NCBI RefSeq assembly: GCF_000422785.1
Contig: NZ_AUGS01000018.1
Span: 1 to 64,000 of the forward strand
DNA: 64,000 nucleotides
Direction: 5' to 3'
DNA from: Pseudovibrio exalbescens DSM 16456
GTDB lineage: Bacteria; Pseudomonadota; Alphaproteobacteria; Rhizobiales; Stappiaceae
Within the stretch, counting starts at the first letter, position 1; each line of letters starts with the position of its first letter. Of the stretch, positions 1 to 64,000 are shown one piece after another. Position numbers and translations under genes: made by a program. The notes beneath the pieces are model-generated. The model did no database searches, was not told the origin of the DNA, and saw nothing but the letters and a program-made list of their open reading frames with translations.

Positions 1-357
1 GGAAGCAATCGTCGGTACAACAACAACCGGCACCTTGCTGTAGAACGCCACGGACTTGGCCGTGTCCAGCGTCTTGCCGCCGCCAATGCCCACAATCACA
101 TCCGCCTGCGTGCTCTTGGCAATTTCCAGAATGCGGTTGATCTCATCACGGCAGCACTCGCCGTTGAACTTTTCCATGGTGAGCTTGGCTTCCGCCGCCG
201 CAAAGCTGGACGTGACAGTCTCTCCCACCAGACCCGTGACCACCTCATCGGCAATCGCCAGCGGACGGCCGCCCAACGGCTTCACATAGTCACCGATCTT
301 GGCAAGCGTGCCGGCCCCTTGAACGTACTTGCTTGGAGAGATGATGATTTTATCCAT
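1..357 (-). CDS. gldA: Glycerol dehydrogenase, N-terminal part (cut by window edge)
   Basis: Reading the minus strand from ATG at 357 gives 119 residues before the window ends. They begin MDKIIISPSKYVQGAGTLAK and contain the nucleotide-binding stretch IVGIGGGKTLDTAK followed by VPTIAS. This is the N-terminal domain of GldA-type iron-containing alcohol dehydrogenases, which oxidise glycerol to dihydroxyacetone with NAD+; the metal-binding C-terminal domain lies outside. The gene is divergent from the sulfoquinovose (SQ) genes that start at 1218. Hydrolysis of SQ-glycerol releases glycerol, so a role in using that glycerol is plausible but is inference. Another polyol as substrate cannot be excluded. 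Confidence 0.85.
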   Translation of the reverse strand, partial: MDKIIISPSKYVQGAGTLAKIGDYVKPLGGRPLAIADEVVTGLVGETVTSSFAAAEAKLTMEKFNGECCRDEINRILEIAKSTQADVIVGIGGGKTLDTAKSVAFYSKVPVVVVPTIAS

Positions 358-1063
358 AGCTCGGTCTCACTTTCACTGCCGGTCCCTGCCCGGCATTCAG
401 GAAGTTGATCATTGGCAGGCCGGTCCTCCCTGATTGGGCCTCCACCTGCTAAACAAAGTCACACAAAAGACTATGGGGGACACTGAGGGCGTAAAAAATA
501 AGGGATTAAACGTAAAGTGTGATATCGAAAGAAATTTGATCGGTTTCGAGCCCTTGTTTCAGACCCAGACCGTAGGTTGAAGTTCGTACTCGAACAACCA
601 TAGGTCTCAGGACATCAGTGTGACCAAAACGATATAGATTCATATATTTCAATTGGTTACATGAATGTTCGAAGGGCAAAGGTTTCATAGCTCGCCGATG
701 ATTGTCGTATACGTAGTCACATTTTCGAAAAACAACAGCTCTCTGTGAATATTTGTTCGATTCATCGTCAAAGGTAAATCCCTGACTGGAAAAATAACCA
801 GCTTATGGTAGGGTCTCTTCGGTAGTTGAGGACTTGCTAAATGGAAATGAAGCAAGTGAGAATTACTCGCAAAACCGGTTGATTCCAGCACCTACGAGGG
901 CGTTCTCTCAAATCTGCCTGTGGCTTTGCAGCGCAATGGTGCAATCGACAGCCACGTTGACATGACGCAGCCAAAATGGGCGGCCTTCACCCCTAAACGT
1001 GATCAACGCTGTCTATTTTTGATCTTTATCTGGAACTTTATTGACTTATTGTGTATGAAATGG

Positions 1064-1081
1064 GCTAATATATGTATTAGC
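1064..1081. promoter_or_regulatory. Inverted repeat upstream of the SQ isomerase gene
   Basis: Arms GCTAATA and TATTAGC are perfect reverse complements separated by TATG. The repeat lies about 140 bases before the isomerase start, in the AT-rich leader, and ends 10 bases before the motif at 1092. It looks like a regulator-binding site, but which regulator binds is unknown. Confidence 0.4.
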
Positions 1082-1091
1082 TCTGATAGAT

Positions 1092-1102
1092 TGTGACCAT
1101 TT
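1092..1102 (+). promoter_or_regulatory. Motif TGTGACCATTT, candidate operator of the SQ regulon
   Basis: The same 11 bases occur at 17888-17898 before the aldolase gene, and a one-base variant occurs at 20733-20743 in the divergent yihU/yihV region. All three sites are followed by T-rich sequence. Placement before all three SQ transcription units suggests a shared site, perhaps for the DeoR-type regulator at 21880; this is inference from sequence only. Confidence 0.4.
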
Positions 1103-1217
1103 GTCGACTTAATGTGATCAATGAATGAAGCTACTTGGCAGATCACTGCATCAGGGAGAGATGCCGGATCGATTTGGGCGCCCGTGAACATGTTCTGCCA
1201 AGACACGGAGGAACAGA

Positions 1218-2564
1218 ATGTCTGTAGAAAGACCCCGTATTGGTGTGGTCGCGCTGGGGCGCCCCACTTTTGATGTCCCATTTGCCGAAGAAATCCTGGC
1301 CAAGGCATGGTCGACCCTTGAAAGCATTGACGCCGAGTTGATTGGTCAACCAGAGCTGCTGTTTGATGCCGACGCTGTGCGCGCCGCGCTTCCCGCTTTG
1401 AAAGAACAGCAACTGGACATGCTGCTGCTGCTGCAGGTCACCTTTACAGACGCAACCATGACCGTGGAACTGGGCAAGCAGATTGATGCGCCGTTGGTCA
1501 TGTGGTCCTTCCCTGAAGCTCGCACAGGTGGCCGTCTGCGCCTGAACTCATTCTGTGGTGTCAATCTTGCAAGCCACGCGCTGAGCCGGAATGACCTGAG
1601 CATCGACTACGTGCATGCGGACGCCGACAGCCCTGCTGCCAAGGAAGAGCTGGAAGTCTATGCCCGCGCCGGTGCTATCGCAAATGACCTGCGCGGCACC
1701 AAGCTGAAACTGGTTGGTCAGCATCCAGACGGCTTTGACGCCTGCAATTTCAATGAGGAAGAACTCAAGTCCAAGTTTGGCGTTGAAGTGGATCGCATCC
1801 CTGTGATCGACTTCATCAACGAAGTCAAGGAACTGCCTGACGACGTCGCCGACGCCCCCTATGAGCGCCGCGCCAAGGATTTCCCGAATCTGGCTGAACT
1901 GGATCAGGATGCAACCCGCAAGACGCTCAAGGTTTATTCAAAGCTGCGCGCAGAAGCAGATGAAAATAACTACAAGGGCATCGCGGTTCGTTGTTGGCCG
2001 GATTTCTTCACCGAGTATGGTTGCGCGGCCTGTGGTGCGCTTGCTCTGCTGAACGAGGATCGGACGCCAGCAGGTTGCGAGGCTGACATGATGGGCGTGG
2101 TTACCTCCCTGACATTGCAGCATGCTGCGCAGGGAAGTGTGTTCAACACTGATCTGGTCGACGTCAACACAGAAGACGACACCGTTGTTTTCTGGCACTG
2201 TGGTCAGGCCCCCATCGATATGGCGGACACCGATCAGCCGATTCAGGGCACCATCCACTCGAACCGCAAACTGCCGTTGCTTTCCGAATTCGCTTTGAAG
2301 CCGGGCCGCATTACCATGGCACGCTTTAGCCAAGGTCACGGCAAGATGCGTCTGCTTTTGGCAGGTGGCGAGATGATCAAGGCACCTTTGGCGTTCTCCG
2401 GTACTGCTGGCACCGCAAAACTGGATGTTCCAGTAAAGCAGTTCCTCGACACCATGATCAACGAAGGTCTGGAACACCACACCGCTCTGACGTACGGCGA
2501 ACACCGTCCGGTTATGCGCGCTGTAGCCAAAAGGCTTGGTATTGAGGTCGTTGAACTGACCTAA
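1218..2564 (+). CDS. Sugar isomerase of the L-fucose/L-arabinose isomerase type, probable sulfoquinovose isomerase
   Basis: The 448-residue cytoplasmic protein starts at ATG 1218 behind GGAGG. It has the two-part architecture of L-fucose/L-arabinose isomerase-type enzymes. The C-terminal half has a cysteine-rich core (CWPDFFTEYGCAACGAL, about 256-272) followed by Glu and Asp (GCEADM) and a His (FWHCGQAP) that could form the metal site. It is the first gene of the block ending with the sulfoquinovosidase. E. coli uses YihS, an AGE-family isomerase, and no YihS homologue is present here. Isomerases of this other fold serve the sulfo-transaldolase and sulfo-EMP2 pathways (SqvD/SftI), so SQ to sulfofructose is the likely reaction. 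Family is fairly sure; substrate is inferred from context. Confidence 0.75.
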   Translation: MSVERPRIGVVALGRPTFDVPFAEEILAKAWSTLESIDAELIGQPELLFDADAVRAALPALKEQQLDMLLLLQVTFTDATMTVELGKQIDAPLVMWSFPEARTGGRLRLNSFCGVNLASHALSRNDLSIDYVHADADSPAAKEELEVYARAGAIANDLRGTKLKLVGQHPDGFDACNFNEEELKSKFGVEVDRIPVIDFINEVKELPDDVADAPYERRAKDFPNLAELDQDATRKTLKVYSKLRAEADENNYKGIAVRCWPDFFTEYGCAACGALALLNEDRTPAGCEADMMGVVTSLTLQHAAQGSVFNTDLVDVNTEDDTVVFWHCGQAPIDMADTDQPIQGTIHSNRKLPLLSEFALKPGRITMARFSQGHGKMRLLLAGGEMIKAPLAFSGTAGTAKLDVPVKQFLDTMINEGLEHHTALTYGEHRPVMRAVAKRLGIEVVELT

Positions 2565-2574
2565 TCCAGTGCGC

Positions 2575-2617
2575 GGTGGGAAGCGATATTAAATTTTGGC
2601 TCTGTCTGCTTCCCACC
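2575..2617 (+). other. Intercistronic hairpin after the isomerase gene
   Basis: GGTGGGAAGC (2575-2584) pairs perfectly with GCTTCCCACC (2608-2617) around a 23-base AT-rich loop. It is not followed by a T-tract, so it probably acts as an RNA-processing or stability element between the isomerase and dctQ rather than as a full terminator. Confidence 0.5.
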
Positions 2618-2654
2618 CCTTTGGCTTGCATTTCTAAAACAAGGAAATCGCATC

Positions 2655-3179
2655 ATGTTAGAAGCCATTGAAAAAGGGCTGAACAAGATCAACGAACCGC
2701 TCGGCAAGCTGGGGAGCTGGATCGGCGGCAGCCTGTTGGTCATCATGACTGTTATCGTTCTGCTGCAAGTGCTGTTTCGCTACATCCTGAACATGCCGTT
2801 GAGTTGGACCGATGAAACCTCGCGTTTCATGATGATCTACATGACATACCTGTGCCTGCCGCTCATCTACTTGCAGGACAAGAACATCGCCATGACGTTC
2901 TTGCTGGATGGTCTCAACGGCAAGCGCATCAAGCACTTGCTGATGGTTTTCATCCATGTTCTGGCCATTGCCGCGTTCGTTGTCTGGATCAAGTTCGGCT
3001 ACGACTTCTACCTCAGAGGCCAAAGCCAAGCAGACAGCCTGCCAATCAAGATGTACGTGATCTATGCGGCCCCTCCTTTGATGATGACCATAACGCTGTT
3101 GTCAGCCGTTCAGAAAATCATCAGCGAACTGCGCATGTTCACCCATTTCCACTCTCTTGCTGAAAAGCCTGCGGCTTGA
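2655..3179 (+). CDS. dctQ: TRAP transporter small membrane subunit (DctQ family)
   Basis: The 174-residue inner-membrane protein has four hydrophobic segments (about 20-42, 55-75, 94-116, 132-150). It carries the family pattern FRYILNMPLSWTDETSRFMM (about 40-59), typical of DctQ. It partners the large permease encoded 32 bases downstream and the binding protein at 4575. The gene lies between the isomerase and the sulfoquinovosidase in one direction with short gaps, so the complex probably imports sulfoquinovose or its glyceryl glycoside. Family is certain; substrate is inferred. Confidence 0.92.
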   Translation: MLEAIEKGLNKINEPLGKLGSWIGGSLLVIMTVIVLLQVLFRYILNMPLSWTDETSRFMMIYMTYLCLPLIYLQDKNIAMTFLLDGLNGKRIKHLLMVFIHVLAIAAFVVWIKFGYDFYLRGQSQADSLPIKMYVIYAAPPLMMTITLLSAVQKIISELRMFTHFHSLAEKPAA

Positions 3180-3211
3180 TTGGCAGCAGCGGACGATAAG
3201 GTAGACACATC

Positions 3212-4501
3212 ATGGTCTCTCCAATCTTTGCCCTCTACTTTCTGATCCTGCTGTTCGTCGGTGTACCAGTGCTGTTTGCGCTAGGTCTGGCTCCAGCAAT
3301 TGCCCTGTTCCAGGCAGATCAGATCCTGTTCATGAACATGCTGTACCAGCGCCTGTACGCTGGTCTGGACAACTTCCTGCTTCTGGCCTTGCCATTCTTC
3401 ATGTTGGCAGGTGAGTTCATGGTGAACGGCGGTATCACCAACCGCATCATCACCTTCTCTCAAACCATGGTGCAGCACATGCGCGGCGGTTTGGGACACG
3501 TGGTTATTCTGGCATCTACACTGTTCGGCGCGTTGACGGGCTCGGCCGTGGCGGCGACCTCCGCCATTGGCAACATGATGATCCCGGAAATGGAGCGCTA
3601 CAAGTACGACCGCACCTACGCGGCCGCATTGACAGCAGCTGCAACTGTGCTGGGCACCATCATTCCGCCCTCCGGCATCATGCTGATCTATGCCTTCGTC
3701 ATGAATACGTCCGTGGCAGCAATGTTCATGGCCGGCATCGTACCTGGGCTGATCCTGTGCGTGGCACTGATGCTGGTCAATCGCTGGCAAATCCAGAAAT
3801 ACCCGGACGTAGAGCAGTTTCCACGCGCTACGGCAGCAGAACGCGCCGCTGGTTTCAAAGTTGCGATCCTGCCATTGTTGACGCCAGTCATCATTTTGGG
3901 CGGCATCTATGGCGGTATCTTCACACCGACGGAAGCTGCGGCAGTAGCGGTGTTCTATGCCTTCATCCTTTCTGTATTCATCATGCAGATTTTGAAGATG
4001 AAGGACGTGTTCCCCATGTTCATCCGCATTGCCATCAACGCGGCCGCGATCTTGATCATTGTGGCAGCGGCCAGTGGCTTTGCTTCTGCGATCAGCTTGT
4101 CTGGTGTGGCCAAAGAGATCACCACCTTCTTCTACTCCATCACCGACAATCCGTACCTGCTGTTCTTCATCATGAACATCTTCCTCTTCATCGTGGGCAT
4201 GTTCCTCGATGCAGGTCCGGCAATTCTGATCTTTGCACCCATTCTGGCACCTATCATGACCAATCTCGGCATCGATCCGGTTCACTTCGGTGTGGTCATG
4301 GTGGCAAACCTGTCCATCGGCCTTGCAACACCCCCCATGGGACTGGTGCTGTTCGTTGCCTCTGGTGTGTCGGGCGTGCCGCTTCAGAAGATCTCCAAGG
4401 CAATTCTGCCCTTCCTGTTCGCAGAATTCATCGTGATCTTCTTGATTTCGTTCTTCCCAGTTCTTGTCATCGGTCTCCCTCAGATGCTGGGCATGATGTA
4501 A
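3212..4501 (+). CDS. dctM: TRAP transporter large permease (DctM family)
   Basis: The protein of 429 residues is the usual DctM length, with about a dozen membrane segments. Family signatures are visible: LLALPFFMLAGEFMVNGGIT near 50-70, GALTGSAVAATSAIG near 105-120, IIPPSGIMLIYA near 148-160, FTPTEAAAVAVFYA near 235-250 and LATPPMGLVLFV near 368-380. It forms the ion-coupled transport channel with DctQ and receives ligand from DctP. A long open frame on the opposite strand is its antisense shadow. Confidence 0.95.
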   Translation: MVSPIFALYFLILLFVGVPVLFALGLAPAIALFQADQILFMNMLYQRLYAGLDNFLLLALPFFMLAGEFMVNGGITNRIITFSQTMVQHMRGGLGHVVILASTLFGALTGSAVAATSAIGNMMIPEMERYKYDRTYAAALTAAATVLGTIIPPSGIMLIYAFVMNTSVAAMFMAGIVPGLILCVALMLVNRWQIQKYPDVEQFPRATAAERAAGFKVAILPLLTPVIILGGIYGGIFTPTEAAAVAVFYAFILSVFIMQILKMKDVFPMFIRIAINAAAILIIVAAASGFASAISLSGVAKEITTFFYSITDNPYLLFFIMNIFLFIVGMFLDAGPAILIFAPILAPIMTNLGIDPVHFGVVMVANLSIGLATPPMGLVLFVASGVSGVPLQKISKAILPFLFAEFIVIFLISFFPVLVIGLPQMLGMM

Positions 4502-4574
4502 GGCGGGATTTCTCGGAGGAAGCTGGTGTGCAGCAAACCATGCCAGCCCTTCCAACCATTACTTGGAGGTAAGT

Positions 4575-5627
4575 ATGAAACTCAAAGCACTTGGTCTTTC
4601 TCTTTTGACCTCGGTTTTTCTGACTGCGGGAGCACAGGCAGCAGATTACAAACTGACAGTGCCGCACGTCACGAACATCGACAGCTACAATCACCAGTCG
4701 CTGCTCGTGTTCAAGAACTTCGTTGAATCCCGTTCCAACGGCGCCATCGAAGTCGAAATCTATCCATCCGGTCAGCTCTGCTCAACGGCACGCGAATGTC
4801 TTGCTGGTGTACAGGCTGGCATGTTCGATTACTTCCAGACCACGATTCCGGAGCTAGCCAACTATTGGGCTCCAATGGGCGCATTCGATCTGCCTTACAT
4901 GCTGCGCGATGACCGTGTTGCAGAATGCGTATACGACAACGAAGACTTTCTGGCTGACATCCGCACAAACATTCTGGAAGAAACCCAGAACCTACGCACC
5001 ATGATGGTGTCCAACTCCGGAGGGTGGCGTAACTTTGCAACCACCGACAAGCAGATCAAGTCCCCTGAAGACGTTCAGGGTCTGAAGCTGCGTACAGTTC
5101 CGGCCCCAATCCAGCAGGAACTCGTGAAGGCACTCGGTGGTGCCCCAACGCCGATTTCCTGGCCAGAAGTTTACACCGCGCTTTCCACTGGCGTTGTTGA
5201 CGGAACCAAGAACGGCATCGTGGACATCACCACCATGAAGTTCGAGGAAAGCCTCAACTACATCGTTCTTGACGGTCACGCTTACATGGGCGGCGTCTGG
5301 GTGATGAACAACGAAAAGTTCAACGCATTCCCTGAAGAACTTCAGCGCGTTGTTATTGACGGTGTTCAGGCTCAGAACCAGTTCCTGCGCGCCTATCCGA
5401 AGTGGAAAGAGTTCGATGCCTACGAAGTCTTCCGCAAGGCAGGCGGCACCGTTTACACCCCGAATGCCGAAGAAAAGAAGGCATTCCGCGATGCAACCGC
5501 ACCCGTACGTGACTTCTTCGTAGAAAGCACTGGCGAAGAGGGCCAAGTATGGCTGGAACGCTTTGAAACAGAAATCCAGGCTTGCGAAGCTGCAATTGAA
5601 GCAGACTATGCAAAAGCCTCCAAGTAA
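4575..5627 (+). CDS. dctP: TRAP transporter solute-binding protein (DctP family), candidate SQ/SQ-glycerol binder
   Basis: The start is ATG 4575, with GGAGG at 4565-4569; a frame opening 12 bases earlier lacks a suitable ribosome-binding site. The 350-residue protein has a signal peptide ending near AQA-AD (residue 22), so it works in the periplasm. The DctP hallmark GLKLRTVPAP (169-178) includes Arg173, the position that pairs with a carboxylate in most TRAP binding proteins and might contact the sulfonate here. It is followed by ISWPEVYTALSTGVVDGTKN. It is flanked by dctM and the sulfoquinovosidase and followed by a hairpin at 5641. Known SQ importers are of the MFS and ABC types, so this would be a different solution. 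Confidence 0.9.
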   Translation: MKLKALGLSLLTSVFLTAGAQAADYKLTVPHVTNIDSYNHQSLLVFKNFVESRSNGAIEVEIYPSGQLCSTARECLAGVQAGMFDYFQTTIPELANYWAPMGAFDLPYMLRDDRVAECVYDNEDFLADIRTNILEETQNLRTMMVSNSGGWRNFATTDKQIKSPEDVQGLKLRTVPAPIQQELVKALGGAPTPISWPEVYTALSTGVVDGTKNGIVDITTMKFEESLNYIVLDGHAYMGGVWVMNNEKFNAFPEELQRVVIDGVQAQNQFLRAYPKWKEFDAYEVFRKAGGTVYTPNAEEKKAFRDATAPVRDFFVESTGEEGQVWLERFETEIQACEAAIEADYAKASK

Positions 5628-5640
5628 TATTTGACGAATG

Positions 5641-5665
5641 ACGGGGTGAGCTCGTCTCACCCCGT
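5641..5665 (+). terminator. Stem-loop after dctP
   Basis: ACGGGGTGAG and CTCACCCCGT form a perfect 10-bp stem around CTCGT, immediately after dctP and 96 bases before the next start. There is no T-tract. It may attenuate transcription and protect the 3' end of the binding-protein message, which usually has to be abundant. Confidence 0.6.
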
Positions 5666-5761
5666 CACAACTACACAAGACCAAACGCAGCGCAGCTCAC
5701 CCCTCGCAAGCGAAACCGATTTTTCGGCTACACAAGCTCGAACCCGTAACGGTACACAATC

Positions 5762-7783
5762 ATGAAACTGGAAAAACTCGAGACCGGCTTCGTGCTCACG
5801 CACAAGGGCCAGGTTATCCTCCGTCATAGCTTCGACAATCCGTGTCTGTTCCTTGGCGCAGGCTCTGCGAACTTTGACATGTATCGCGGTAACTTCGACA
5901 TTACCGACTACGTGATCGAGCGCCTGCCAATGCGCAACTTCGCTGTTCAGGAAGTTGACGACAAAATCCTGATCACCTTCAGTGCTGAAGGGCAGGAGAC
6001 CATTGTCTTTACCGCAGAAGAAACTGCTGAAGGTCGCCTTAAGATCGCGTTCACCAGCAAAAAGCCGGAATTGAACCGTTTCTGGCTGCGCATTGCCGCA
6101 ACGGCGACGGAAAAGGTCTATGGTTGCGGTGAACAGCTGACCTATTTCAACCTGCGTGGCCACAACTTCCCGCTATGGACTTCAGAGCCGGGCGTTGGCC
6201 GCAACAAGAACACCTACATCACCTGGCAGGCGGACGTTAAGGACCGCGCCGGTGGGGACTACTACAATACCAACTATCCGCAGCCGACCTACGTCTCCAG
6301 CGACAAGTACTTTGCGCACTTGCAAACAACGGCCTATGCGGATTTCGATTTCCGGCACGATGATTTCCACGAGCTGCAGGCTTGGGAGATTCCTGAATAC
6401 CTGTTGGTAGACAAGGAAGACAGCTTTGCCGACCTGGTGAAGAATATTTGTGGCGTCTTCGGCAATCAGCCAGAACTGCCGGATTGGGTACTGGACGGTG
6501 TGATCCTCGGCATTCAGGGTGGTACCGATATCACCATCGAGAAGATCAATCGCGCCAAGGAAGCTGGTGTAAAAGTTGCTGGTGCGTGGTGTCAGGACTG
6601 GCAGGGCATCAAGATGACCTCCTTCGGCAAGCGTTTGCAGTGGGACTGGCAGTGGAACAAGGAGCTTTACCCGGACCTCGACACCAAGATCCACGAGCTG
6701 AAGAAGGAAGGCCTCCGCTTTCTGGGGTACATCAACCCATACGTTCTGGAAGACTTCCCGCTTTACAACGAAGCTCAGGAAAAGGGTTTCCTCGCCACCA
6801 AGGAAGATGGCAGCAAGTACGTTGTCGACTTTGGCGAATTCTATTGCGGTGTTGTCGATTTCACCAATCCTGAAGCCTTCGAGTGGTACAAGGGCGTCAT
6901 CAAGAAGAACATGATCGAGTTCGGTCTGGACGGCTGGATGGCTGACTTTGGCGAATATCTGCCAACGGACTGCTATCTGTCCAACGGCAAATCCGCCGAA
7001 ATCGAGCACAACAACTGGCCAACCCGTTGGGCACAGTGTAACCACGAAGCCATTGAGGAAGCGGGCAAAACCGCCGACATCCTGTTCTTCATGCGAGCTG
7101 GATACACCGGCATTCAGGGCTACTGCCACACCCTTTGGGGCGGCGACCAATGCGTGAACTGGAACATTGACGATGGTATGCCATCTGTCATCAACGCTGC
7201 ATTGTCCTCCGGCTTGATGGGCAATGGTATCCACCACTCTGACATTGGCGGGTACACCACCCTGCATGGCATGAAGCGGGACCGTGAGCTGTTCATGCGG
7301 TGGGCTGAGTTTGCTGCCTTCACTCCAATCATGCGTTCACATGAAGGCAACCGTCCAGCCGACAACCATCAGTTTGACAGCGACGATGAGACCCTTGCGC
7401 ATCTGGCCGCAATGACCCGCGTCTTCACGCATCTGAAGCCGTACATCAAGGCTCTGTCCAAGGAAAACGCAGAAACAGGCATGCCGGCACAACGCCCGCT
7501 GTTCATGCACTTCGAAGATGACGCTGAAGCCTACGAGGTACTCTACGAATACCTGTTCGGTCGTGATCTGTTGGTGGCACCGGTTTACGAGCAGGGTGCA
7601 ACCACGCGTAAGCTGTACCTTCCAGCGGATGAATGGGTGCACGTATGGAGCGGCGAAACCTATACAGGCGGTTGGGTCGAGGTTAACGCGCCAATCGGTC
7701 AGCCACCTGTGTTCTATCGCAAGAACAGTGCGGATGCAGCGCTTCTGTCAAAGATTGCGGAAGCTGCTGACTACAAGGCCTAA
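5762..7783 (+). CDS. yihQ: Sulfoquinovosidase, glycoside hydrolase family 31
   Basis: The 673-residue cytoplasmic GH31 retaining alpha-glycosidase releases SQ from SQ-glycerol and other alpha-sulfoquinovosides. It follows E. coli YihQ closely with a constant offset of ten residues. The nucleophile is Asp395 (GWMADFGEY) and the acid/base is Asp462 (GGDQ). The sulfonate-recognising positions of YihQ (Gln288, Arg301, Trp304, Tyr508) are all kept here as Gln278, Arg291, Trp294 and Tyr498. Stretches such as MTSFGKR, GYINPYV and HHSDIGGYTT are also shared. It is the last gene of the block and is followed by a strong terminator at 7813. This is the anchor for reading the cluster as sulfoglycolysis. 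Confidence 0.96.
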   Translation: MKLEKLETGFVLTHKGQVILRHSFDNPCLFLGAGSANFDMYRGNFDITDYVIERLPMRNFAVQEVDDKILITFSAEGQETIVFTAEETAEGRLKIAFTSKKPELNRFWLRIAATATEKVYGCGEQLTYFNLRGHNFPLWTSEPGVGRNKNTYITWQADVKDRAGGDYYNTNYPQPTYVSSDKYFAHLQTTAYADFDFRHDDFHELQAWEIPEYLLVDKEDSFADLVKNICGVFGNQPELPDWVLDGVILGIQGGTDITIEKINRAKEAGVKVAGAWCQDWQGIKMTSFGKRLQWDWQWNKELYPDLDTKIHELKKEGLRFLGYINPYVLEDFPLYNEAQEKGFLATKEDGSKYVVDFGEFYCGVVDFTNPEAFEWYKGVIKKNMIEFGLDGWMADFGEYLPTDCYLSNGKSAEIEHNNWPTRWAQCNHEAIEEAGKTADILFFMRAGYTGIQGYCHTLWGGDQCVNWNIDDGMPSVINAALSSGLMGNGIHHSDIGGYTTLHGMKRDRELFMRWAEFAAFTPIMRSHEGNRPADNHQFDSDDETLAHLAAMTRVFTHLKPYIKALSKENAETGMPAQRPLFMHFEDDAEAYEVLYEYLFGRDLLVAPVYEQGATTRKLYLPADEWVHVWSGETYTGGWVEVNAPIGQPPVFYRKNSADAALLSKIAEAADYKA

Positions 7784-7812
7784 AAGCAAAGGCAACGATT
7801 CAGAGCAAACTT

Positions 7813-7842
7813 GCCCGCCTCTTTCCAGAGGCGGGCTTTTTT
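7813..7842 (+). terminator. Rho-independent terminator after the sulfoquinovosidase gene
   Basis: GCCCGCCTCT and AGAGGCGGGC form a perfect 10-bp stem around TTCC, followed directly by TTTTTT. It ends the plus-strand block that begins at 1218. Confidence 0.95.
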
Positions 7843-7885
7843 ATCCCAGTTTATGATGAGCAATATGTCTTCGGCTCCATCGAGA

Positions 7886-9091
7886 TTAGCGCACCAGCTT
7901 TCCCACGGCCTTTAAGAGGAACTCATCCTTGTAATGTCCGGCGGCAAACGACAGGCCGACAGGAATGCCTCCCACATCAAGCAGTGGGGCAGAGATTTCG
8001 GGGAATCGGCCAACACCAGAGAACGCCGTTATCGTCATTGTGCGATTATAAAAATCCTGAACCGCCTCAAGAGTGGTCAATGACCCTTTCAAGGGCGCAA
8101 CAACCGGCGTGCTTGGGAAACAGACAACAGTGCCATCCGGCAGCCCTGCGTTGATGTCTTCAAACAACTTTTCGCAAAGCGCCAAACACTTCATCTGCTT
8201 GACACGATCAAAGTTTTTTACGTTGCCATAGGCCATGGAGAACACAAACCCGAGTTCCGGCTTGTGGGCTTCGATCCAGTTCCCAACAACGCTTTCAAAT
8301 TCAATCGTCTGCAGATTGCGCAAGGCGGCCTCATTGCACATGGACAACGGCGCATCATAGCCGACAAGTTCTGCAAAACTGACCGCCTCAAGGGACACAC
8401 CAGAAGCGCCGGAAATGCGCTCCAATGCATTCAACGCCGCATCCGCGACAGGTTTGTCGGCAACATTAAAAGCATCTTGCAGATAAAGAATACGAGATAC
8501 GTCCGGGACAGCTCTTCCTGTGCTTTTCAAAAGAACTTTCGCCGGCCTTTCCAACGCAACCAGTGAATTTGCCAGTACCCCAACCGTGCTCACGCTCGGC
8601 ATAAAGGGCAACACACCCGCCTCGGATATCCGGTGCAACGATGGCCGAAGTCCCCATATGCCGCACAGACTTGCCGGCACCCGCACTGATCCGCCCGAAT
8701 CCGTTCCCAATGAAAAATCGACCAGGCCATTTGCGACAGAGGCCGCGGAACCACTGGAAGACCCACCTGGAATGCGGTCCGGTGCCCTCGCATTTCTTGG
8801 GGTCCCGTAAAAGTGACTTTCACCGTCCAGGCTGTAGGTAAACTCATCTGCAACCACCTTGCCTCGACACGTGGCGCCTTCTGCAAGCAACTGGTCAACA
8901 CATACTGCATTGTAAAGCGGCGCGGGATGCGCGTCGCGCCAGGACGGACTACCAAAAGACGTGGGCCGACCTGCCAAGTCAATGTTGTCCTTGACCGAAA
9001 AACTCAAACCATCAAGCGCACCCGTGGCATATGGGCCGATTTCAAACTGTTCAACAAACGCGCCAGATTCATCCGATGTGGTGCCGGTCAT
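7886..9091 (-). CDS. Amidase signature family hydrolase
   Basis: The 401-residue cytoplasmic amidase starts at 9091 behind GGAGAG. The Ser-cisSer-Lys triad is visible: Lys34 in SVKDNID, the glycine/serine loop GGSSSGSA (109-116) with the cis-Ser at about 111, and the nucleophile Ser135 in GTDSGGSVR. It is shorter than GatA (about 480 residues) and not beside gatB/gatC, so it is more likely a small-amide hydrolase, for example of the AtzF/indoleacetamide type, than part of the tRNA amidotransferase. It probably shares a transcript with the TetR gene upstream. Substrate is unknown. Confidence 0.85.
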   Translation of the reverse strand: MTGTTSDESGAFVEQFEIGPYATGALDGLSFSVKDNIDLAGRPTSFGSPSWRDAHPAPLYNAVCVDQLLAEGATCRGKVVADEFTYSLDGESHFYGTPRNARAPDRIPGGSSSGSAASVANGLVDFSLGTDSGGSVRVPASLCGIWGLRPSLHRISEAGVLPFMPSVSTVGVLANSLVALERPAKVLLKSTGRAVPDVSRILYLQDAFNVADKPVADAALNALERISGASGVSLEAVSFAELVGYDAPLSMCNEAALRNLQTIEFESVVGNWIEAHKPELGFVFSMAYGNVKNFDRVKQMKCLALCEKLFEDINAGLPDGTVVCFPSTPVVAPLKGSLTTLEAVQDFYNRTMTITAFSGVGRFPEISAPLLDVGGIPVGLSFAAGHYKDEFLLKAVGKLVR

Positions 9092-9103
9092 CTAATTCTC
9101 TCC

Positions 9104-9760
9104 TTAAAGGCTTGAAGCCCCCTCAACGAACAAGCGGGTACATTGATCAACCCAGGCGCGAAGTTCCGCGTCATTGGGATGCTTTCGTTGTCCAAACAAT
9201 ACCTGACGACGCATGCCGTCAATCGCATTGCGAATAAAATCCGCGAGAACCAGCGGCTCGCTACATGTTACGGCGCCGGACCGACACAAACGGGCGACAC
9301 GCTGATCAAACGCTTCGGTAAACCGGCGCCCGCTTTCGCGATAACTTTCCAGCAATTCAGGGAACTCCTTATGCTCAACCCAGATCATGTTCGTCACCTT
9401 CAAGGAGGGTTCGCTCAGGGATATCCGCGTGTATGCCATCACGAGAGTGCGCAATCCGTCCCGCCCTCGCCCGTCGCACGAAGGTAAGTCGTCAAACTGT
9501 TGGATGCTGATGTCAATGGCCTGATCCATGGCAAGACGAAACAGTTCCGCCTTGTTTGGCACAATCTTGTACAGGCTTTTTGTGGAGACACCGGCCCGGG
9601 CAACAACGGCCTTGATACTGGTGCGGGCATAGCCATTAGCCATGAACTCTTCCGTGGCTGCGCGGGCGATCAACCGCAGGGTTTCATCCCGGCTGCGCAC
9701 AGGCGGACGTCCAGCTCCGCGAGCCTTTGGCCGTTGCTTGCATTGCTTGTCTCCCGTCAT
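9104..9760 (-). CDS. TetR-family regulator of the adjacent efflux genes
   Basis: From ATG 9760 the protein has 218 residues, with an N-terminal helix-turn-helix (RTSIKAVVARAGVSTKSLYK) and a variable ligand-binding C-terminal domain of the AefR/AcrR-like type. Other ATGs up to 9793 are possible; 9760 is preferred because the residues before it look unlike a TetR N-terminus. The gene is divergent from the HlyD/ABC-2 genes, with a 26-base palindrome (9793-9818) between them, the standard arrangement for local repression of an exporter. It ends 12 bases before the amidase start. Confidence 0.85.
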   Translation of the reverse strand: MTGDKQCKQRPKARGAGRPPVRSRDETLRLIARAATEEFMANGYARTSIKAVVARAGVSTKSLYKIVPNKAELFRLAMDQAIDISIQQFDDLPSCDGRGRDGLRTLVMAYTRISLSEPSLKVTNMIWVEHKEFPELLESYRESGRRFTEAFDQRVARLCRSGAVTCSEPLVLADFIRNAIDGMRRQVLFGQRKHPNDAELRAWVDQCTRLFVEGASSL

Positions 9761-9792
9761 GATCGTGACCATCCCCATCTGCGCGATTGCCA

Positions 9793-9818
9793 ATTAGGAA
9801 AATATATGTTTTCCTAAT
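9793..9818. promoter_or_regulatory. Palindromic operator between TetR and HlyD genes
   Basis: ATTAGGAAAA (9793-9802) and TTTTCCTAAT (9809-9818) are perfect reverse complements around TATATG. The site sits in the divergent promoter region 39 bases before the HlyD start, as expected for binding of the TetR dimer encoded alongside. Confidence 0.75.
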
Positions 9819-9856
9819 ACCAAATTATCTGTTCCCCCAGAAGACTCAACAAAAAC

Positions 9857-10828
9857 ATGCGTAAATTCCTTATCATTGCAATTCTATTGATCGTTGCAAC
9901 CGCTGGCTATGTCGTGTGGTCTGTCGAAAAACCCGCCGGCCTTGTAGTTCAAGGCGAAGTGGAAGCCACACGGGTTGATCTTGCCGCACAAGTAACCGCA
10001 CGGGTTGTCGCAACCCCTGTCAATTTCGGCGAGCGCGTAGAAAAGAACCAGTTGTTGGTCCAACTGGCCAGCCCCCAACTCACAGCAGGGCTTGCCAAAG
10101 CAGAAGCGGCCCTCGCCGTGGCCCGCGCGAACAAGGATCTGGTATTCTCAACCCGGCCGGAAACCATCGCCGCCCGCAAAGCTCAACTGGACAAGGCCAA
10201 GTCAGACGTCATTCTGGCGCGCAAAACCCATGAACGAGTGCTAAAGCTCCGCGACAGCGCGGTAACCTCCGTTCAGTCTCTGGACCGAAGCAGCAACGCC
10301 CTCGACGCTGCATTAAAGGCCCAAGAAGCTGCAGAAGCGCAATTGGAACTAGCCCAGAACGGTAGCAGCAAAGAACAGAAAGCGGTCGCAGTTGCTCAGG
10401 TTCAACAGGCAGAAGCTGCGGTAGCCCGCATAGAAACGGACCTGAAAGAACTGGACGTTTCAGCCCCATTTGCGGGTCAGATCACCGCGCGCATGGCAGA
10501 AATCGGCAAGCTGTTTCCAGCAGGCTCCCCGCTTGTTTCCCTCGTTGATATCGATAATGCGTGGTTCACCTTCAATGTGCGCGAAGACCTTTTGAGCGGG
10601 CTTGAAGTGGGCGAGACGTTGAAAGTGCGCGTTCCAGCACTTGAAAACAGGCTGGTTGACGCAACGGTAACCGCAATCAATGCAGAGGGCACATACGCCA
10701 ACTGGCGCGCCACCAAGGCAACCGGCGATTTTGACCTGCGCACCTTTGAAGTGAGAGCAGAGCCCATAGACCAAACCAAAGGACTGCGTCCGGGCATGAG
10801 CGCACTCATCGACCTTGGTGCGCGGTAA
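9857..10828 (+). CDS. HlyD-type periplasmic adaptor of an efflux system
   Basis: The 323-residue protein has one N-terminal membrane anchor (about 4-21). A biotinyl-lipoyl-like half follows (VVQGEVEATRVDLAAQV), then a long Ala/Gln/Lys-rich coiled-coil hairpin (about 75-190) and a second barrel half (ISAPFAG-like VSAPFAGQITARM, about 203-215). It resembles YbhG/EmrA-type adaptors. It is the first gene of a three-gene unit with two ABC-2 permeases, 12 bases before the next start, and so bridges them to an outer-membrane channel that is not encoded here. Confidence 0.9.
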   Translation: MRKFLIIAILLIVATAGYVVWSVEKPAGLVVQGEVEATRVDLAAQVTARVVATPVNFGERVEKNQLLVQLASPQLTAGLAKAEAALAVARANKDLVFSTRPETIAARKAQLDKAKSDVILARKTHERVLKLRDSAVTSVQSLDRSSNALDAALKAQEAAEAQLELAQNGSSKEQKAVAVAQVQQAEAAVARIETDLKELDVSAPFAGQITARMAEIGKLFPAGSPLVSLVDIDNAWFTFNVREDLLSGLEVGETLKVRVPALENRLVDATVTAINAEGTYANWRATKATGDFDLRTFEVRAEPIDQTKGLRPGMSALIDLGAR

Positions 10829-10840
10829 GGAAAGCGGGCA

Positions 10841-12043
10841 ATGTTCAACGGCCATCTTGCGCCCGGCTTTCGGCGGGTCTTTCGCCGCGAGCTGCGCCAA
10901 ATCTGGGCACGGCCGGCTTTCGCGGCCATGCTGTTGCCCTACCCCTTGCTTCTGTTCATTCTGCTTAGCCTCGTGTTCCGCACCGGCCTGCCAACGGATC
11001 TTCCCATCGCAGTGGTCGACTTGGACAACAGCACCACGTCCCGACAAATCGTTCGCATGGTGGATGCCACATCCGGCGTCAGCATTGGCAATCGGGCCAC
11101 CACCTTGAGCGAGGCAAAAGAAGCGTTGGTGCGTGGTGATGTCTATGCGCTGCTATACTTGCCCCACGATTTCGAGAGCAATCTGTTTCGCGGCTGGCAG
11201 CCAGAGGCGGTCATCTTCACCAACAATCAGTTCCTGACCGCAGCCGGGATCACCGGCCGTGCCATTACCCAGGCGGTCACCACTGCCAGCGCTGGTGTGT
11301 CCATCAAACTCCGGCAAGCACGCGGCACACCACCTGATGAGGCCGCCGTGGCGGTCAATCGCATTCCGGTTCAGCAATCTGCGCTCTTCAATCCGGAACA
11401 GGAATACATCTCGTTTCTGCTCGCGGCCGTCATGCCCACGGTGCTTCAGATTTTCATCAGCTGCAGCATGACGCTCTCTTTCTCCCGCGACCACCACAGT
11501 GTTGCCGGTATGGCGCGGCTGGTTCGATTGGGCCGCTCGGCGCCACGGGCGATCCTTGCCAAGATGTTGCCCTACACCTTCTTCTGGTACCTGATGCTGC
11601 TTATCGCCGATCTCTTGATCTTCGGTTTGTTCGACAGACCATTTCACGGCAGCGTCGCTCTGCATTTCTTCTACGGCCTGATATTCGTCCTCACCAGCCA
11701 GATGTTGGGTGCAGCATTCGGCATCGCAGCGCGGGACTCTGTAGGTGCTCTTGGGGTTGTAGGGTTGCTCACGGCACCGGCCTTCGGCTTTGTGGGGCTC
11801 AGCTATCCTCGGCTCATGATGAACGAGTTCTCGCAGGCGTGGGGCGCCATCATCCCGCTGACACCATACCTTGAACTGCATGTTGATCAGACACTGCGCG
11901 GTACACCCCTTGTCTATTCCCTCCCCACCATCGGCTGGGCGTTGGCGCTGGCTGGCTTTTATGCCTTGCTGATGGCCGTTTTTTTGCGGCGCAGCCTGTC
12001 AGAAGCCCGGTCTGAACGCACACCTCGGGAGGCCCACATATGA
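10841..12043 (+). CDS. ABC-2 type export permease, first subunit
   Basis: The 400-residue inner-membrane protein has one N-terminal membrane span (about 28-47), a periplasmic domain with AVVDLDNSTTSRQIVRMVDA typical of YhhJ/YbhS-like proteins, then five C-terminal spans. Its last bases overlap the start of the second permease (12040). No ATP-binding subunit is encoded in the unit, which is unusual because related exporters carry the ATPase gene between the adaptor and the permeases. Substrate is unknown; organic molecules or drugs are typical. Confidence 0.88.
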   Translation: MFNGHLAPGFRRVFRRELRQIWARPAFAAMLLPYPLLLFILLSLVFRTGLPTDLPIAVVDLDNSTTSRQIVRMVDATSGVSIGNRATTLSEAKEALVRGDVYALLYLPHDFESNLFRGWQPEAVIFTNNQFLTAAGITGRAITQAVTTASAGVSIKLRQARGTPPDEAAVAVNRIPVQQSALFNPEQEYISFLLAAVMPTVLQIFISCSMTLSFSRDHHSVAGMARLVRLGRSAPRAILAKMLPYTFFWYLMLLIADLLIFGLFDRPFHGSVALHFFYGLIFVLTSQMLGAAFGIAARDSVGALGVVGLLTAPAFGFVGLSYPRLMMNEFSQAWGAIIPLTPYLELHVDQTLRGTPLVYSLPTIGWALALAGFYALLMAVFLRRSLSEARSERTPREAHI

Positions 12044-13152
12044 GAGGGTTTGTTCGGGAAGTTCTTGCCACCTTTCAGGGTATTGCGCGCAACCGTGCCG
12101 CCCTTTCCACCATGGTAGCGGCGCTGCTGATTTATTCCGTCTTTTACCCGCAACCGTATCGCGGCGAAGTGGTACGCGAAGTGCCCATGGCCGTCGTGGA
12201 CCAAGACCAGTCCACCATGAGCCGCGACTTCATTCGCCGGGTAGATGTTACAGACTCGGCGCACGTGGCCTACCGGGTGCCCGATATGCTGGCAGCACAG
12301 GATCTGTTTTTCGAACGAAAGATTGACGGCATCGTCGTCATTCCACCTGACTTTGAGCAGAACCTTTTATCCGGTGAGCGTTCACCTGTGGCTTACTACG
12401 GCGATGGCAGCTACTTCCTGCTTTATGGAGCTATGAAAAGCGCCGTGTTGAACGCGGCGCAAACCTTGGGCGCTGAAGTAGAGCTTTCCCGCCTCACGGC
12501 GACCGGTATGGGATACACTGCCGCCCGCTCACTGGTTCAGCCGATTACAATAACCAACATCCGTGTTTTCAATCCGCAGGGGGGCTATGCCAGCTACGTG
12601 GTTCCGGCGGCCTTCATTCTGATCATGCAGCAAACGCTGATGATGGGGATTGGCATGATGCACTCCAGCCAGTCGCGCCAAAAGGGGGGCATCGCACTGG
12701 CAGCGCCAACGGCCTATGTCCTGCTCTATGCCTTCTGGTCCCTGCTTTATCTCGTGATCTTGCCATCCGCCTATGGCATACCTCGCATTGGAGAAGTAAG
12801 TGCCCTGTTTTTGCTTGTGCTGCCGTTCTTGTGTGCTGTCACCGCACTTGGCCATGCAGTTGCGGCACTCATTCCCTGGAAAGAAGGGGTGGTATTCTTC
12901 TTTGTCGTCCTGGGTATGCCGCTGTTTCTGATCTCCGGTATTTCATGGCCGATTGAGGAAATCCCAAGGGCACTGCACCTGCTGACCTTGCTCATACCCT
13001 CAACCAGCGTGATTTCAGGAACGGTACGCATCGACCAGATGGGGGCAGACCTTTCCAGCGTGCTTGACGTTGTCTACATCCAGCTGGCGCTCACCGGCCT
13101 GTACAGCGCCGTCACCTATCTCACCCGCTGGTTGAAAAACGAGGAAATCTGA
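12040..13152 (+). CDS. ABC-2 type export permease, second subunit
   Basis: The 370-residue paralogue of the preceding permease has the same layout: an N-terminal span near residues 20-37, a periplasmic domain beginning EVPMAVVDQDQSTMSRDFIR, then a C-terminal membrane domain with SGISWPIEEIP near 298-308. It starts within the end of the upstream gene (4-base overlap), so the two are translationally coupled and probably form a heterodimer. The ATPase is missing from the locus. Confidence 0.88.
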   Translation: MRGFVREVLATFQGIARNRAALSTMVAALLIYSVFYPQPYRGEVVREVPMAVVDQDQSTMSRDFIRRVDVTDSAHVAYRVPDMLAAQDLFFERKIDGIVVIPPDFEQNLLSGERSPVAYYGDGSYFLLYGAMKSAVLNAAQTLGAEVELSRLTATGMGYTAARSLVQPITITNIRVFNPQGGYASYVVPAAFILIMQQTLMMGIGMMHSSQSRQKGGIALAAPTAYVLLYAFWSLLYLVILPSAYGIPRIGEVSALFLLVLPFLCAVTALGHAVAALIPWKEGVVFFFVVLGMPLFLISGISWPIEEIPRALHLLTLLIPSTSVISGTVRIDQMGADLSSVLDVVYIQLALTGLYSAVTYLTRWLKNEEI

Positions 13153-13208
13153 GAGGACAGTGCAGTGCCTGTCAGCCTTTACGAGCTGGCAGGCACTGCG
13201 ATATCCGC

Positions 13209-14300
13209 TTATACGCCCCACTCGCGCAGCACCTCTTGCGTATGCTCTCCGGGATGTGGTGCCGGTTTGGTTGGTGCATTCGGGACATCACGAAACCGGG
13301 GTGCTGCTGTCGGCTGCACTCCGCCATTCACAGAAATGAAGGTTTCACGGGCTTTGTTATGAGGGTGGTGCGGAGCTTCACTCATGGATAGCACCGGGGC
13401 AAAACACACGTCCGTTCCCTCCATCACTGATGTCCAGTGTTCCCGCGTCTTCTGGCGGAAAATTGCCGCCATCCTCTGCTTCATCAGAGGCCATTTCTTG
13501 GTATCCATCTGGTTGGCAAAGTCCGGATCTCCGGCAAGACCGACCTTTTCCAGCAAAAGCGAATAGAACTGAGGTTCTATCGCGCCAATGGCAATAAACT
13601 CTCCATCGGCACATTCGTAAGTGTCATAAAAGGGCGCAGCTCCATCCAGAAAGTTGGTGCCGCGCTTGTCTTGCCACATACCTGCAGCCATCAGATCGTG
13701 AAACAGCGCGGTTAAAAGTGCGCTGCCGTCGGTCATCGCCGCATCAATCACCTGTCCTTGCCCCGTTTCACGGGCCCGAAGCAAACCAGCTACAAGGCCG
13801 AACGCCAAAAACAACGCTCCACCACCATAATCGCCCACCAGATTAAGTGGCGGCGATGGGGGACTGTCTGGTCGTCCCATGGCATGCAGCGCGCCAGTCA
13901 GCGCAATATAATTCAGGTCATGACCGGCAGCAGACGCCAGTGGTCCGCTCTGCCCCCATCCCGTCATCCGGCCATAAACAAGTGCCGGATTCTGCGCCAA
14001 GGCCACATCCGGTCCAAGGCCCATACGTTCCATCACACCGGGCCGAAAACCTTCAAACAGCGCGTCCGCCTTGCCAATCAAAGCCAGCGCGGTCTCACGG
14101 TCGCCCTCTTTTTTCAAATCAAGTGCCACCGAACGTCGCCCGCGGCCCGTTATGGCCCCCACACCCTGAGGAACCACACCTGGCCGGTCGATCCGTACGA
14201 CATCGGCGCCCATATCTGCCAGCAACATACCGCAGAACGGCCCGGGCCCAATTCCTGCAAACTCCAAAATCCGCAGTCCCGTCAGTGGTCTGTCCATCAT
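13209..14300 (-). CDS. CaiB/BaiF family CoA-transferase (alpha-methylacyl-CoA racemase type)
   Basis: The 363-residue cytoplasmic enzyme opens [20 protein letters not shown], the family N-terminus. A catalytic Asp is expected near residue 150 in the region [18 protein letters not shown]. The sequence [18 protein letters not shown] and its overall length match alpha-methylacyl-CoA racemases, which epimerise 2-methyl-branched acyl-CoAs, better than formyl/succinyl-CoA transferases. It converges on the ABC-2 permease gene. It stands alone here, so its pathway cannot be stated. Confidence 0.85.
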
Positions 14301-14432
14301 GCCCCCTTGTCACGTCGCCGCCAGACTCATCTGACGCTAGTCACTACAATGGGTAGCAGGACAGCCCTCTACCGTTCTATGGACCAAACGTCGGGCCTTG
14401 CAACAGACTGATGATGACTGAGCCGAGTTGAA

Positions 14433-15653
14433 TCAAATTCCCTTCAGCGTACTTTGCAAGCTGCCTGTCGGGGTCACGATATCATTGATGCGCCATCCTT
14501 TGTCGGTACGGATCAAATCGTAACGCAGGGCGTACCGACTATCGAAGTTGCGGAAAAACACCTCAACCCGTGCCGTATCGCCCTCCACCCGTGCCGGCGC
14601 GATCTTCAGATCCGCCAGCTTGATTTCGTTTCCCGGCACGATTGGATTGAAGAAGAGCCCACGCTCACCGTAGAGCAGCTCTCCTCGCTGCTCGGCATAG
14701 GCAATCAAATCCAGAACACGGCGTGAAAACCAACTGTCCCTCAATGGCGGTTCGAACACATCCACCATCGGCTCGTCTGCATCATACAATGCTTGCAACA
14801 TGCCTGCAGGGTCCAACTCCTGCTCATCTTGAGGCAGAGCGTCTTCTGCGACTACCAAGCGGTCTACCAAGGCCTGATCGATGGCCTCCTGAGCAGGAAG
14901 GTCTTCAAGCTCTCTGTATTTGGCAATAGCCTCACGGGTCATGGGCCCCAACTTGCCGTCGATGGGCCCGAGATCATACCCCAATTTCGTGAGAATGCGC
15001 TGAACCGTGAAAATTTGCAGGATCTCTTCGGTAAATACCGAGTCCGGCGGTGCGGATGGCAAACAAAGTGCCATGTCCTCGTAGGTATTGAGTAGCGGCG
15101 CATGCTTGAATCGACTGTCTGGCCAGCTTACCCGCAACGCAGCAAGGCGCGCGTTCGCACCGCACCCACTCTCACACGCCGCGCCGGTCAACGACCGCAA
15201 AACCGCACCTTCTTCATCCAGCTCGAGTGAAAATCGGCAGCCGAGATCCTCATAGACCCACTGTCCCTCGTCGTTTTGCACCAGATCGCCAATGATGGAA
15301 CAATTACGTCCATCTTCAAACCAGACGTCATAGCCAAAACGGCGTTCGCCAGCGATGTCTTCGCCCAACAAAAACGTGACATCGGTCTCCGTTTTTGGCA
15401 GGCAGTTCTCTTCGTCCCCATCGCGGCACAGTTCGCTGTCTTGTTCAATCACATCAACGGCAAACGTGTCCGCCGTACAAAAGATACCGCCCCGGCTCAC
15501 GCCATCTGTTTCCTGCGGATCGGCTGCGGCTTCGGATGAACGTTCTTGATCTTGCGCCAGCGCTGCGCTCACCATCATTGCTGCCAGTCCGACTGATACC
15601 ACACCGCCGAACAACCACCGTGCACCTGCCATACCGAACCTCGCTCGTGCCAC
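14433..15653 (-). CDS. Periplasmic peptidoglycan-binding-domain protein
   Basis: The 406-residue protein has a signal peptide (hydrophobic core about 14-32, ending ALAQ) and eight or more Cys in the mature N-terminal half, probably disulfide bonded. A PG_binding_1 repeat spans about 213-255 (VQRILTKLGYDLGPIDGKLG). The C-terminal region (about 290-400) resembles DUF3828-type domains, with RYDLIRTDKGWRINDIVTP. The first half (YDVWFEDGRNCSI, LGCRFSLELDEEG) looks like a ligand or inhibitor barrel. It is probably an envelope protein; no specific function is recognised. Confidence 0.6.
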   Translation of the reverse strand: MARARFGMAGARWLFGGVVSVGLAAMMVSAALAQDQERSSEAAADPQETDGVSRGGIFCTADTFAVDVIEQDSELCRDGDEENCLPKTETDVTFLLGEDIAGERRFGYDVWFEDGRNCSIIGDLVQNDEGQWVYEDLGCRFSLELDEEGAVLRSLTGAACESGCGANARLAALRVSWPDSRFKHAPLLNTYEDMALCLPSAPPDSVFTEEILQIFTVQRILTKLGYDLGPIDGKLGPMTREAIAKYRELEDLPAQEAIDQALVDRLVVAEDALPQDEQELDPAGMLQALYDADEPMVDVFEPPLRDSWFSRRVLDLIAYAEQRGELLYGERGLFFNPIVPGNEIKLADLKIAPARVEGDTARVEVFFRNFDSRYALRYDLIRTDKGWRINDIVTPTGSLQSTLKGI

Positions 15654-15827
15654 CGCCCATCCGGTTTCTTATCTGGGGCATAAAACCGCTCAGGGTGCAG
15701 CGTCTCTGTCAATTATCCGGATCATACAAGCAAAAAACCTAACAAGGGGAAAGCCGATAGTTCTCGCGGGTAACACGCTTTGCAAATCCTGAAGGCCGAC
15801 TGGTGCAACAGGCGTGCACATATAAAA

Positions 15828-15855
15828 ACCCCGGCAGACGCAAGGCCACCGGGGT
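15828..15855 (-). terminator. Terminator of the minus-strand SQ operon
   Basis: On the minus strand, ACCCCGG (15855-15849) pairs with CCGGGGT (15834-15828) and is followed by TTTTATA. It lies about 30 bases past the stop of the triosephosphate isomerase gene. Confidence 0.8.
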
Positions 15856-15885
15856 CGCATGTCAAATTGACAGTTTGTTCGCCAA

Positions 15886-16635
15886 TCAGAAGTTCTTGTA
15901 GGCTTCTGCAATACCGAGGAAGTCAGCAGCCTTCAGGCTTGCTCCACCGACAAGCGCGCCATTCACGTTTGGCAGAGCCAGCAGTTCAGAAGCGTTGGTC
16001 GGCTTGACGGACCCACCATAAAGCAGGCGGATCTTTTCGCCATCTTCGCCAAAACGCTCGACCAGGCTCTTGCGCAGTGCCGCATGAACTTCGGCAACGT
16101 CATCAGCCGTAGGTGTCTTGCCTGTCCCAATTGCCCAGATCGGCTCATAAGCCACAACCGTGTTAGCGCTGGTGGTTGCATCCGGCAGGCTCTTGGTAAT
16201 CTGCTCCGTTACAACGGCAATGGTTTCGCCAGCTTCACGCTGTTCAAGGCTCTCACCAATGCAAACAATCGCCACAAGCCCGGCACGCCATGCCGCTTCA
16301 GCCTTGGCAGCCACATCAGCGTCCGTTTCACCGTATCCTTCACGGCGTTCCGAGTGCCCGACAATCACGTACTTGCCACCAACATTGGCAACCATCTCGG
16401 CGGAGATGTCACCCGTGTGTGCACCAGATGCCGCCGCATGGCAGTTCTGAGCACCCACCGGCAGGTTTTCAACTTCGGCAAACTGCGCCAACAAAACAGC
16501 AGGAGGACAAACCAGCATGTCGATCTTTTCGGCAAGTGCTGCGTCATATCCGGCAGCAATCTTGGCGAATTCTTCATAGGACTCCTTGGTCCCGTTCATT
16601 TTCCAGTTACCAGCTACAAGTGGGCGAACAGTCAT
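15886..16635 (-). CDS. tpiA: Triosephosphate isomerase
   Basis: The 249-residue protein starts at 16635; the open frame extends upstream but the conserved N-terminus [15 protein letters not shown] fixes the start. Catalytic residues are Lys12, His94 (VGHSERRE) and Glu164 ([12 protein letters not shown]). It interconverts DHAP and glyceraldehyde 3-phosphate. It sits downstream of the aldolase in the SQ operon, so it probably feeds DHAP from sulfofructose-phosphate cleavage into lower glycolysis. A separate housekeeping copy elsewhere is likely if this replicon is accessory. Confidence 0.95.
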
Positions 16636-16844
16636 TCTGGATCTTCTCCTGTAATCAAGGGTCCGGGCTTTCATCCGCAGGCACGGCCCTGCGGGTGATC
16701 TGATGAAACGTAGGCGGCGCCAAGACTATACGCCTTTAGTTTAATCGTTTGAAACGACTGGCGCGAGAATTCTTTCCAATCCTCACGATATCACGCGGCA
16801 TTTCAACTCAGATCTTTCCCGTAGAAGTCGGTTTTGCAAGGAAA

Positions 16845-16865
16845 AGCCCCGGAAGTTCCGGGGCT
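16845..16865 (-). terminator. Stem-loop/terminator after the aldolase gene
   Basis: On the minus strand AGCCCCGGAA pairs with TTCCGGGGCT with a minimal loop and is followed by TTTTCC. It lies just past the aldolase stop, 210 bases before the triosephosphate isomerase start, so it may partly uncouple the two genes. Confidence 0.8.
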
Positions 16866-16874
16866 GAACCAGGC

Positions 16875-17741
16875 TTACTTGTAGTCAGCAGCCTTGCCTT
16901 GCGACCCAAAGATGCGGATCTTTTCCTGAACCTTTGCCATCATGACTTCTTCACCACGGCCGAGGGAAGTCGCCAGAACAAACTCCTCAGGGTTTTCTTT
17001 CCAGATTTCCTGAACGCCATAGGTAAAGGCCTGACGCAGTTCCGTATCCACGTTCACCTTGGCAACACCAAGGCCGACGGCTTTCATGACCTGCTCATCC
17101 GGCACACCGGAGCCACCATGCAGCACCAATGGCTTCTTCACGATGTCGCGAATTTCCTGAATACGCTCGAAAGCAAGCTTCGGCTCGGACTTGTAAACAC
17201 CATGGGCGGTGCCCACGGAAATCGCCAGATAGTCAACCGTTGTGCGAGTTGCAAATTCCTGCGCTTCTTCGACAGAGGTGATCATGGCGTCGGCTTCATC
17301 AACGGTAATGTCGTCTTCCGTACCACCGATCTTGCCAATCTCACCTTCACAGCCAACGCCCAGAGCATGAGCCACATCAGCAACCGCTTTTGTGATGCGT
17401 ACGTTTTCTTCGAACTCATAACCGGAACCATCGAACATCAAGGACTGGAAGCCCGCCCGGGCTGCTTCCATGGTCTGTTCGAACTTGCGGCTGTGGTCGA
17501 GGTGGATACAAACCGGCACCGTGATGTCACGCATGAAGGTATCGACCATGGCCTTCATTTCATAAAGACCGAGGGTGTTGATCACTTTCTGACCAATCTG
17601 GATCATGATGGGTGCCTGCTCTTGCTCAGCAGCCCGCAAGATCCCCCGAATGGTTTCAGCGTTGTGTGCACTGAACGCGCCGATGGCGTAACCACCTTCC
17701 CAAGCGCGCTTGATCATTTCTTTACCGGATACGTAAGCCAT
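16875..17741 (-). CDS. Class II aldolase, probable sulfofructose-1-phosphate aldolase
   Basis: The 288-residue zinc-dependent aldolase is of the GatY/KbaY/Fba type. Asp82 and His83 (CIHLDHSR), the acidic pair in EGEIGKIGG (132-140), His180 (GTAHGVYK), His208 (LVLHGGSG) and NVDTELR (230-236) are all present. The ordinary reaction splits ketose bisphosphates to DHAP plus an aldehyde. Beside a YihV-type kinase and a YihU-type reductase, cleavage of 6-deoxy-6-sulfofructose 1-phosphate to DHAP and sulfolactaldehyde is the likely job. E. coli uses the class I aldolase YihT; class II SqiA-type aldolases are known from sulfo-EMP2 clusters. Gluconeogenic or tagatose use is the alternative. Confidence 0.85.
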   Translation of the reverse strand: MAYVSGKEMIKRAWEGGYAIGAFSAHNAETIRGILRAAEQEQAPIMIQIGQKVINTLGLYEMKAMVDTFMRDITVPVCIHLDHSRKFEQTMEAARAGFQSLMFDGSGYEFEENVRITKAVADVAHALGVGCEGEIGKIGGTEDDITVDEADAMITSVEEAQEFATRTTVDYLAISVGTAHGVYKSEPKLAFERIQEIRDIVKKPLVLHGGSGVPDEQVMKAVGLGVAKVNVDTELRQAFTYGVQEIWKENPEEFVLATSLGRGEEVMMAKVQEKIRIFGSQGKAADYK

Positions 17742-17887
17742 TCTTAATTCCTCGACTTGAGCTCTCTGTCAAAAGGTCGTTTCGCAGTGGTGTGAGCGTC
17801 TGGCACATCCCCGTGAGGCCCACTCCACGTCAATTCCCGTGTTTGTTGCTCTTACCTTACACCATTACAATCAGATACGAAAGCTAA

Positions 17888-17898
17888 TGTGACCATTT
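17888..17898 (+). promoter_or_regulatory. Motif TGTGACCATTT upstream of the aldolase gene
   Basis: An exact copy of the 11-base motif at 1092-1102 lies 147 bases before the aldolase start, in the 200-base gap between the exporter gene and the aldolase gene. The surrounding AT-rich stretch suggests an internal promoter for aldolase and triosephosphate isomerase. Confidence 0.4.
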
Positions 17899-17941
17899 TT
17901 GTTTATTTAAGGACATAAATAGAGCGTATATGTCCGTAATT

Positions 17942-18685
17942 TTACCATATATGGAGGTTTTTAAGCACAAGCATTGTGCCAATGATCAAAAGCAGACCGT
18001 GAATGATCCCGTGATAATTGATCTTGTAGTGATGCAGCAGGTGATAGGCGAACATTCCAACACTCATGCCAACGATGAAGGCGGGCATCGCGTACAGAAT
18101 GGTTTCCATCACATAGGCATCAAGCAAGCCTTTGGTCCAGAAGCCAGCGATCGCACCAACCATCTGAAGCATAAAGAAGAATACCAGCGTTGACTTTGTC
18201 TGGTGTGCTGTCCAGGGCTGCATGGACGTGTAGGCGATCACCGGCGGCCCCGGCTCTCCCACACTTGCACCGAGCGCACCGGAGAAGAATCCGGTTCCGA
18301 GCGTGATGGGCGGCGATGTTTTCTTGAAAAGAGGCGCTTTGGAGAACAGTGAATACAGGCTGGAAGCGATCAAAACCACGCCCATTGTGATCAGAATTGC
18401 TTCGCCAGGCAAACGCTTGAGCAGGTCTGCACCCAAAAACGAACCGGGGAGCGACCCCACAAACAGGATCAGGCCCGTCCGCCACTGGACATGTTCGCGC
18501 ATTTTCCAAACCAGCGGGAAGGTGACCAGCCAGCCAAACACCCCGGCAATCGGCACAGCAGCTTTAACATCAATAGCGAGCGACAGCAGCGGAACACTGA
18601 CCAGGGCAAGACCAAAGCCTGTCAGGCCCTGGGTAAAGCTGCCCAGAGCGATAATCGCCGAGACGATAATTATTTCGATATACAT
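17942..18685 (-). CDS. TauE/SafE family exporter, candidate for the C3-sulfonate product
   Basis: The 247-residue protein has about eight membrane segments and the duplicated family pattern GFGLALVSVPLLSLAIDVKA (about 23-42) and GALGASVGEPGPPVIAYT near the middle. TauE/SafE proteins export sulfite, sulfoacetate and related anions. The gene lies inside the SQ operon between the epimerase and the aldolase, so export of dihydroxypropanesulfonate (or sulfolactate/sulfite) is the natural inference. No sulfite-releasing enzyme is seen in the window, which favours the C3 product. Confidence 0.82.
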   Translation of the reverse strand: MYIEIIIVSAIIALGSFTQGLTGFGLALVSVPLLSLAIDVKAAVPIAGVFGWLVTFPLVWKMREHVQWRTGLILFVGSLPGSFLGADLLKRLPGEAILITMGVVLIASSLYSLFSKAPLFKKTSPPITLGTGFFSGALGASVGEPGPPVIAYTSMQPWTAHQTKSTLVFFFMLQMVGAIAGFWTKGLLDAYVMETILYAMPAFIVGMSVGMFAYHLLHHYKINYHGIIHGLLLIIGTMLVLKNLHIW

Positions 18686-18747
18686 GATGGGAACTCGACT
18701 GAGTGGCCCCTTTCAAAAGGGACCACTTGTTCAGTTATGCCAGCAAC

Positions 18748-19803
18748 TTAGCGAGTACCAAACCGATGGATGGTTTTGTGCTCGTAAACGTCACCGGGGT
18801 TCAAACGGGCAGAGGGGAAGTGCGCCTTGTTCGGGCTGTCAGGATAACCTTGTGTTTCCAGACACAGACCGCCAAACGCCTCGTACTTGCAGCCGTTACG
18901 ACCGATCCACGTTTTGTTGGAGAGTTTAAACGCGTTGTAGAACTGAATGGCTGGCTGGGTGGTCAGCACCGTCATGAACCGACCGGACGTCGGATCATAA
19001 AGATCAGCCGCCAGCTTATAATCGCCTTCCTGTTCTTGTCCGTTCAAAATGTAGTTGAAGTCGAACGCCGCGCCCTCAACCTTGTCCATGTTTGTCCCGA
19101 TCCGGGTGGAGTTGCGGAAGTCCATGCCGGATCCCGCAACACTCAGGATTTCTCCGGTCGGGATCATGTTCTCGGCAACCGGCGTGTAAAAGTCTGCGAA
19201 CAATTTCAGCTCATGGTCCGCAACGCTGCCGCTGTCATGACCCGCCAGATTGTAGTAGCTATGGTTCACCAGATTGATGACAGTCGGCTTGTCGGTATGG
19301 GCCCGGAAATTGTAGTGCAGCTGGTTTTTCTCATCCAACCCAATGGTATGCGTGACATCCAGCGTCCCCGGATATCCTGACTCCCCATCCACCGAGATGC
19401 GATGAAGATGGACCAAAATCTCTTCGTCGGTTTCTTCCAGATCATAGGCCCAGACATACTTGTCAAAGCCTTTCGAGCCGCCATGAAGATGCTGCACGGT
19501 GGGCGGCTCGTTGGTTTCCAACTGGTAGACGTTGGCGTCAATCTTGAACCGTCCGTCCTGAATGCGGTTGGCAAAACGGCCTGCAATTGCGCCAAAGAAA
19601 GGATGTCCGGCCAGATACTTTTCAAGGGATTCATAACCCAGCACCACGTCCTCGGCCTTGCCGTCCCGGTCCGGTACAACGATCGAGGTAACGATACAGC
19701 CGTAGTTGGTCAAGCTGACCTGCATTCCCTTTGAGTTCTTCAGCGTGATCAGATCCACCCGCTGCCCACCGATCTCACCATAGAGTTCGATTGTCTTTTC
19801 CAT
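18748..19803 (-). CDS. galM: Aldose 1-epimerase, probable sulfoquinovose mutarotase
   Basis: The 351-residue GalM-family mutarotase shows NYGCIVTSIVVPDRDGK near the N-terminus, RFANRIQDGRF, QHLHGGSKGFDK (His acid), VNHSYYNLAGH (His) and a Glu near GGLCLETQGYPD. It interconverts alpha and beta anomers. The enzyme has the full-length GalM form rather than the shorter YihR form. It lies 21 bases downstream of the yihU-type gene in the same direction, so it probably equilibrates the anomers released by the sulfoquinovosidase. Action on ordinary aldoses is the alternative. Confidence 0.88.
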   Translation of the reverse strand: MEKTIELYGEIGGQRVDLITLKNSKGMQVSLTNYGCIVTSIVVPDRDGKAEDVVLGYESLEKYLAGHPFFGAIAGRFANRIQDGRFKIDANVYQLETNEPPTVQHLHGGSKGFDKYVWAYDLEETDEEILVHLHRISVDGESGYPGTLDVTHTIGLDEKNQLHYNFRAHTDKPTVINLVNHSYYNLAGHDSGSVADHELKLFADFYTPVAENMIPTGEILSVAGSGMDFRNSTRIGTNMDKVEGAAFDFNYILNGQEQEGDYKLAADLYDPTSGRFMTVLTTQPAIQFYNAFKLSNKTWIGRNGCKYEAFGGLCLETQGYPDSPNKAHFPSARLNPGDVYEHKTIHRFGTR

Positions 19804-19824
19804 GTTCGTATCTCCCTGCCCGGC

Positions 19825-20718
19825 TTACTTGGCTTTGGTTTCAAGGCCAGACAGTTCGCGCAGTTGCTCCAGAACTGCGGTCCAGTCCTGACGCCCCCGG
19901 CCAGCGGTGCGGCTGATATTGTAAATTTCACGGGAAGCTGCGCCCATTGGTATTGGCACTCCCACCTGGTTGGCCAGATCAAGCGCAATGCCCAGATCCT
20001 TGTGAGCCAGATCAACCATGAAGGCCGGATCCAGATTGCCAGCAAGCACCTTGTTCGGCCACGTCGTGGTGAAGTGTCCCTTGCCTGCCGGCGTGCCGCC
20101 CATGACGGACATGGCGGTGTCAAAGTCGAGACCGATTTTCTCCGCCAGCGCAATCGCTTCAGCTGACAAAACGTTCAAGGCGATGCTCATGTAATTGTTA
20201 ATGATCTTGACACGAATGCCTTTACCCGGTCCGCCGGCGTCAACAGTATCCGACCCCATCAGATCAAACAGCGGCTGCGCCTTGGCGATCTGTTCCTTGG
20301 TCCCGCCTGCGAGGATCAACAGCGTGCCGGCAATCGCGTGATCGGACGTGCGGCCCACCGGCGCTTCCATCATCTGATAACCGTCCTTGGCCAGATCAGC
20401 GATCAGCGCATCCGTTTCAAGAGGATGGATCGTTGACATGTCGATCACCAATGCGTCTTTCGACAACCGCGACACAACGCCGTCTTCACCCAGAAGAACA
20501 TTGCGGACCAACGCCCCATTCGGCAGCATGGTGATCACAAATTCTGCGCCTTCTGCTGTTTCGGCTGGCGACCCACACGCCTTGGCGCCTTGCCCCTGCA
20601 AAGCAGCAACCGCGTCTTTATTAATGTCGTAAACGTTGAGGGTGTGGCCTCCCTTGATCAAATTTGCTGCCATTGCGGCGCCCATCTGACCCAGACCAAC
20701 AAAACCAACAGTCGCCAT
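19825..20718 (-). CDS. yihU: 3-sulfolactaldehyde reductase (YihU type)
   Basis: The 297-residue beta-hydroxyacid dehydrogenase follows E. coli YihU almost residue for residue. The Rossmann motif [16 protein letters not shown] (5-20) is followed by DMSTIHPL, the substrate loop APVGRTS with Arg123, catalytic Lys171, and Asn174/Ser178 in KIINNYMS, and then GKGHFTT. The product of the YihU reaction is 2,3-dihydroxypropane-1-sulfonate, with NADH oxidised. It is the first gene of the minus-strand SQ operon. No sulfolactaldehyde dehydrogenase is seen, so DHPS is the expected end product. Confidence 0.95.
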
Positions 20719-20732
20719 ACCAAGTCCTCACT

Positions 20733-20761
20733 TGTGATCATTTATGTTCGTTATTGAACAT
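20733..20761. promoter_or_regulatory. Candidate regulator sites in the divergent yihU/yihV promoter region
   Basis: TGTGATCATTT (20733-20743) is a one-base variant of the motif at 1092 and 17888. Directly next to it ATGTTC (20744-20749) and GAACAT (20756-20761) form an inverted repeat around six bases. The 190-base region 20719-20908 separates the yihU-type operon from the kinase-csqR pair and is AT-rich. Confidence 0.45.
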
Positions 20762-20908
20762 TAGCCCCTAATAAGGGCAAAATACAACACATTTTGATTG
20801 TTTTTTGCCGGTTTTGGTGGTATTTTTTCATTAAATGAGTGTTTGTCCGTTCGTATTTACACGCAGATTTGGACCAAAAACACCTGCAATGCTAGAAAAG
20901 GGTAGCCA

Positions 20909-21802
20909 ATGACCATCGCTTGCGTAGGGATCACAGTGCTCGATCGTGTATTCCGAGTCTCTGAATTGCCAACCACTGGCGGCAAGTTTGTTGCCAAGAA
21001 GTACTTTGAAATTGGCGGCGGTCCGGCTGCAACAGCAGCAGTTGCCATTAGCAAGCTGGGACATCCGGTGGAGTTTATTGGCCGAGTTGGCGCGGACGAT
21101 GTGGCGCAAGCCATGCAAAGAGAATTCACCCAATACGGTGTGGGCCAGGCACATATTCGCACGATAGACGGTGCTACATCGTCATTTTCGGCCATTCTTG
21201 TGGATGACGCGGGCGAGCGCATGATCATCAACTATCAGGACGATCAACTGAGTCGTGATCCTGAGTGGCTCAAACAGATCAATTTCGATCAGTTCCAATC
21301 AGTGCTGTGTGACGTGCGCTGGATCGCCGGTGCCAAGCATGCTCTGGAACAAGCCAAGTCCCTTGGAATTCCTAGTGTTTTGGATGCCGACATCACCCCG
21401 GAAGACATTGGCGAACTGGTCGCATTGGCCGACCACGTCGCGTTTTCCGAACCTGGATTGGCGAAATTCTCACAGGTTGATGACCCCTTAGAGGGATTGC
21501 GCATTGCTCAAACGAAAACCGATGGTACAGTTTATGTAACAGTTGGCTCAAAAGGGTGCTACTGGCTGGAAGGGGATGAGCTCTGTCACCAACCGGGCTT
21601 CAAGGTTGATGTGGTTGACACAACCGGAGCAGGCGACGTTTTCCACGGCGCCTTTGCATTGGCAGTAGCGGACCAAATGTCGGCGCGAGACGCCGTCACG
21701 TTCTCCAGCGCAGTCGCCGCGTTGAAATGCACCAAGATGGGCGGTCGCGAAGGTGTTCCGGACCGGAGCACGGCAGAAGCGTTCATCAAGGCCAACGCCT
21801 AG
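20909..21802 (+). CDS. yihV: 6-deoxy-6-sulfofructose kinase (YihV type)
   Basis: The 297-residue PfkB-family kinase is close to E. coli YihV throughout. The N-terminal GGGPAATAAVA (37-47) and the C-terminal DTTGAGD (237-243, catalytic Asp243) frame the sugar- and ATP-binding sites. Lys26, Asn108 and Arg137 line up with YihV Lys27, Asn109 and Arg138, the residues I recall as sulfonate-binding. It phosphorylates sulfofructose at C1. It is divergent from yihU and followed after 77 bases by its regulator gene. Confidence 0.93.
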   Translation: MTIACVGITVLDRVFRVSELPTTGGKFVAKKYFEIGGGPAATAAVAISKLGHPVEFIGRVGADDVAQAMQREFTQYGVGQAHIRTIDGATSSFSAILVDDAGERMIINYQDDQLSRDPEWLKQINFDQFQSVLCDVRWIAGAKHALEQAKSLGIPSVLDADITPEDIGELVALADHVAFSEPGLAKFSQVDDPLEGLRIAQTKTDGTVYVTVGSKGCYWLEGDELCHQPGFKVDVVDTTGAGDVFHGAFALAVADQMSARDAVTFSSAVAALKCTKMGGREGVPDRSTAEAFIKANA

Positions 21803-21879
21803 AAAAACCGGGGACCACAAACGCCGTTGAACAAGCACGGGCATTTGAGGCACCCTGTCGAAAGTTGGAACAGAAACAG

Positions 21880-22653
21880 ATGCCGGATGCCGTGATTGTT
21901 GGAAACCTACGCCACGAAAAGCTGATCAAGGAAGTCAACGACAAGGGCTATGTGAGCGTCGAGGAGCTGGCTGAGCTGCTTGACGTTTCCGCCCAAACCA
22001 TTCGTCGTGACATCAAGAAACTCAGTGAACAGAAGCTGGTGGTTCGACACCATGGCGGCGCAGGGCGCAGCTCCAGTGTCGTGAACCTAGATTACGCTGT
22101 TCGTCAGGTTTCGGAAACGGAAGAAAAGGAAGCCATCGGCGCCGCGATTGCTGAGCACATTCCCGACAATTCGTCCGTTTTCATTTCAATTGGCACCACA
22201 ACGGAAATCATTGCCAAGCACTTGCTCAAAAAGCAGGGCCTGAGGGTGATTACCAACAGCTTGCGCGTGGCCAACGTTCTGTATCAGAAAAACGACTTCA
22301 ACGTGATGGTGCCAGGAGGCAAGCTGCGCAGCACGAACGGCGGTATTGTGGGCTCAACCGCACTGGAATTCGTCAACCATTTCCGGGTGGACTATCTGAT
22401 TACCAGTTGCGGCTCCATCGATACGGACGGGACCCTGCTGGACTATGATTTCAACGAGGTTGTGGTTGTACAAAGCATGATGAAAACGGCGCGCAACGTG
22501 TTCATTGCCGCAGATTCCACGAAATTCTCCACCACGGCAGCGGTGGAAGTGGGTCACATCAAGAACGCTACCGCCTTGTTCACCGATGCCACCCCTCCGG
22601 CGGACATCAACATGCAGCTTACGCAGCATGGGGTTAAGCTTGTGATCGTCTAG
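21880..22653 (+). CDS. csqR: DeoR-family repressor of SQ catabolism (CsqR/YihW type)
   Basis: The start is taken at ATG 21880, giving 257 residues, close to the 261 of E. coli CsqR. The frame is open to 21727, but that extension overlaps the kinase and has no DeoR-like sequence. The N-terminal winged helix has VSVEELAELLDVSAQTIRRD. The body contains KLSEQKLVVRHHGGAGR, SIGTTTEIIAKHLL and RVITNSLRVANVLY, all shared with CsqR. DeoR repressors usually respond to a phosphorylated sugar or pathway intermediate. Candidate sites are the shared motifs at 1092, 17888 and 20733. Confidence 0.93.
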   Translation: MPDAVIVGNLRHEKLIKEVNDKGYVSVEELAELLDVSAQTIRRDIKKLSEQKLVVRHHGGAGRSSSVVNLDYAVRQVSETEEKEAIGAAIAEHIPDNSSVFISIGTTTEIIAKHLLKKQGLRVITNSLRVANVLYQKNDFNVMVPGGKLRSTNGGIVGSTALEFVNHFRVDYLITSCGSIDTDGTLLDYDFNEVVVVQSMMKTARNVFIAADSTKFSTTAAVEVGHIKNATALFTDATPPADINMQLTQHGVKLVIV

Positions 22654-22683
22654 CAATCCTGCACAAAACAAATTCCTGAGACA

Positions 22684-22714
22684 GGCCGCCGGGGAGCTCC
22701 CGGCGGCCTTCTTC
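22684..22714 (+). terminator. Rho-independent terminator after csqR
   Basis: GGCCGCCGGG (22684-22693) and CCCGGCGGCC (22699-22708) form a perfect 10-bp stem around GAGCT, followed by TTCTTC. It ends the kinase-regulator unit just before the convergent TerC-type gene. Confidence 0.8.
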
Positions 22715-22715
22715 A

Positions 22716-24296
22716 TCAATGGCTTTCGCCTGCGACAAGCCGTTCGCTCGGCGCGGGACGGATCAAGACCCGATCAATGGCGCGGCCATTCATGGCCATC
22801 ACCTCAAACTCCAGAGAGCCGGCCGTGACGCGCTGGCCTGCCTCGGGAAGGCGTCCCATCTGCCACAGAATATAGCCGGCAAGCGTCGAATATCGGTCCG
22901 CTGCGTCTGAGAGGTCCATATCCAGCAACTGCGATATCTTGCGGATATCGATCCAGCCGCTCACCAGCCATGAGCCATCCTCATTTTGCTCAATGAGCAG
23001 ATGCTCTTCGTCCTCCTCAGGAAACTCGCCAGCAATCACTTCCAGCACGTCAATGGGGGTCACGATGCCCTCCATTTCCCCGTACTCGTCCACCACCACA
23101 GCCATCTGAAGCGGTGAGTTGCGCAACTGTTCCATGACTCTCAAAACGGAAACGCTCTCATGCACAATCAACGGCTGGCGCAAGGAACGCTCGTAGTTGA
23201 TTTCCCCTTCCTCCAGGAGGTCACGCAGCAAGTCCTTGGCAAGGGCCACCCCAAGGAAGTCATCCAGCTTGCCTCGTGCTATCGGATAGCGGGTGTGCCC
23301 TGCCTCCAAAATCTTGTGGCGCAGCTGTTCCTTTGGCAACGTAACGTCCAGCCAGTCCACCTCAATGCGCGGGGTCATGGCGGAGGTGGCAGGGCGTTGG
23401 GCCAACGTCAGCACACCTTCGATCATTTCCTTTTCCTCTGAGGAAAACAGGTTGTTTTCGGCGGCTCGCTCTGCAATCAGATCAGCCCCTTCACCAAGCG
23501 GGATCTCTTCTCGGCCTCCACCCAGCAATCGCAGTACCGCACTGGCCGTACGTTGACGCAGGTCGCCTTTCGTCACCAGCTTTTCCCGGTTGCGGCGCGC
23601 TGTCTGGTTGGCGGCTTCAATCAGAATGGAGAAGCCGATTGCCGCGTACAGATAGCCCTTCGGAATGTGGAAGCCGAACCCTTCAACAATCAACGAAAAG
23701 CCGATCATCATCAGGAAACCAAGGCAAAGGATCACAACCGTTGGATGGCGCGATACGAAATTCATCAGCGGCTTGGAGGCCAGCATCATCACGCCAATGG
23801 CGATGATCACGGCAATCATCATTACGCTGAGTTCGTCTACCATCCCGACCGCTGTAATCACGCTGTCGAGCGAGAACACGGCATCCAGCACGACGATCTG
23901 CACAATCACCTGCCAGAAAACGCCGTTAGCGAGATTGCCTTGCCTTTTTGTAGCCGCGCCTTCCAGACGTTCATGCAGCTCTTTTGTCCCCTTGAACAGC
24001 AAGAACAAACCGCCGAAGAGCATGATCAGATCCCGGCCGGAGAAATCCATCCCGAATACGGTAAAAAGCGGCTGCGTGAGCGACACGATCCACGCGATCG
24101 ACGCAAGCAGGACCAAGCGCATGACCAAGGCCAGTGACAGGCCGACAAGCCGCGCCTTGTCCCGTTGATGTGGAGGGAGTTTATCAGCCAAAATCGCGAT
24201 AAAGACGAGATTGTCGATACCCAGAACAATCTCAAGAAGAACGAGCGTTGCCAGACCCGCCCATATGGCGGGATCGGACATCCATTCAAATAGCAT
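22716..24296 (-). CDS. TerC membrane domain fused to CBS pair and CorC/HlyC domain (YegH/YoaE type)
   Basis: The 526-residue protein has an N-terminal TerC domain with about seven membrane spans ([20 protein letters not shown] near 21-40, and [17 protein letters not shown] near 140-156, each with the paired acidic residues of TerC). A cytosolic CBS pair follows (about 300-430: [35 protein letters not shown]), then a C-terminal CorC/HlyC domain (about 440-520). Such proteins are thought to move or sense divalent metals such as Mn2+. It converges on csqR and is probably unrelated to SQ use. Confidence 0.92.
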
Positions 24297-24651
24297 TACA
24301 TGCGTTCGGCGCGTTTTGGCGCAACCGCTCCTTTTCTACTGTTGGTCGAGAAGTAAGTATGATTGCCCATTGTGGCAATACAGCCAATGGCCATGGCATT
24401 GCCACAGGCATGAAGACGAGACAGGAATGAACCAGTTAACTGCGTGTTTGACGTCCTCAGACCGCGAAACCGTGCCGCTCTTTCGTGCGGTCCAAAAAAG
24501 AGCGTTGCGTATATCGGGAAGCATCTCCGATGTTTCAATTCAGGGATTTTCCAGATATCGCTTTGTCCAGCAGCTTCGCTCATTATCATGTTCATATTAC
24601 AAGCGCTTGGCGCTTGCAGCTCACTCATCATATTTAGCACTGGAGCCAATA
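24297..24651. other. Divergent intergenic region with a long inverted repeat
   Basis: This gap separates the TerC-type gene (minus) from the oxidoreductase gene (plus). TGTGGCAAT (24371-24379) and ATTGCCACA (24398-24406) are perfect reverse complements, and the 18-base interior is itself partly self-complementary (CCAATGG/CCATGG), so a strong hairpin or an operator is possible. The open frame running through it into the oxidoreductase lacks oxidoreductase-like sequence before 24652. No Mn-responsive riboswitch core was recognised. Confidence 0.5.
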
Positions 24652-25704
24652 ATGCCACCTGTTCGCCTTGCTGTCGTCGGTTTGGGCATGGCCGCCCGCC
24701 CCCATTTTGCAGCTCTAGCCGAGCTGTCCGGAACGGTTGAGATTGCAGGCCTTTATGCCCGCACACGCGACAAAGCCGAGGCCGCCGCGACTGAACATGG
24801 ATGCAAGGCGTTCCACAGTGCGGAGGAAATAGCGCAAGATTCTTCCATCGACGCCGTTCTATTGTTAACCCCGCCCAACCAACGACGCGAGCTTGTTCAG
24901 CTCTTCGCCGGTGCCGGCAAGCATATTCTCTGCGAAAAGCCGTTGGAGCGCGATTTGGATGCGGCGCGTGAATTGGTTGAGATCTGCGCGGGTGCCGGTG
25001 TGACCCTGGCGATGGTTTTCCAGAACCGTTTCAAGGCCGGTGCGCTGCATTTGCGTCAAATCATGCAGGACAATGCCTTGGGCGACATTGCCCTTGTGCG
25101 GGCCACTCTGCCGTGGTGGCGGGAGCAAGCCTATTATGACACCCCCGGCCGAGGCACTTATGAGCGAGACGGCGGCGGCGTCCTGATTACTCAGGCCATT
25201 CACTTGCTTGACATGATGCTCAGCGTTACAGGCCCTGTGAGCGCGGTTCAGGCCTTGTGCGCGACGACCCGGTTGCACGATCTGGAGGCGGAGGATTTTT
25301 GCAGCGCTGCCCTTATCTTTGAAGATGGCGGCTATGGGTCACTGTTTGCCTCTACCGCCACCTATCCCAGCCAACCGGAAACACTGGTCATCGATGGCAC
25401 CCGGGGCACAGCGACACTTCAGGGCGAGCAACTCACCGTACATTGGCGCGATGGCGTGGAGGAACGTATCGGCGCGGCCACACCCATGGCCGATGGATCG
25501 GATCCAATGGACTTTTCCTGCGAATGGCACCGGGAACTGATCCGAGATTTTGCCCATAGCGTTCAAAAGAGAACAAAGCCCATGATCACGGGCGCTGAGG
25601 CGCTGGATGTCCACGCCTTGATTACCGCTTTGATGGACAGTTCCAAAACTGGCGAGAAGGTGAAGGTGCCATCAACTGGCTATGTGGGTCGGGGAACATC
25701 TTGA
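24652..25704 (+). CDS. Gfo/Idh/MocA family NAD(P)-dependent oxidoreductase
   Basis: The start is ATG 24652 with GGAG at 24642, giving 350 residues; a longer frame from 24211 is not supported. The N-terminal Rossmann domain begins VRLAVVGLGMAARPHF and carries the family motif CEKPL (about 100), followed by the substrate domain with GGGVLITQAIHLLDMM (about 180-195), which contains the family His. These enzymes oxidise or epimerise sugars, inositols and sugar acids. The nearby galactonate dehydratase suggests sugar-acid catabolism. NAD-dependent sulfoquinovosidases (GH188) are also of this fold, so a link to the SQ genes is a weaker possibility. Confidence 0.88.
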   Translation: MPPVRLAVVGLGMAARPHFAALAELSGTVEIAGLYARTRDKAEAAATEHGCKAFHSAEEIAQDSSIDAVLLLTPPNQRRELVQLFAGAGKHILCEKPLERDLDAARELVEICAGAGVTLAMVFQNRFKAGALHLRQIMQDNALGDIALVRATLPWWREQAYYDTPGRGTYERDGGGVLITQAIHLLDMMLSVTGPVSAVQALCATTRLHDLEAEDFCSAALIFEDGGYGSLFASTATYPSQPETLVIDGTRGTATLQGEQLTVHWRDGVEERIGAATPMADGSDPMDFSCEWHRELIRDFAHSVQKRTKPMITGAEALDVHALITALMDSSKTGEKVKVPSTGYVGRGTS

Positions 25705-26170
25705 CCCATCCACGCCCAACTGGAATCCTGAGGTTGGAACGGGTCTTCAACTATATGCATACAAAAAAAGCAGCTTGAAGCTGCTTTGAGTGAGAGGGTC
25801 GATGTCAGCTGGGGGCGCTGCTTCTTGTAGTTTCCCTGACCACGTGCTTTATCTTTTAATTCTTTGTGACGATCAGTAGATTTAGACTAGTAACAATTCG
25901 AATGTGGCGCAAGAAAAATCTGTAAAACTATGCCTATGCATATTATTCGGTCACTTTATGATCAGGTCGCTTACTTTTCATAAACTCTTTCTCCAGCGTG
26001 AAACTCTGAGTTAAGCGCCCGGGAAAACCTTTAGAACAGAACTGACTAAGGGAGCCTTTAGTTTCATTGAGCATATCGTGCCACAAAATAATATATAAAG
26101 GCTTATAAACGACATTTTATTCTAAAGTTGAACAGCGTTCGACACCATATCAAACGGGAGGGAATCACTC
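25705..26170. other. 466-base intergenic region with a minus-strand terminator hairpin
   Basis: AAAGCAGCT (25767-25775) and AGCTGCTTT (25779-25787) form a stem. On the minus strand it is followed by seven T, so it looks like the terminator of a minus-strand transcript. No minus-strand gene ends here; the next feature to the right is the plus-strand VOC gene. A small RNA encoded between about 25765 and 25930 on the minus strand would explain it. The rest is AT-rich leader of the VOC gene. Confidence 0.45.
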
Positions 26171-26524
26171 ATGAGCCAAAACAACCGGATCAACTACATC
26201 GAATTTCCCGCAAAAGAGCTTGAACCAATCAAGAGCTTCTACACTGATGTGTTTGGCTGGACTTTCACGGACTACGGAGACGCCTATTCGGCGTTTAGTG
26301 ATGGCGCATTGAACGGCGGATTTTACAAGGCGGACATCGCTTCATCCGCACAAGATGGCGCGGCTTTGGTGGTGTTGTATGCGGATGAGTTGGAAGATGC
26401 GATGGCCCGCGTCGAACATCACGGCGGCAAGGTTGTCAAAGACATCTTCGACTTCCCCGGAGGACGCCGCTTTCATTTCCAAGACCCTTCAGGCAATGAG
26501 CTGAGTGTCTGGTCCGACAAGTAG
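26171..26524 (+). CDS. VOC (glyoxalase/bleomycin-resistance fold) family protein
   Basis: The 117-residue protein starts at ATG 26171 behind GGGAGG. It opens NRINYIEFPAKELEPIKSFY and has FYTDVFGWTFTDYGD and FPGGRRFHFQDPSGNELSVW, the pattern of single-domain VOC proteins. These bind a metal and act on small electrophiles or dihydroxy compounds. There is no operon partner. Substrate is unknown. Confidence 0.85.
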   Translation: MSQNNRINYIEFPAKELEPIKSFYTDVFGWTFTDYGDAYSAFSDGALNGGFYKADIASSAQDGAALVVLYADELEDAMARVEHHGGKVVKDIFDFPGGRRFHFQDPSGNELSVWSDK

Positions 26525-26534
26525 TCTACAGCGC

Positions 26535-27800
26535 TTAAATCGGGTCGGAATGCATCTTTTCGGCACTGATGAAAATAACGAGGGCGGTCGCGCCCAGCAT
26601 GCCAAAGCCCAAGACGATCGGAAGCAGGCTGCCCTCGTAAAACGAGCCGATGATCATGGCCAGAAACAGCCCCACAAAGGTGGAGATACTGCCTACCATT
26701 GTTGCAGCGGTACCGGCCACATGCCCCAGCGGCTCCATTGCCAGTGCATTCAGGTTGCCGAACAACAGAGGCAGAAAGAAAAACGTCGTCGCCAGGTAGA
26801 TCAGAAACGACCACAACGGGGGCTGGCCGCCCGTCAGCATCACAGGTCCAAGATATAAAAGGGCGCTGGTCATAACCCCGGTCAACGCCACCTTACACAG
26901 CAACTGCATGCCAAAACGACGCACGATGCGCCCGTTCACGAACGATGCCGCGCCAAAGATCAGTGCCAGTGAGGAAAAGTACACGGGGAACAAAGCACCA
27001 ACACCATAGATCCCATCAAAAATCGGCTGCGCCGTCGACAAATAAGTCATGAAGCTGGCGAAAACAAAACCGGCCCCCACCGTATACAGCATGGCCGCGC
27101 GGCATTTGATGATTTCTCGAGCCGCATAGGACAGAGACGCCAGCGAGACCGGACGCCGGTGTTCCGGATGCAATGTCTCGGGTTGGCGCACCGCCAGCCA
27201 CAAGGTGGCTACCGTCGCCTGCACCAGCATGGCATAAAAAATCGTGGGCCAATGCGCCAGCATCAGGGTCAGCTGACCCATGAGCGGCGCGATCGCGGGC
27301 ACCGCAATGAACACAGACATGACAAAGGAAGTGATGCGCGCCATTTCCCGCCCTGAATACTGATCGCGGATCAAGGCAATGATGACGACCTTTGGCGCCG
27401 CTGCGCCCACGCCTTGCAAGAACCGCCCCACCAGCATCACCGGCAAGCTGGTTGCCTGCGAAGCCAACACGGCTCCGGCCACAAACACGCCCATTCCGAT
27501 GTAAATCGCCGTCTTCCGGCCAATGCTGTCAGACACAGGGCCGAACACCAACTGTCCAATGGACATGCCCAGAAACACAAAGGTCACGAGAAACTGCAGA
27601 TGGTTCATGTCCGCCACGCCGAGATCCGACTTGATCTGCGGAAAAGCAGGCAGCACCGCATCTACGGCCAACGCCACCAGAGAGGTCAGAAGGGCCATCA
27701 AACCCACAAATTCGGCAATACCGAGCGGCTTACGGTCGGAGGTAACGGCTGGATACATGAGCGACTTCAGATCGAGAATAGATAAAAAGTAAGGAAGCAT
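26535..27800 (-). CDS. Bcr/CflA-type MFS drug exporter
   Basis: Up to 421 residues; Met15 (nt 27758) is an alternative start. Twelve membrane spans are expected. Family features include VDAVLPAFPQIKSDLG after the first span, the motif-A loop GPVSDSIGRKTAIYIG (about 87-102) and GRFLQGVGAAAPKVVIIALIRD (about 127-148), all typical of the Bcr/CflA drug:H+ antiporter group. It converges on the VOC gene with an 11-base gap. The substrate is probably a drug or sulfonamide-like compound. Confidence 0.88.
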   Translation of the reverse strand: MLPYFLSILDLKSLMYPAVTSDRKPLGIAEFVGLMALLTSLVALAVDAVLPAFPQIKSDLGVADMNHLQFLVTFVFLGMSIGQLVFGPVSDSIGRKTAIYIGMGVFVAGAVLASQATSLPVMLVGRFLQGVGAAAPKVVIIALIRDQYSGREMARITSFVMSVFIAVPAIAPLMGQLTLMLAHWPTIFYAMLVQATVATLWLAVRQPETLHPEHRRPVSLASLSYAAREIIKCRAAMLYTVGAGFVFASFMTYLSTAQPIFDGIYGVGALFPVYFSSLALIFGAASFVNGRIVRRFGMQLLCKVALTGVMTSALLYLGPVMLTGGQPPLWSFLIYLATTFFFLPLLFGNLNALAMEPLGHVAGTAATMVGSISTFVGLFLAMIIGSFYEGSLLPIVLGFGMLGATALVIFISAEKMHSDPI

Positions 27801-27869
27801 TACTTAGCCGCTTCCTAAGGGGCAGATCAAGCGCTCGTTTTCGCATTCGTCAATTTGGTAAAAAGAAGC

Positions 27870-27894
27870 GCGGGGCGTTGCATTTTCGCCCCGC
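27870..27894 (-). terminator. Terminator of the galactonate dehydratase unit
   Basis: GCGGGGCG and CGCCCCGC form an 8-bp GC stem with a nine-base loop. On the minus strand it is followed by GCTTCTTTTT. It lies about 55 bases past the dehydratase stop. Confidence 0.85.
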
Positions 27895-27947
27895 ACGAGC
27901 TTTTCGTCAGGCAGATGCGGCCATAGGGCCAATGCACCTACTCGCCC

Positions 27948-29096
27948 TCACCATTCGGCAATGGACCCGTCTTCATGACGCCAGATCGGGTTTTTCCAAT
28001 TGCTGGCGTGCTTTGACCGATCTTCCACAAAGGCTTCGTTGATCTCGACACCGAGCCCCGGCTTGTCGAGAAGCGGCAGGTAGCCATCCACGATCTGAAG
28101 CGGAGAGGGATCGAGCAGATAGTCCAGTACATCATTGTCTTTATTGTAATGGATGCCCATGCTTTGCTCTTGGATGAACGCGTTGTGGGAGACAAAGTCC
28201 ACTGCGAGCGAGGCAGCCAGCGAGATCGGCCCCAGCGGACAATGGGGCGCGATCGCCACGTCATAGGCTTCTGCCATGGTCGCAATCTTGCGCCCTTCCG
28301 TGATCCCGCCACAATGGGACAGGTCCGGTTGGAGAATATCGACATAGCCGCGCTCAAGAACCTCGCGGAAATCATAGCGGGAGAACATGCGCTCCCCAGT
28401 TGCGATAGGATAGCAGACGTTCCCTGCGATCTCCGGCAACGAACGCAGATGCTCCGCCACAACCGGCTCTTCCACGAACATGGGCCGGAACGGCTCCAGT
28501 TCCTTGAGCAGGATCTTGGCCATGGGCTTGTGCACGCGCCCATGAAAATCAACGCCAATACCGACGCCCATCCCGACAGCATCACGCGCTTCGGCTATAC
28601 GAGCCACAGCGGCATCTATCTTTTCATAGCTGTCGATGATCGCCAGTTCCGGTGTGCCGTTCATCTTGAACGCGGTAAAGCCTCTGTCGACCACTTCCTT
28701 GGCTTGCCGGCCGATATTGTGCGGACGATCGCCGCCAATCCAGCAATACATCCGCATCTTGTCACGCACTGCCCCGCCAAGCAGTTCATGGACCGGCACG
28801 CCAAGCGCCTTTCCCTTGATATCCCAAAGGGCCTGATCAATTCCCGCCAGGGCGCTCATCAGAATTGGACCGCCCCGGTAAAATCCGCCGCGATACAACA
28901 TTTGCCAGATATCTTCGATCCGACGCGGATCCTTGCCGATGATGTAGTCCGAAAGCTCGTGCACAGCCGCTTCTACCGTTGCGGCCCGTCCTTCCAGCAC
29001 CGGCTCACCCCAGCCATGCACCCCTTCGTCCGTTTCGATTTTCACAAAGCACCAGCGCGGCGGCACGCGCCAGGTTTTCAGGCCTGTAATTTTCAT
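27948..29096 (-). CDS. dgoD: D-galactonate dehydratase (enolase superfamily)
   Basis: From ATG 29096 (GGAGAG upstream) the protein has 382 residues, the length of E. coli DgoD. It begins [15 protein letters not shown]. The metal ligands Asp183 (VDFHGR), Glu209 (FVEEP) and Glu235 (ATGERMF), the catalytic His185 and His285 (IAPHCPLGP) are all at the family positions. It removes water from D-galactonate to give 2-keto-3-deoxygalactonate. A GntR regulator is encoded upstream in the same direction, 78 bases away. The kinase and aldolase of the DeLey-Doudoroff route are not in the window. Confidence 0.93.
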
Positions 29097-29174
29097 GGGT
29101 CGCTCTCCATGGTTCTGGGTCAACGTGGTTTGTGATGCCGGGCCGGTCTGAGCCCTGATTGTTTTGGTGGAGCC

Positions 29175-29939
29175 TCAAAGCACTGCGCGGTGCTTCATTG
29201 CGCCGATTGTTGGAACGGTCGCCATATCGCCAAGATCTTCCGCACTACGGCGCAGAATATCGCAAGAGGCCTGAAAAGCCGCTGCTGCATCCCGCAGGCG
29301 TACTGCTTCCAAGAATACACGGTGGAGCTCGATGCTCCCCACAATGTCGCTTTCCGCGCGGGTTGTTGTTTGGCGAATGCTGCTGAAGAACGCCGCGCGC
29401 AACGTTTTGGAGAACTGCTGCCAGATCAGGCTTTGCGAGGCGTGATAAAGGGCCACGTGCAGGTCAATATCCCACTCGCCGAAGTGCCGCCCTTTATGCA
29501 TCATACTGCCATTCTCATGGGCTCGGAGCATTCCTTCCCACGCGGTTTCAATGCGGGCAAGGTCCGCTGCCCGTGCCTTCAACGCGGCTTCCGCACACAC
29601 ATATGGTTCTGTCGTGGCCCGGAACCGGTAAAGCTCACGTGCAAACGGCAAATCAGAACTGCTGTATTCGGCCACCCAGTTTGCCACGGTGGACGACAGG
29701 ATCATCCACTCTTCATAGGGCTGCACGTGGGTGCCGTGACCGGACGTGCGGCTGATGATTCCAAATGAAACCAATTCGCCCAAACAACTGCGGATTGTGG
29801 ACCGGCTCACACCATGATGCTCACACAACTCCACTTCCTTGGGCAACACCTCTCCCGGCTTCAACTCTCCAGAAAACAAAGTATGCGCAAGGCTCTCCAG
29901 CACCTGCGACTTTCGATCAGAAGACCCTTTGTCTGCCAT
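29175..29939 (-). CDS. FadR-type GntR regulator, probable galactonate regulator
   Basis: ATG 29939 gives 254 residues. A start at 29984 would place a palindromic operator inside the coding region, so the shorter form is preferred. The N-terminal winged helix has LPKEVELCEHHGVSRSTIRS. The C-terminal FCD domain carries metal-binding His/Asp positions (FRATTEPYVCAE, DIDLHVALYHAS). DgoR-like proteins of this class repress galactonate genes. The gene is upstream of dgoD in the same direction, and a perfect palindrome lies just before the start. Confidence 0.9.
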   Translation of the reverse strand: MADKGSSDRKSQVLESLAHTLFSGELKPGEVLPKEVELCEHHGVSRSTIRSCLGELVSFGIISRTSGHGTHVQPYEEWMILSSTVANWVAEYSSSDLPFARELYRFRATTEPYVCAEAALKARAADLARIETAWEGMLRAHENGSMMHKGRHFGEWDIDLHVALYHASQSLIWQQFSKTLRAAFFSSIRQTTTRAESDIVGSIELHRVFLEAVRLRDAAAAFQASCDILRRSAEDLGDMATVPTIGAMKHRAVL

Positions 29940-29958
29940 AACCGACTCCCTTATATAT

Positions 29959-29978
29959 GACATACAATATTGTATGTC
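29959..29978. promoter_or_regulatory. Perfect 20-bp palindrome, operator of the GntR gene
   Basis: GACATACAAT is followed directly by its reverse complement, making an uninterrupted palindrome 20 bases before the GntR start. A further TGACATAT half-like sequence follows at 29979. The position fits autoregulation and control of dgoD. Confidence 0.75.
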
Positions 29979-30176
29979 TGACATATACGCAAGCGCTCAA
30001 ATCATTTGGTTTATCGACCAACCCTGCGATCCCTCGGAAATCGTCGAGGTCCCCACTGAGAACATAGGTAGCGAAAGACGACCTGAGCTCGGCCTCGAAC
30101 CCGGCGTTTCCTCGGGTTTCTTTCCTCAGTAGAGAATCGTAGCGTGGCGCGACGCTAACGACCGTTGAGGTGCCCG

Positions 30177-30551
30177 GTGATCCTCCCGATTAAACTGCTT
30201 GTTGCCTGCTGTATTCCTCTGGCCTTTGCCGGTTGCATGAGCGCAGAAGAGCGCCTGCCAAAAGCCTTCAGCACAACGGTTGCCATACCTCCCGGCGGTT
30301 ATCTTCTGACGGTTGCAACCACACCGATCGGCGCCAAGTGCCACATCGCTGGTCGCGCCAGCACGCTGTTGATTGATCCCACGCCGGGGTACATGGTCAT
30401 CCCGCCGGGGTACGAAAGAAGCGATCTCGTTTGCAAGGCGCCGGGCTACACCACCTTTCGCAGTGAATGGATTTCAGAACCCTATCCGGCGACCAACCGA
30501 ATTTTGATTGAGGTCCTGTTACAGCCAAATCAGCTTCCCGGCCCTACATGA
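30177..30551 (+). CDS. Small lipoprotein with a PEGA-like fold
   Basis: The start is GTG 30177 with GAGG at 30167-30170. The 124-residue protein has a lipoprotein signal with lipobox AFAGC, the Cys being about residue 20. The mature part contains VATTPIGAKCHIAG and the dipeptide-rich stretch VIPPGYERSDLVCKAPGY, with two Cys that could form a disulfide. Similar short lipoproteins with a PEGA-like beta fold are common in proteobacteria. No function is recognised. It precedes the urease genes but is separated by 240 bases. Confidence 0.7.
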   Translation: MILPIKLLVACCIPLAFAGCMSAEERLPKAFSTTVAIPPGGYLLTVATTPIGAKCHIAGRASTLLIDPTPGYMVIPPGYERSDLVCKAPGYTTFRSEWISEPYPATNRILIEVLLQPNQLPGPT

Positions 30552-30791
30552 TTACTTTTTGATCATCGATTAATTAATGCGCAAACCGACCCAGCCCTGC
30601 AAGGCCCCTCGCCTTCTTCTCCTGACGTCCCAACGCAACATTCCTCAATATAGTCAGCACCTTATGGACATTGAGCCAGCTCCCTTGAAACTGGCACACG
30701 AATTGCTGAAAGAGGATGACCGAAACGCGGTGTGAGGTGGGAGTGACGCTGCGTCGATCCTCGACACACGCCAACAAACAGACGGTGGCCC

Positions 30792-31664
30792 ATGACCCAA
30801 CCCAGCCTCGCACCCCGCGTAGATGAAACACCCGCTGCCCTCCAGCGCACGATTGGTGTCGGCCGCGTGGCGTTCAAGCCCGCCCCTTCCGATAGGCCAG
30901 AGACGCGCGCGACCCGTTTGGAAACTCTATATCAGGAAGGCGCTGCAAAGGTGCGCCTGCCCAAAGTCTATAGCGACATGGCCGAGGCTGTGCTGATCAA
31001 CACCAGCGGCGGCCTCACGGGCGGGGATGTTCTGGACTGGTCCGTTGAGGCGGGAGTGAATACCCGCTCCGTTCTGACAACTCAAGCCTGCGAGAAAATC
31101 TACCGGGCCAACGAAGGCACTGCCAACGTCACCTCGTTCCTGTCTCTGGACAAGGGCGCGGAACTGCACTGGCTGCCTCAGGAAACCATCTTGTTTGACC
31201 GCTCCTCCCTATCGCGTCAGTTGCACGTGCACATGGCGCAGGATGCTCGCTTTCTCGCGGTCGAGGCGGTCATTCTGGGCCGCGATGCCATGGGTGAGCA
31301 GGTGACCGAAGCCCATTTCAGCGACCGCTGGCGCATTCACCGTGGCGGCAAGCTTGTTCATGCCGATGATCTTTTGCTCTCCGGCAAGGTCAGTGAAATC
31401 GCAGCAGGCAGCAGCACTCTGGCCAGCCAGCGGGCATTTGCCTCCGTTGTTTATGTGGGGCCGGAAGATCAAGAAGTGCTCGAGACGTGGTGCGCCAAGC
31501 TGCGTCCGAAAGCGCCGGACATGTCGTTCGGCGTGAGCGCTTTCAATGGAAAGATCACCGCCCGTCTCACAGCGATAGATGGCTTTGCGCTACGTCAGAA
31601 ACTGATCCCGTTTCTGCAGGGTCTGCGCCCTGACCAACCATTGCCCAAGCTTTGGAGTTTGTAA
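30792..31664 (+). CDS. ureD: Urease accessory protein UreD
   Basis: The 290-residue UreD/UreH scaffold holds apo-urease together with UreF and UreG during nickel insertion. Family landmarks are EGAAKVRLPKVY, LINTSGGLTGGD (about 69-80) and TTQACEKIYRA (about 96-106). It is the first gene of the urease operon, 9 bases before ureA. Confidence 0.95.
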   Translation: MTQPSLAPRVDETPAALQRTIGVGRVAFKPAPSDRPETRATRLETLYQEGAAKVRLPKVYSDMAEAVLINTSGGLTGGDVLDWSVEAGVNTRSVLTTQACEKIYRANEGTANVTSFLSLDKGAELHWLPQETILFDRSSLSRQLHVHMAQDARFLAVEAVILGRDAMGEQVTEAHFSDRWRIHRGGKLVHADDLLLSGKVSEIAAGSSTLASQRAFASVVYVGPEDQEVLETWCAKLRPKAPDMSFGVSAFNGKITARLTAIDGFALRQKLIPFLQGLRPDQPLPKLWSL

Positions 31665-31673
31665 GGAGATCCA

Positions 31674-31976
31674 ATGAACCTCACCCCTCGGGAAAAGGAC
31701 AAACTGCTTGTGGCCATGGCCGCCATGGTGGCCCGCGCTCGCCTTGAGCGCGGGGTCAAGCTCAACCATCCGGAGGCTGTTGCCATCATCACCGACTTTG
31801 TCGTTGAAGGGGCTCGTGATGGCCGTTCCGTGGCAGATCTCATGGAGGCCGGGGCCCACATCATCAAGCGAGAGCAGGTCATGGAAGGCATCCCGGAGAT
31901 GATCCATGACATTCAGGTGGAAGCTACCTTTCCGGACGGGGTGAAGCTGGTCACCGTTCATGAACCCATTCGTTAG
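31674..31976 (+). CDS. ureA: Urease gamma subunit
   Basis: The 100-residue protein has the invariant start [20 protein letters not shown] and the rest of the UreA pattern ([39 protein letters not shown]). It is the structural small subunit of urease, which hydrolyses urea to ammonia and carbamate in the cytoplasm. Separate A and B genes are the usual arrangement in Alphaproteobacteria. Confidence 0.97.
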
Positions 31977-32078
31977 GGTTTGGAATCACGAACTATTTTC
32001 CAGAAGGCAATGACAGAGGAAGGGCCTTTTTGACGCCATAACCATATCAACCGGCGCAGGCCCTCAAGAGGGGAACTG

Positions 32079-32657
32079 ATGAAAAAGCTGATGATACTCG
32101 CCACAACCATGGTCCTGGCAGGGGCAGTCCCGGCGCTGGCCCACACCGGACACGCTGAGACCTCCGGGTTTCTATCGGGGTTGATGCATCCCATTGGCGG
32201 TCTGGATCATATCCTCGCCATGGTCGCAGTGGGGGTTTGGGCAGCTCTCATAGGCGGGAAACGCAGTTATCTCTGGCCGATCTCGTTTGTTGGCGCAATG
32301 ATTGTCGGTTTTGCGCTCTCCGCCGTCGGCCTGTCTGTTCCCTTGATTGAACCAGGCATTCTTGCGTCTGTTGTGGTTCTTGGGCTCCTTGTCGCAGCCG
32401 CAGCCCCGGTTGCAAGCAGCATCGGCTGCGCCATCATCGCGCTTTTTGCCGTTTTTCATGGCGCAGCCCATGGGCTTGAAGCGCCGGGCGGAAGCCTGAT
32501 GGGATACGCGGTCGGCTTTGCCCTTGCCACGGCAGGCCTTCACATGGTTGGTCTTGGGTTTGGCACAATCGCCACCTCCTCCGCAGGCCGCTGGATATTG
32601 CGTTTTGCAGGCGGCGCCTCAGCAGCTGGCGGTCTTGCCCTTGCTTTTGCGGCGTGA
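32079..32657 (+). CDS. ureJ: HupE/UreJ family membrane protein, probable nickel permease
   Basis: The 192-residue protein has a cleavable signal (ending PALAHTGH) and about six membrane spans. The HupE signature HPIGGLDHILAMVAVGVWAA (about 37-56) and FAVFHGAAHGLEAPG (about 127-141) carry the metal-binding His residues. It lies between ureA and ureB, so supplying nickel for urease is the expected role. The 102-base gap before it is larger than elsewhere in the operon. Confidence 0.9.
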   Translation: MKKLMILATTMVLAGAVPALAHTGHAETSGFLSGLMHPIGGLDHILAMVAVGVWAALIGGKRSYLWPISFVGAMIVGFALSAVGLSVPLIEPGILASVVVLGLLVAAAAPVASSIGCAIIALFAVFHGAAHGLEAPGGSLMGYAVGFALATAGLHMVGLGFGTIATSSAGRWILRFAGGASAAGGLALAFAA

Positions 32658-32666
32658 GGAAGGCTC

Positions 32667-32972
32667 ATGATCCCCGGAGAAGTTATTGTCGCTCGTGGCG
32701 ACATCACCCTCAACGAGGGCGTAGACAGCATCACGCTCAAGGTGGCCAACACTGGCGACCGTCCGGTTCAGGTGGGCAGCCATTATCACTTTGCCGAGGT
32801 AAATGCCGCCCTCACCTTTGACCGAGAGGCCGCACATGGAAAGCGCCTCGACATTGCCCCCGGCACCGCCGTGCGCTTTGAGCCTGGGCAGACCCGCGAA
32901 GTGCACTTGATCTCCATTGGGGGCACGCAGACCATTCAGGGCTTCCAGATCAAACCAAGCGGAGGGGCGTGA
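32667..32972 (+). CDS. ureB: Urease beta subunit
   Basis: The 101-residue protein begins [18 protein letters not shown] and has [20 protein letters not shown] and [20 protein letters not shown], the full UreB pattern. It follows hupE by 9 bases and ends 2 bases before the ureC start. Confidence 0.97.
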
Positions 32973-32974
32973 CC

Positions 32975-34686
<1,712 letters not shown>

Positions 34687-34687
<1 letters not shown>

Positions 34688-35190
34688 TGTTTACTGCACA
34701 TACATACAAACGCGCCGGAGAGTATTCTGGCGAAATTCTGGGCACCGTCACGCTCTCCCATGACGAACGCCATCTGCGCCGCAAGGTCCTCACCACCGAT
34801 ACAGAGGTGAAAGTCCTGTTCGAAGTAGCTGATGCCGTCTCGTTTGATGAGGGCGACGCCATTGAAACAGAAGGCGGCACATTCGTCGTGATAAAGGCCG
34901 CTGTGGAGCCGCTTTACGAAGTCAAAGCCCGCGACGCCCTGCATCATGCCCAGCTGTGCTGGCATCTGGGGAACCGGCACCTGCCCTCGCAGATCGAGCT
35001 CTACCGCATCGTGATCCTCAAGGATCACGTCATCAAGGAAATGCTCGAAGGCCTCGGCGCGACCATCACCGAAATTGAAGGGGCGTTCTCACCGGTCCGC
35101 GGCGCTTATCACAAGTCCAACCGCAGCAGCTTTCATTCACACAGTCACGGCCACAGTCACCATCATTCGCATGACCACAGCCATGACTGA
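34687..35190 (+). CDS. ureE: Urease nickel chaperone UreE
   Basis: The 167-residue protein has the UreE peptide-binding domain (HDERHLRRKVLTTDTEVKVL, about 27-46) and the metal domain with YEVKARDALHHAQLCWHLGN (about 77-97). The C-terminal tail is rich in His ([19 protein letters not shown], 149-167), typical of nickel-storing forms. It delivers Ni2+ to UreG. TGATG overlap with ureC indicates translational coupling. Confidence 0.96.
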
Positions 35191-35869
35191 TCCAGATGGC
35201 CGAAGGGCGCTTTTGCGGCTGCTCACATGGCTGTCGCCTGCGATTCCGATTGGCGCATTCTCCTACAGTCACGGCGTGGAAACTGCCATAAATGCGGGGG
35301 TTATTCAAAGCGCAGAAACGGCCAAGGAGTGGCTGCAAGGCGTGCTCAACCATGGTTCGGGCTGGAACGATCTGCTGGTTTTGGGACAAAGCCATGCAGC
35401 TGCCACAGAAAACGACAGCGCCCGGCTGGCAGAGGTGAACAGCCTTTGCCTTGCCATGGCACCCAGTGCGGAACGCTATTTGGAAACACAGCGGCAGGGC
35501 ACAGCATTTCTCACCTACGCACAGCCGTGGATCGGGCAGTCAGACCCCATGGCAGCAGCGGTTGGAAAGAATGCCGCACTGCCAGTGGCGGTTGGGCTTG
35601 CAGCAGCGCGAACGCACATCCCCCTTGAGGAGTTGAAACTTGGCTACCTGCAGAGCTTCACCAGCAATCTGGTCTCGGTGTGCCTGCGCCTTGTGCCCCT
35701 TGGCCAATCGGAGGGCGTGCAATTGCTCGCCGATCTGGAACAAACCTTCGTCAACCTCACAGAGCGTTCACAGGGGGCCACTTTGGATGCTCTTGGGAGC
35801 GCTGCCATCCTGTCAGACATCGCCAGCATGGCGCATGAAACCGAACCTACAAGGATTTTTCGATCATGA
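35183..35869 (+). CDS. ureF: Urease accessory protein UreF
   Basis: ATG 35183 gives 228 residues; ATG 35171 is the alternative. The open frame begins earlier, within ureE, but the conserved start is [20 protein letters not shown] (about 9-28). [20 protein letters not shown] and [20 protein letters not shown] are also UreF features. It acts with UreD as the activation platform for UreG. It overlaps ureE by 8 bases and ureG by 4. Confidence 0.95.
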
Positions 35870-36501
35870 GCGGATCATACGGACCTTTGCGCGTCGGCAT
35901 TGGAGGGCCTGTTGGTTCAGGCAAAACCACGATGACGGAAAAGCTTTGCCTCGCCTTTCGCGATCAGTTTTCCATCGCTGTTGTGACCAACGACATCTAC
36001 ACCCGCGAAGACGCCACAGCGTTGGTGCGTGCGCAGGCCCTGCCTGAAGACCGGGTGCTGGGGGTAGAGACCGGCGGCTGCCCGCACACCGCCATTCGCG
36101 AAGACGCCACCATCAATCTGCAGGCCATTGATCAACTCATAGAGCGGCACCCCGATCTGGACATGGTCTTCATAGAAAGTGGCGGCGACAACCTGGCAGC
36201 CACCTTCTCCCCTGATCTTGCAGACATCACCCTCTATGTGATCTCCGTGGCGCAGGGCGAGGAGATCCCGCGCAAAGGGGGCCCCGGCATCGTGCGCTCC
36301 GACATGCTCATCATCAACAAAAAGGACCTTGCACCTTATGTGGCAGTCGACCTTGGCGTCATGGAGCGGGATGCAAAGAAAGTGCGTGCCAGCAAGCCGT
36401 TTTGCTTCACCGACCTGAAGCGCGGGGATGGGGTCGACGAGGTCGTGACCTTCCTCAAGGAAGTCGGCGGTCTGGTTGCAGTGACAGGAACCAACGATTG
36501 A
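35866..36501 (+). CDS. ureG: Urease GTPase UreG
   Basis: The 211-residue SIMIBI GTPase has the P-loop GPVGSGKTT (14-22), the metal-binding Cys-Pro-His motif [17 protein letters not shown] (about 66-82), a switch region [17 protein letters not shown] and the guanine-specifying INKKDL. It couples GTP hydrolysis to nickel transfer into UreABC. ATGA overlap with ureF. Confidence 0.97.
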
Positions 36502-37022
36502 TGCTGAACCTCAAGAAACTTGGCAGCGCAGATTTGCCGCTGGCATTGGAACCGCTCACTCAAACACTCCACGCAGCGGTTCACGCCGGTGCCAGCATCA
36601 GCTTCATCCTGCCGTTTACACCAGAAGCCGCCCGTCGCTTCTGGCAAGAAAAGGTCTTTCCCGGCGTTGAGGCGAACCGCTGTTTGTTGCTCTGCGCCTA
36701 TTGGGAGGAAGAGCTTGCAGGCACCGTTCAGCTTGACATCGACATGCCGCCCAATCAGGCCCACAGGGCAGAAGTGGCCAAACTGGTCGTGCATCCTTCC
36801 CACCGCCGCAAGGGTATTGCGTGCGGGCTCATGATCGCACTGGAAGAAGAAGCCCGCGCCCAAGGCAAGACCTTGATCACGCTGGACACCCGCACCGGGG
36901 ATAGCGCCGAGCCGCTCTATGCATCCCTCGGCTATGAAACGGCAGGCAGCATCCCAAACTTCGCCAAGGCCCCGGACAGCGACCGCCTCGACGCAACAAC
37001 GTTCATGTACAAGATCATCTAG
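36501..37022 (+). CDS. GNAT family N-acetyltransferase
   Basis: ATG 36501 overlaps the ureG stop (TGATG), so the 173-residue protein is the distal gene of the urease transcript. The acetyl-CoA binding motif is VHPSHRRKGIACGLMIALEE (about 96-115), followed by LDTRTGDSAEPLYASLGYET near 133-152, as in small GNAT enzymes. The acceptor is unknown. Genes of this type are sometimes carried at the end of urease operons without a known role in urease maturation. Confidence 0.88.
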   Translation: MLNLKKLGSADLPLALEPLTQTLHAAVHAGASISFILPFTPEAARRFWQEKVFPGVEANRCLLLCAYWEEELAGTVQLDIDMPPNQAHRAEVAKLVVHPSHRRKGIACGLMIALEEEARAQGKTLITLDTRTGDSAEPLYASLGYETAGSIPNFAKAPDSDRLDATTFMYKII

Positions 37023-37031
37023 ACACGAGCT

Positions 37032-37601
37032 TCAACCACTCTCCATGACCAGCATGATGCGGGCATGAGGGCTTAGGGCCTCATAAAGGTGCGGCTCATC
37101 TCCGGGAAACGCGTAGTAATCGCCTTGCTGCAGCACCTCTTCAGCGCCTTTTGGTCCGGCCCGCACCTCCCCTTCCATGACGATCAGGTGCTCCAGCGTT
37201 CCGCGTGGATGGGCCTTGTTGCATTGAGGCTTGCCAGCAGAAAGCGCCACCTGATAAATGTCGTGGCGTGTCTGCGGTGTGCAAGAAGCCAGAAGCACGG
37301 CTTGAAACGCCGAGCTTTCCGCGTCAATGCGCTTGCCCTCTCCGGCACGGATCAAAGTCGTTCGTGCCGGTGGCGCTTCAAACAAGAAGCTGAACGGAAT
37401 GCCAAGAGCCGTTGCAATGGCCCACAAAGTCTCGACACTCGGGTTCCCACCGCCGGCTTCCAACTGCGACAGCGTTGATTTTGACAGGCCTGCTTTGGCA
37501 GCAAGCGCAGAAAGGGACAGGCCAGCCTTGGTCCGCTCGCGGGTAATCGCAGCGGCAATGGCCGCCGTCATGGCCTTTTTCGCGCTTTCGCTCATGTCCA
37601 T
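37032..37601 (-). CDS. XRE-cupin transcription regulator
   Basis: ATG 37601 (or 37595) gives about 189 residues; the longer frame overlaps azlD in a region without regulator-like sequence. The N-terminal XRE helix-turn-helix has LSALAAKAGLSKSTLSQLE (about 30-48) and the C-terminal cupin has GTLEHLIVMEGEVRAG and GDYYAFPGDEPHLYEA (about 130-175). It lies downstream of azlC-azlD in the same direction and may control them, with an amino acid or related ligand in the cupin. Confidence 0.88.
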   Translation of the reverse strand: MDMSESAKKAMTAAIAAAITRERTKAGLSLSALAAKAGLSKSTLSQLEAGGGNPSVETLWAIATALGIPFSFLFEAPPARTTLIRAGEGKRIDAESSAFQAVLLASCTPQTRHDIYQVALSAGKPQCNKAHPRGTLEHLIVMEGEVRAGPKGAEEVLQQGDYYAFPGDEPHLYEALSPHARIMLVMESG

Positions 37602-37641
37602 TCTTCCAATCCCTAATAAAAGCGTTTGTTTGCAGCGGCCG

Positions 37642-37935
37642 TCAGGCGTAAGTGCGAAGCGCCCAAATCGCCACGATGCCAATGGCCATGGTTGCGGGCA
37701 AACTGCGCGTAAGAAGCGCCACAATAACTGCAATTCCACCGGCGATCAGCTCAGCGCTCTCGCCTTTCACAGTAAACAGCGCCACCAGCGCCACAATCAG
37801 ACACCCGGGCAGCGCAGAGAGAAACCGGGCCCAAAAGCCTGTCTGAGGCAACCGCTGCCCCAGTGCCCAGCCACAGAAGCGAATGAGAAACGTCAGCCCA
37901 GCAAGCCCGACGATGACCAGCCATGTCTCGCTCAT
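37642..37935 (-). CDS. azlD: AzlD family small membrane protein
   Basis: The 97-residue protein has three to four membrane spans and the AzlD pattern VGLAGLTFLIRFCGWALG (about 9-26) and a C-terminus ATMAIGIVAIWALRTY. With AzlC it forms a branched-chain amino acid (and analogue) exporter. Its start overlaps the azlC stop by four bases. Confidence 0.9.
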   Translation of the reverse strand: MSETWLVIVGLAGLTFLIRFCGWALGQRLPQTGFWARFLSALPGCLIVALVALFTVKGESAELIAGGIAVIVALLTRSLPATMAIGIVAIWALRTYA

Positions 37936-38624
37936 CTGCGCACTCCCGCAACTGTTGTTCCTGCCAGCGCTGCGATGATCAACACCCACGTTTCGCTCAA
38001 GGCACCGGAATAAAGCCCAAGCACAACAACGGACACCACGCATAGCCATGGCAAGAGATCCTTCGGCCCGCGCCAGAGCGAGCGGGCAATCGCGATGAAC
38101 GCCGCTGTGAAGGCAAAGTCGAGGCCCAACGCTTTGGGGGATGGAATGGACGTTGCCACAACGACGCCAGCCACGGTGGAAACCAACCAGATCAACAGCA
38201 GTGCCAATCCGCCGCCAACCAGATACCAATAGCCCGAGGCACCACCCCGCTTTTGCCGCGCCAACATCATGGCCCAGTTCTCATCGGTGGTCAGATGCAG
38301 CCCAAGCACCAGTTGCCACAGCGGCCTTTGAGAAAAAACGTTGCTGACAGAAGCTGTAATCAGCAGCAACCGAAGGTTCAGCGCAAGACCTGCAATGATT
38401 GCGGCCGCCGCCCCGGCACCGGCCATCAGACGTTCCACCGCCACAATCTGCGCCGATCCCGCAAACACGAATGTGCCCATGAAGCCAACTTCAAGGCTCG
38501 ACAGCCCCGCTTGAGCGGCCAGTAGACCGAACGCCAAACCGTAAAAGCCAACGCCGACAGCAAGAGGTGTTATCTCGATAAACCCCTTCCGTGCCTCGCT
38601 GAAATCCAATTTTTCCAAAACCAT
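37932..38624 (-). CDS. azlC: AzlC family branched-chain amino acid exporter
   Basis: ATG 38624 has a spaced GGAG; the frame extends to 38684 but that part contains a palindrome (ATGTGCACAT, 38656-38665) more likely to be regulatory. The 230-residue membrane protein shows ITPLAVGVGFYGLAFGLLAAQAGLSS (in part, 18-37), FVFAGSAQIVAVERL, NLRLLLITASVSNVF and LTTDENWAMMLAR, as in AzlC/YgaZ. It is the first gene of azlCD followed by the cupin regulator. Confidence 0.9.
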   Translation of the reverse strand: MVLEKLDFSEARKGFIEITPLAVGVGFYGLAFGLLAAQAGLSSLEVGFMGTFVFAGSAQIVAVERLMAGAGAAAAIIAGLALNLRLLLITASVSNVFSQRPLWQLVLGLHLTTDENWAMMLARQKRGGASGYWYLVGGGLALLLIWLVSTVAGVVVATSIPSPKALGLDFAFTAAFIAIARSLWRGPKDLLPWLCVVSVVVLGLYSGALSETWVLIIAALAGTTVAGVRR

Positions 38625-38693
38625 AGGGGCACTCCACTCAACAAATCGTTCGATAATGTGCACATACGTTCGTTTTAATGTCAATATTGTTCG

Positions 38694-39059
38694 CTATGTC
38701 GTACGCGACATCAACTCAATACGATTGCCCCAAGGATCCGCAGTAAAGAAACGATCATAGCCATTCAGGTGCGCATCATGCTGCACCGGGTATCCACCGG
38801 CTGCCAACGCTTTCTTCGAAGAGCTGAGATCATCGCATAGAAATGCCGGGTGCGCTTTCAAGGCGGGCTGGAACCTCTCATCCGCGCCCAGATGTAGGTT
38901 CACTGTTCCTGCACGAAGCCAAAGGCCACCTCGTTCCTTCAGGACAAGCGGCTTGTCGACTTCTTCAAAGCCCAGAAGGTCAATGTAGAACTTGCGGGCG
39001 GCGTCCTCCTGATTTTCGGGGATCGCAATCTGCACGTGGTCCAGCACCAATATTGCCAT
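38694..39059 (-). CDS. VOC family protein (glyoxalase fold)
   Basis: ATG 39059 follows GGAGGG; the upstream extension is not supported. The 121-residue protein has VLDHVQIAIPENQEDAARKF (4-23), LWLRAGTVNLHLGADERF and FFTADPWGNRIELMSR, a complete VOC module with probable metal ligands His8, His53 and Glu116. It could be a glutathione-transferase-like or dioxygenase-like enzyme; substrate is unknown. It is divergent from the ABM gene. Confidence 0.88.
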   Translation of the reverse strand: MAILVLDHVQIAIPENQEDAARKFYIDLLGFEEVDKPLVLKERGGLWLRAGTVNLHLGADERFQPALKAHPAFLCDDLSSSKKALAAGGYPVQHDAHLNGYDRFFTADPWGNRIELMSRTT

Positions 39060-39141
39060 ATACTTGCCCTCCAAGCTGGCTAACTTGAATATTGAATACA
39101 CTAGTATACAAAATAGCCGCAAAATGTAGGGAGGGACAGCC

Positions 39142-39492
39142 ATGATCGCCGTCATTTTTGAGGTGGAGCCAGACGTCGGCCAACAAACAGCCTATCTGGA
39201 AATTGCCAAGCTCCTAAGGGAAGAGCTCGAACGGGTTGACGGCTTCCTGTCGGTGGAGCGGTTTCAGAGCCTTGCAGATGAAAACAAGATCCTGTCTCTG
39301 TCATTCTTTCGAGACGAAACAGCGGTCAAAGAATGGCGCAACAAAACCGCCCATCGCATATCTCAGGCCCGCGGCCGCAATGGTATCTTCAAGACCTACC
39401 GCATTCGCGTGGCACATGTCCTGCGTGACTACAGCATGACCAATCGTGCTCAGGCTCCTGACGACAGCCTGCACTACCACGATCATATGTAG
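39142..39492 (+). CDS. Antibiotic biosynthesis monooxygenase (ABM) domain protein
   Basis: The 116-residue single-domain protein has the ferredoxin-like ABM pattern: MIAVIFEVEPDVGQQTAYLE, a middle VDGFLSVERFQSL and SLSFFRDETAVKEWRNKTAH (about 54-73). Related small dimeric proteins act as quinol monooxygenases or heme-degrading enzymes. It has a His-rich C-terminus (HYHDHM). It is divergent from the VOC gene with an 82-base gap, suggesting joint regulation. Confidence 0.85.
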   Translation: MIAVIFEVEPDVGQQTAYLEIAKLLREELERVDGFLSVERFQSLADENKILSLSFFRDETAVKEWRNKTAHRISQARGRNGIFKTYRIRVAHVLRDYSMTNRAQAPDDSLHYHDHM

Positions 39493-39501
39493 CAGTCATA
39501 C

Positions 39502-40458
39502 TCAAGTGATGACATTGGCCGGGTGCCCACGCTTGTAGTTCTCGATGTGCCCGATCAGTTGGTCCCACAGGGTCTGCATGGCTTCCTCAGAGGCCCACGC
39601 CACATGGGGCGTGATGATCACGTTGGGGCGCTCAGCAATTTTCATGAGCGGATTGTCATCCGCAGGAGGCTCGCTGGTGAGCACGTCAAAACCGGCGCCA
39701 GCAATCAATCCGCGATCCAACGCAGTCACTAGCGCCGCCTCATCGACCAGTCCCCCCCGCGCCGTATTGATCAATAGCGGCCGCTGCGCCATCTGCTCGA
39801 ACTCAGCCAAGGAGATCAAACCTTCCGTCTCCGGGGTCAAAGGACAATGCAGGCTCAATACATCACTCGTGGCCAAGACCTCTTCAAAGGGCAGATAGCC
39901 CGGCTTTGAAACTTGTCCCCCTTTCCGCCCGGCGTAGATAACTTCCATTCCAAGGGCCCTGCCGATGGCACCTGTCGCCTCCCCGAGCGAACCGCCGCCA
40001 ATGAGACCCAGCCGAGAGCCAGACAGATCTTTGATGGGATGAGTGAAAAAACAGAACTGTCCGGATTTTTGCCAGACCCCATCGATGACATCCTGCCGGT
40101 AGCCGACCAGATTGCGCCGCAGGGCAAACATCAACGCAAAAACGTGCTCAGGAACCGTCTTTTGTGCATACGAACGCACATTTGACGCAACCACGCCATG
40201 AGCCCAGCACGCCGCTACATCGAGAATGTTATAGCCGGTTGCAGCCACGGCTATCATCTTGAGATCAGGAAGTTTTTCGAGATGATCTGCGCGGATGGGC
40301 ACCTTGTTGGTGATGGCAATCTCCGCTCCTTGCAGGCGTTCTACCACCTCATCGCCCTGCGTTCGTTCATGCTCGACCCATTCATGTGAAAAGGAAGGGG
40401 GCGTAAGTTTCACGCTCGGTCCAATTGTTCCCCTGTCCAGAAACACGATCCTTGTCAT
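39502..40458 (-). CDS. D-isomer-specific 2-hydroxyacid dehydrogenase (glycerate/hydroxypyruvate reductase type)
   Basis: ATG 40458 gives 318 residues. NAD-binding motif GLIGGGSLGEATGAIGRALG (about 152-171), active-site Arg in NTARGGLVDEAAL, Glu in FDVLTSEPP and His in VIITPHVAWAS are all visible. It resembles hydroxypyruvate reductase/glycerate dehydrogenase. A role in C3-acid metabolism is possible, but there is no operon partner to define it. Confidence 0.9.
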   Translation of the reverse strand: MTRIVFLDRGTIGPSVKLTPPSFSHEWVEHERTQGDEVVERLQGAEIAITNKVPIRADHLEKLPDLKMIAVAATGYNILDVAACWAHGVVASNVRSYAQKTVPEHVFALMFALRRNLVGYRQDVIDGVWQKSGQFCFFTHPIKDLSGSRLGLIGGGSLGEATGAIGRALGMEVIYAGRKGGQVSKPGYLPFEEVLATSDVLSLHCPLTPETEGLISLAEFEQMAQRPLLINTARGGLVDEAALVTALDRGLIAGAGFDVLTSEPPADDNPLMKIAERPNVIITPHVAWASEEAMQTLWDQLIGHIENYKRGHPANVIT

Positions 40459-40607
40459 TGTCGTCCCCTCCCCTTTTTCGATTTCTGCAACTTTAGCTCG
40501 TCGCCATGGAAATGCCACGGGCTGGATTTATCCAGAAAGAGAACGGGTTAAGTCAAGCCTATCCACTAGCGCCAATCAACATCAGCCCCACTCGAGGAGA
40601 CCTCGGC

Positions 40608-41231
40608 ATGAACGCGCCCCATACTTTTCTCGCCGCTATTCCCTTTTGTGTTCTCGCCGTAACGGGAACAAGCGCCGCAACAACACCAACGTTTGATTGT
40701 GCGAAGGCCAGTGGCAGCGTGGAGGAGATGATCTGTGCGGATGAAAATCTCGCAGGGCTGGACCGCAAACTTGACGAAGTCTGGCAACAAGTGAGCAAGA
40801 AAGAGGAAGCGCGGGCGGAAAACGGGGACACGCCTCGCGTCGAACAATGGAAGGCAGTACAGCGGGGCTGGATAAAGGGGCGGAACGAATGCTGGAAGGC
40901 CCCTGATGTAAACGCTTGCGTGACAGAGGCATATGAAAAGCGAATTTCCGAGCTGGAAGTGCTGTACGATATTGCTCCCTTGGTGAATGCGGTGGTCTAC
41001 GCGTGTGATGGCGAAGCACCCCGCCGCATTTCTGCTAGCTTTTACAACGCATTAAAGCCCGGCGTTCTATTGGAACGCGGCGATGAGACACTGGTTGGCC
41101 TGCAAGCCATTTCCGCTTCCGGAGCCCGCTACGTCGCCAATTTTGGCGTGGAATTCTGGACCAAAGGCGATACGGCCTTTGTTACCTGGCCACAAGGAAC
41201 CGAATTCTCTTGCCATGTGACTGATGAATAA
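40608..41231 (+). CDS. LprI-type plus MliC-type lysozyme-inhibitor-like exported protein
   Basis: ATG 40608 gives 207 residues with a signal peptide (hydrophobic 5-22, ending SAAT). An LprI/DUF1311 domain follows (FDCAKASGSVEEMICADENL, LAGLDRKLDEVW, GWIKGRNECW), with paired Cys. The C-terminal part (about 128-205) has YACDGEAPRRISASFYN and SASGARYVANFGVEFWTKGD, the MliC pattern of lysozyme inhibitors. It probably protects periplasmic murein against host or competitor lysozyme. The two-domain combination in one protein is notable. Confidence 0.8.
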   Translation: MNAPHTFLAAIPFCVLAVTGTSAATTPTFDCAKASGSVEEMICADENLAGLDRKLDEVWQQVSKKEEARAENGDTPRVEQWKAVQRGWIKGRNECWKAPDVNACVTEAYEKRISELEVLYDIAPLVNAVVYACDGEAPRRISASFYNALKPGVLLERGDETLVGLQAISASGARYVANFGVEFWTKGDTAFVTWPQGTEFSCHVTDE

Positions 41232-41240
41232 CAATGGGTT

Positions 41241-41259
41241 GGGCCGGAGTTACCGGCCC
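41241..41259. terminator. GC-rich hairpin between convergent genes
   Basis: GGGCCGG and CCGGCCC form a 7-bp stem around AGTTA, between the ends of the LprI-MliC gene and the aspartoacylase-like gene. No T-tract on either side; it could act in both directions. Confidence 0.5.
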
Positions 41260-41275
41260 GCATCATGGGGATTGA

Positions 41276-42265
41276 TTATTTCAAGAGACGAACAAGCAAC
41301 GCGCCGGGCGCACGGAGCGGGTCCGTCGCAATGGAGGCTACGCGACCAGCGTATGGAGCCACATAGGTCTCTTGAACATCTCCAAAGGGATTGACTTGCT
41401 CTGCCAGCACCTGACCTTCATCAACCCATTGATTTAGTTCCACTTTTATTCTGCTTATCCCACCAATACGCGCTCTGATGGACGTAAGCTGATCCCCGCA
41501 GTAGGGGGTTGTGCCCAACATGTCGGCGGTGCCTTCGATCATCTGCTGATCGATCATGATGTTCCTGATGGCCTGCGCACCGCGGCGTGTCATGTCCCTA
41601 TCAAAAATCCGAGGCGCGCCAACTTCCAAGGTCAAAGCGGGAATACCTGCCTTCAGCATTTCGGTTTCAACCGTCCCGTCTTCACCGGGATCATTGGCTA
41701 TCAGGTCCGCTGGTACCAACTTAACTAAATGATCTACAACACGATTTCTTCGATCGGCAAAAACGAAGAACGGATAAGCTGTACCCGTGGACTGGGTGTG
41801 TAGATCCAAAAACAGATGGGCATTTCCGGCATACAAATGGTTCCACAAAACCGCAGCAAACCGACCAGCCGCGTCACTTGCCGTTTCATCACCCGGCATG
41901 ACCCGGTTCAAATCTGTTTGCGAAAATCCATCGGTCAGGAACGAGAAGTATCGTGAGCCCTGCCCCAAGCCGGATGGATTTGCTCCGGGCACCAAGGTGA
42001 GGACGCCGGATAGCTGCTCGGGGCTCAGTCCTTCGGAAATACTATGTATGATATCAATGCCTTGGACTTCGTCTCCATGCAAAGACGACTGAACAAACAG
42101 CTTGGGGCCAGGCTTTGATCCCTTGATTACAATAAGGGGCAGAAGATGGTCGACCCCAAATGCAGAGGCGCCGGCGCGGAAATAGAACCGATGAATACCG
42201 GCCTCCAGCTTCTCTGCGTCATAGTGATCAATCACTGGCACACCCTGCATTCTGTCCATGACCAT
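41276..42265 (-). CDS. Succinylglutamate desuccinylase/aspartoacylase family zinc hydrolase
   Basis: ATG 42265 is preferred because AGGGGG lies nine bases upstream; the frame extends to 42301. About 329 residues. The zinc-binding motif SSLHGDEVQG (M14-type carboxypeptidase fold), the later HLFLDLHTQSTG with the second His, and a Glu in TLEVGAPR are visible. The C-terminal part (AEQVNPFGDVQETYVAPYAG) is a small beta domain typical of the family. It cleaves an N-acyl amino acid or similar amide; the exact substrate is unknown. Confidence 0.87.
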   Translation of the reverse strand: MVMDRMQGVPVIDHYDAEKLEAGIHRFYFRAGASAFGVDHLLPLIVIKGSKPGPKLFVQSSLHGDEVQGIDIIHSISEGLSPEQLSGVLTLVPGANPSGLGQGSRYFSFLTDGFSQTDLNRVMPGDETASDAAGRFAAVLWNHLYAGNAHLFLDLHTQSTGTAYPFFVFADRRNRVVDHLVKLVPADLIANDPGEDGTVETEMLKAGIPALTLEVGAPRIFDRDMTRRGAQAIRNIMIDQQMIEGTADMLGTTPYCGDQLTSIRARIGGISRIKVELNQWVDEGQVLAEQVNPFGDVQETYVAPYAGRVASIATDPLRAPGALLVRLLK

Positions 42266-42484
42266 CAAACACTGCCCCCTATCCTGAAACATGAAAGCCA
42301 AGCGGCCCGCTCTTCATTGCCACACGTTTAACAAGAACGTTTCTTTGGCTGTCGAATAAAAACAACACCGGCGAGATTTAGCGATCGACAAAAATTAATC
42401 AACTGTAACGTTCATCGAACCGACATGTAACGCGGATACAGGATGGTATAATTCTAAAATAAGCAGAAGAATCCGGAGCCCATA

Positions 42485-43561
42485 GTGCCTGAACTCATTA
42501 CGTTGAGTGGCGTTGGAGGCAAGACCCCCGCCGCGTTTCTTGTGAAATCGCAAGAACATAGTATTTTGCTGGATATCGGCGAAGGACCGGAGCCGGGCGT
42601 TCTGCCTGATTTTACCGGCATTGATCGGGTAGATGCCGTTTTGTTGAGCCATGCTCATGTTGATCATGTCGGCGGACTTGCTCTGCTCCCAAATTTGGGC
42701 AACCCAGAAGTGTATGCCAGTCAAGCAACTTGGGAGTTGATGCCAGAGGCCCCAGTCGCTGACACTCAACGCCGTATCCTGCCTGTATCGGGCCAGATCA
42801 GTCTGTGTGGTACGCAGATTACCATGGGCCAGACCGGGCACGCCCCCGGCGGTTTGTGGTTTCATCTCGGCACTGGTCGCTCACTAATTTATATGGGCGA
42901 TCATAGCGAGGAATCCCCTGTCCTGCCCTATGAAGCCCCTCCCGCTGCGCACACGGTCATTGTTGATGCGTCTTACGGCGATCGCAATACCGACCTTGAA
43001 ACACAGCTGGACGCCCTTGAAAATGCTGCGAAAGGCGGCGCGGTTATCGCTGTGCCAATCGGAGGGCGCGGCCCGGATCTGGTCATAGCGTTGCAGGCCA
43101 GAGGGCTTCCAGTCAAGGTAGATGAGCAGGTTGCTCGCGAATTGGCTTTTCTAACGAAGAACCTCCATTTGGCCAATTCTCAAGTCCATGGCGACTTGGC
43201 AAAAGCGGTCAACACACCGCGTGCAGATCAGGATGCCAAGCCGTCAGACGTCATCATCGCCGTTGGTCCCAATGCAGACTATGGACTGGCACAAAGCCTG
43301 GCAGAGGCCACCGACGAGCCCTTTCGCTTCGTCTTCACTGGGTTCGTTCCTCAAAACTCCCCTGCCAAACGACTGATTGAAACCGGACGCGGCGAGTGGT
43401 TGCCATGGAACGTGCATCCACGTATGAAAGATGTCATTAAACTGGTCGAGCAAACGGGTGCAAAACAGGTCGTTCCGGCGTTTGTGGACCCCAACAAGGC
43501 AACCCATTTGTTCAACACGCTGGGTAACCGGATTTGTCTGGATCGCGCAATAAAACTTTGA
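42485..43561 (+). CDS. Metallo-beta-lactamase-fold hydrolase
   Basis: GTG 42485 start with GGAG ten bases upstream; 358 residues. The metal motif is LLSHAHVDHVGGLALL (about 53-68), then HAPGGLWFHLG and YMGDHSEESPVL supply further ligands. A beta-CASP-like insertion and C-terminal HPRMKDVIKLVEQTGAKQVVP resemble RNA-processing or exonuclease-like members rather than lactamases. It probably acts in the cytoplasm (no signal peptide). It is followed after 39 bases by a phosphatase gene. Confidence 0.85.
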   Translation: MPELITLSGVGGKTPAAFLVKSQEHSILLDIGEGPEPGVLPDFTGIDRVDAVLLSHAHVDHVGGLALLPNLGNPEVYASQATWELMPEAPVADTQRRILPVSGQISLCGTQITMGQTGHAPGGLWFHLGTGRSLIYMGDHSEESPVLPYEAPPAAHTVIVDASYGDRNTDLETQLDALENAAKGGAVIAVPIGGRGPDLVIALQARGLPVKVDEQVARELAFLTKNLHLANSQVHGDLAKAVNTPRADQDAKPSDVIIAVGPNADYGLAQSLAEATDEPFRFVFTGFVPQNSPAKRLIETGRGEWLPWNVHPRMKDVIKLVEQTGAKQVVPAFVDPNKATHLFNTLGNRICLDRAIKL

Positions 43562-43600
43562 GGGCCAAAGCCCCTTCCCCATCACGATATGAGGACATGA

Positions 43601-44206
43601 ATGTCTGATAACAGCCTTGCCAGCCCGCTCTCCGCTGAGAAACAGGAGGATCAGACCCCTGTTGCAATCCCGGTTTATCACCTCAAGGGATATCCCACGC
43701 TCACCCTTTTCATTGGCAACAAGATTGCCGCCAATGACCCTGAGCTGCTGCAACGGGAAGGCATAACATCCACGATGAATTTCGCGGTGAATGTGGAGAT
43801 GCTGCCCTTGACGCTCGCCAATGGGGTTGCCGTACGGCGCACCCATATCGGCCTGATTGATGGCAATGGCAACACGGCGCACCACCTGTTGTCAGGTGTG
43901 CTTGCGCTGGCCGGAATTATTGGTCAGGCCAGTCCGGGCAAGGACCACTACCCGCCACACAAGCAGGGTAACGTTCTCATTCATTGCCGCGGCGGCCGCA
44001 GCCGTTCGGTCACGATTTTGGCGCTGTACCTCCACCTGTGCCAAAGTGGCGACTTCCCCACCTTTGAAACCGCCCTTGAACACGTGCGTGCCTGCCGGGG
44101 GCTGGACCAAGCCTATCCCCTGCGCCCAATGATAGATCTGGCCCACACCGCGTTGGATCTGCTGCCTGCACGAGAAATGTTCTGCTCACCAGAGATGAAG
44201 GTCTAG
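43601..44206 (+). CDS. Dual-specificity/tyrosine phosphatase fold protein
   Basis: The 201-residue cytoplasmic protein has the CX5R phosphatase loop HCRGGRSRS with nucleophile Cys129 and Arg135. An upstream region FAVNVEMLPLTLANGVAVRR may supply the general acid. It is probably co-transcribed with the metallo-hydrolase gene. Substrate (protein tyrosine, phosphoinositide or RNA) is unknown. Confidence 0.85.
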   Translation: MSDNSLASPLSAEKQEDQTPVAIPVYHLKGYPTLTLFIGNKIAANDPELLQREGITSTMNFAVNVEMLPLTLANGVAVRRTHIGLIDGNGNTAHHLLSGVLALAGIIGQASPGKDHYPPHKQGNVLIHCRGGRSRSVTILALYLHLCQSGDFPTFETALEHVRACRGLDQAYPLRPMIDLAHTALDLLPAREMFCSPEMKV

Positions 44207-44216
44207 GGCCCTCAGG

Positions 44217-44834
44217 TCAGACCTTCACCCCCAAGGCCCCGAGCGCCATGGCTGCCAGATCATGGGCGATCGCATCCCGGTCGTCCTGTGTTTGGCCCGG
44301 TCTTGGGCTGTACCAGATGGACGGACTGTTCAGCAAAGTAATCAAGCTGTGCACAGTCAGCGAAATAGGCCGTTTCGCAAACACACCGCTGTCCATGCCC
44401 TTTTGAATAACCCCTCTGAACAGCTCTTCATACGCAGTGCGTTTTTCAATGATTTCCTCAATCTGGCGGCGCTCATCGGGTGTGGTGGAGCGATTGAAGA
44501 ACACACGAAAGTCTTCAGAAACAACGCGGTGATAACTGTGATGCCCGAGAATCAACTGAACGTGCGTGAAAGCCATCTGCTTCATCGCGTCCAGCGGATC
44601 AGATGCGCGTGCAACGATGGGAGCGATCTGATCATACATCAACGAGACTGAACGCATCCGCACGGCACACAGCAGTTCGGACTTGGACCGGAAGTGATGG
44701 TAGATCCGTCCCTTGGTTGCGTTGAGGTGCCGCGCGATATCATCAATCGACACCGCATCAGCTCCATAGTTTGCAAAGCAATCTGCCGCAGCTTCCACAA
44801 TTTCGAGCTGAGACTTATTCATTTCCGCGAGCAT
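44217..44834 (-). CDS. TetR-family regulator of the acyl-CoA cluster
   Basis: The 205-residue protein has an N-terminal HTH with VSIDDIARHLNATKGRIYHH (about 28-47), ligand domain of the KstR2/PaaR-like acyl-CoA-sensing group. It ends the minus-strand cluster that starts at 48146 and follows the APH kinase gene by 38 bases. A palindrome in the divergent promoter at 48262-48283 is a good candidate site. Confidence 0.88.
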   Translation of the reverse strand: MLAEMNKSQLEIVEAAADCFANYGADAVSIDDIARHLNATKGRIYHHFRSKSELLCAVRMRSVSLMYDQIAPIVARASDPLDAMKQMAFTHVQLILGHHSYHRVVSEDFRVFFNRSTTPDERRQIEEIIEKRTAYEELFRGVIQKGMDSGVFAKRPISLTVHSLITLLNSPSIWYSPRPGQTQDDRDAIAHDLAAMALGALGVKV

Positions 44835-44872
44835 TCCATCCCTCCAGATTTAAGGGCTCATAATTGGCACCC

Positions 44873-45958
44873 TCACACAGAAATCTGCGAGGGTGTTTCT
44901 GCGAGTTCCCGCGCCATGCCAGACAGTAACGTCAGCGCGGGTCGCAAATCGTCGACAGTCTTCGGGTTTGATGCGTTGCCTTTCGCTGCCCGGAACAAGA
45001 TGCCCTGAACAATGGCAGCCAAACGAAACATGCTGAAGACAAGATAGAAATTCCAATGAGGGATGCCAGACCAACCGCGCTGCTGGCAGTAGGCAGCCAC
45101 ATACTCCTGTTCAGTTGGCAGGCCGTGGGCTGTTCTGTCGATCCCCGCCAACCCCCGGAGTTGCCCCCCATTCGGCAACCGCCACTGCATGCACTGATAC
45201 GCAAGGTCCGCAATCGGATGCCCGAGAGTCGAGAGTTCCCAATCAAGAACAGCGATGATTTCCGGCTTGTCGGGATGAAACATCAGGTTATCCAGCCTGA
45301 AGTCACCATGGACCAAGGCCACCAGCCCATCATCAGGTACCATGTTGTCTGAAAGCCATGTTATCAGCGCTTCCATGTCCGGCTGCGGATCCATTTCTGT
45401 TGCCCGATATTGCTTGATCCAACGCGCCGTCTGACGCTCAAAGTACCCACCGGGTTTGCCAAAGTCCGCAAGTCCAAGGGCAGCCGGGTTCAACGCGTGC
45501 AAGGTCGCCATAACCCGGTTCATTTCGGCAAATACCTGACCGCGCTCATGCATAGGCAACTCAGGCAGAGCCGGATTCCAGAAGACACGCCCCTCCAGAT
45601 ACTCCATGACGAAGAACTGCGCCCCGATCGGCGTTTCCTCGCCAGTTAAAAAGAAGGTCTTTGGCACCGGCACACCAGTGCCTGCAAGTGCCCGCATGAC
45701 CTGGAACTCCCGGTCAACCTGATGCGCAGAAGCAATCAGATCTCCCGGCGGTTTGGCTCGCAACACATACTGATGCTCCCCTGAGCTCACCAGATATGTC
45801 GGGTTCGATTGGCCGGACGGAAACTTCTCAAGACGATCCAGGCGATCAAAATCCGGAAGGTTGGCCCGCAACACGGCCTCCAATGCCTCAGCCTCGTAGG
45901 TATGAACGGGCTTGTGCATGGGGTGATCTGTTTTTGGGGACACGTTTGCTTCACTCAT
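44873..45958 (-). CDS. APH-fold kinase of the ACAD10/11 type
   Basis: ATG 45958 gives 361 residues and overlaps the end of the SDR gene. Kinase features are [18 protein letters not shown] (Lys-like loop), catalytic [15 protein letters not shown] (about 214-228) and [20 protein letters not shown] (about 236-255). It corresponds to the APH domain that is fused to an acyl-CoA dehydrogenase in eukaryotic ACAD10/11 and to LvaA in the levulinate pathway, where 4-hydroxyacyl-CoA is phosphorylated. The split partner is the dehydrogenase at 48415. Confidence 0.88.
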
Positions 45959-46853
45959 CACGAGGCGCCTTCAGCAAATTGGCTACATGATCAAAGGCGG
46001 AAGATGAGGAATACCCGCCTTCAAGGGAGCGGATCCTTTCAAAACGCGCAGCAATTCCCTCTGGTGTGCGTTCCTCCTGTGGCAGGTGAAGGCCCGGCGT
46101 CTCAATAAGTTGCGCAACAGAGTACGACCCGCCCGCAGCCATTATGACTATTTTGTTCGGCGCTTGGTCCGAGCACAAGAACAACACTGCAGGCGCAACG
46201 TTTTCTGGTTTGAGCGTTTGCGTTGAAGAGGCGTCCAGCAGTTCCTCGGTCATGCGCGTAACAGCGGTTGGGGCGATACAATTTGTATGAATATTGTACT
46301 TGGCTCCCTCCAGCGCCAACGTGTTCATCAAGCCCCAAAGACCAGCCTTCGCAGCCCCGTAGTTTGCTTGCCCGAAATTTCCGCAGAGGCCAGACGGCGA
46401 CGTGGTCATGACGACCCGGCCATACGCCTGCTCCCGCATCACGGGCCAGACAGCACGTGTGCACACGGCAGCACCGGTCAAATGCACTGCCACGACTTTC
46501 TCCCAATCAGCCATGGTCATTTTGTGAAAGGACTTGTCTCTCAAGATGCCCGCGTTATTGATCAAAATATCAACCCGACCAAATTTGCTCTGAGCGTCCT
46601 GCACCATGTCCGCCACTTCGGCTTCATTGGTTACATCAGCGCTGTTGGCGAGTGCAGTACCGCCGTTTTGCTCAATCTCGTCGCAGACTTTTTCGGCAGC
46701 CGTTGACGACCGCCCTTCCCCATCAACCGCTCCGCCGAGATCATTGATCACGACGCGCGCTCCGCGTTTGGCCAGCTCCAGCGCATAAACACGGCCCAAA
46801 CCGCCGCCCGCGCCTGTTACAATCGCGGTTCTTCCCTCAAAATCTATTGGCAT
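45951..46853 (-). CDS. Short-chain dehydrogenase of the 3-hydroxyacyl-CoA (MFE-2) type
   Basis: ATG 46853 has GGAGG upstream; 300 residues. NAD-binding [20 protein letters not shown] (about 14-33), NNAG in [14 protein letters not shown] and the catalytic [20 protein letters not shown] with Tyr-X3-Lys. The long form with a C-terminal [15 protein letters not shown] resembles the dehydrogenase part of peroxisomal MFE-2. It acts after hydration in beta-oxidation-like steps. TGATG overlap with MaoC and overlap with the kinase make one operon. Confidence 0.92.
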
Positions 46854-47320
46854 CAAATATCCTCCTCAAAATAAAACAATGTCAGCCATTGCGCTGATAA
46901 AGCCGGGGTCTCTTCCTCTTCAATTTCAATGGAAAACGCATAGTTGAGCAGCACACGCCCCCGTCCCTTGGGCAATATCTCTGATAAGGAAAAGCGGCCT
47001 CTAACCCGTTTGCCACTTGCGACCGGATGTAAAAACCGAACGCGATCAAAGCCATAATTGACGCCCATCGTTTGGCCTTGAATTTTAGGCTGCGCCTCCA
47101 AAGCCATACGGCTGGCCAGGGAGAGCGTTAAAAAACCATGTGCGATCGTCCCCCCAAAAGGAGTAGCATCCCGTGCACGCTCTGGATCCATATGGATGAA
47201 CTGCTCATCTCCAGTGAGGCGACCGAAAGCAGATATCATCTCCTGATCCACCAGAATCCACGAAGACGGCGCCAAGTCTTCGCCAATCAATTCATGAAGC
47301 TGATCCAAGTTCACCGTCAT
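46853..47320 (-). CDS. MaoC-like (R)-enoyl-CoA hydratase
   Basis: The 155-residue hot-dog protein has the hydratase-2 signature: TGDEQFIHMDPERA (about 36-49) with Asp/His and GGTIAHGFLTLSLASRM (about 55-71). It adds water across 2-enoyl-CoA. It is encoded between two SDR genes; with the downstream SDR it forms the (R)-specific hydration/oxidation pair of MFE-2. Confidence 0.93.
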   Translation of the reverse strand: MTVNLDQLHELIGEDLAPSSWILVDQEMISAFGRLTGDEQFIHMDPERARDATPFGGTIAHGFLTLSLASRMALEAQPKIQGQTMGVNYGFDRVRFLHPVASGKRVRGRFSLSEILPKGRGRVLLNYAFSIEIEEEETPALSAQWLTLFYFEEDI

Positions 47321-47327
47321 GCCGCCC

Positions 47328-48146
47328 TCAACTTAAATCAAACAAACCGGCACCTGTGGCGACGTGTATACCGCCGCACAGAGGGAGTATGGCACCGGTG
47401 ACATAGCTTCCCGCCCGGCTACATAGAAACAGCGTCGCTCCGGCGATATCATCCGGCGCCCCAATGCGCCCTAAGGGTACATTCTTGCCAACGCGGGTGG
47501 CCTTGTCCTCTGTCCCTGTGGCGAACTCAGTCATTTTCGATTGGAACGGACCGGGGGCAAACGCATTTACCGTGATCTGGTCAGGCGCCAACTCCTTTGC
47601 AAGAATCCGTGTGAGATGATGTACGGCGGCCTTGGATGCAGCATAGGAATAGGCACCATCGCCAATTGGCGTCGATCCCATAACCGAGCCGAGATTAATA
47701 ACCCGCGCAGGATCATTTCCTGCCCCCGAGGCTTTCAGTTCCGGCAACAGATTTCGGGTTAGGTCAAACAGGCCGGCCACGTTCACGTTCATGACCTTCT
47801 GCCAGGCCCTGTGGGGAAAACGATCCAGCTGCTCGCCCCATGTGATACCCGCATTATTTACGAGAATATCGAGACGCCCGGTCCGAGCCCGGACTTCATC
47901 TGCAATTGCGGCAACGCCCTCTTCACTTGAAACGTCGCCAGCAAAAGCGTCGATCTGGGCGCCGGGAACTTCGGCTCTCAAACACGCCGCGGCTTCGGCC
48001 ACCACCGCTTCCTTGCGGGAACAGATCATCACCCGCGCACCACCATGGGCCAATGCCGACGCGACCATGAATCCGATACCGGTTCCACCACCGGTAACCA
48101 ACGCGACTTTGCCCGATACGCCAAACAGATTCTCAAGATAGCTCAC
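47328..48146 (-). CDS. Short-chain dehydrogenase/reductase
   Basis: The 272-residue SDR begins FGVSGKVALVTGGGTGIGFM (dinucleotide motif about 16-24), with DILVNNAGITWGEQL and the Tyr-Lys pair in SYAASKAAVHHLT (about 163-175), and FAPGPFQSKM. It is the first gene of the minus-strand operon, directly beside the divergent promoter with the TetR palindrome. It resembles 3-oxoacyl-ACP/CoA or RhlG-like reductases; exact step unknown. Confidence 0.9.
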   Translation of the reverse strand: MSYLENLFGVSGKVALVTGGGTGIGFMVASALAHGGARVMICSRKEAVVAEAAACLRAEVPGAQIDAFAGDVSSEEGVAAIADEVRARTGRLDILVNNAGITWGEQLDRFPHRAWQKVMNVNVAGLFDLTRNLLPELKASGAGNDPARVINLGSVMGSTPIGDGAYSYAASKAAVHHLTRILAKELAPDQITVNAFAPGPFQSKMTEFATGTEDKATRVGKNVPLGRIGAPDDIAGATLFLCSRAGSYVTGAILPLCGGIHVATGAGLFDLS

Positions 48147-48261
48147 CAGACCCTCCTCCTGGTAATGCCCCCATGGGTTGCACCGCCCACCTCTAATTCA
48201 TGCCACAATTTCGGTTGCATCACATCAGCGCTGCACCGCACTTGACCCTTGGGGATATTGC

Positions 48262-48283
48262 AAACATACTCCGTAGTATGTTT
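48262..48283. promoter_or_regulatory. TetR-type palindrome in the divergent acyl-CoA promoter
   Basis: AAACATACT (48262-48270) and AGTATGTTT (48275-48283) are perfect reverse complements with four bases between. The site lies between the SDR operon (minus) and the acyl-CoA dehydrogenase gene (plus) in a 268-base gap, so one regulator could control both. The TetR protein at 44217 is the obvious candidate. Confidence 0.75.
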
Positions 48284-48414
48284 TTGGATTGAGGCGTTTG
48301 TAAAGACGAAATTGACGAACAGACTTGCGAAGGCGCGATGGAGGAAGGGAGATCCCCTCGCACCCCAGCACCAAATAAATTGAATGAATGACCGAAATTC
48401 GGGAGGTATTTCAA

Positions 48415-49653
48415 ATGTCAGCTGCCATGGATCTGGGACCGAGCGAACGCGTTAAACCCTTGATTGATCAAGTCTCACAAATGATAGAACAGGAGATCAT
48501 ACCGCTTGAGGGCGAGTACTTCTCAGAGGTACCCAAGGATGGGCGCTGGACACTAACAAACCGGCAACTAGAAATATTGGAGGGCCTCAAGGCAACGGCA
48601 AAAGACCGCCAGCTCTGGAACTTCTGGTTAACTGATTCGGAGCGAGGCTACGGCATCACGACGGTCGAATACGCCTATTTGGCCGAGGAGATGGGCAAGT
48701 CGCGTTTGGCTCCAGAGGTATTCAACTGCAACGCGCCGGATACCGGCAACATGGAAGTGTTTGAACGTTACGCCTCCCCTCCCCTGAAAGAAAAATGGCT
48801 CACGCCCTTGCTCGCCGGCCACATCCGTTCTGCCTACTTGATGACCGAGCCAGATGTTGGCTCCTCCGATGCCACTAATTTGCGCATGTCCTGCATTCGC
48901 GACGGTGATTATTACATTCTGAACGGCGAAAAGTGGTGGGCGTCCGGGGCCGGAGATCCTAGATGCGCCGTTTACCTCGTCATGGTGCGCACACCAACAG
49001 ACAAAGGAAAGCATCGCCAACATTCCATGATCGTTGTCCCTGCTGACACACCCGGGGTCACTGTCCTGCGCCCCATGGAGGTATTCGGTCACGACGATGC
49101 TCCCCATGGTCACATGCATATCCGGTTTGAGAACGTGAAGGTGCCAGCGAGCAACCTATTGCTTGAAGAAGGTGCTGGCTTCGAAGTTGCACAAGGCCGA
49201 CTTGGCCCGGGCCGGATCCATCACTGTATGCGCGCCATTGGTCTCGCGGAAGCCGCGCTTGCAACCATGTGTGAGCGCTCCTTATCTCGAGAAGCCTTTG
49301 GCAGGTCCCTTCACCAACTGGGCGCCAATCACGACATCATCGCAGAATGTCGCATTGAAATCGAGCAAGCCCGCCTCCTTTGCCTCAAGGCTGCGTGGAT
49401 GATGGATAATGCCAGCGCCAAAGAAGCGGCTATCTGGATCAGCCAGATCAAGGTTGTCGCGCCCCGCATGGCTCTCAAAGTAACCGATGAAGCCATGCAG
49501 ATGCTCGGCGCAAAAGGCATCAGCCAAGACGCTAATCTCGCGCACCAATGGATCAATCTTCGTACGCTTCGCTTTGCAGATGGTCCGGATGCTGTTCACC
49601 GCCGACAAATCGCGCGCGCCGAACTGCGCAAACATACCTCCGAGCGAATCTGA
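48415..49653 (+). CDS. Acyl-CoA dehydrogenase of the ACAD10/11 type
   Basis: ATG 48415 has GGGAGG eight bases upstream; 412 residues. FAD and substrate motifs include YAYLAEEMGKSRLAPEVFNC, AYLMTEPDVGSSDATNLRMS (about 140-159), LNGEKWWASGAGDPRC and a C-terminal HQWINLRTLRFADGPDAVHR. It matches the dehydrogenase half of ACAD10/11, which handles 4-hydroxyacyl or branched acyl-CoA substrates with the APH kinase. It is divergent from the SDR/MaoC/APH operon and probably co-regulated through the palindrome at 48262. Confidence 0.93.
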   Translation: MSAAMDLGPSERVKPLIDQVSQMIEQEIIPLEGEYFSEVPKDGRWTLTNRQLEILEGLKATAKDRQLWNFWLTDSERGYGITTVEYAYLAEEMGKSRLAPEVFNCNAPDTGNMEVFERYASPPLKEKWLTPLLAGHIRSAYLMTEPDVGSSDATNLRMSCIRDGDYYILNGEKWWASGAGDPRCAVYLVMVRTPTDKGKHRQHSMIVVPADTPGVTVLRPMEVFGHDDAPHGHMHIRFENVKVPASNLLLEEGAGFEVAQGRLGPGRIHHCMRAIGLAEAALATMCERSLSREAFGRSLHQLGANHDIIAECRIEIEQARLLCLKAAWMMDNASAKEAAIWISQIKVVAPRMALKVTDEAMQMLGAKGISQDANLAHQWINLRTLRFADGPDAVHRRQIARAELRKHTSERI

Positions 49654-49898
49654 ACATCCCCCGGTGCGCGCCAAGCCACCGGGGAAAATCCCGTCTCCAT
49701 ATTCAAATTTCCAAACCGCGAGAACATAGACAGCACCTTCGGCACGGCGATCCCAATCATGGTTTATTCAACATGCTCACCCAACAATTAATAGTACTGA
49801 GCACCAGGACAATACAGCGCCGCTTTGCCAACCTTTGCCCCAACCAATAATCCGGAGGAAATTCGAATTTGTGGTATATGTGGCCCGGGATAACCTTA

Positions 49899-49914
49899 GT
49901 TGACAGCTGTCAAC
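49899..49914. repeat. parS-like palindrome 1
   Basis: GTTGACAGCTGTCAAC is a perfect 16-base palindrome matching the repABC parS pattern GTTNNNNGCNNNNAAC, the RepB (ParB) binding site. It is identical to the copy at 50265. Confidence 0.75.
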
Positions 49915-50080
49915 GGAGCCATTGAAACAGGTCGCCTGAGAAGCACCGGCGCTGTGGTTCTGAATGCTTTCGGACGCCACAAACTCCGACAACTTACACT
50001 CACCGTTCTCGGGCCCATCCAACTTCGAATATCGGCCTTTTCAAGTTTTAGGCCTTCCGGACATGGTGCCTTTTGTTTTG

Positions 50081-50096
50081 GTTGACAGGTGTCAAC
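50081..50096. repeat. parS-like palindrome 2
   Basis: GTTGACAGGTGTCAAC has the same arms as copy 1 with GG in the centre. It is the reverse complement of the copy at 50314. The centre differs from the consensus GC, so it may be a weaker site. Confidence 0.65.
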
Positions 50097-50264
50097 ACAG
50101 AAGCTCGTGAGTCTGCGACCGCCGTTGTTGCGCGCACAGTACTTCAATCGGCAGTGCTGATCAGCCGTAACCATATCCCACAAATCACAAGGGAAAGACT
50201 AGGCGGAAGGCCTTTTGTTCTTCTCAAAAGGCTTCGGCGCACAGTCCGCATGCCTTTCCAGTCT

Positions 50265-50280
50265 GTTGACAGCTGTCAAC
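50265..50280. repeat. parS-like palindrome 3
   Basis: A second exact GTTGACAGCTGTCAAC, 184 bases after copy 2. It fits the repABC parS consensus. Confidence 0.75.
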
Positions 50281-50313
50281 CACGCCGTTAGCGAGCGTGG
50301 AAACTCGGCATCT

Positions 50314-50329
50314 GTTGACACCTGTCAAC
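50314..50329. repeat. parS-like palindrome 4
   Basis: GTTGACACCTGTCAAC, 49 bases from copy 3 and 85 bases before the next gene start. It has CC in the centre and is the reverse complement of copy 2. Confidence 0.65.
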
Positions 50330-50413
50330 ACCAGCAGTTTTCTTCATCCAAACGGGCAATAGCGAAGACGAACAGTCTTCGCATAGCTTCTTTAGAAATA
50401 GGGGAGGAAAACC

Positions 50414-51004
50414 ATGCCAACCAAAACACCAGTAGAACTCAACTTGTATCTCCCGGTCGATTTGCCAGAAGACATAGCGACCTTGTTCTCCAAATGCCAG
50501 GCGAAGCTTGGTCTGATACCAAACGTCTTGGTAGCCTATGCGCACAGACCAGAGAAACTTCGCGTGTTCTCCCAATATTACAACGAGTTGATGCTTGGAG
50601 AATCCGGCTTAAGTAAACTTGAGCGCGAAATGATTGCCGTGGCCGTTTCGTCAATGAACGACTGCTGGTATTGTCAGGTCGCTCATGGGGCCGCTGTTCG
50701 CCAGTACAGCGGAAATCCAATACTCGGCGATGCTATAATGATCAACTACCGCTACGCCGATATTACACCTCGTCAAAAGGCAATGCTCGACTTTGCTGAA
50801 AGGCTAACCAAAGACAGCGCCCAAATCGGCGACAAGGACCGGCAGATCCTACGCGACCACCGCCTTTCCGAAGAGGATATCTGGGATGTTTGTGAGGTGG
50901 CCGCGTTCTTCAATATGAGCAACCGACTGGCTTCAGCGACCGGCATGAAACCCAATCCGGATTACCATTTCCAGGCACGTTCGCCGTGGACAACAGACAA
51001 ATAG
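50414..51004 (+). CDS. AhpD-like carboxymuconolactone decarboxylase family protein (peroxidase-related)
   Basis: The 196-residue protein has the alkylhydroperoxidase core E-X(n)-C-X2-C-X3-H as CWYCQVAH (Cys84, Cys87, His91) preceded by LEREMIAVAVSSMND. It matches the uncharacterised peroxidase-related subgroup, which reduces peroxides through the Cys pair. It starts behind GGGGAGG and is flanked by the parS-like array, so it could be simply a passenger gene near the origin. Confidence 0.88.
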   Translation: MPTKTPVELNLYLPVDLPEDIATLFSKCQAKLGLIPNVLVAYAHRPEKLRVFSQYYNELMLGESGLSKLEREMIAVAVSSMNDCWYCQVAHGAAVRQYSGNPILGDAIMINYRYADITPRQKAMLDFAERLTKDSAQIGDKDRQILRDHRLSEEDIWDVCEVAAFFNMSNRLASATGMKPNPDYHFQARSPWTTDK

Positions 51005-52672
51005 GGGAGGGGGCCGAAGTGACCGAGGGGTTTTGAGACATTGCAATGCCCCCTGATCATTCACTTCGTCCAGACCATCAGGGGAGAGTGTGGTATCCAA
51101 AGCTTTGAAAAAAAGTACACATGCACAACCGCAGCGATTTCTTTGAACCAAACGCAACTCTTTAACCGCATGGGAAACCGTTTCAAACTGACACTACAGA
51201 TTGCGTCTACCTTTTCAGAAAGGACAGCCCACTAGTCTCTTTCGAACCCCTTAATAGTGCAAGATACACATTGAAATATCTGGTCAATTGGTGCGGAAGA
51301 CCGGATGATCAGGGAATGAATGGAACTGCTCAACATGACCCCGGCAGTCATATGCCGCGGGGACACCACGAGTTTGACAACATCGCCGCCCCATCAGTTA
51401 TCCTCCTAGTTGATCAAAGGGGAGGGGCCGAACAAAAAAATACTCGCTTCAGACAGTTTCCAGCCGTGCCGGGTTCCAGCGCGAAGGCCCTGGTGGCACT
51501 TGCTATTCCCATCGGGTACTTCGCTTTGATCATGGGGCTTTGTTCCATGAGAATAAGAGAACAGCTAAGACTCTCAATGCTTTGAGGACCACAGAGACGT
51601 CAGCAATTGCCAAACTATTGGGTCCGACCTGCTTCAAGAGACAGGGGAGGGGAGGGCGCCGGAGAAAAAGGGATTTCGTCCATCTAACACAGAAGCGGCT
51701 TCTTTCTGGAAATTCTCTAAGAACTCATCGTGATTTAGAAAGATGGCTTAGTCCAAGTGGTCGTTTGCATTTGTTCCTATACGTAGCGGGCAGCCCCGTC
51801 CATCAGGACTGAACCATGAAGAAGCCGAAGCCCACCACGGCTTCATAAATTCTTACATGCTTTTTGCGGACATGGTAGGCGCAAGTCCCTTAAGAAAAAA
51901 CGGTTCTATTACGAAGAGAAAAGGACGACTGGTCCATCCGCATAATATGACAAACGCGAGTGCCTACATTTTCCGGTGTGGCCGGTTTTTTTGGAAAAGG
52001 TGCCTCGCAAGGGCGACAGCCCGAAATAGCGACGAGTTCCACTCGCGTCTCGCAGAAGCAATGAGGAGCATAGTCCTGGATGCTCCGTATCAAATTTACT
52101 TCAGAGTAGGGGAGTGAGAGTTTGCTCAAAGGCTTTAGAGTTCCCGCACATTACCTCACATGATGTTCATCGAATTCTCAAAATGTCTCTCAGAAAACAA
52201 TGGAATGCCGCAACCACGCTATAGCCATCGACGAAATGTCAGCACTTATGTTTCAACGGGTTGTGTCACGAAGTAGATCAAGCCAAGAACCGGGCAGTCT
52301 GACAGTTGCATCAAAAATTTACCTTGATCGGATCGCACCACCGGGCGCGTGTTTTCCGACACCAGTCTTCCTCAAATCGCGCGGCTGCATCCAACTATGC
52401 AGAGCAGCCGCGACCCGAAGGCCTCGTTGCCAGTTTTAACATCACCGCCATGTGTCCGAAAATCCTGCAACCAACACTCGGCGTCCAATTGCGTCGTGTT
52501 CTCATAAGAGAGGCCTTCCAAGAATAGATCAAAGAACGTGTGGATCTCCGGACCAACAAATCAGGTCGTGTCTTCGCTGCACACAGGGGGCTTTCCTGCA
52601 ATTTTCTTTTGATGGCAGTTCACCGACATCAGCGAATGGCTGTAATTGTATGAACAGCGTCCCAACCACCGT
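51005..52672. other. 1.7-kb region downstream of repC without recognisable genes
   Basis: Short frames on both strands (for example 51271-51585, 51540-51812 and 52200-52439) have no known motif, no good ribosome-binding site and biased composition, so none is called. Three G-rich blocks recur: GGGGAGGGGGCCGAA at 51004, GGGGAGGGGCCGAA at 51419 and GGGGAGGGGAGGGC at 51645. It may be a decayed insertion or a structural part of the replicon. Nothing else is seen. Confidence 0.5.
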
Positions 52673-53962
52673 CTACTCACCCGTCAGTCCATAAAGCGAC
52701 TTATGTAGCAGCAATTTACCATCCAGCGCGCGATCTATGCAGGCTCGGAAATAACCCCCAGGGCTCGAAATGCTTTCAGGGTCGCGCAACGCCTTTTCCG
52801 CCGTTACAGCAAGCACTGTCGCTGCAAGTTTATCTCCAACCTGGCTCTTTGCCGCACGCCACGCACTTTCGGACAAACCGACGAGCAGACACATGTCTCC
52901 CAACACAGAAACCAAACGAGACCAACTGTCAAACGTGGTCCCCAGTGTTTCCTGAAGTTCGGAAGTTGCTTGGGCAACCAGTCCAATTGAAACAGACGCC
53001 AAGAGAGGCGACAGCCCTGTGGTTGATAGGTGGGACGCCACACTTGAAGTTTGTGCCTTTGTTGCATTTTCAGGCGTATCTCGTGTGGCATGAAGTTTGC
53101 GAAATTGCTCTTTTTCAAGAGCTTTTGCGCCGGAGGCGCTAGGGTTATCAATGGAATTGGCGATAGCCGATTTCCGCTTATTACAATTTTTTGAGTTTAG
53201 AGAGTTTGTATTATTATATGAAGTGACATCAATGTCACCCTCGCATGTCATTTGAGAACATAAAGGATCTTCTTTGTCGCCTGAAGCAGAGGCATCCAGC
53301 AGCTGCTCATAGATGCTTTGTAAAGCCTCTGCTTTTTCAGCGTTTGGTTTCGCAGCAGACAGGATGTCGAGGACACTCTCTGCAACGTCATAACCCAACG
53401 CCGAATCAAGGGTTCCATCCAGATCAAGCATATCTTGAATGGCGCGGGAAAGCCTGCCAACGTTACGGCGAGCTTCCTGTTCGGCTCTCAAACGTGCTGC
53501 AAACGCATCGGCAATTTCTGTAAGTTCCTTGACCCGTTGGCGGGCTGGGGAGAAGTCGAGCCCATAGCCGCGGTCAATCTCACCCGTCACGTCATTACGG
53601 TAGATGAAGCGGCGGCCTGTAGAGCTGTCGCGATAGGCCAACACACCGGCCTCCACCAGCTTTTTTAACGAGCGCACCACAGTACGCTTGGAGCGGCAAA
53701 CATACTCTGCGAGCTTCTCATTTGAAATCGCCACAAGTGGACGCCGGCTTGGCTTCCAATCATCGGCTTTGGTAAGGCCAATCAGAATGTCGAGGATATG
53801 ATAGGTCGTTCCGTCAATCCCAAGGGCAGGGGCTGACTTTTTCAGGGCCAGGGCAACTTCCGCCTTGGTTGTCTCGACGATATCGTTCGCCATCGCCAAC
53901 CGTTGGGCTTCCAGCATGCCCGGAGTCAGCTTTCGGAACGAAGCAACTTTGTGTGTCTGCAT
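52673..53962 (-). CDS. repC: Replication initiator RepC of a repABC replicon
   Basis: ATG 53962 gives 429 residues; the open frame extends to 54052 through sequence unlike RepC. The start region HKVASFRKLTPGMLEAQRLA and the winged-helix part SNEKLAEYVCRSKRTVVRSL followed by KKLVEAGVLAYRDSSTGRRF and YGLDFSPARQRVKELTEI are the conserved RepC N-terminal domain; the C-terminal domain with CLLVGLSESAWRAAKSQVGD follows an N/S-rich linker. RepC initiates replication, usually from an origin inside its own gene. It is the last gene of repABC and is preceded by the ctRNA gene. Confidence 0.95.
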   Translation of the reverse strand: MQTHKVASFRKLTPGMLEAQRLAMANDIVETTKAEVALALKKSAPALGIDGTTYHILDILIGLTKADDWKPSRRPLVAISNEKLAEYVCRSKRTVVRSLKKLVEAGVLAYRDSSTGRRFIYRNDVTGEIDRGYGLDFSPARQRVKELTEIADAFAARLRAEQEARRNVGRLSRAIQDMLDLDGTLDSALGYDVAESVLDILSAAKPNAEKAEALQSIYEQLLDASASGDKEDPLCSQMTCEGDIDVTSYNNTNSLNSKNCNKRKSAIANSIDNPSASGAKALEKEQFRKLHATRDTPENATKAQTSSVASHLSTTGLSPLLASVSIGLVAQATSELQETLGTTFDSWSRLVSVLGDMCLLVGLSESAWRAAKSQVGDKLAATVLAVTAEKALRDPESISSPGGYFRACIDRALDGKLLLHKSLYGLTGE

Positions 53963-54079
53963 GACATAACCATTCACGTACCCCAAAAAAGGCACGTGTC
54001 CAAACGGCGTAACCGTGGGGATAATGGGTATCAAACAGGAAGAAAGGCGCACTTCCGTATTTCAAGGAACAATCGTCCC

Positions 54080-54109
54080 TTGATTCGCCCGGCCACATTG
54101 TCGTAGGAT
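54080..54109 (+). promoter_or_regulatory. Promoter of the counter-transcribed RNA
   Basis: TTGATT (54080-54085) and TAGGAT (54104-54109) are separated by 18 bases on the plus strand, opposite to repABC transcription. The predicted start is near 54116, upstream of the terminator at 54172. Confidence 0.6.
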
Positions 54110-54115
54110 AACGGT

Positions 54116-54200
54116 GCTAAGGATGATCCTATGCAGGTGGCACTACCTGTTTGGGTTGATAGATTTGGGTCTTGCTGATTGCCGTCAGCAAGGCCTTTTC
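54116..54200 (+). ncRNA. Counter-transcribed RNA of the repABC module (incA-type ctRNA)
   Basis: A plus-strand RNA of about 85 bases is predicted in the 253-base repB-repC gap, opposite to the rep genes. It has an upstream promoter, an internal hairpin (CAGGT/ACCTG) and a terminator: CTTGCTGA (54172-54179) and TCAGCAAG (54186-54193) around TTGCCG, followed by GCCTTTT. In known repABC plasmids such an RNA in this position lowers RepC expression and sets copy number and incompatibility. Position and structure support it; expression is inferred. Confidence 0.75.
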
Positions 54201-54215
54201 TATATCCAGCCTAGG

Positions 54216-55292
54216 TCATTGCTCTGGCTCCTTGTGTTCTTCTTCAAACTGTCGAACAAGTTCGTCAATGTGCTGCATCAAGTAGTCGGCCAGTTCCGGG
54301 TTTGCCGTATGGTCGACAGTAAAACTGGTCGCCTTGGCAGTCTGCTTGAAGGCGACCCGCCGGTCTCCGAACCACCCTTTGTTGGCAGAGGCAGCTGGCT
54401 TGATCGTCTTGGGTGCTTCCGTCTGCTCCAACGCTTCCGTATGGACGCCGCTTTCCGCCTCCTGCAGCGCTTCCAGTACCGCCAGAAAGCGTTCATCACT
54501 GTCCAGATCAAGAAAAGCTTCAGAGGCAAACAGCCAATCCACCGCCTTTTGGTGGACTGGGTCCATTTTGCCATCCTCGCTAAAATAGCCAGCCATTTCC
54601 TCCCATCTCGGGCGCCCGATCTTGGGTGCTGGGCCAATGGTCATGAGGAAACTCTCAGGCATTGTCGATGCCAGTTTCCGGTATTTGGAAACGAGCGACT
54701 TGTCCTTGTTGATCGCCTTGCAGATCACAGACTGCGGATAGTCTGCTGACAAGCGGAGCACAAACAAGCAAGTCTCAATGAAACTGAGGTCCTTGCGCTC
54801 ATGGTTCTCCTGACCTTGGGCGATAAGCAGCTCTTCATCACTGAGGGCGCGAACAACACCACGCACCTTGATCCCCAGGTCGCGACATGCACGCCAGCGC
54901 CGGTGACCAAAGGCGATCTGATATTGATTTTCTTCGGTTGGATGAGGGCGCACCAAAATGGGTACCTGCTGCCCGGTTTGCTCGATGGACTCCTTCAGGG
55001 CATCGAACGCCGGATCGTGCTCAACGACCATCCGATCAGGCACAAAAGAGGGGTGCACTTTCTCAGGATCCAGTTCCACAACCGCGACGGCCGATGACAA
55101 CCGCCCTGAAAGGTCAGACACTTCTTCTTTCAGCCGATCCCTTTCATCACGGATCAGATTGATTTCAGCCGCCCCAATAGCCCCGGATGCAAGACGAGGT
55201 CTTTGAGCAGATCCAGCGGCCACCATGTCAGCCATGCCGCCACCGCCAAACAGCGAATCCAATGCGTTTTTGCGATCCTTTGCCTTGCTCAT
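54216..55292 (-). CDS. repB: Partition protein RepB (ParB family)
   Basis: ATG 55292 overlaps the repA stop by four bases (ATGA) and gives 358 residues. The ParB/Srx domain has PILVRPHPTEENQYQIAFGH and RRWRACRDLG (about 120-145), followed by an HTH region (QSVICKAINKDKSLVSKYRK). It binds parS centromere sites, here probably the palindromes at 49899-50329, and stimulates RepA. Family typical start SKAKDRKNALDSLFGG is seen. Confidence 0.95.
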   Translation of the reverse strand: MSKAKDRKNALDSLFGGGGMADMVAAGSAQRPRLASGAIGAAEINLIRDERDRLKEEVSDLSGRLSSAVAVVELDPEKVHPSFVPDRMVVEHDPAFDALKESIEQTGQQVPILVRPHPTEENQYQIAFGHRRWRACRDLGIKVRGVVRALSDEELLIAQGQENHERKDLSFIETCLFVLRLSADYPQSVICKAINKDKSLVSKYRKLASTMPESFLMTIGPAPKIGRPRWEEMAGYFSEDGKMDPVHQKAVDWLFASEAFLDLDSDERFLAVLEALQEAESGVHTEALEQTEAPKTIKPAASANKGWFGDRRVAFKQTAKATSFTVDHTANPELADYLMQHIDELVRQFEEEHKEPEQ

Positions 55293-56515
55293 AGCTTGCG
55301 CCCCCAAGAGGCTTTCATCAGATCCTCAATTTCATGATTAACCGTATCAATGCTTTCCAGCGCACGTTTCAGCGTTTCGCGACCGATCGAACCCGGCTCC
55401 AGTTCATAAAGTGACTTTTTCTCAAGACCTGCATTGGCAACAGCGGTTGACTCCAAGGCCGGTGCTGTCAGAACGTCTTCGCCAAAAAGGGCGCGCAACA
55501 AGCCAACAACGCGGGTCTGCGGACTGTCGTTGGGATTATGCCGGGTGATCAAGAACCGCATCCAATCCAGGCTCATCTCGCCGCCATTGTTTTCAATTAC
55601 GCCCATCAGATCCGAACTCATGCCGAGGAACTGATTACAGCTGGCCAGGTCAAGCATTTGAGGGTGCAACGTAATGAGAAGGCCAGTCGCCGCAAACAAC
55701 GCCCCCAAAGTCAGAAAGCCCAGTTGGGGAGGGCAGTCGATCACCACAACGTCGTAGCGGTCATCAACTTCCTGCAGCACGTTTTTTACACGGCGGAAAA
55801 AGATGTCTTCTCCAGAGGACATTCCCGATGCGATGGCAGACGGCACAATGTGCTCGAACTCCGCCAGTTCAAGGTTGGCGGGAACAAGGTCCAGATTGTC
55901 AAAATATGTGCGACGAATGACTTCGGTGAGCGGGCGGCGTTCGTCGTCATACCGCAAGGCACCAAACAAGGTGCAATTCGGCTCTACATCAAACTCAGGC
56001 TGAATGCCAAACATGGCCGAGAGCGAGGCCTGCGGATCCAGATCAATCGCCAGAACGCGGTAGCCCCGCAGCGCCAGAAAATGCGCCAGATGGGTACTTG
56101 TTGTGGTCTTGGCCGAGCCGCCTTTAAAGTTCGCACAGGCCACAACTTGAAGCGGCTCTCCGGCCCGGCGGAACGGCAAGATATTGACGGCCTCATCGCC
56201 CCGTTTTCTTGCGGCCAGCACCTTCCGAATTTCATTGATCTGCTCTAACGTGTAGCTGCGACGACCATTGGCTAACCTGGTTGGGCTCGGCCCTTCGCCG
56301 TCCAGATCAAGCTGGCGTATGGTCGATTCCGAAACGCCAATAAGACGCGCCACATCAACCGAAGAAAACGGACGCAGCTTTTTATGCGCTTCCGGCGGGT
56401 AGAGCTCCTGACGCAAACGATGAAGCTGACCCGAAAGAGTCTGCGAATAGCGGGATATCTTCTCCGACGGTGTTTCGTCGCGAGTGAGAGTGGAATTACC
56501 GTATTGCACTTGCAT
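55289..56515 (-). CDS. repA: Partition ATPase RepA (ParA family)
   Basis: The 408-residue protein has the RepA-specific N-terminal extension with a MerR-like HTH (SSVDVARLIGVSESTIRQLD, about 51-70; RRSYTLEQINEIRKV), then deviant Walker A KGGSAKTTT (131-139), Walker A' IDLDPQASLS and Walker B VVIDCPPQLGFLTLGAL. It moves replicon copies and represses its own promoter with RepB. It is the first gene of the minus-strand repABC operon. Confidence 0.96.
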   Translation of the reverse strand: MQVQYGNSTLTRDETPSEKISRYSQTLSGQLHRLRQELYPPEAHKKLRPFSSVDVARLIGVSESTIRQLDLDGEGPSPTRLANGRRSYTLEQINEIRKVLAARKRGDEAVNILPFRRAGEPLQVVACANFKGGSAKTTTSTHLAHFLALRGYRVLAIDLDPQASLSAMFGIQPEFDVEPNCTLFGALRYDDERRPLTEVIRRTYFDNLDLVPANLELAEFEHIVPSAIASGMSSGEDIFFRRVKNVLQEVDDRYDVVVIDCPPQLGFLTLGALFAATGLLITLHPQMLDLASCNQFLGMSSDLMGVIENNGGEMSLDWMRFLITRHNPNDSPQTRVVGLLRALFGEDVLTAPALESTAVANAGLEKKSLYELEPGSIGRETLKRALESIDTVNHEIEDLMKASWGRKL

Positions 56516-57099
56516 CAGCCCCCAAACGGAAAATCGGCTCCATGAGCCTCAATTTGCGTCAGAAGAGTAATGCAGCCACTTATGAGTGCAATCCCTTTTT
56601 GGTTAATGGAAATTAACTTCTGGCGCGTTGTTTGCGCGGGTAGCGCGAATTTTCATTGTTTTACAAAAGCTTAAGAAGAGAAAAATTGTTTCGTCAGAAA
56701 CGTGCAAAACCCTGTTTCTGTCGCCCATCCGTTGGTGATCAGCGGCAGAGATCCGCGTTGTTTACGCCCTCTTCGAATCTGTCGGTACTGTCAGTTCCTA
56801 TTACGACAAGCGAGGGCTAGAGATGAAAGCCGGTTAGTATTACAACTTGAACCTGTAGGCTCGTGTGATTTAGGTCACCAGATTACCGTTTATATAAAAT
56901 CGTGCCCGTCATTCACACGGGGCGCTCCAGCCTCGCTATGGTTAATCGAAAAACGCCTGAGTATCATGAGTTTTGTTAGCCTTCTCACAGGCCCCACTGT
57001 TATGATTCCGTGTGAGTAATTCAATCATCTACAAGACGGCGATGCCTCGACCGCTCTGACAGCGTCGGGATCGCATAGATCGCAACGGACTTCTGAATC
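56516..57099. other. Leader/promoter region of repABC and upstream of the GntR gene
   Basis: A 584-base divergent gap between repA (minus) and the GntR gene (plus). The part near repA is AT-rich (56580-56700) and is expected to hold the autoregulated repA promoter. The plus-strand frame 56702-57019 has no recognisable protein features and is not called. No parS-like palindrome was found here. Confidence 0.55.
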
Positions 57100-57828
57100 A
57101 TGCGTGAACCCAACGCCTTTACGGCTCCTGCAGCTAGCCGGCGCAACGCGCCTGGATCCCTGATCGACAGTGCGGAGGCGTATCTACGGGAAGACATTCT
57201 GACAGGGCGTTTGCAGCCAGGCCAACGCCTGAAGATAAAGGAACTGAGTGAACATCTGGGTATTGGACCAACGCCGCTTCGCGAAGCGCTCTCCAAACTC
57301 GCCTCCAACGGGCTGGTACATAGCGAAAGCCATAAAGGTTTTTTTGTGCCGCCTGTATCGGTGGCCGAGTTGGAAGACCTGATTGAGCAGCGCATCGCGT
57401 TGGAGAGGTCGATTTTGGCGGCCTCCATCGCAGAAGGGGATCTGGAGTGGGAGGCCCGTGTCGAATACGCCTTTGACGCTCTGACACAGGCGGAAACCCA
57501 CAAGATGCCGGATCCGCGTCGACAGTGGCTGCTTTGGGAAAACTGCAACAGCGATTTTCACAAGGCCCTGATAAGCGGTGCACGATCAAAGTGGGGCCCA
57601 ATCCTGTTGGATGTTCTCTACGACCAGACCGAGCGCTACCGTGGATTGAAGTATCCAAACCTGAGTTATGCCGAGCAGGCCCGCGAAGACCACATCAAAC
57701 TCAAGGATGCGGCATTGTCCCGCGACATTGAATCGGCAGTCGCTCTGATTGAAATCCACATTGGCCGGATGCGAGAAGCTTTGATTGATGAGAACGGCAA
57801 GCTGAAAATGGCTGCGGTCGACGCCTAA
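57100..57828 (+). CDS. GntR family (FCD/CsiR-type) transcription regulator
   Basis: The 242-residue protein has the winged-helix motif LKIKELSEHLGIGPTPLREA (about 43-62) and LSKLASNGLVHSESHKGFFV, then an FCD domain with WENCNSDFHKALISGARSKW and the C-terminal EDHIKLKDAALSRDIESAVA, containing the metal-binding His/Asp positions. FCD regulators respond to small carboxylates. It converges on the XRE-cupin gene; target genes are unknown, with the aminotransferase beyond as one candidate. Confidence 0.9.
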   Translation: MREPNAFTAPAASRRNAPGSLIDSAEAYLREDILTGRLQPGQRLKIKELSEHLGIGPTPLREALSKLASNGLVHSESHKGFFVPPVSVAELEDLIEQRIALERSILAASIAEGDLEWEARVEYAFDALTQAETHKMPDPRRQWLLWENCNSDFHKALISGARSKWGPILLDVLYDQTERYRGLKYPNLSYAEQAREDHIKLKDAALSRDIESAVALIEIHIGRMREALIDENGKLKMAAVDA

Positions 57829-57866
57829 TCTCTCCAAACACAGCGGAATTGGTTCACACACCCCTC

Positions 57867-58424
57867 CTAGAAGGTGGGAGGGGTACAGGCGCTCACAATC
57901 TCTGCTTCTTCCGTGCCGACGGCCTTGAAGCTGTGTGGTTGGTTTGACGCAAAATAGTAAGCGTCACCAGCACCCAGTATCGCCCTTTGTGAGCCCACGG
58001 TCACTTCAACACGCCCACGCACAACGACACCAGCCTCTTCCCCCTGATGGATCAACGGCACTCGACCCGATCCGGCACCCGGCTGGTAAACCTCATGCAA
58101 AACCTGAAGGGATTTTTGCGGCCGATCTGCACCGACCAAGCGATAGGACACGCCATCCTTGCCAATCTGTTTCAGGTCGTCGGCGCGGTAGAACAGTCGT
58201 TCCTCATTCGCCGCTTCCAAGCTGAAAAACTCCCCCAAATCCATCGGAATACCGGCGAGAAGGCGCTTCAATGCACCAACGGATGGGTTCATCTTGCCCG
58301 CCTCGATCAACGACACTGTTGCATTGGTCACGCCCGCCCTTTTGGCCAGTTCCCGTTGCGACAAACCGCGTGCGATCCTGACAAATCGCAGACGCTGGCC
58401 CAAATCGTCTTCTTCGTCCTGCAT
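57867..58424 (-). CDS. XRE-cupin transcription regulator (PuuR-like)
   Basis: The 185-residue protein has an N-terminal XRE HTH (GLSQRELAKRAGVTNATVSL, about 19-38; IEAGKMNPSVGALKRLLAGI) and a C-terminal cupin (GEEAGVVVRGRVEVTVGSQR, AYYFASNQPHSFKAVG). It is divergent from the aminotransferase gene with a 152-base gap, as PuuR-like regulators are from amine catabolic genes. Hence it probably regulates that gene in response to an amine or amino acid. Confidence 0.9.
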   Translation of the reverse strand: MQDEEDDLGQRLRFVRIARGLSQRELAKRAGVTNATVSLIEAGKMNPSVGALKRLLAGIPMDLGEFFSLEAANEERLFYRADDLKQIGKDGVSYRLVGADRPQKSLQVLHEVYQPGAGSGRVPLIHQGEEAGVVVRGRVEVTVGSQRAILGAGDAYYFASNQPHSFKAVGTEEAEIVSACTPPTF

Positions 58425-58576
58425 GCCACACCTCCCGTTTATCCTGTTAAATATAATAAACAGAACCGCCGCTGCACGCGCTAATTCAAGGACTTGCAGC
58501 GATCAAGAAACAGACTTGCCATCAAACTCCAAACAAATACGGTGATATACCTAGATAACAACCGCAGGGGGATACC

Positions 58577-59899
58577 ATGTCGAGCGAACCAGCACCCAAC
58601 GATTTATCCAGTTTCTGGATGCCATTCACCGCAAACCAAGCCTTCAAAAAGGATCCACGCATGCTCGTGGCTGCAGAGGGCGTCCATTACAAATCGCAGG
58701 ATGGCCGCGATATTCTGGATGGGACGGCCGGGCTGTGGTGCGTGAATGCCGGGCACAAGAACCCGCGCATTTCAGAGGCTATAAAAGCGCAGGTTGATGA
58801 ACTGGACTACGCACCCACGTTTCAGTTTGGCCACCCAAAAGCTTTTGAACTGGCGAACCGCGTTGCAGGTCTCTTTCCAGATGGGCTGGACCATGTATTC
58901 TTCACGAACTCTGGCTCGGAGAGCGTCGACACCGCACTCAAGATCGCTCTTGCGTATCATCGCGGACGCGGGCAGGGCAGCCGAACGCGTCTCATCGGAC
59001 GTGAGCGTGGCTATCATGGAACTGGTTTTGGCGGCATTTCCGTGGGTGGCATCGTCAAGAATCGCATGTATTTCGGCTCATTGCTGTCCGGCGTCGATCA
59101 CCTGCGACATACCCACGATCCAGAACGCAACAGCTTCACAAGAGGGTGCCCGGTCTATGGCGGCGAACTGGCCGAAGATCTTGAGCGTCTTGTGGGGCTG
59201 CATGATGCCTCCACCATTGCCGCAGTTATCGTGGAGCCCATGGCGGGCTCAACTGGCGTGCTGTTGCCTCCTCTTGGCTATTTGCGCCGACTTCGGGAAA
59301 TCTGTGACCGCCACGGCATTCTGTTGATTTTCGACGAGGTGATCACAGCCTTCGGGCGGTTGGGCACGGCCTCCGCCTCCAAGTACTTTGATGTCAAACC
59401 CGACATCATAACCTGCGCAAAAGGCATTACGAATGGTGTCATTCCCATGGGCGCCGTCGTGGTCACCAACAATATCTATGAAAGCTTCATGGACCATGCT
59501 GATGCCCCCATCGAGTTCTTTCATGGGTATACCTACTCAGGTCACCCGATAGCAGCAGCGGCTGGTCTGGCGACGCTTGATGTTTATCGCGAAGACGGCT
59601 TGTTTGAGCGTGCCGCCGATCTGGCACCATACTTTGAAGATACGGTGCATGCCTTGAAAGGCCGACGGCACATTCGCGACATTCGCAATCTTGGGCTGGT
59701 TGGTGCTCTGGAACTTGAACCAAGACCGGGCGCGCCCGGGGCGCGTGGCTTTGAAACCATGGTGAAGGCCTATCAGAAGGGCGTCATGGTGCGCGTTACC
59801 GGCGATATCCTGGCATTTTCACCGCCTCTCATCATCGAACGTGGTCAAATTGACCAAATGTTTGAAACGGTGGCAGCTTGCTTGGACGATGTCGAATAG
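58577..59899 (+). CDS. Omega-amino acid:pyruvate aminotransferase (class III)
   Basis: The 440-residue PLP enzyme is very close to beta-alanine/omega-amino acid:pyruvate aminotransferases. The start FWMPFTANQAFKKDPRML, NSGSESVDTALKIALAYHRG (about 111-130), RLIGRERGYHGTGFGGISVG, the Asp253 PLP contact (IFDEVITAFGRLG) and the PLP Lys282 (CAKGITNGV) are all present. It transfers the amino group of beta-alanine, taurine-like or diamine substrates to pyruvate. It is paired with a divergent XRE-cupin regulator. Confidence 0.93.
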   Translation: MSSEPAPNDLSSFWMPFTANQAFKKDPRMLVAAEGVHYKSQDGRDILDGTAGLWCVNAGHKNPRISEAIKAQVDELDYAPTFQFGHPKAFELANRVAGLFPDGLDHVFFTNSGSESVDTALKIALAYHRGRGQGSRTRLIGRERGYHGTGFGGISVGGIVKNRMYFGSLLSGVDHLRHTHDPERNSFTRGCPVYGGELAEDLERLVGLHDASTIAAVIVEPMAGSTGVLLPPLGYLRRLREICDRHGILLIFDEVITAFGRLGTASASKYFDVKPDIITCAKGITNGVIPMGAVVVTNNIYESFMDHADAPIEFFHGYTYSGHPIAAAAGLATLDVYREDGLFERAADLAPYFEDTVHALKGRRHIRDIRNLGLVGALELEPRPGAPGARGFETMVKAYQKGVMVRVTGDILAFSPPLIIERGQIDQMFETVAACLDDVE

Positions 59900-60490
59900 G
59901 CCGCCAGCGCTTATCAGTTCCACTGGAATTGGCCGCGTAATGTACCGCACTTTGCGGCCAATAGCCCCTGTGCCAAACCCCATAAAGAGTCGCAGAGGCG
60001 CCTAATCGCAACCTATGGATGCAGTTAGGCGGACTATATCGACAGTTAGATTTCGGTGTTGTGCACATTTTTATCGGCCATTGGGACCGACCCCTGTCAC
60101 TAGTCTTTATTGAATATCAATTAACGAGAGAATCCCAACCCAGAATCATTTGCCGCAACGGCTCCCTGAGTTTTCCCATGATCTGTGTGTGTGTGCATAA
60201 CGCAATTTATTATTATTCTTTATGGCGCTGCAGCAATCTTCCCCAAAAAGCACGAAAATCTGTACGGTCCACCCTTTCTTTTCATCGTCGCGTCGCGTTT
60301 AAAGCTTAGACGGGCATAGGGTTCTGTACCAAGCCATCGGCTTGACGCGCGCATCGTTGGATGCAACCACGGGAAAATCAAAGCTGGTATTTGAAGTGTT
60401 TAGATTGGCGCAATCTAGTGGAACTATGCAGGTTCGTCAGGCGGCATAAGGGCGGCCAGCCAAAGCTCTGAATTCAAGACGGGTTACAAA
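59900..60490. other. Intergenic region before the polyketide-synthase-like gene
   Basis: No supportable gene in 591 bases. It is AT-rich around 60170-60230, with TTTATTATTATTCTTTATGG near 60206-60225 that could contain a promoter. In the frame of the next gene, stops at 60392 and 60416 prevent an upstream start. The plus-strand frame 60019-60309 has no recognisable features. Confidence 0.5.
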
Positions 60491-63400
60491 GTGATTGAAA
60501 TTGTAGGATGGTCTCTGCGTGTACCAGGCAGCTCCACGAAATCGGAGCTCTGGACGCAACTGAAAAACGGCGTTTGTTCTGTGTCGGAGATACCAGCCGA
60601 CCGATGGAACAGTTTCCGTTACCTGCACCCGCGCTACTCGGAGCCCGGCAAAACATACAGTTTCGCCGCAGGCGTCCTTGATGACGTGTGGGGGTTTGAT
60701 CCAGGCCTGTTTGGCATTTCTCCGCGTGAAGCAGAACAAATGGACCCGCAGCAACGCATTCTGCTTGAACTAACATGGGAAGCCATTGAAGACGCTGGTG
60801 TGGCGCCGTCCTCGCTGTCGGGTGGCAATGTCGGTGTGTTTGTCGGTGCCTCTGCTCTGGATTATGGCGCAGAAAGCCTCTTCGATCCGAGTGTTGCAAC
60901 CGGGCACTTCATGACCGGTAACACATTGTCAATCGTAGCAAATCGGCTTTCCTACATTTTCGATTTCAAGGGGCCCAGTTTTTCCGTCGACACGGCCTGC
61001 TCGTCTTCTCTTGTCGCCCTCAACGAGGCTGTTGATGCATTGAACGCGGGACGCATTGATACCGCAATCGTCGCTGGCGTGAACGTGTTGGCCAGCCCGT
61101 TTCCATTTGTGGGCTTTGCCCAGGCAACCATGTTGTCGCCGGAGGGATTGTGCCGCGCTTTTGATGCAGACGGCAAAGGGTATGTACGGGCCGAGGGCGG
61201 TCTGGTGTTTGTGTTGCGCCGTCAAGATGCCGACCGCTGGCCGGGACAACGATCCCATGCAGACATTGTAGGTGTCGATATCAATTCAGACGGTCGCACG
61301 GTTGGCATGTCGTTGCCCTCTGCCGACTATCAGGCCGCGTTGTTGAAACGCATTTACGACCATCATAACATCAACCCACAGGACCTTGCGTTCATCGAGG
61401 CCCACGGCACCGGAACCCGAGTTGGTGATCCGGCGGAAGCTGAATCCATCGGGACAATACTTGGCCAGCGCCGATCAACGCCGCTTCCCATCGGTTCGGT
61501 CAAAACCAACATCGGTCATCTGGAGCCAGCCTCTGGTCTCGCAGGCGTCGCAAAGGCCATTCTGGCTCTGGAAAACAACTACCTGCCGCCGAGCTTGCAT
61601 TTCGAGACGCCCAATCCGGATATCGATTTTGAAGGGTTGAACCTGTCCGTCATCACAGACGGCATTGGTTTGGCACGCGGACAACACAAGCGCTACGCCG
61701 GCGTCAATTCGTTTGGCTTTGGCGGAACAAATGCTCATGTCATTTTGAGCGATCCAGCGCAGCCAGATGTCGTTGCACATCAAAACAGTTCAAACGATGG
61801 CGCCGGCATCCTGATGCTGTCAGCACAGTCAAAAGAAGCTTTGGCTGAGTTGGCAAAAACCTACGCCACGCGCTGTGATGCGATTACCAATGATGAAGAC
61901 TTGGCCGGTTTGCAATCGGCAGCTTATTACCGGCGCCAGAATTTCGGCGAAAAGCTGCTGGTTGTCGGGTCCAATCCAGCGCAGACTGCACAAAACCTGC
62001 GAGAGTTTGCGACCGGCAAGACCAGTGAACAGGTCATTCATGCTCAAACACAATCCAACTCAGGCTCGTGTGCCTTTGCCTTTTCGGGCAACGGAGCCCA
62101 ATGGGCTGGCATGGGGCGGTGTGCTTACCAGCGCAATACTGCGTTTCGCGCCGCCTTCCAGCAAATAGACAAGCTCTTTGAGAGCCTGAGCGAGTGGTCC
62201 TTGAAAGACCAGCTCTTTGCCGAAGACTTGGCCGAGCGCCTGAAAAAGACCAGCGTCGCCCAACCCCTTCTGTTTGCCACTCAAGTGGCATTGTGCCGTG
62301 CACTGGCAGCTTATGGCCTCAAACCAGACATGGTTTTGGGACACAGCATCGGAGAAGTCGCGGCGGCTGAGGTGGCCGGCATTCTGTCGCTTGAAGATGC
62401 CGTAGCGCTCGTTTTCAACAGGTCCATCCATCAGGAAACCGTTGCCGGATCCGGCACGATGGCTGCCTTGGTGCTCCCAGCAGACCAAGCTCAAGCCGCC
62501 ATCGATGAAAGTGGCCTGCCCACTTTGGGCGTGGCAGCTGTGAATAGCCCAAAATCGGTTACGGTTTCCGGATCCTATGAAGACATTGAGGCCTTCGGCC
62601 GCTTTGCCAAAAGCAAACGCTACGTTTTCCGTAAAATCGCTCTGGATTATCCATTCCACAGTGCTCTGATCGACCCCGTTGAAGCCCCTTTCAGAGACGC
62701 TATGCCCGAGATCTCACCAAAACAGGGGAGCGTGGCATTCTATTCAACAGTCTCAGGCAAAAGGGCGGAGGGACATACCCTTACGAAGGAGTACTGGTGG
62801 CAGAACCTGCGCCAAACTGTGCAGTTTGTCGGCGCCGTTGAGGCCGCTCTTGATGATGGCGCGCGCTACCTGATCGAAATTGGCCCAAAGCCAATTTTGC
62901 AAGGCTACATGAAGCAAATCGCAGCCGAAGCTGAAAGTACAATCGCAACTCTGGACAGTCTGTCCCAATCCGAACCGGATCATCTGGATCCGGTTTTGCA
63001 AATCCTTGCACGCGCCATGGCTGCAGGGGTTGCAGTAGACGAGCATCGCGTGTTTGGCGAAAACCCGGCATCTTCAATTGAACTGCCGACCTACGCGTTC
63101 CAGCACAAGACATTCCGCTTCCAGGGGACAAGCGAGAGCAATATTGGCCTGTTCCGGGGCGGATATCATTGTTTGCTTGGATGGAGGGCTAACGCAGAAG
63201 TTCCGGTCTGGACAACTCATCTGGACTCAACGGTCGTGCCCTTCTTGGCAGATCATTTCATTAATGGACACGAGATCTTCCCGGGTGCAGGCTATGTTGA
63301 AATGATGTTGGCTGCTGCTCAGGAGGTCTATGGTCAGGAAGAGGTCGAGGTTCAGACGCTGGATATTCTCCAGGCTCTGCACCTCAGTCATGACTATCTT

Positions 63401-64000
63401 GTTGAAGTTCAAACGCGACTCAGTCCGGAAACAGGCACCGTGGAGATCTTCAGCCGTCGGCGCTTGAGCGATGATGCCTGGATGCTGAATGCCACTGGCC
63501 GCGTATTTCAAGCAATCAGTGAGGACGATGCCAGGGCACATGATCATAACCGGCCCGCGGAGCTGGTAGCGGCCCGCGATGAGATCTATGACCGTGCCCA
63601 TCAATATGGCTTGGAATTTGGCCCTCATTTCCAGCGCGCTCGGACCATCTCCAAGCTGGGACCGGATCGCTTGCGCGTACAATTGCAATCTTTACGAGAT
63701 GATGGATTGGAGCGGGGTAATTTTGGCATACATCCCGCAGAACTCGATGGCTGCTTCCATGGCCTTCTGGCGTTGTTCAAGGCAGCATCTGAGGATGATC
63801 TGGCAACTGGCCAAGCGTATGTCCCTATTCATTTCGCTTCCATCCGGCAGGCGCGGGCCGGCGGATCCCCTGCTGTCGTTGACCTTCGAGTTCGGCGGGT
63901 TTCGTCGCGTTCGATCCACGCGGATTTCCGGATTTTTGATGAAGACGGTACTGCGCTACTGATCATCAAGGGAGGCCGTTTCCGCGCCACCGAGCTAGGA
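60491..64000 (+). CDS. Type I polyketide synthase-like protein (KS-AT-DH), 5' part, cut by window edge
   Basis: A GTG start at 60491 is the only plausible one, as stops lie just upstream and no in-frame ATG follows early; 1170 residues are visible. KS domain (about 1-430): Cys170 in DTACSSSL, His305 in EAHGTGT, His343 in NIGHLEPASG. AT domain (about 515-815): Ser619 in GHSIGE and His723 in YPFHS. DH domain from about 885: His922 in HFINGHEIFPG and Asp1086 in HPAELDGCFHG. Later domains are outside. The layout fits iterative or hybrid type I PKSs and also the RkpA-like fatty-acid-synthase proteins of rhizobial capsule synthesis; the product cannot be told. Confidence 0.93.
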   Translation, partial: MIEIVGWSLRVPGSSTKSELWTQLKNGVCSVSEIPADRWNSFRYLHPRYSEPGKTYSFAAGVLDDVWGFDPGLFGISPREAEQMDPQQRILLELTWEAIEDAGVAPSSLSGGNVGVFVGASALDYGAESLFDPSVATGHFMTGNTLSIVANRLSYIFDFKGPSFSVDTACSSSLVALNEAVDALNAGRIDTAIVAGVNVLASPFPFVGFAQATMLSPEGLCRAFDADGKGYVRAEGGLVFVLRRQDADRWPGQRSHADIVGVDINSDGRTVGMSLPSADYQAALLKRIYDHHNINPQDLAFIEAHGTGTRVGDPAEAESIGTILGQRRSTPLPIGSVKTNIGHLEPASGLAGVAKAILALENNYLPPSLHFETPNPDIDFEGLNLSVITDGIGLARGQHKRYAGVNSFGFGGTNAHVILSDPAQPDVVAHQNSSNDGAGILMLSAQSKEALAELAKTYATRCDAITNDEDLAGLQSAAYYRRQNFGEKLLVVGSNPAQTAQNLREFATGKTSEQVIHAQTQSNSGSCAFAFSGNGAQWAGMGRCAYQRNTAFRAAFQQIDKLFESLSEWSLKDQLFAEDLAERLKKTSVAQPLLFATQVALCRALAAYGLKPDMVLGHSIGEVAAAEVAGILSLEDAVALVFNRSIHQETVAGSGTMAALVLPADQAQAAIDESGLPTLGVAAVNSPKSVTVSGSYEDIEAFGRFAKSKRYVFRKIALDYPFHSALIDPVEAPFRDAMPEISPKQGSVAFYSTVSGKRAEGHTLTKEYWWQNLRQTVQFVGAVEAALDDGARYLIEIGPKPILQGYMKQIAAEAESTIATLDSLSQSEPDHLDPVLQILARAMAAGVAVDEHRVFGENPASSIELPTYAFQHKTFRFQGTSESNIGLFRGGYHCLLGWRANAEVPVWTTHLDSTVVPFLADHFINGHEIFPGAGYVEMMLAAAQEVYGQEEVEVQTLDILQALHLSHDYLVEVQTRLSPETGTVEIFSRRRLSDDAWMLNATGRVFQAISEDDARAHDHNRPAELVAARDEIYDRAHQYGLEFGPHFQRARTISKLGPDRLRVQLQSLRDDGLERGNFGIHPAELDGCFHGLLALFKAASEDDLATGQAYVPIHFASIRQARAGGSPAVVDLRVRRVSSRSIHADFRIFDEDGTALLIIKGGRFRATELG

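Follow-up and report, generated by a model that had tools for sequence, protein, structure and literature searches.

Two gene blocks (1218-7783 and 16875-22653) in a 64,000-nucleotide window of Pseudovibrio exalbescens DSM 16456 (the whole stretch analysed, contig NZ_AUGS01000018.1, positions 1 to 64,000) very probably belong to a single catabolic system with which this marine Pseudovibrio breaks down sulfoquinovose (SQ), a sulfur sugar of plants and algae, and the glycoside of SQ with glycerol. This reading is supported by gene content, homology, the isomerase fold, the recurrence of the set in other genomes and a candidate shared motif; the enzyme functions are predicted from homology and context. 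Genes were placed by open reading frames at the positions listed in Table 1 and by family matches. The original prediction had read 1218-22653 as a single sulfoglycolysis span mixing E. coli-type and other enzymes. Its genes lie where it put them and do form a TRAP-fed set with E. coli-type and sulfo-EMP2-type enzymes, but about 8 kb within the span (7886-15653) consists of genes of other kinds, which look unrelated to the SQ pathway.

Table 1. Features of the SQ locus and its neighbours in the window
Feature	Position	Strand	Basis
Start of gldA (glycerol dehydrogenase), cut by contig edge	1..357	-	NCBIfam GldA models, E 2e-46 and 4.6e-43, residues 1-119
Candidate CsqR-type operator, ~190 bp before sqvD	1010..1024	.	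Motif match TGTCTNTTTTTGATC
sqvD-type SQ isomerase, arabinose/fucose isomerase fold	1218..2564	+	Pfam Fucose_iso_C; NCBIfam; fold
TRAP small permease DctQ	2655..3179	+	Pfam DctQ, E 5.5e-26
TRAP large permease DctM	3212..4501	+	Pfam DctM, E 1e-108
TRAP solute-binding DctP, proposed SQ/SQ-glycerol binder	4575..5627	+	Pfam DctP, E 4.8e-61
Sulfoquinovosidase yihQ (GH31)	5762..7783	+	PRK10426, 1001 bits (cut-off 553)
Triosephosphate isomerase (TIM), neighbour	15886..16635	-	Genome's only TIM
Class II sulfofructose-1-phosphate aldolase sqiA	16875..17741	-	Solved 8q57, 8q58
TauE/SafE-family permease	17942..18685	-	Pfam TauE, E 1.3e-26
GalM-type aldose 1-epimerase	18748..19803	-	Family matches
Sulfolactaldehyde reductase yihU	19825..20718	-	NCBIfam 'sulfolactaldehyde 3-reductase', 476 bits (cut-off 348); best solved match 6sm7, E 7e-126
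Sulfofructose kinase yihV (PfkB)	20909..21802	+	Best solved match sulfofructose kinase 7ag6, E 1.3e-101
DeoR-family regulator csqR	21880..22653	+	Pfam DeoRC, HTH_DeoR; start ATG

In the proposed route, SQ or SQ-glycerol would be imported by DctQMP, SQ would be freed from the glycoside in the cytoplasm by YihQ, its anomers would be interconverted by the GalM-type epimerase, and the SqvD-type metal-dependent isomerase would convert it to sulfofructose. YihV would phosphorylate sulfofructose, SqiA would cleave the product to DHAP and sulfolactaldehyde, and YihU would turn the latter into DHPS, with possible exit through the TauE-family permease. DHAP would pass into central metabolism via the adjoining TIM, GldA and DhaKL could serve for the entry of glycerol, and the CsqR-type DeoR repressor would govern both blocks. 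DHPS as the end product fits a family search of the genome, in which a single PF00815 protein (the family to which HpsN presumably belongs) and no Xsc over cut-off were found; mineralisation of DHPS, sought by these routes only, was rejected on the same result.

Recognisable homologues of YihQ, YihV, YihU and CsqR had been proposed from the first inspection, and the E. coli proteins are indeed 54.6%, 54.5%, 64.6% and 53% identical, respectively. All eight positions checked in YihQ and all 13 in YihU are identical to E. coli, and seven of eight are kept in YihV (R31 is replaced by K); the roles of these positions in the E. coli enzymes are taken here as assumed. YihQ has no visible signal peptide. 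Sulfofucose or a further C6-modified hexose could in principle be the substrate of the set in place of SQ, which we regard as very improbable: a related family, that of the type-2 clusters, hints that SqvD-like isomerases are used more widely, and a sulfofucose route is known, but in the sections of PMC12421959 consulted it is of ED type with an ABC importer, while yihQ keeps all checked sulfoquinovosidase positions, yihV and yihU are close to SQ enzymes, and SQ is the substrate of the near-identical V. mediterranei set (PMC13372026, in part).

The isomerase was expected to be of the L-fucose/L-arabinose type. Its sequence alone (phmmer) gave no match among solved chains and its profile gave weak matches to arabinose isomerases; a fold search with the predicted model (mean pLDDT 86.4) gave TM 0.84 for the L-arabinose isomerase of E. 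coli and 0.79 for L-fucose isomerase, which, at the level of the model, settles the fold as that of arabinose/fucose isomerases. E288, D312, H347 and H421 are invariant in 16 homologues and are candidate metal ligands. The protein scores 303.6 bits (E 2e-90) against NCBIfam NF048012 (SQ isomerase SftI), under the 700-bit cut-off, as do the Yersinia (280.3) and Cohaesibacter (281.7) homologues, while that of Alkalicoccus passes with 702.5. This branch is 28-31% identical to that of Bacillota; the window protein is 58-64% identical to SqvD of Serratia and Yersinia and 29% to that of Alkalicoccus urumqiensis. The only PF07221 protein of the genome is encoded elsewhere and is 24% identical to E. 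coli YihS over just half of its length.

A class II aldolase in place of YihT is borne out by 74% identity to solved 8q57 and 70% to 8q58, named kbaY and ketose-bisphosphate aldolase in the PDB, which we take to be the SqiA proteins of Sharma et al. 2023. The 8q57 stretch matches that of Yersinia aldovae at 286 of 287 positions. Identities hinted that SqiA is nearer to its Serratia than to its Vibrio counterparts; this was rejected, as the three proteobacterial groups are not resolved in the tree. The Pseudovibrio and Cohaesibacter SQ loci gave no match to YihS or YihT, so an E. coli-type sulfo-EMP assignment fails; SqvD type and SqiA of sulfo-EMP2 are there, but the kinase is the PfkB-type YihV, not SqiK. 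The genes thus form a sulfo-EMP/EMP2 hybrid, YihV and YihU with an SqvD-type isomerase and SqiA. 'Sulfo-EMP2-like', as first proposed, is not the best name: judged by homology, CsqR, YihV, YihU and YihQ make up most of the set and are of the sulfo-EMP kind, nearest to Vibrio.

Four further features of the locus had gone unmentioned at first: the TauE-family permease, the GalM-type nature of the mutarotase, the sole TIM adjoining sqiA and the start of gldA at the contig edge. The epimerase is a candidate SQ mutarotase; it is of GalM and not YihR type (PRK15172 only 21.6 bits) and is kept in 4/4 loci with SqvD and TRAP and in 17/18 with YihS and TRAP. The permease, a candidate DHPS exporter, occurs in 4/4 and 7/18 of these, respectively. 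TIM is probably a housekeeping enzyme; its dedication to the SQ pathway was rejected, since it is the only TIM of the genome and, in a panel that included TIM, was absent beside sqiA in an uncultured Pseudovibrio (L021) and in Cohaesibacter. Use of GldA on glycerol freed from SQ-glycerol is possible.

The candidate CsqR-type operator upstream of sqvD, for which some controls are weak, came from a search with a motif derived from 16 yihU-yihV spacers of Gammaproteobacteria. It is the top match in the window (16.1 bits, the next 10.3), and TGTCTNTTTTTGATC occurs as an exact match once only in the genome. With the same motif, the window's own yihU-yihV spacer is absent from the top six matches, and no top-six match lies before sqvD in the Pseudovibrio locus L021 or the Cohaesibacter loci L039 and L043. 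A 22-wide version did not single out sqvD, ranking the site 17th.

The blocks lie apart and inverted in the window, convergent and not a single operon, as expected if sugar uptake and hydrolysis on one side and sulfolactaldehyde on the other belonged to two separate systems 8 kb apart. This is scarcely credible, because the same set is contiguous and colinear in uncultured Pseudovibrio (L021 and L036), the two blocks adjoin in Cohaesibacter L039, and the Vibrio genes, with YihS, stand in a single row; moreover, the product of SqvD is the substrate of YihV, and there is the candidate shared motif. In the P. exalbescens locus L020, the DNA between the blocks differs.

The same gene combination was sought in other genomes, as the original prediction had suggested. 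Among 80 SqiA loci, SqvD, YihV, TRAP and YihU occur together in four, YihS, YihV, TRAP and YihU in 18, and SqvD, YihV, MFS and YihU in nine; 22 thus carry a close DctM (18 with YihS and four with SqvD). Recurrence of the set across classes makes it more than chance. The loci are a clear example of interchangeable parts: either YihS or SqvD, and either MFS or TRAP, can fill the same place in the pathway.

TRAP genes in place of YihO/P were confirmed, with DctQ, DctM and DctP all over their Pfam cut-offs. For DctP, the start was set at ATG 4575 (the open-frame list has an upstream TTG at 4563), and the predicted model is too poor (pLDDT 50.4) to show a binding pocket. Going by gene content, TRAP uptake would be the less expected part of the set, replacing the usual sugar carriers. 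TRAP transporters are in general sodium-driven. A rival reading, unlikely though less so than the alternatives above, leaves SQ degradation to the enzymes but gives the TRAP system a different substrate (DHPS or some other sulfonate, or a sugar acid), with SQ taken up by a carrier encoded elsewhere. TRAP systems for taurine and sulfolactate are known (PMC10507020, in part), and the second-best solved match of the DctP profile is the isethionate-binding DctP 8t9t (E 3.7e-45). The genome also has one PF13347 MFS protein elsewhere and 22 DctM genes over cut-off, so TRAP genes next to a catabolic cluster are no rarity on their own. However, TRAP accompanies yihQ in two classes, with DctM 74-79% identical to those of eight Vibrio-type SQ loci and other nearby TRAPs at 35-37%; a ten-gene row of V. 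mediterranei isolate 50 (L058) holds no second transporter gene; the PF13347 region, compared only with part of E. coli YihP, did not match it; and Serratia and Yersinia clusters have two YihP-like MFS genes at the exact TRAP position.

Import of SQ by the TRAP system is thus the reading we prefer. Going further, TRAP transporters might add to the MFS (YihO type) and ABC (SmoF type) sulfosugar importers as their third class, which we hold about as likely as not. On this view, the clusters of Vibrio type and those of Pseudovibrio and Cohaesibacter would take up SQ by one lineage, and a second lineage, with about half of its residues identical, would feed a different route for SQ or a sulfosugar in other Alphaproteobacteria; that route would combine an SqvD-like isomerase, a kinase similar to YihV, a class I aldolase similar to LacD/YihT and an aldehyde dehydrogenase. 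If true, TRAP import of SQ would extend TRAP substrates to sulfonated sugars and supply a gene that marks SQ use in the genomes of marine bacteria, and a sodium-driven importer would suit marine bacteria.

The mosaic of enzymes, at first thought an under-described variant, is already known, and a TRAP importer is the part for which our literature search found no description for SQ. In the portions of the sources consulted, SQ uptake was termed poorly characterized in a 2022 paper naming ABC systems and MFS carriers (PMC8873060), hybrid sulfo-EMP1/2 pathways are reported across Proteobacteria and Actinobacteria (PMC12890257), and csqR-linked mosaics in Alphaproteobacteria among others (PMC10991401). 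A review describes a Yersiniaceae bacterium in which SqvD replaces YihS and SqiA replaces YihT (PMC9594981, in part); the Serratia, Yersinia and Chimaeribacter loci share these replacements together with YihV, YihU, YihQ and CsqR, but a pair of MFS carriers resembling YihP takes the place of TRAP, and a TauE-family gene occurs in 0/9 loci. The sulfo-EMP2 system of Alkalicoccus (Bacillus) urumqiensis has the same intermediates, SqiA (64%), YihQ (62%) and the SqvD fold family, and differs by the PfkA-type kinase SqiK, SqvB, the SLA dehydrogenase SlaB, ABC importer genes nearby and its distant SqvD (PMC9594981, in part). With the E. coli yih cassette, Pseudovibrio shares YihQ, YihV, YihU, CsqR and the divergent arrangement, while YihS, YihT, YihR and YihO/YihP are replaced. 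In V. mediterranei AbY-1905, for which growth and proteomics document a hybrid with SqiA for YihT, a ten-gene cluster rises more than 20-fold on SQ, DHPS is formed stoichiometrically, and loss of the isomerase, the fifth locus tag, abolished SQ degradation (PMC13372026, in part). The row of the conspecific isolate 50, likewise of ten genes with TRAP included and the isomerase fifth, matches this cluster. Pseudovibrio shares with AbY-1905 CsqR, YihV, YihU, the GalM-type mutarotase, SqiA, YihQ and the predicted DHPS product, and with isolate 50 the same TRAP; it differs in having SqvD where V. mediterranei has YihS, in its split and inverted cluster and in its TauE-family gene.

All gene calls of the original prediction held, with both family and solved-structure matches. 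The class II aldolase (SqiA) shares 74% identity with the solved chain 8q57, the shown stretch of which is identical to a Yersinia aldovae locus at 286 of 287 positions, and it scored 627.3 bits vs 55.8 and 45.7 bits for the two other class II aldolase matches in the genome (4.16 Mb, 36 contigs). YihU scored above the threshold of the sulfolactaldehyde reductase model in NCBIfam. The isomerase (SqvD) matched the NCBIfam sulfoquinovose (SQ) isomerase model with an E of 2e-90 and 303.6 bits, below the cut-off of 700, which was missed by the Yersinia and Cohaesibacter homologues and passed by the Alkalicoccus isomerase; its predicted structure has the arabinose/fucose isomerase fold. SQ isomerase activity of the proteobacterial SqvD branch is putative. 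Among the positions checked for their functional roles, those identical to E. coli were 8/8 in YihQ, 7/8 in YihV (E. coli R31 is K in the window) and 13/13 in YihU. The proposal of an under-described variant was not sustained for the enzymes, which by homology are those of an ordinary hybrid sulfo-EMP pathway in a marine alphaproteobacterium.

Loci from 80 of the 82 relatives matched with the aldolase alignment were surveyed and sorted into classes against a reference protein panel drawn from Pseudovibrio, E. coli and Alkalicoccus. The classes of Bacillota kind together make up 46 of the 80 SqiA loci.

Classes of SqiA loci among the relatives surveyed
Class	Loci	Kind or members
SqvD+SqiK+SlaB	42/80	Bacillota kind
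SqvD+SqiK	2/80	Bacillota kind
SqvD+SqiK+MFS	1/80	Bacillota kind
SqiK alone	1/80	Bacillota kind
YihS+YihV+TRAP+YihU	18/80	Vibrio, Photobacterium, Reinekea, Alginatibacterium
SqvD+YihV+MFS+YihU	9/80	Serratia, Yersinia, Chimaeribacter
SqvD+YihV+TRAP+YihU	4/80	Pseudovibrio, Cohaesibacter
Without isomerase or importer within the stretch examined	3/80	P. exalbescens L034, Budvicia L037, Leminorella L046

The remaining half of the set at P. exalbescens L034 lies in locus L020. Of 16 genomes in the genus, 4 carry SqvD or SqiA, and 7 of the 385 genomes sampled from the class contain SqvD relatives (E up to 1e-60), the window's own being counted in both; the panel detected no SqiA in the contexts fetched for the six other SqvD-relative genomes of the class.

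The two SQ blocks of the window are convergent and separated by 8 kb. At the Cohaesibacter loci they are convergent and adjoining (L039) or approximately 4 kb apart (L043), and P. exalbescens keeps the window's block order around different intervening genes (urea-type ABC genes and a glycosidase, named from reading translations). Both blocks are merged in a single colinear row in an uncultured Pseudovibrio (L021) and in P. denitrificans. In the draft of P. denitrificans JCM 12308 (L022/L023, L035) the frames of sqvD, galM, yihQ and gldA are broken, through either sequencing error or decay. In quick trees with SH-aLRT support only, YihQ of the window and P. exalbescens formed a group with Cohaesibacter (99, starred) that excluded the L021 sequence, which suggests that two versions were transferred into Pseudovibrio. 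These alphaproteobacteria joined the Vibrio type in the YihQ and GalM trees (99 and 100, starred), and the SqiA tree gave no resolved grouping of their sequences. By identity, CsqR, YihV, YihU, GalM and YihQ are nearer to the Vibrio type than to Serratia/Yersinia or E. coli, with overlapping ranges for CsqR (56-63% vs 49-57%).

A second cluster type was observed in other Stappiaceae and other Alphaproteobacteria (L024-L030, L124-L126). Its loci share a YihV-like kinase at 38-44% identity to the window, an SqvD-like isomerase at 42-46% and a class I aldolase resembling LacD/YihT; most add a TRAP system of the same kind (DctM 51-52%, DctP 48-50%; none within the stretch examined at L026 and L029), and some also have genes for DeoR, an aldehyde dehydrogenase and GalM. 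The panel detected no YihQ or YihU there, and the type is perhaps another sulfosugar route. At two further loci (L122, L123), SqvD-like genes (57% and 45%) adjoin a LacD-like aldolase, a YihV-like kinase and a distant GH31 (27-30% to YihQ). Elsewhere in the window, an Rfam 5_ureB_sRNA match (33127-33416, minus strand, 148.2 bits, gathering 40) may reflect conservation of the ureB reading frame on the opposite strand and not an sRNA.

Regarding glycerol use, gldA starts at 357 and extends past the contig edge, and the sole DhaK of the genome lies at the edge of another contig, beside DhaL. In P. denitrificans, dhaK, dhaL, a gene resembling dhaM and fragments of gldA come after yihQ (named from reading). 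Within the stretches examined, gldA and dhaK each occurred at 3 of 18 YihS+TRAP loci, and dhaK at 1 of 4 SqvD+TRAP loci, a suggestive association with SQ-glycerol that is not general. TauE-family genes were present at 4/4 SqvD+TRAP, 7/18 YihS+TRAP and 0/9 MFS loci, distributed as an exporter would be; such permeases are proposed exporters of sulfolactate or sulfopropionate (PMC8873060, PMC11489063).

A motif derived from 16 gammaproteobacterial yihU-yihV spacers had its top match in the 64-kb window at 1009, upstream of sqvD (16.1 bits; runner-up 10.3). Column-shuffled motifs reached that score within 358-1217 in 3/1000 cases, and the window's top match fell there in 38/1000. The best match at P. 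exalbescens L020 also precedes sqvD (17.5; runner-up 11.4); at L021, L039 and L043 no top match lies before sqvD, and at L043 the two best lie in the yihU-yihV spacer. The window's own spacer held none of the motif's top 6 matches. An earlier motif (width 18, 20 spacers, scored without the contribution of the window's spacer) ranked the sqvD site first (17.7; runner-up 14.0, within tauE) and placed ranks 3, 4, 6 and 11 in that spacer; a width-22 version ranked the sqvD site only 17th. The width-18 runner-up lies at 17981-17998, in the tauE end, approximately 240 bases before sqiA. The word TGTCTNTTTTTGATC, picked after the sqvD site had been seen, occurs exactly once in the genome, at that site; one mismatch gave 3 genome matches vs 2 for the reversed control, and up to two mismatches gave 2 matches in the window vs 0.45 expected (2 reached in 5/100 shuffles). 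One single-mismatch copy (G000:C22:25396-25410, on another contig), 83 bases past the matched portion of a different DctM gene, may be chance. The site upstream of sqvD is a candidate operator.

The genome is TRAP-rich, with 22 DctM proteins above the Pfam cut-off, and proximity of a TRAP system to the cluster therefore means little by itself. The window's proteins share 74-79% (DctM) and 59-72% (DctP) identity with those of eight Vibrio-type loci, vs 35-37% for further DctM proteins encoded next to such loci. TRAP systems for taurine and sulfolactate are known (PMC10507020). No description of such a putative TRAP importer for SQ was found in the literature searched, though one may be drawn in figures of Liu et al. 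2021 and Sharma et al. 2023; nor did any paper there pair SQ with Pseudovibrio, and in the matching passages of PMC12421959 and PMC11659671 a trap is an instrument component. The closest comparison is V. mediterranei, in which locus L058 has ten consecutive genes (csqR, yihV, yihU, galM, yihS, sqiA, dctQ, dctM, dctP, yihQ) with every gap at most 270 bases. According to the text of PMC13372026, which lacks the word 'transporter', V. mediterranei AbY-1905 produces DHPS from SQ stoichiometrically, ten consecutive locus tags (00105-00150) rise more than 20-fold on SQ, and loss of the isomerase (00125) abolished SQ degradation. Because number and place agree, we infer that these ten induced genes are those of the L058 row.
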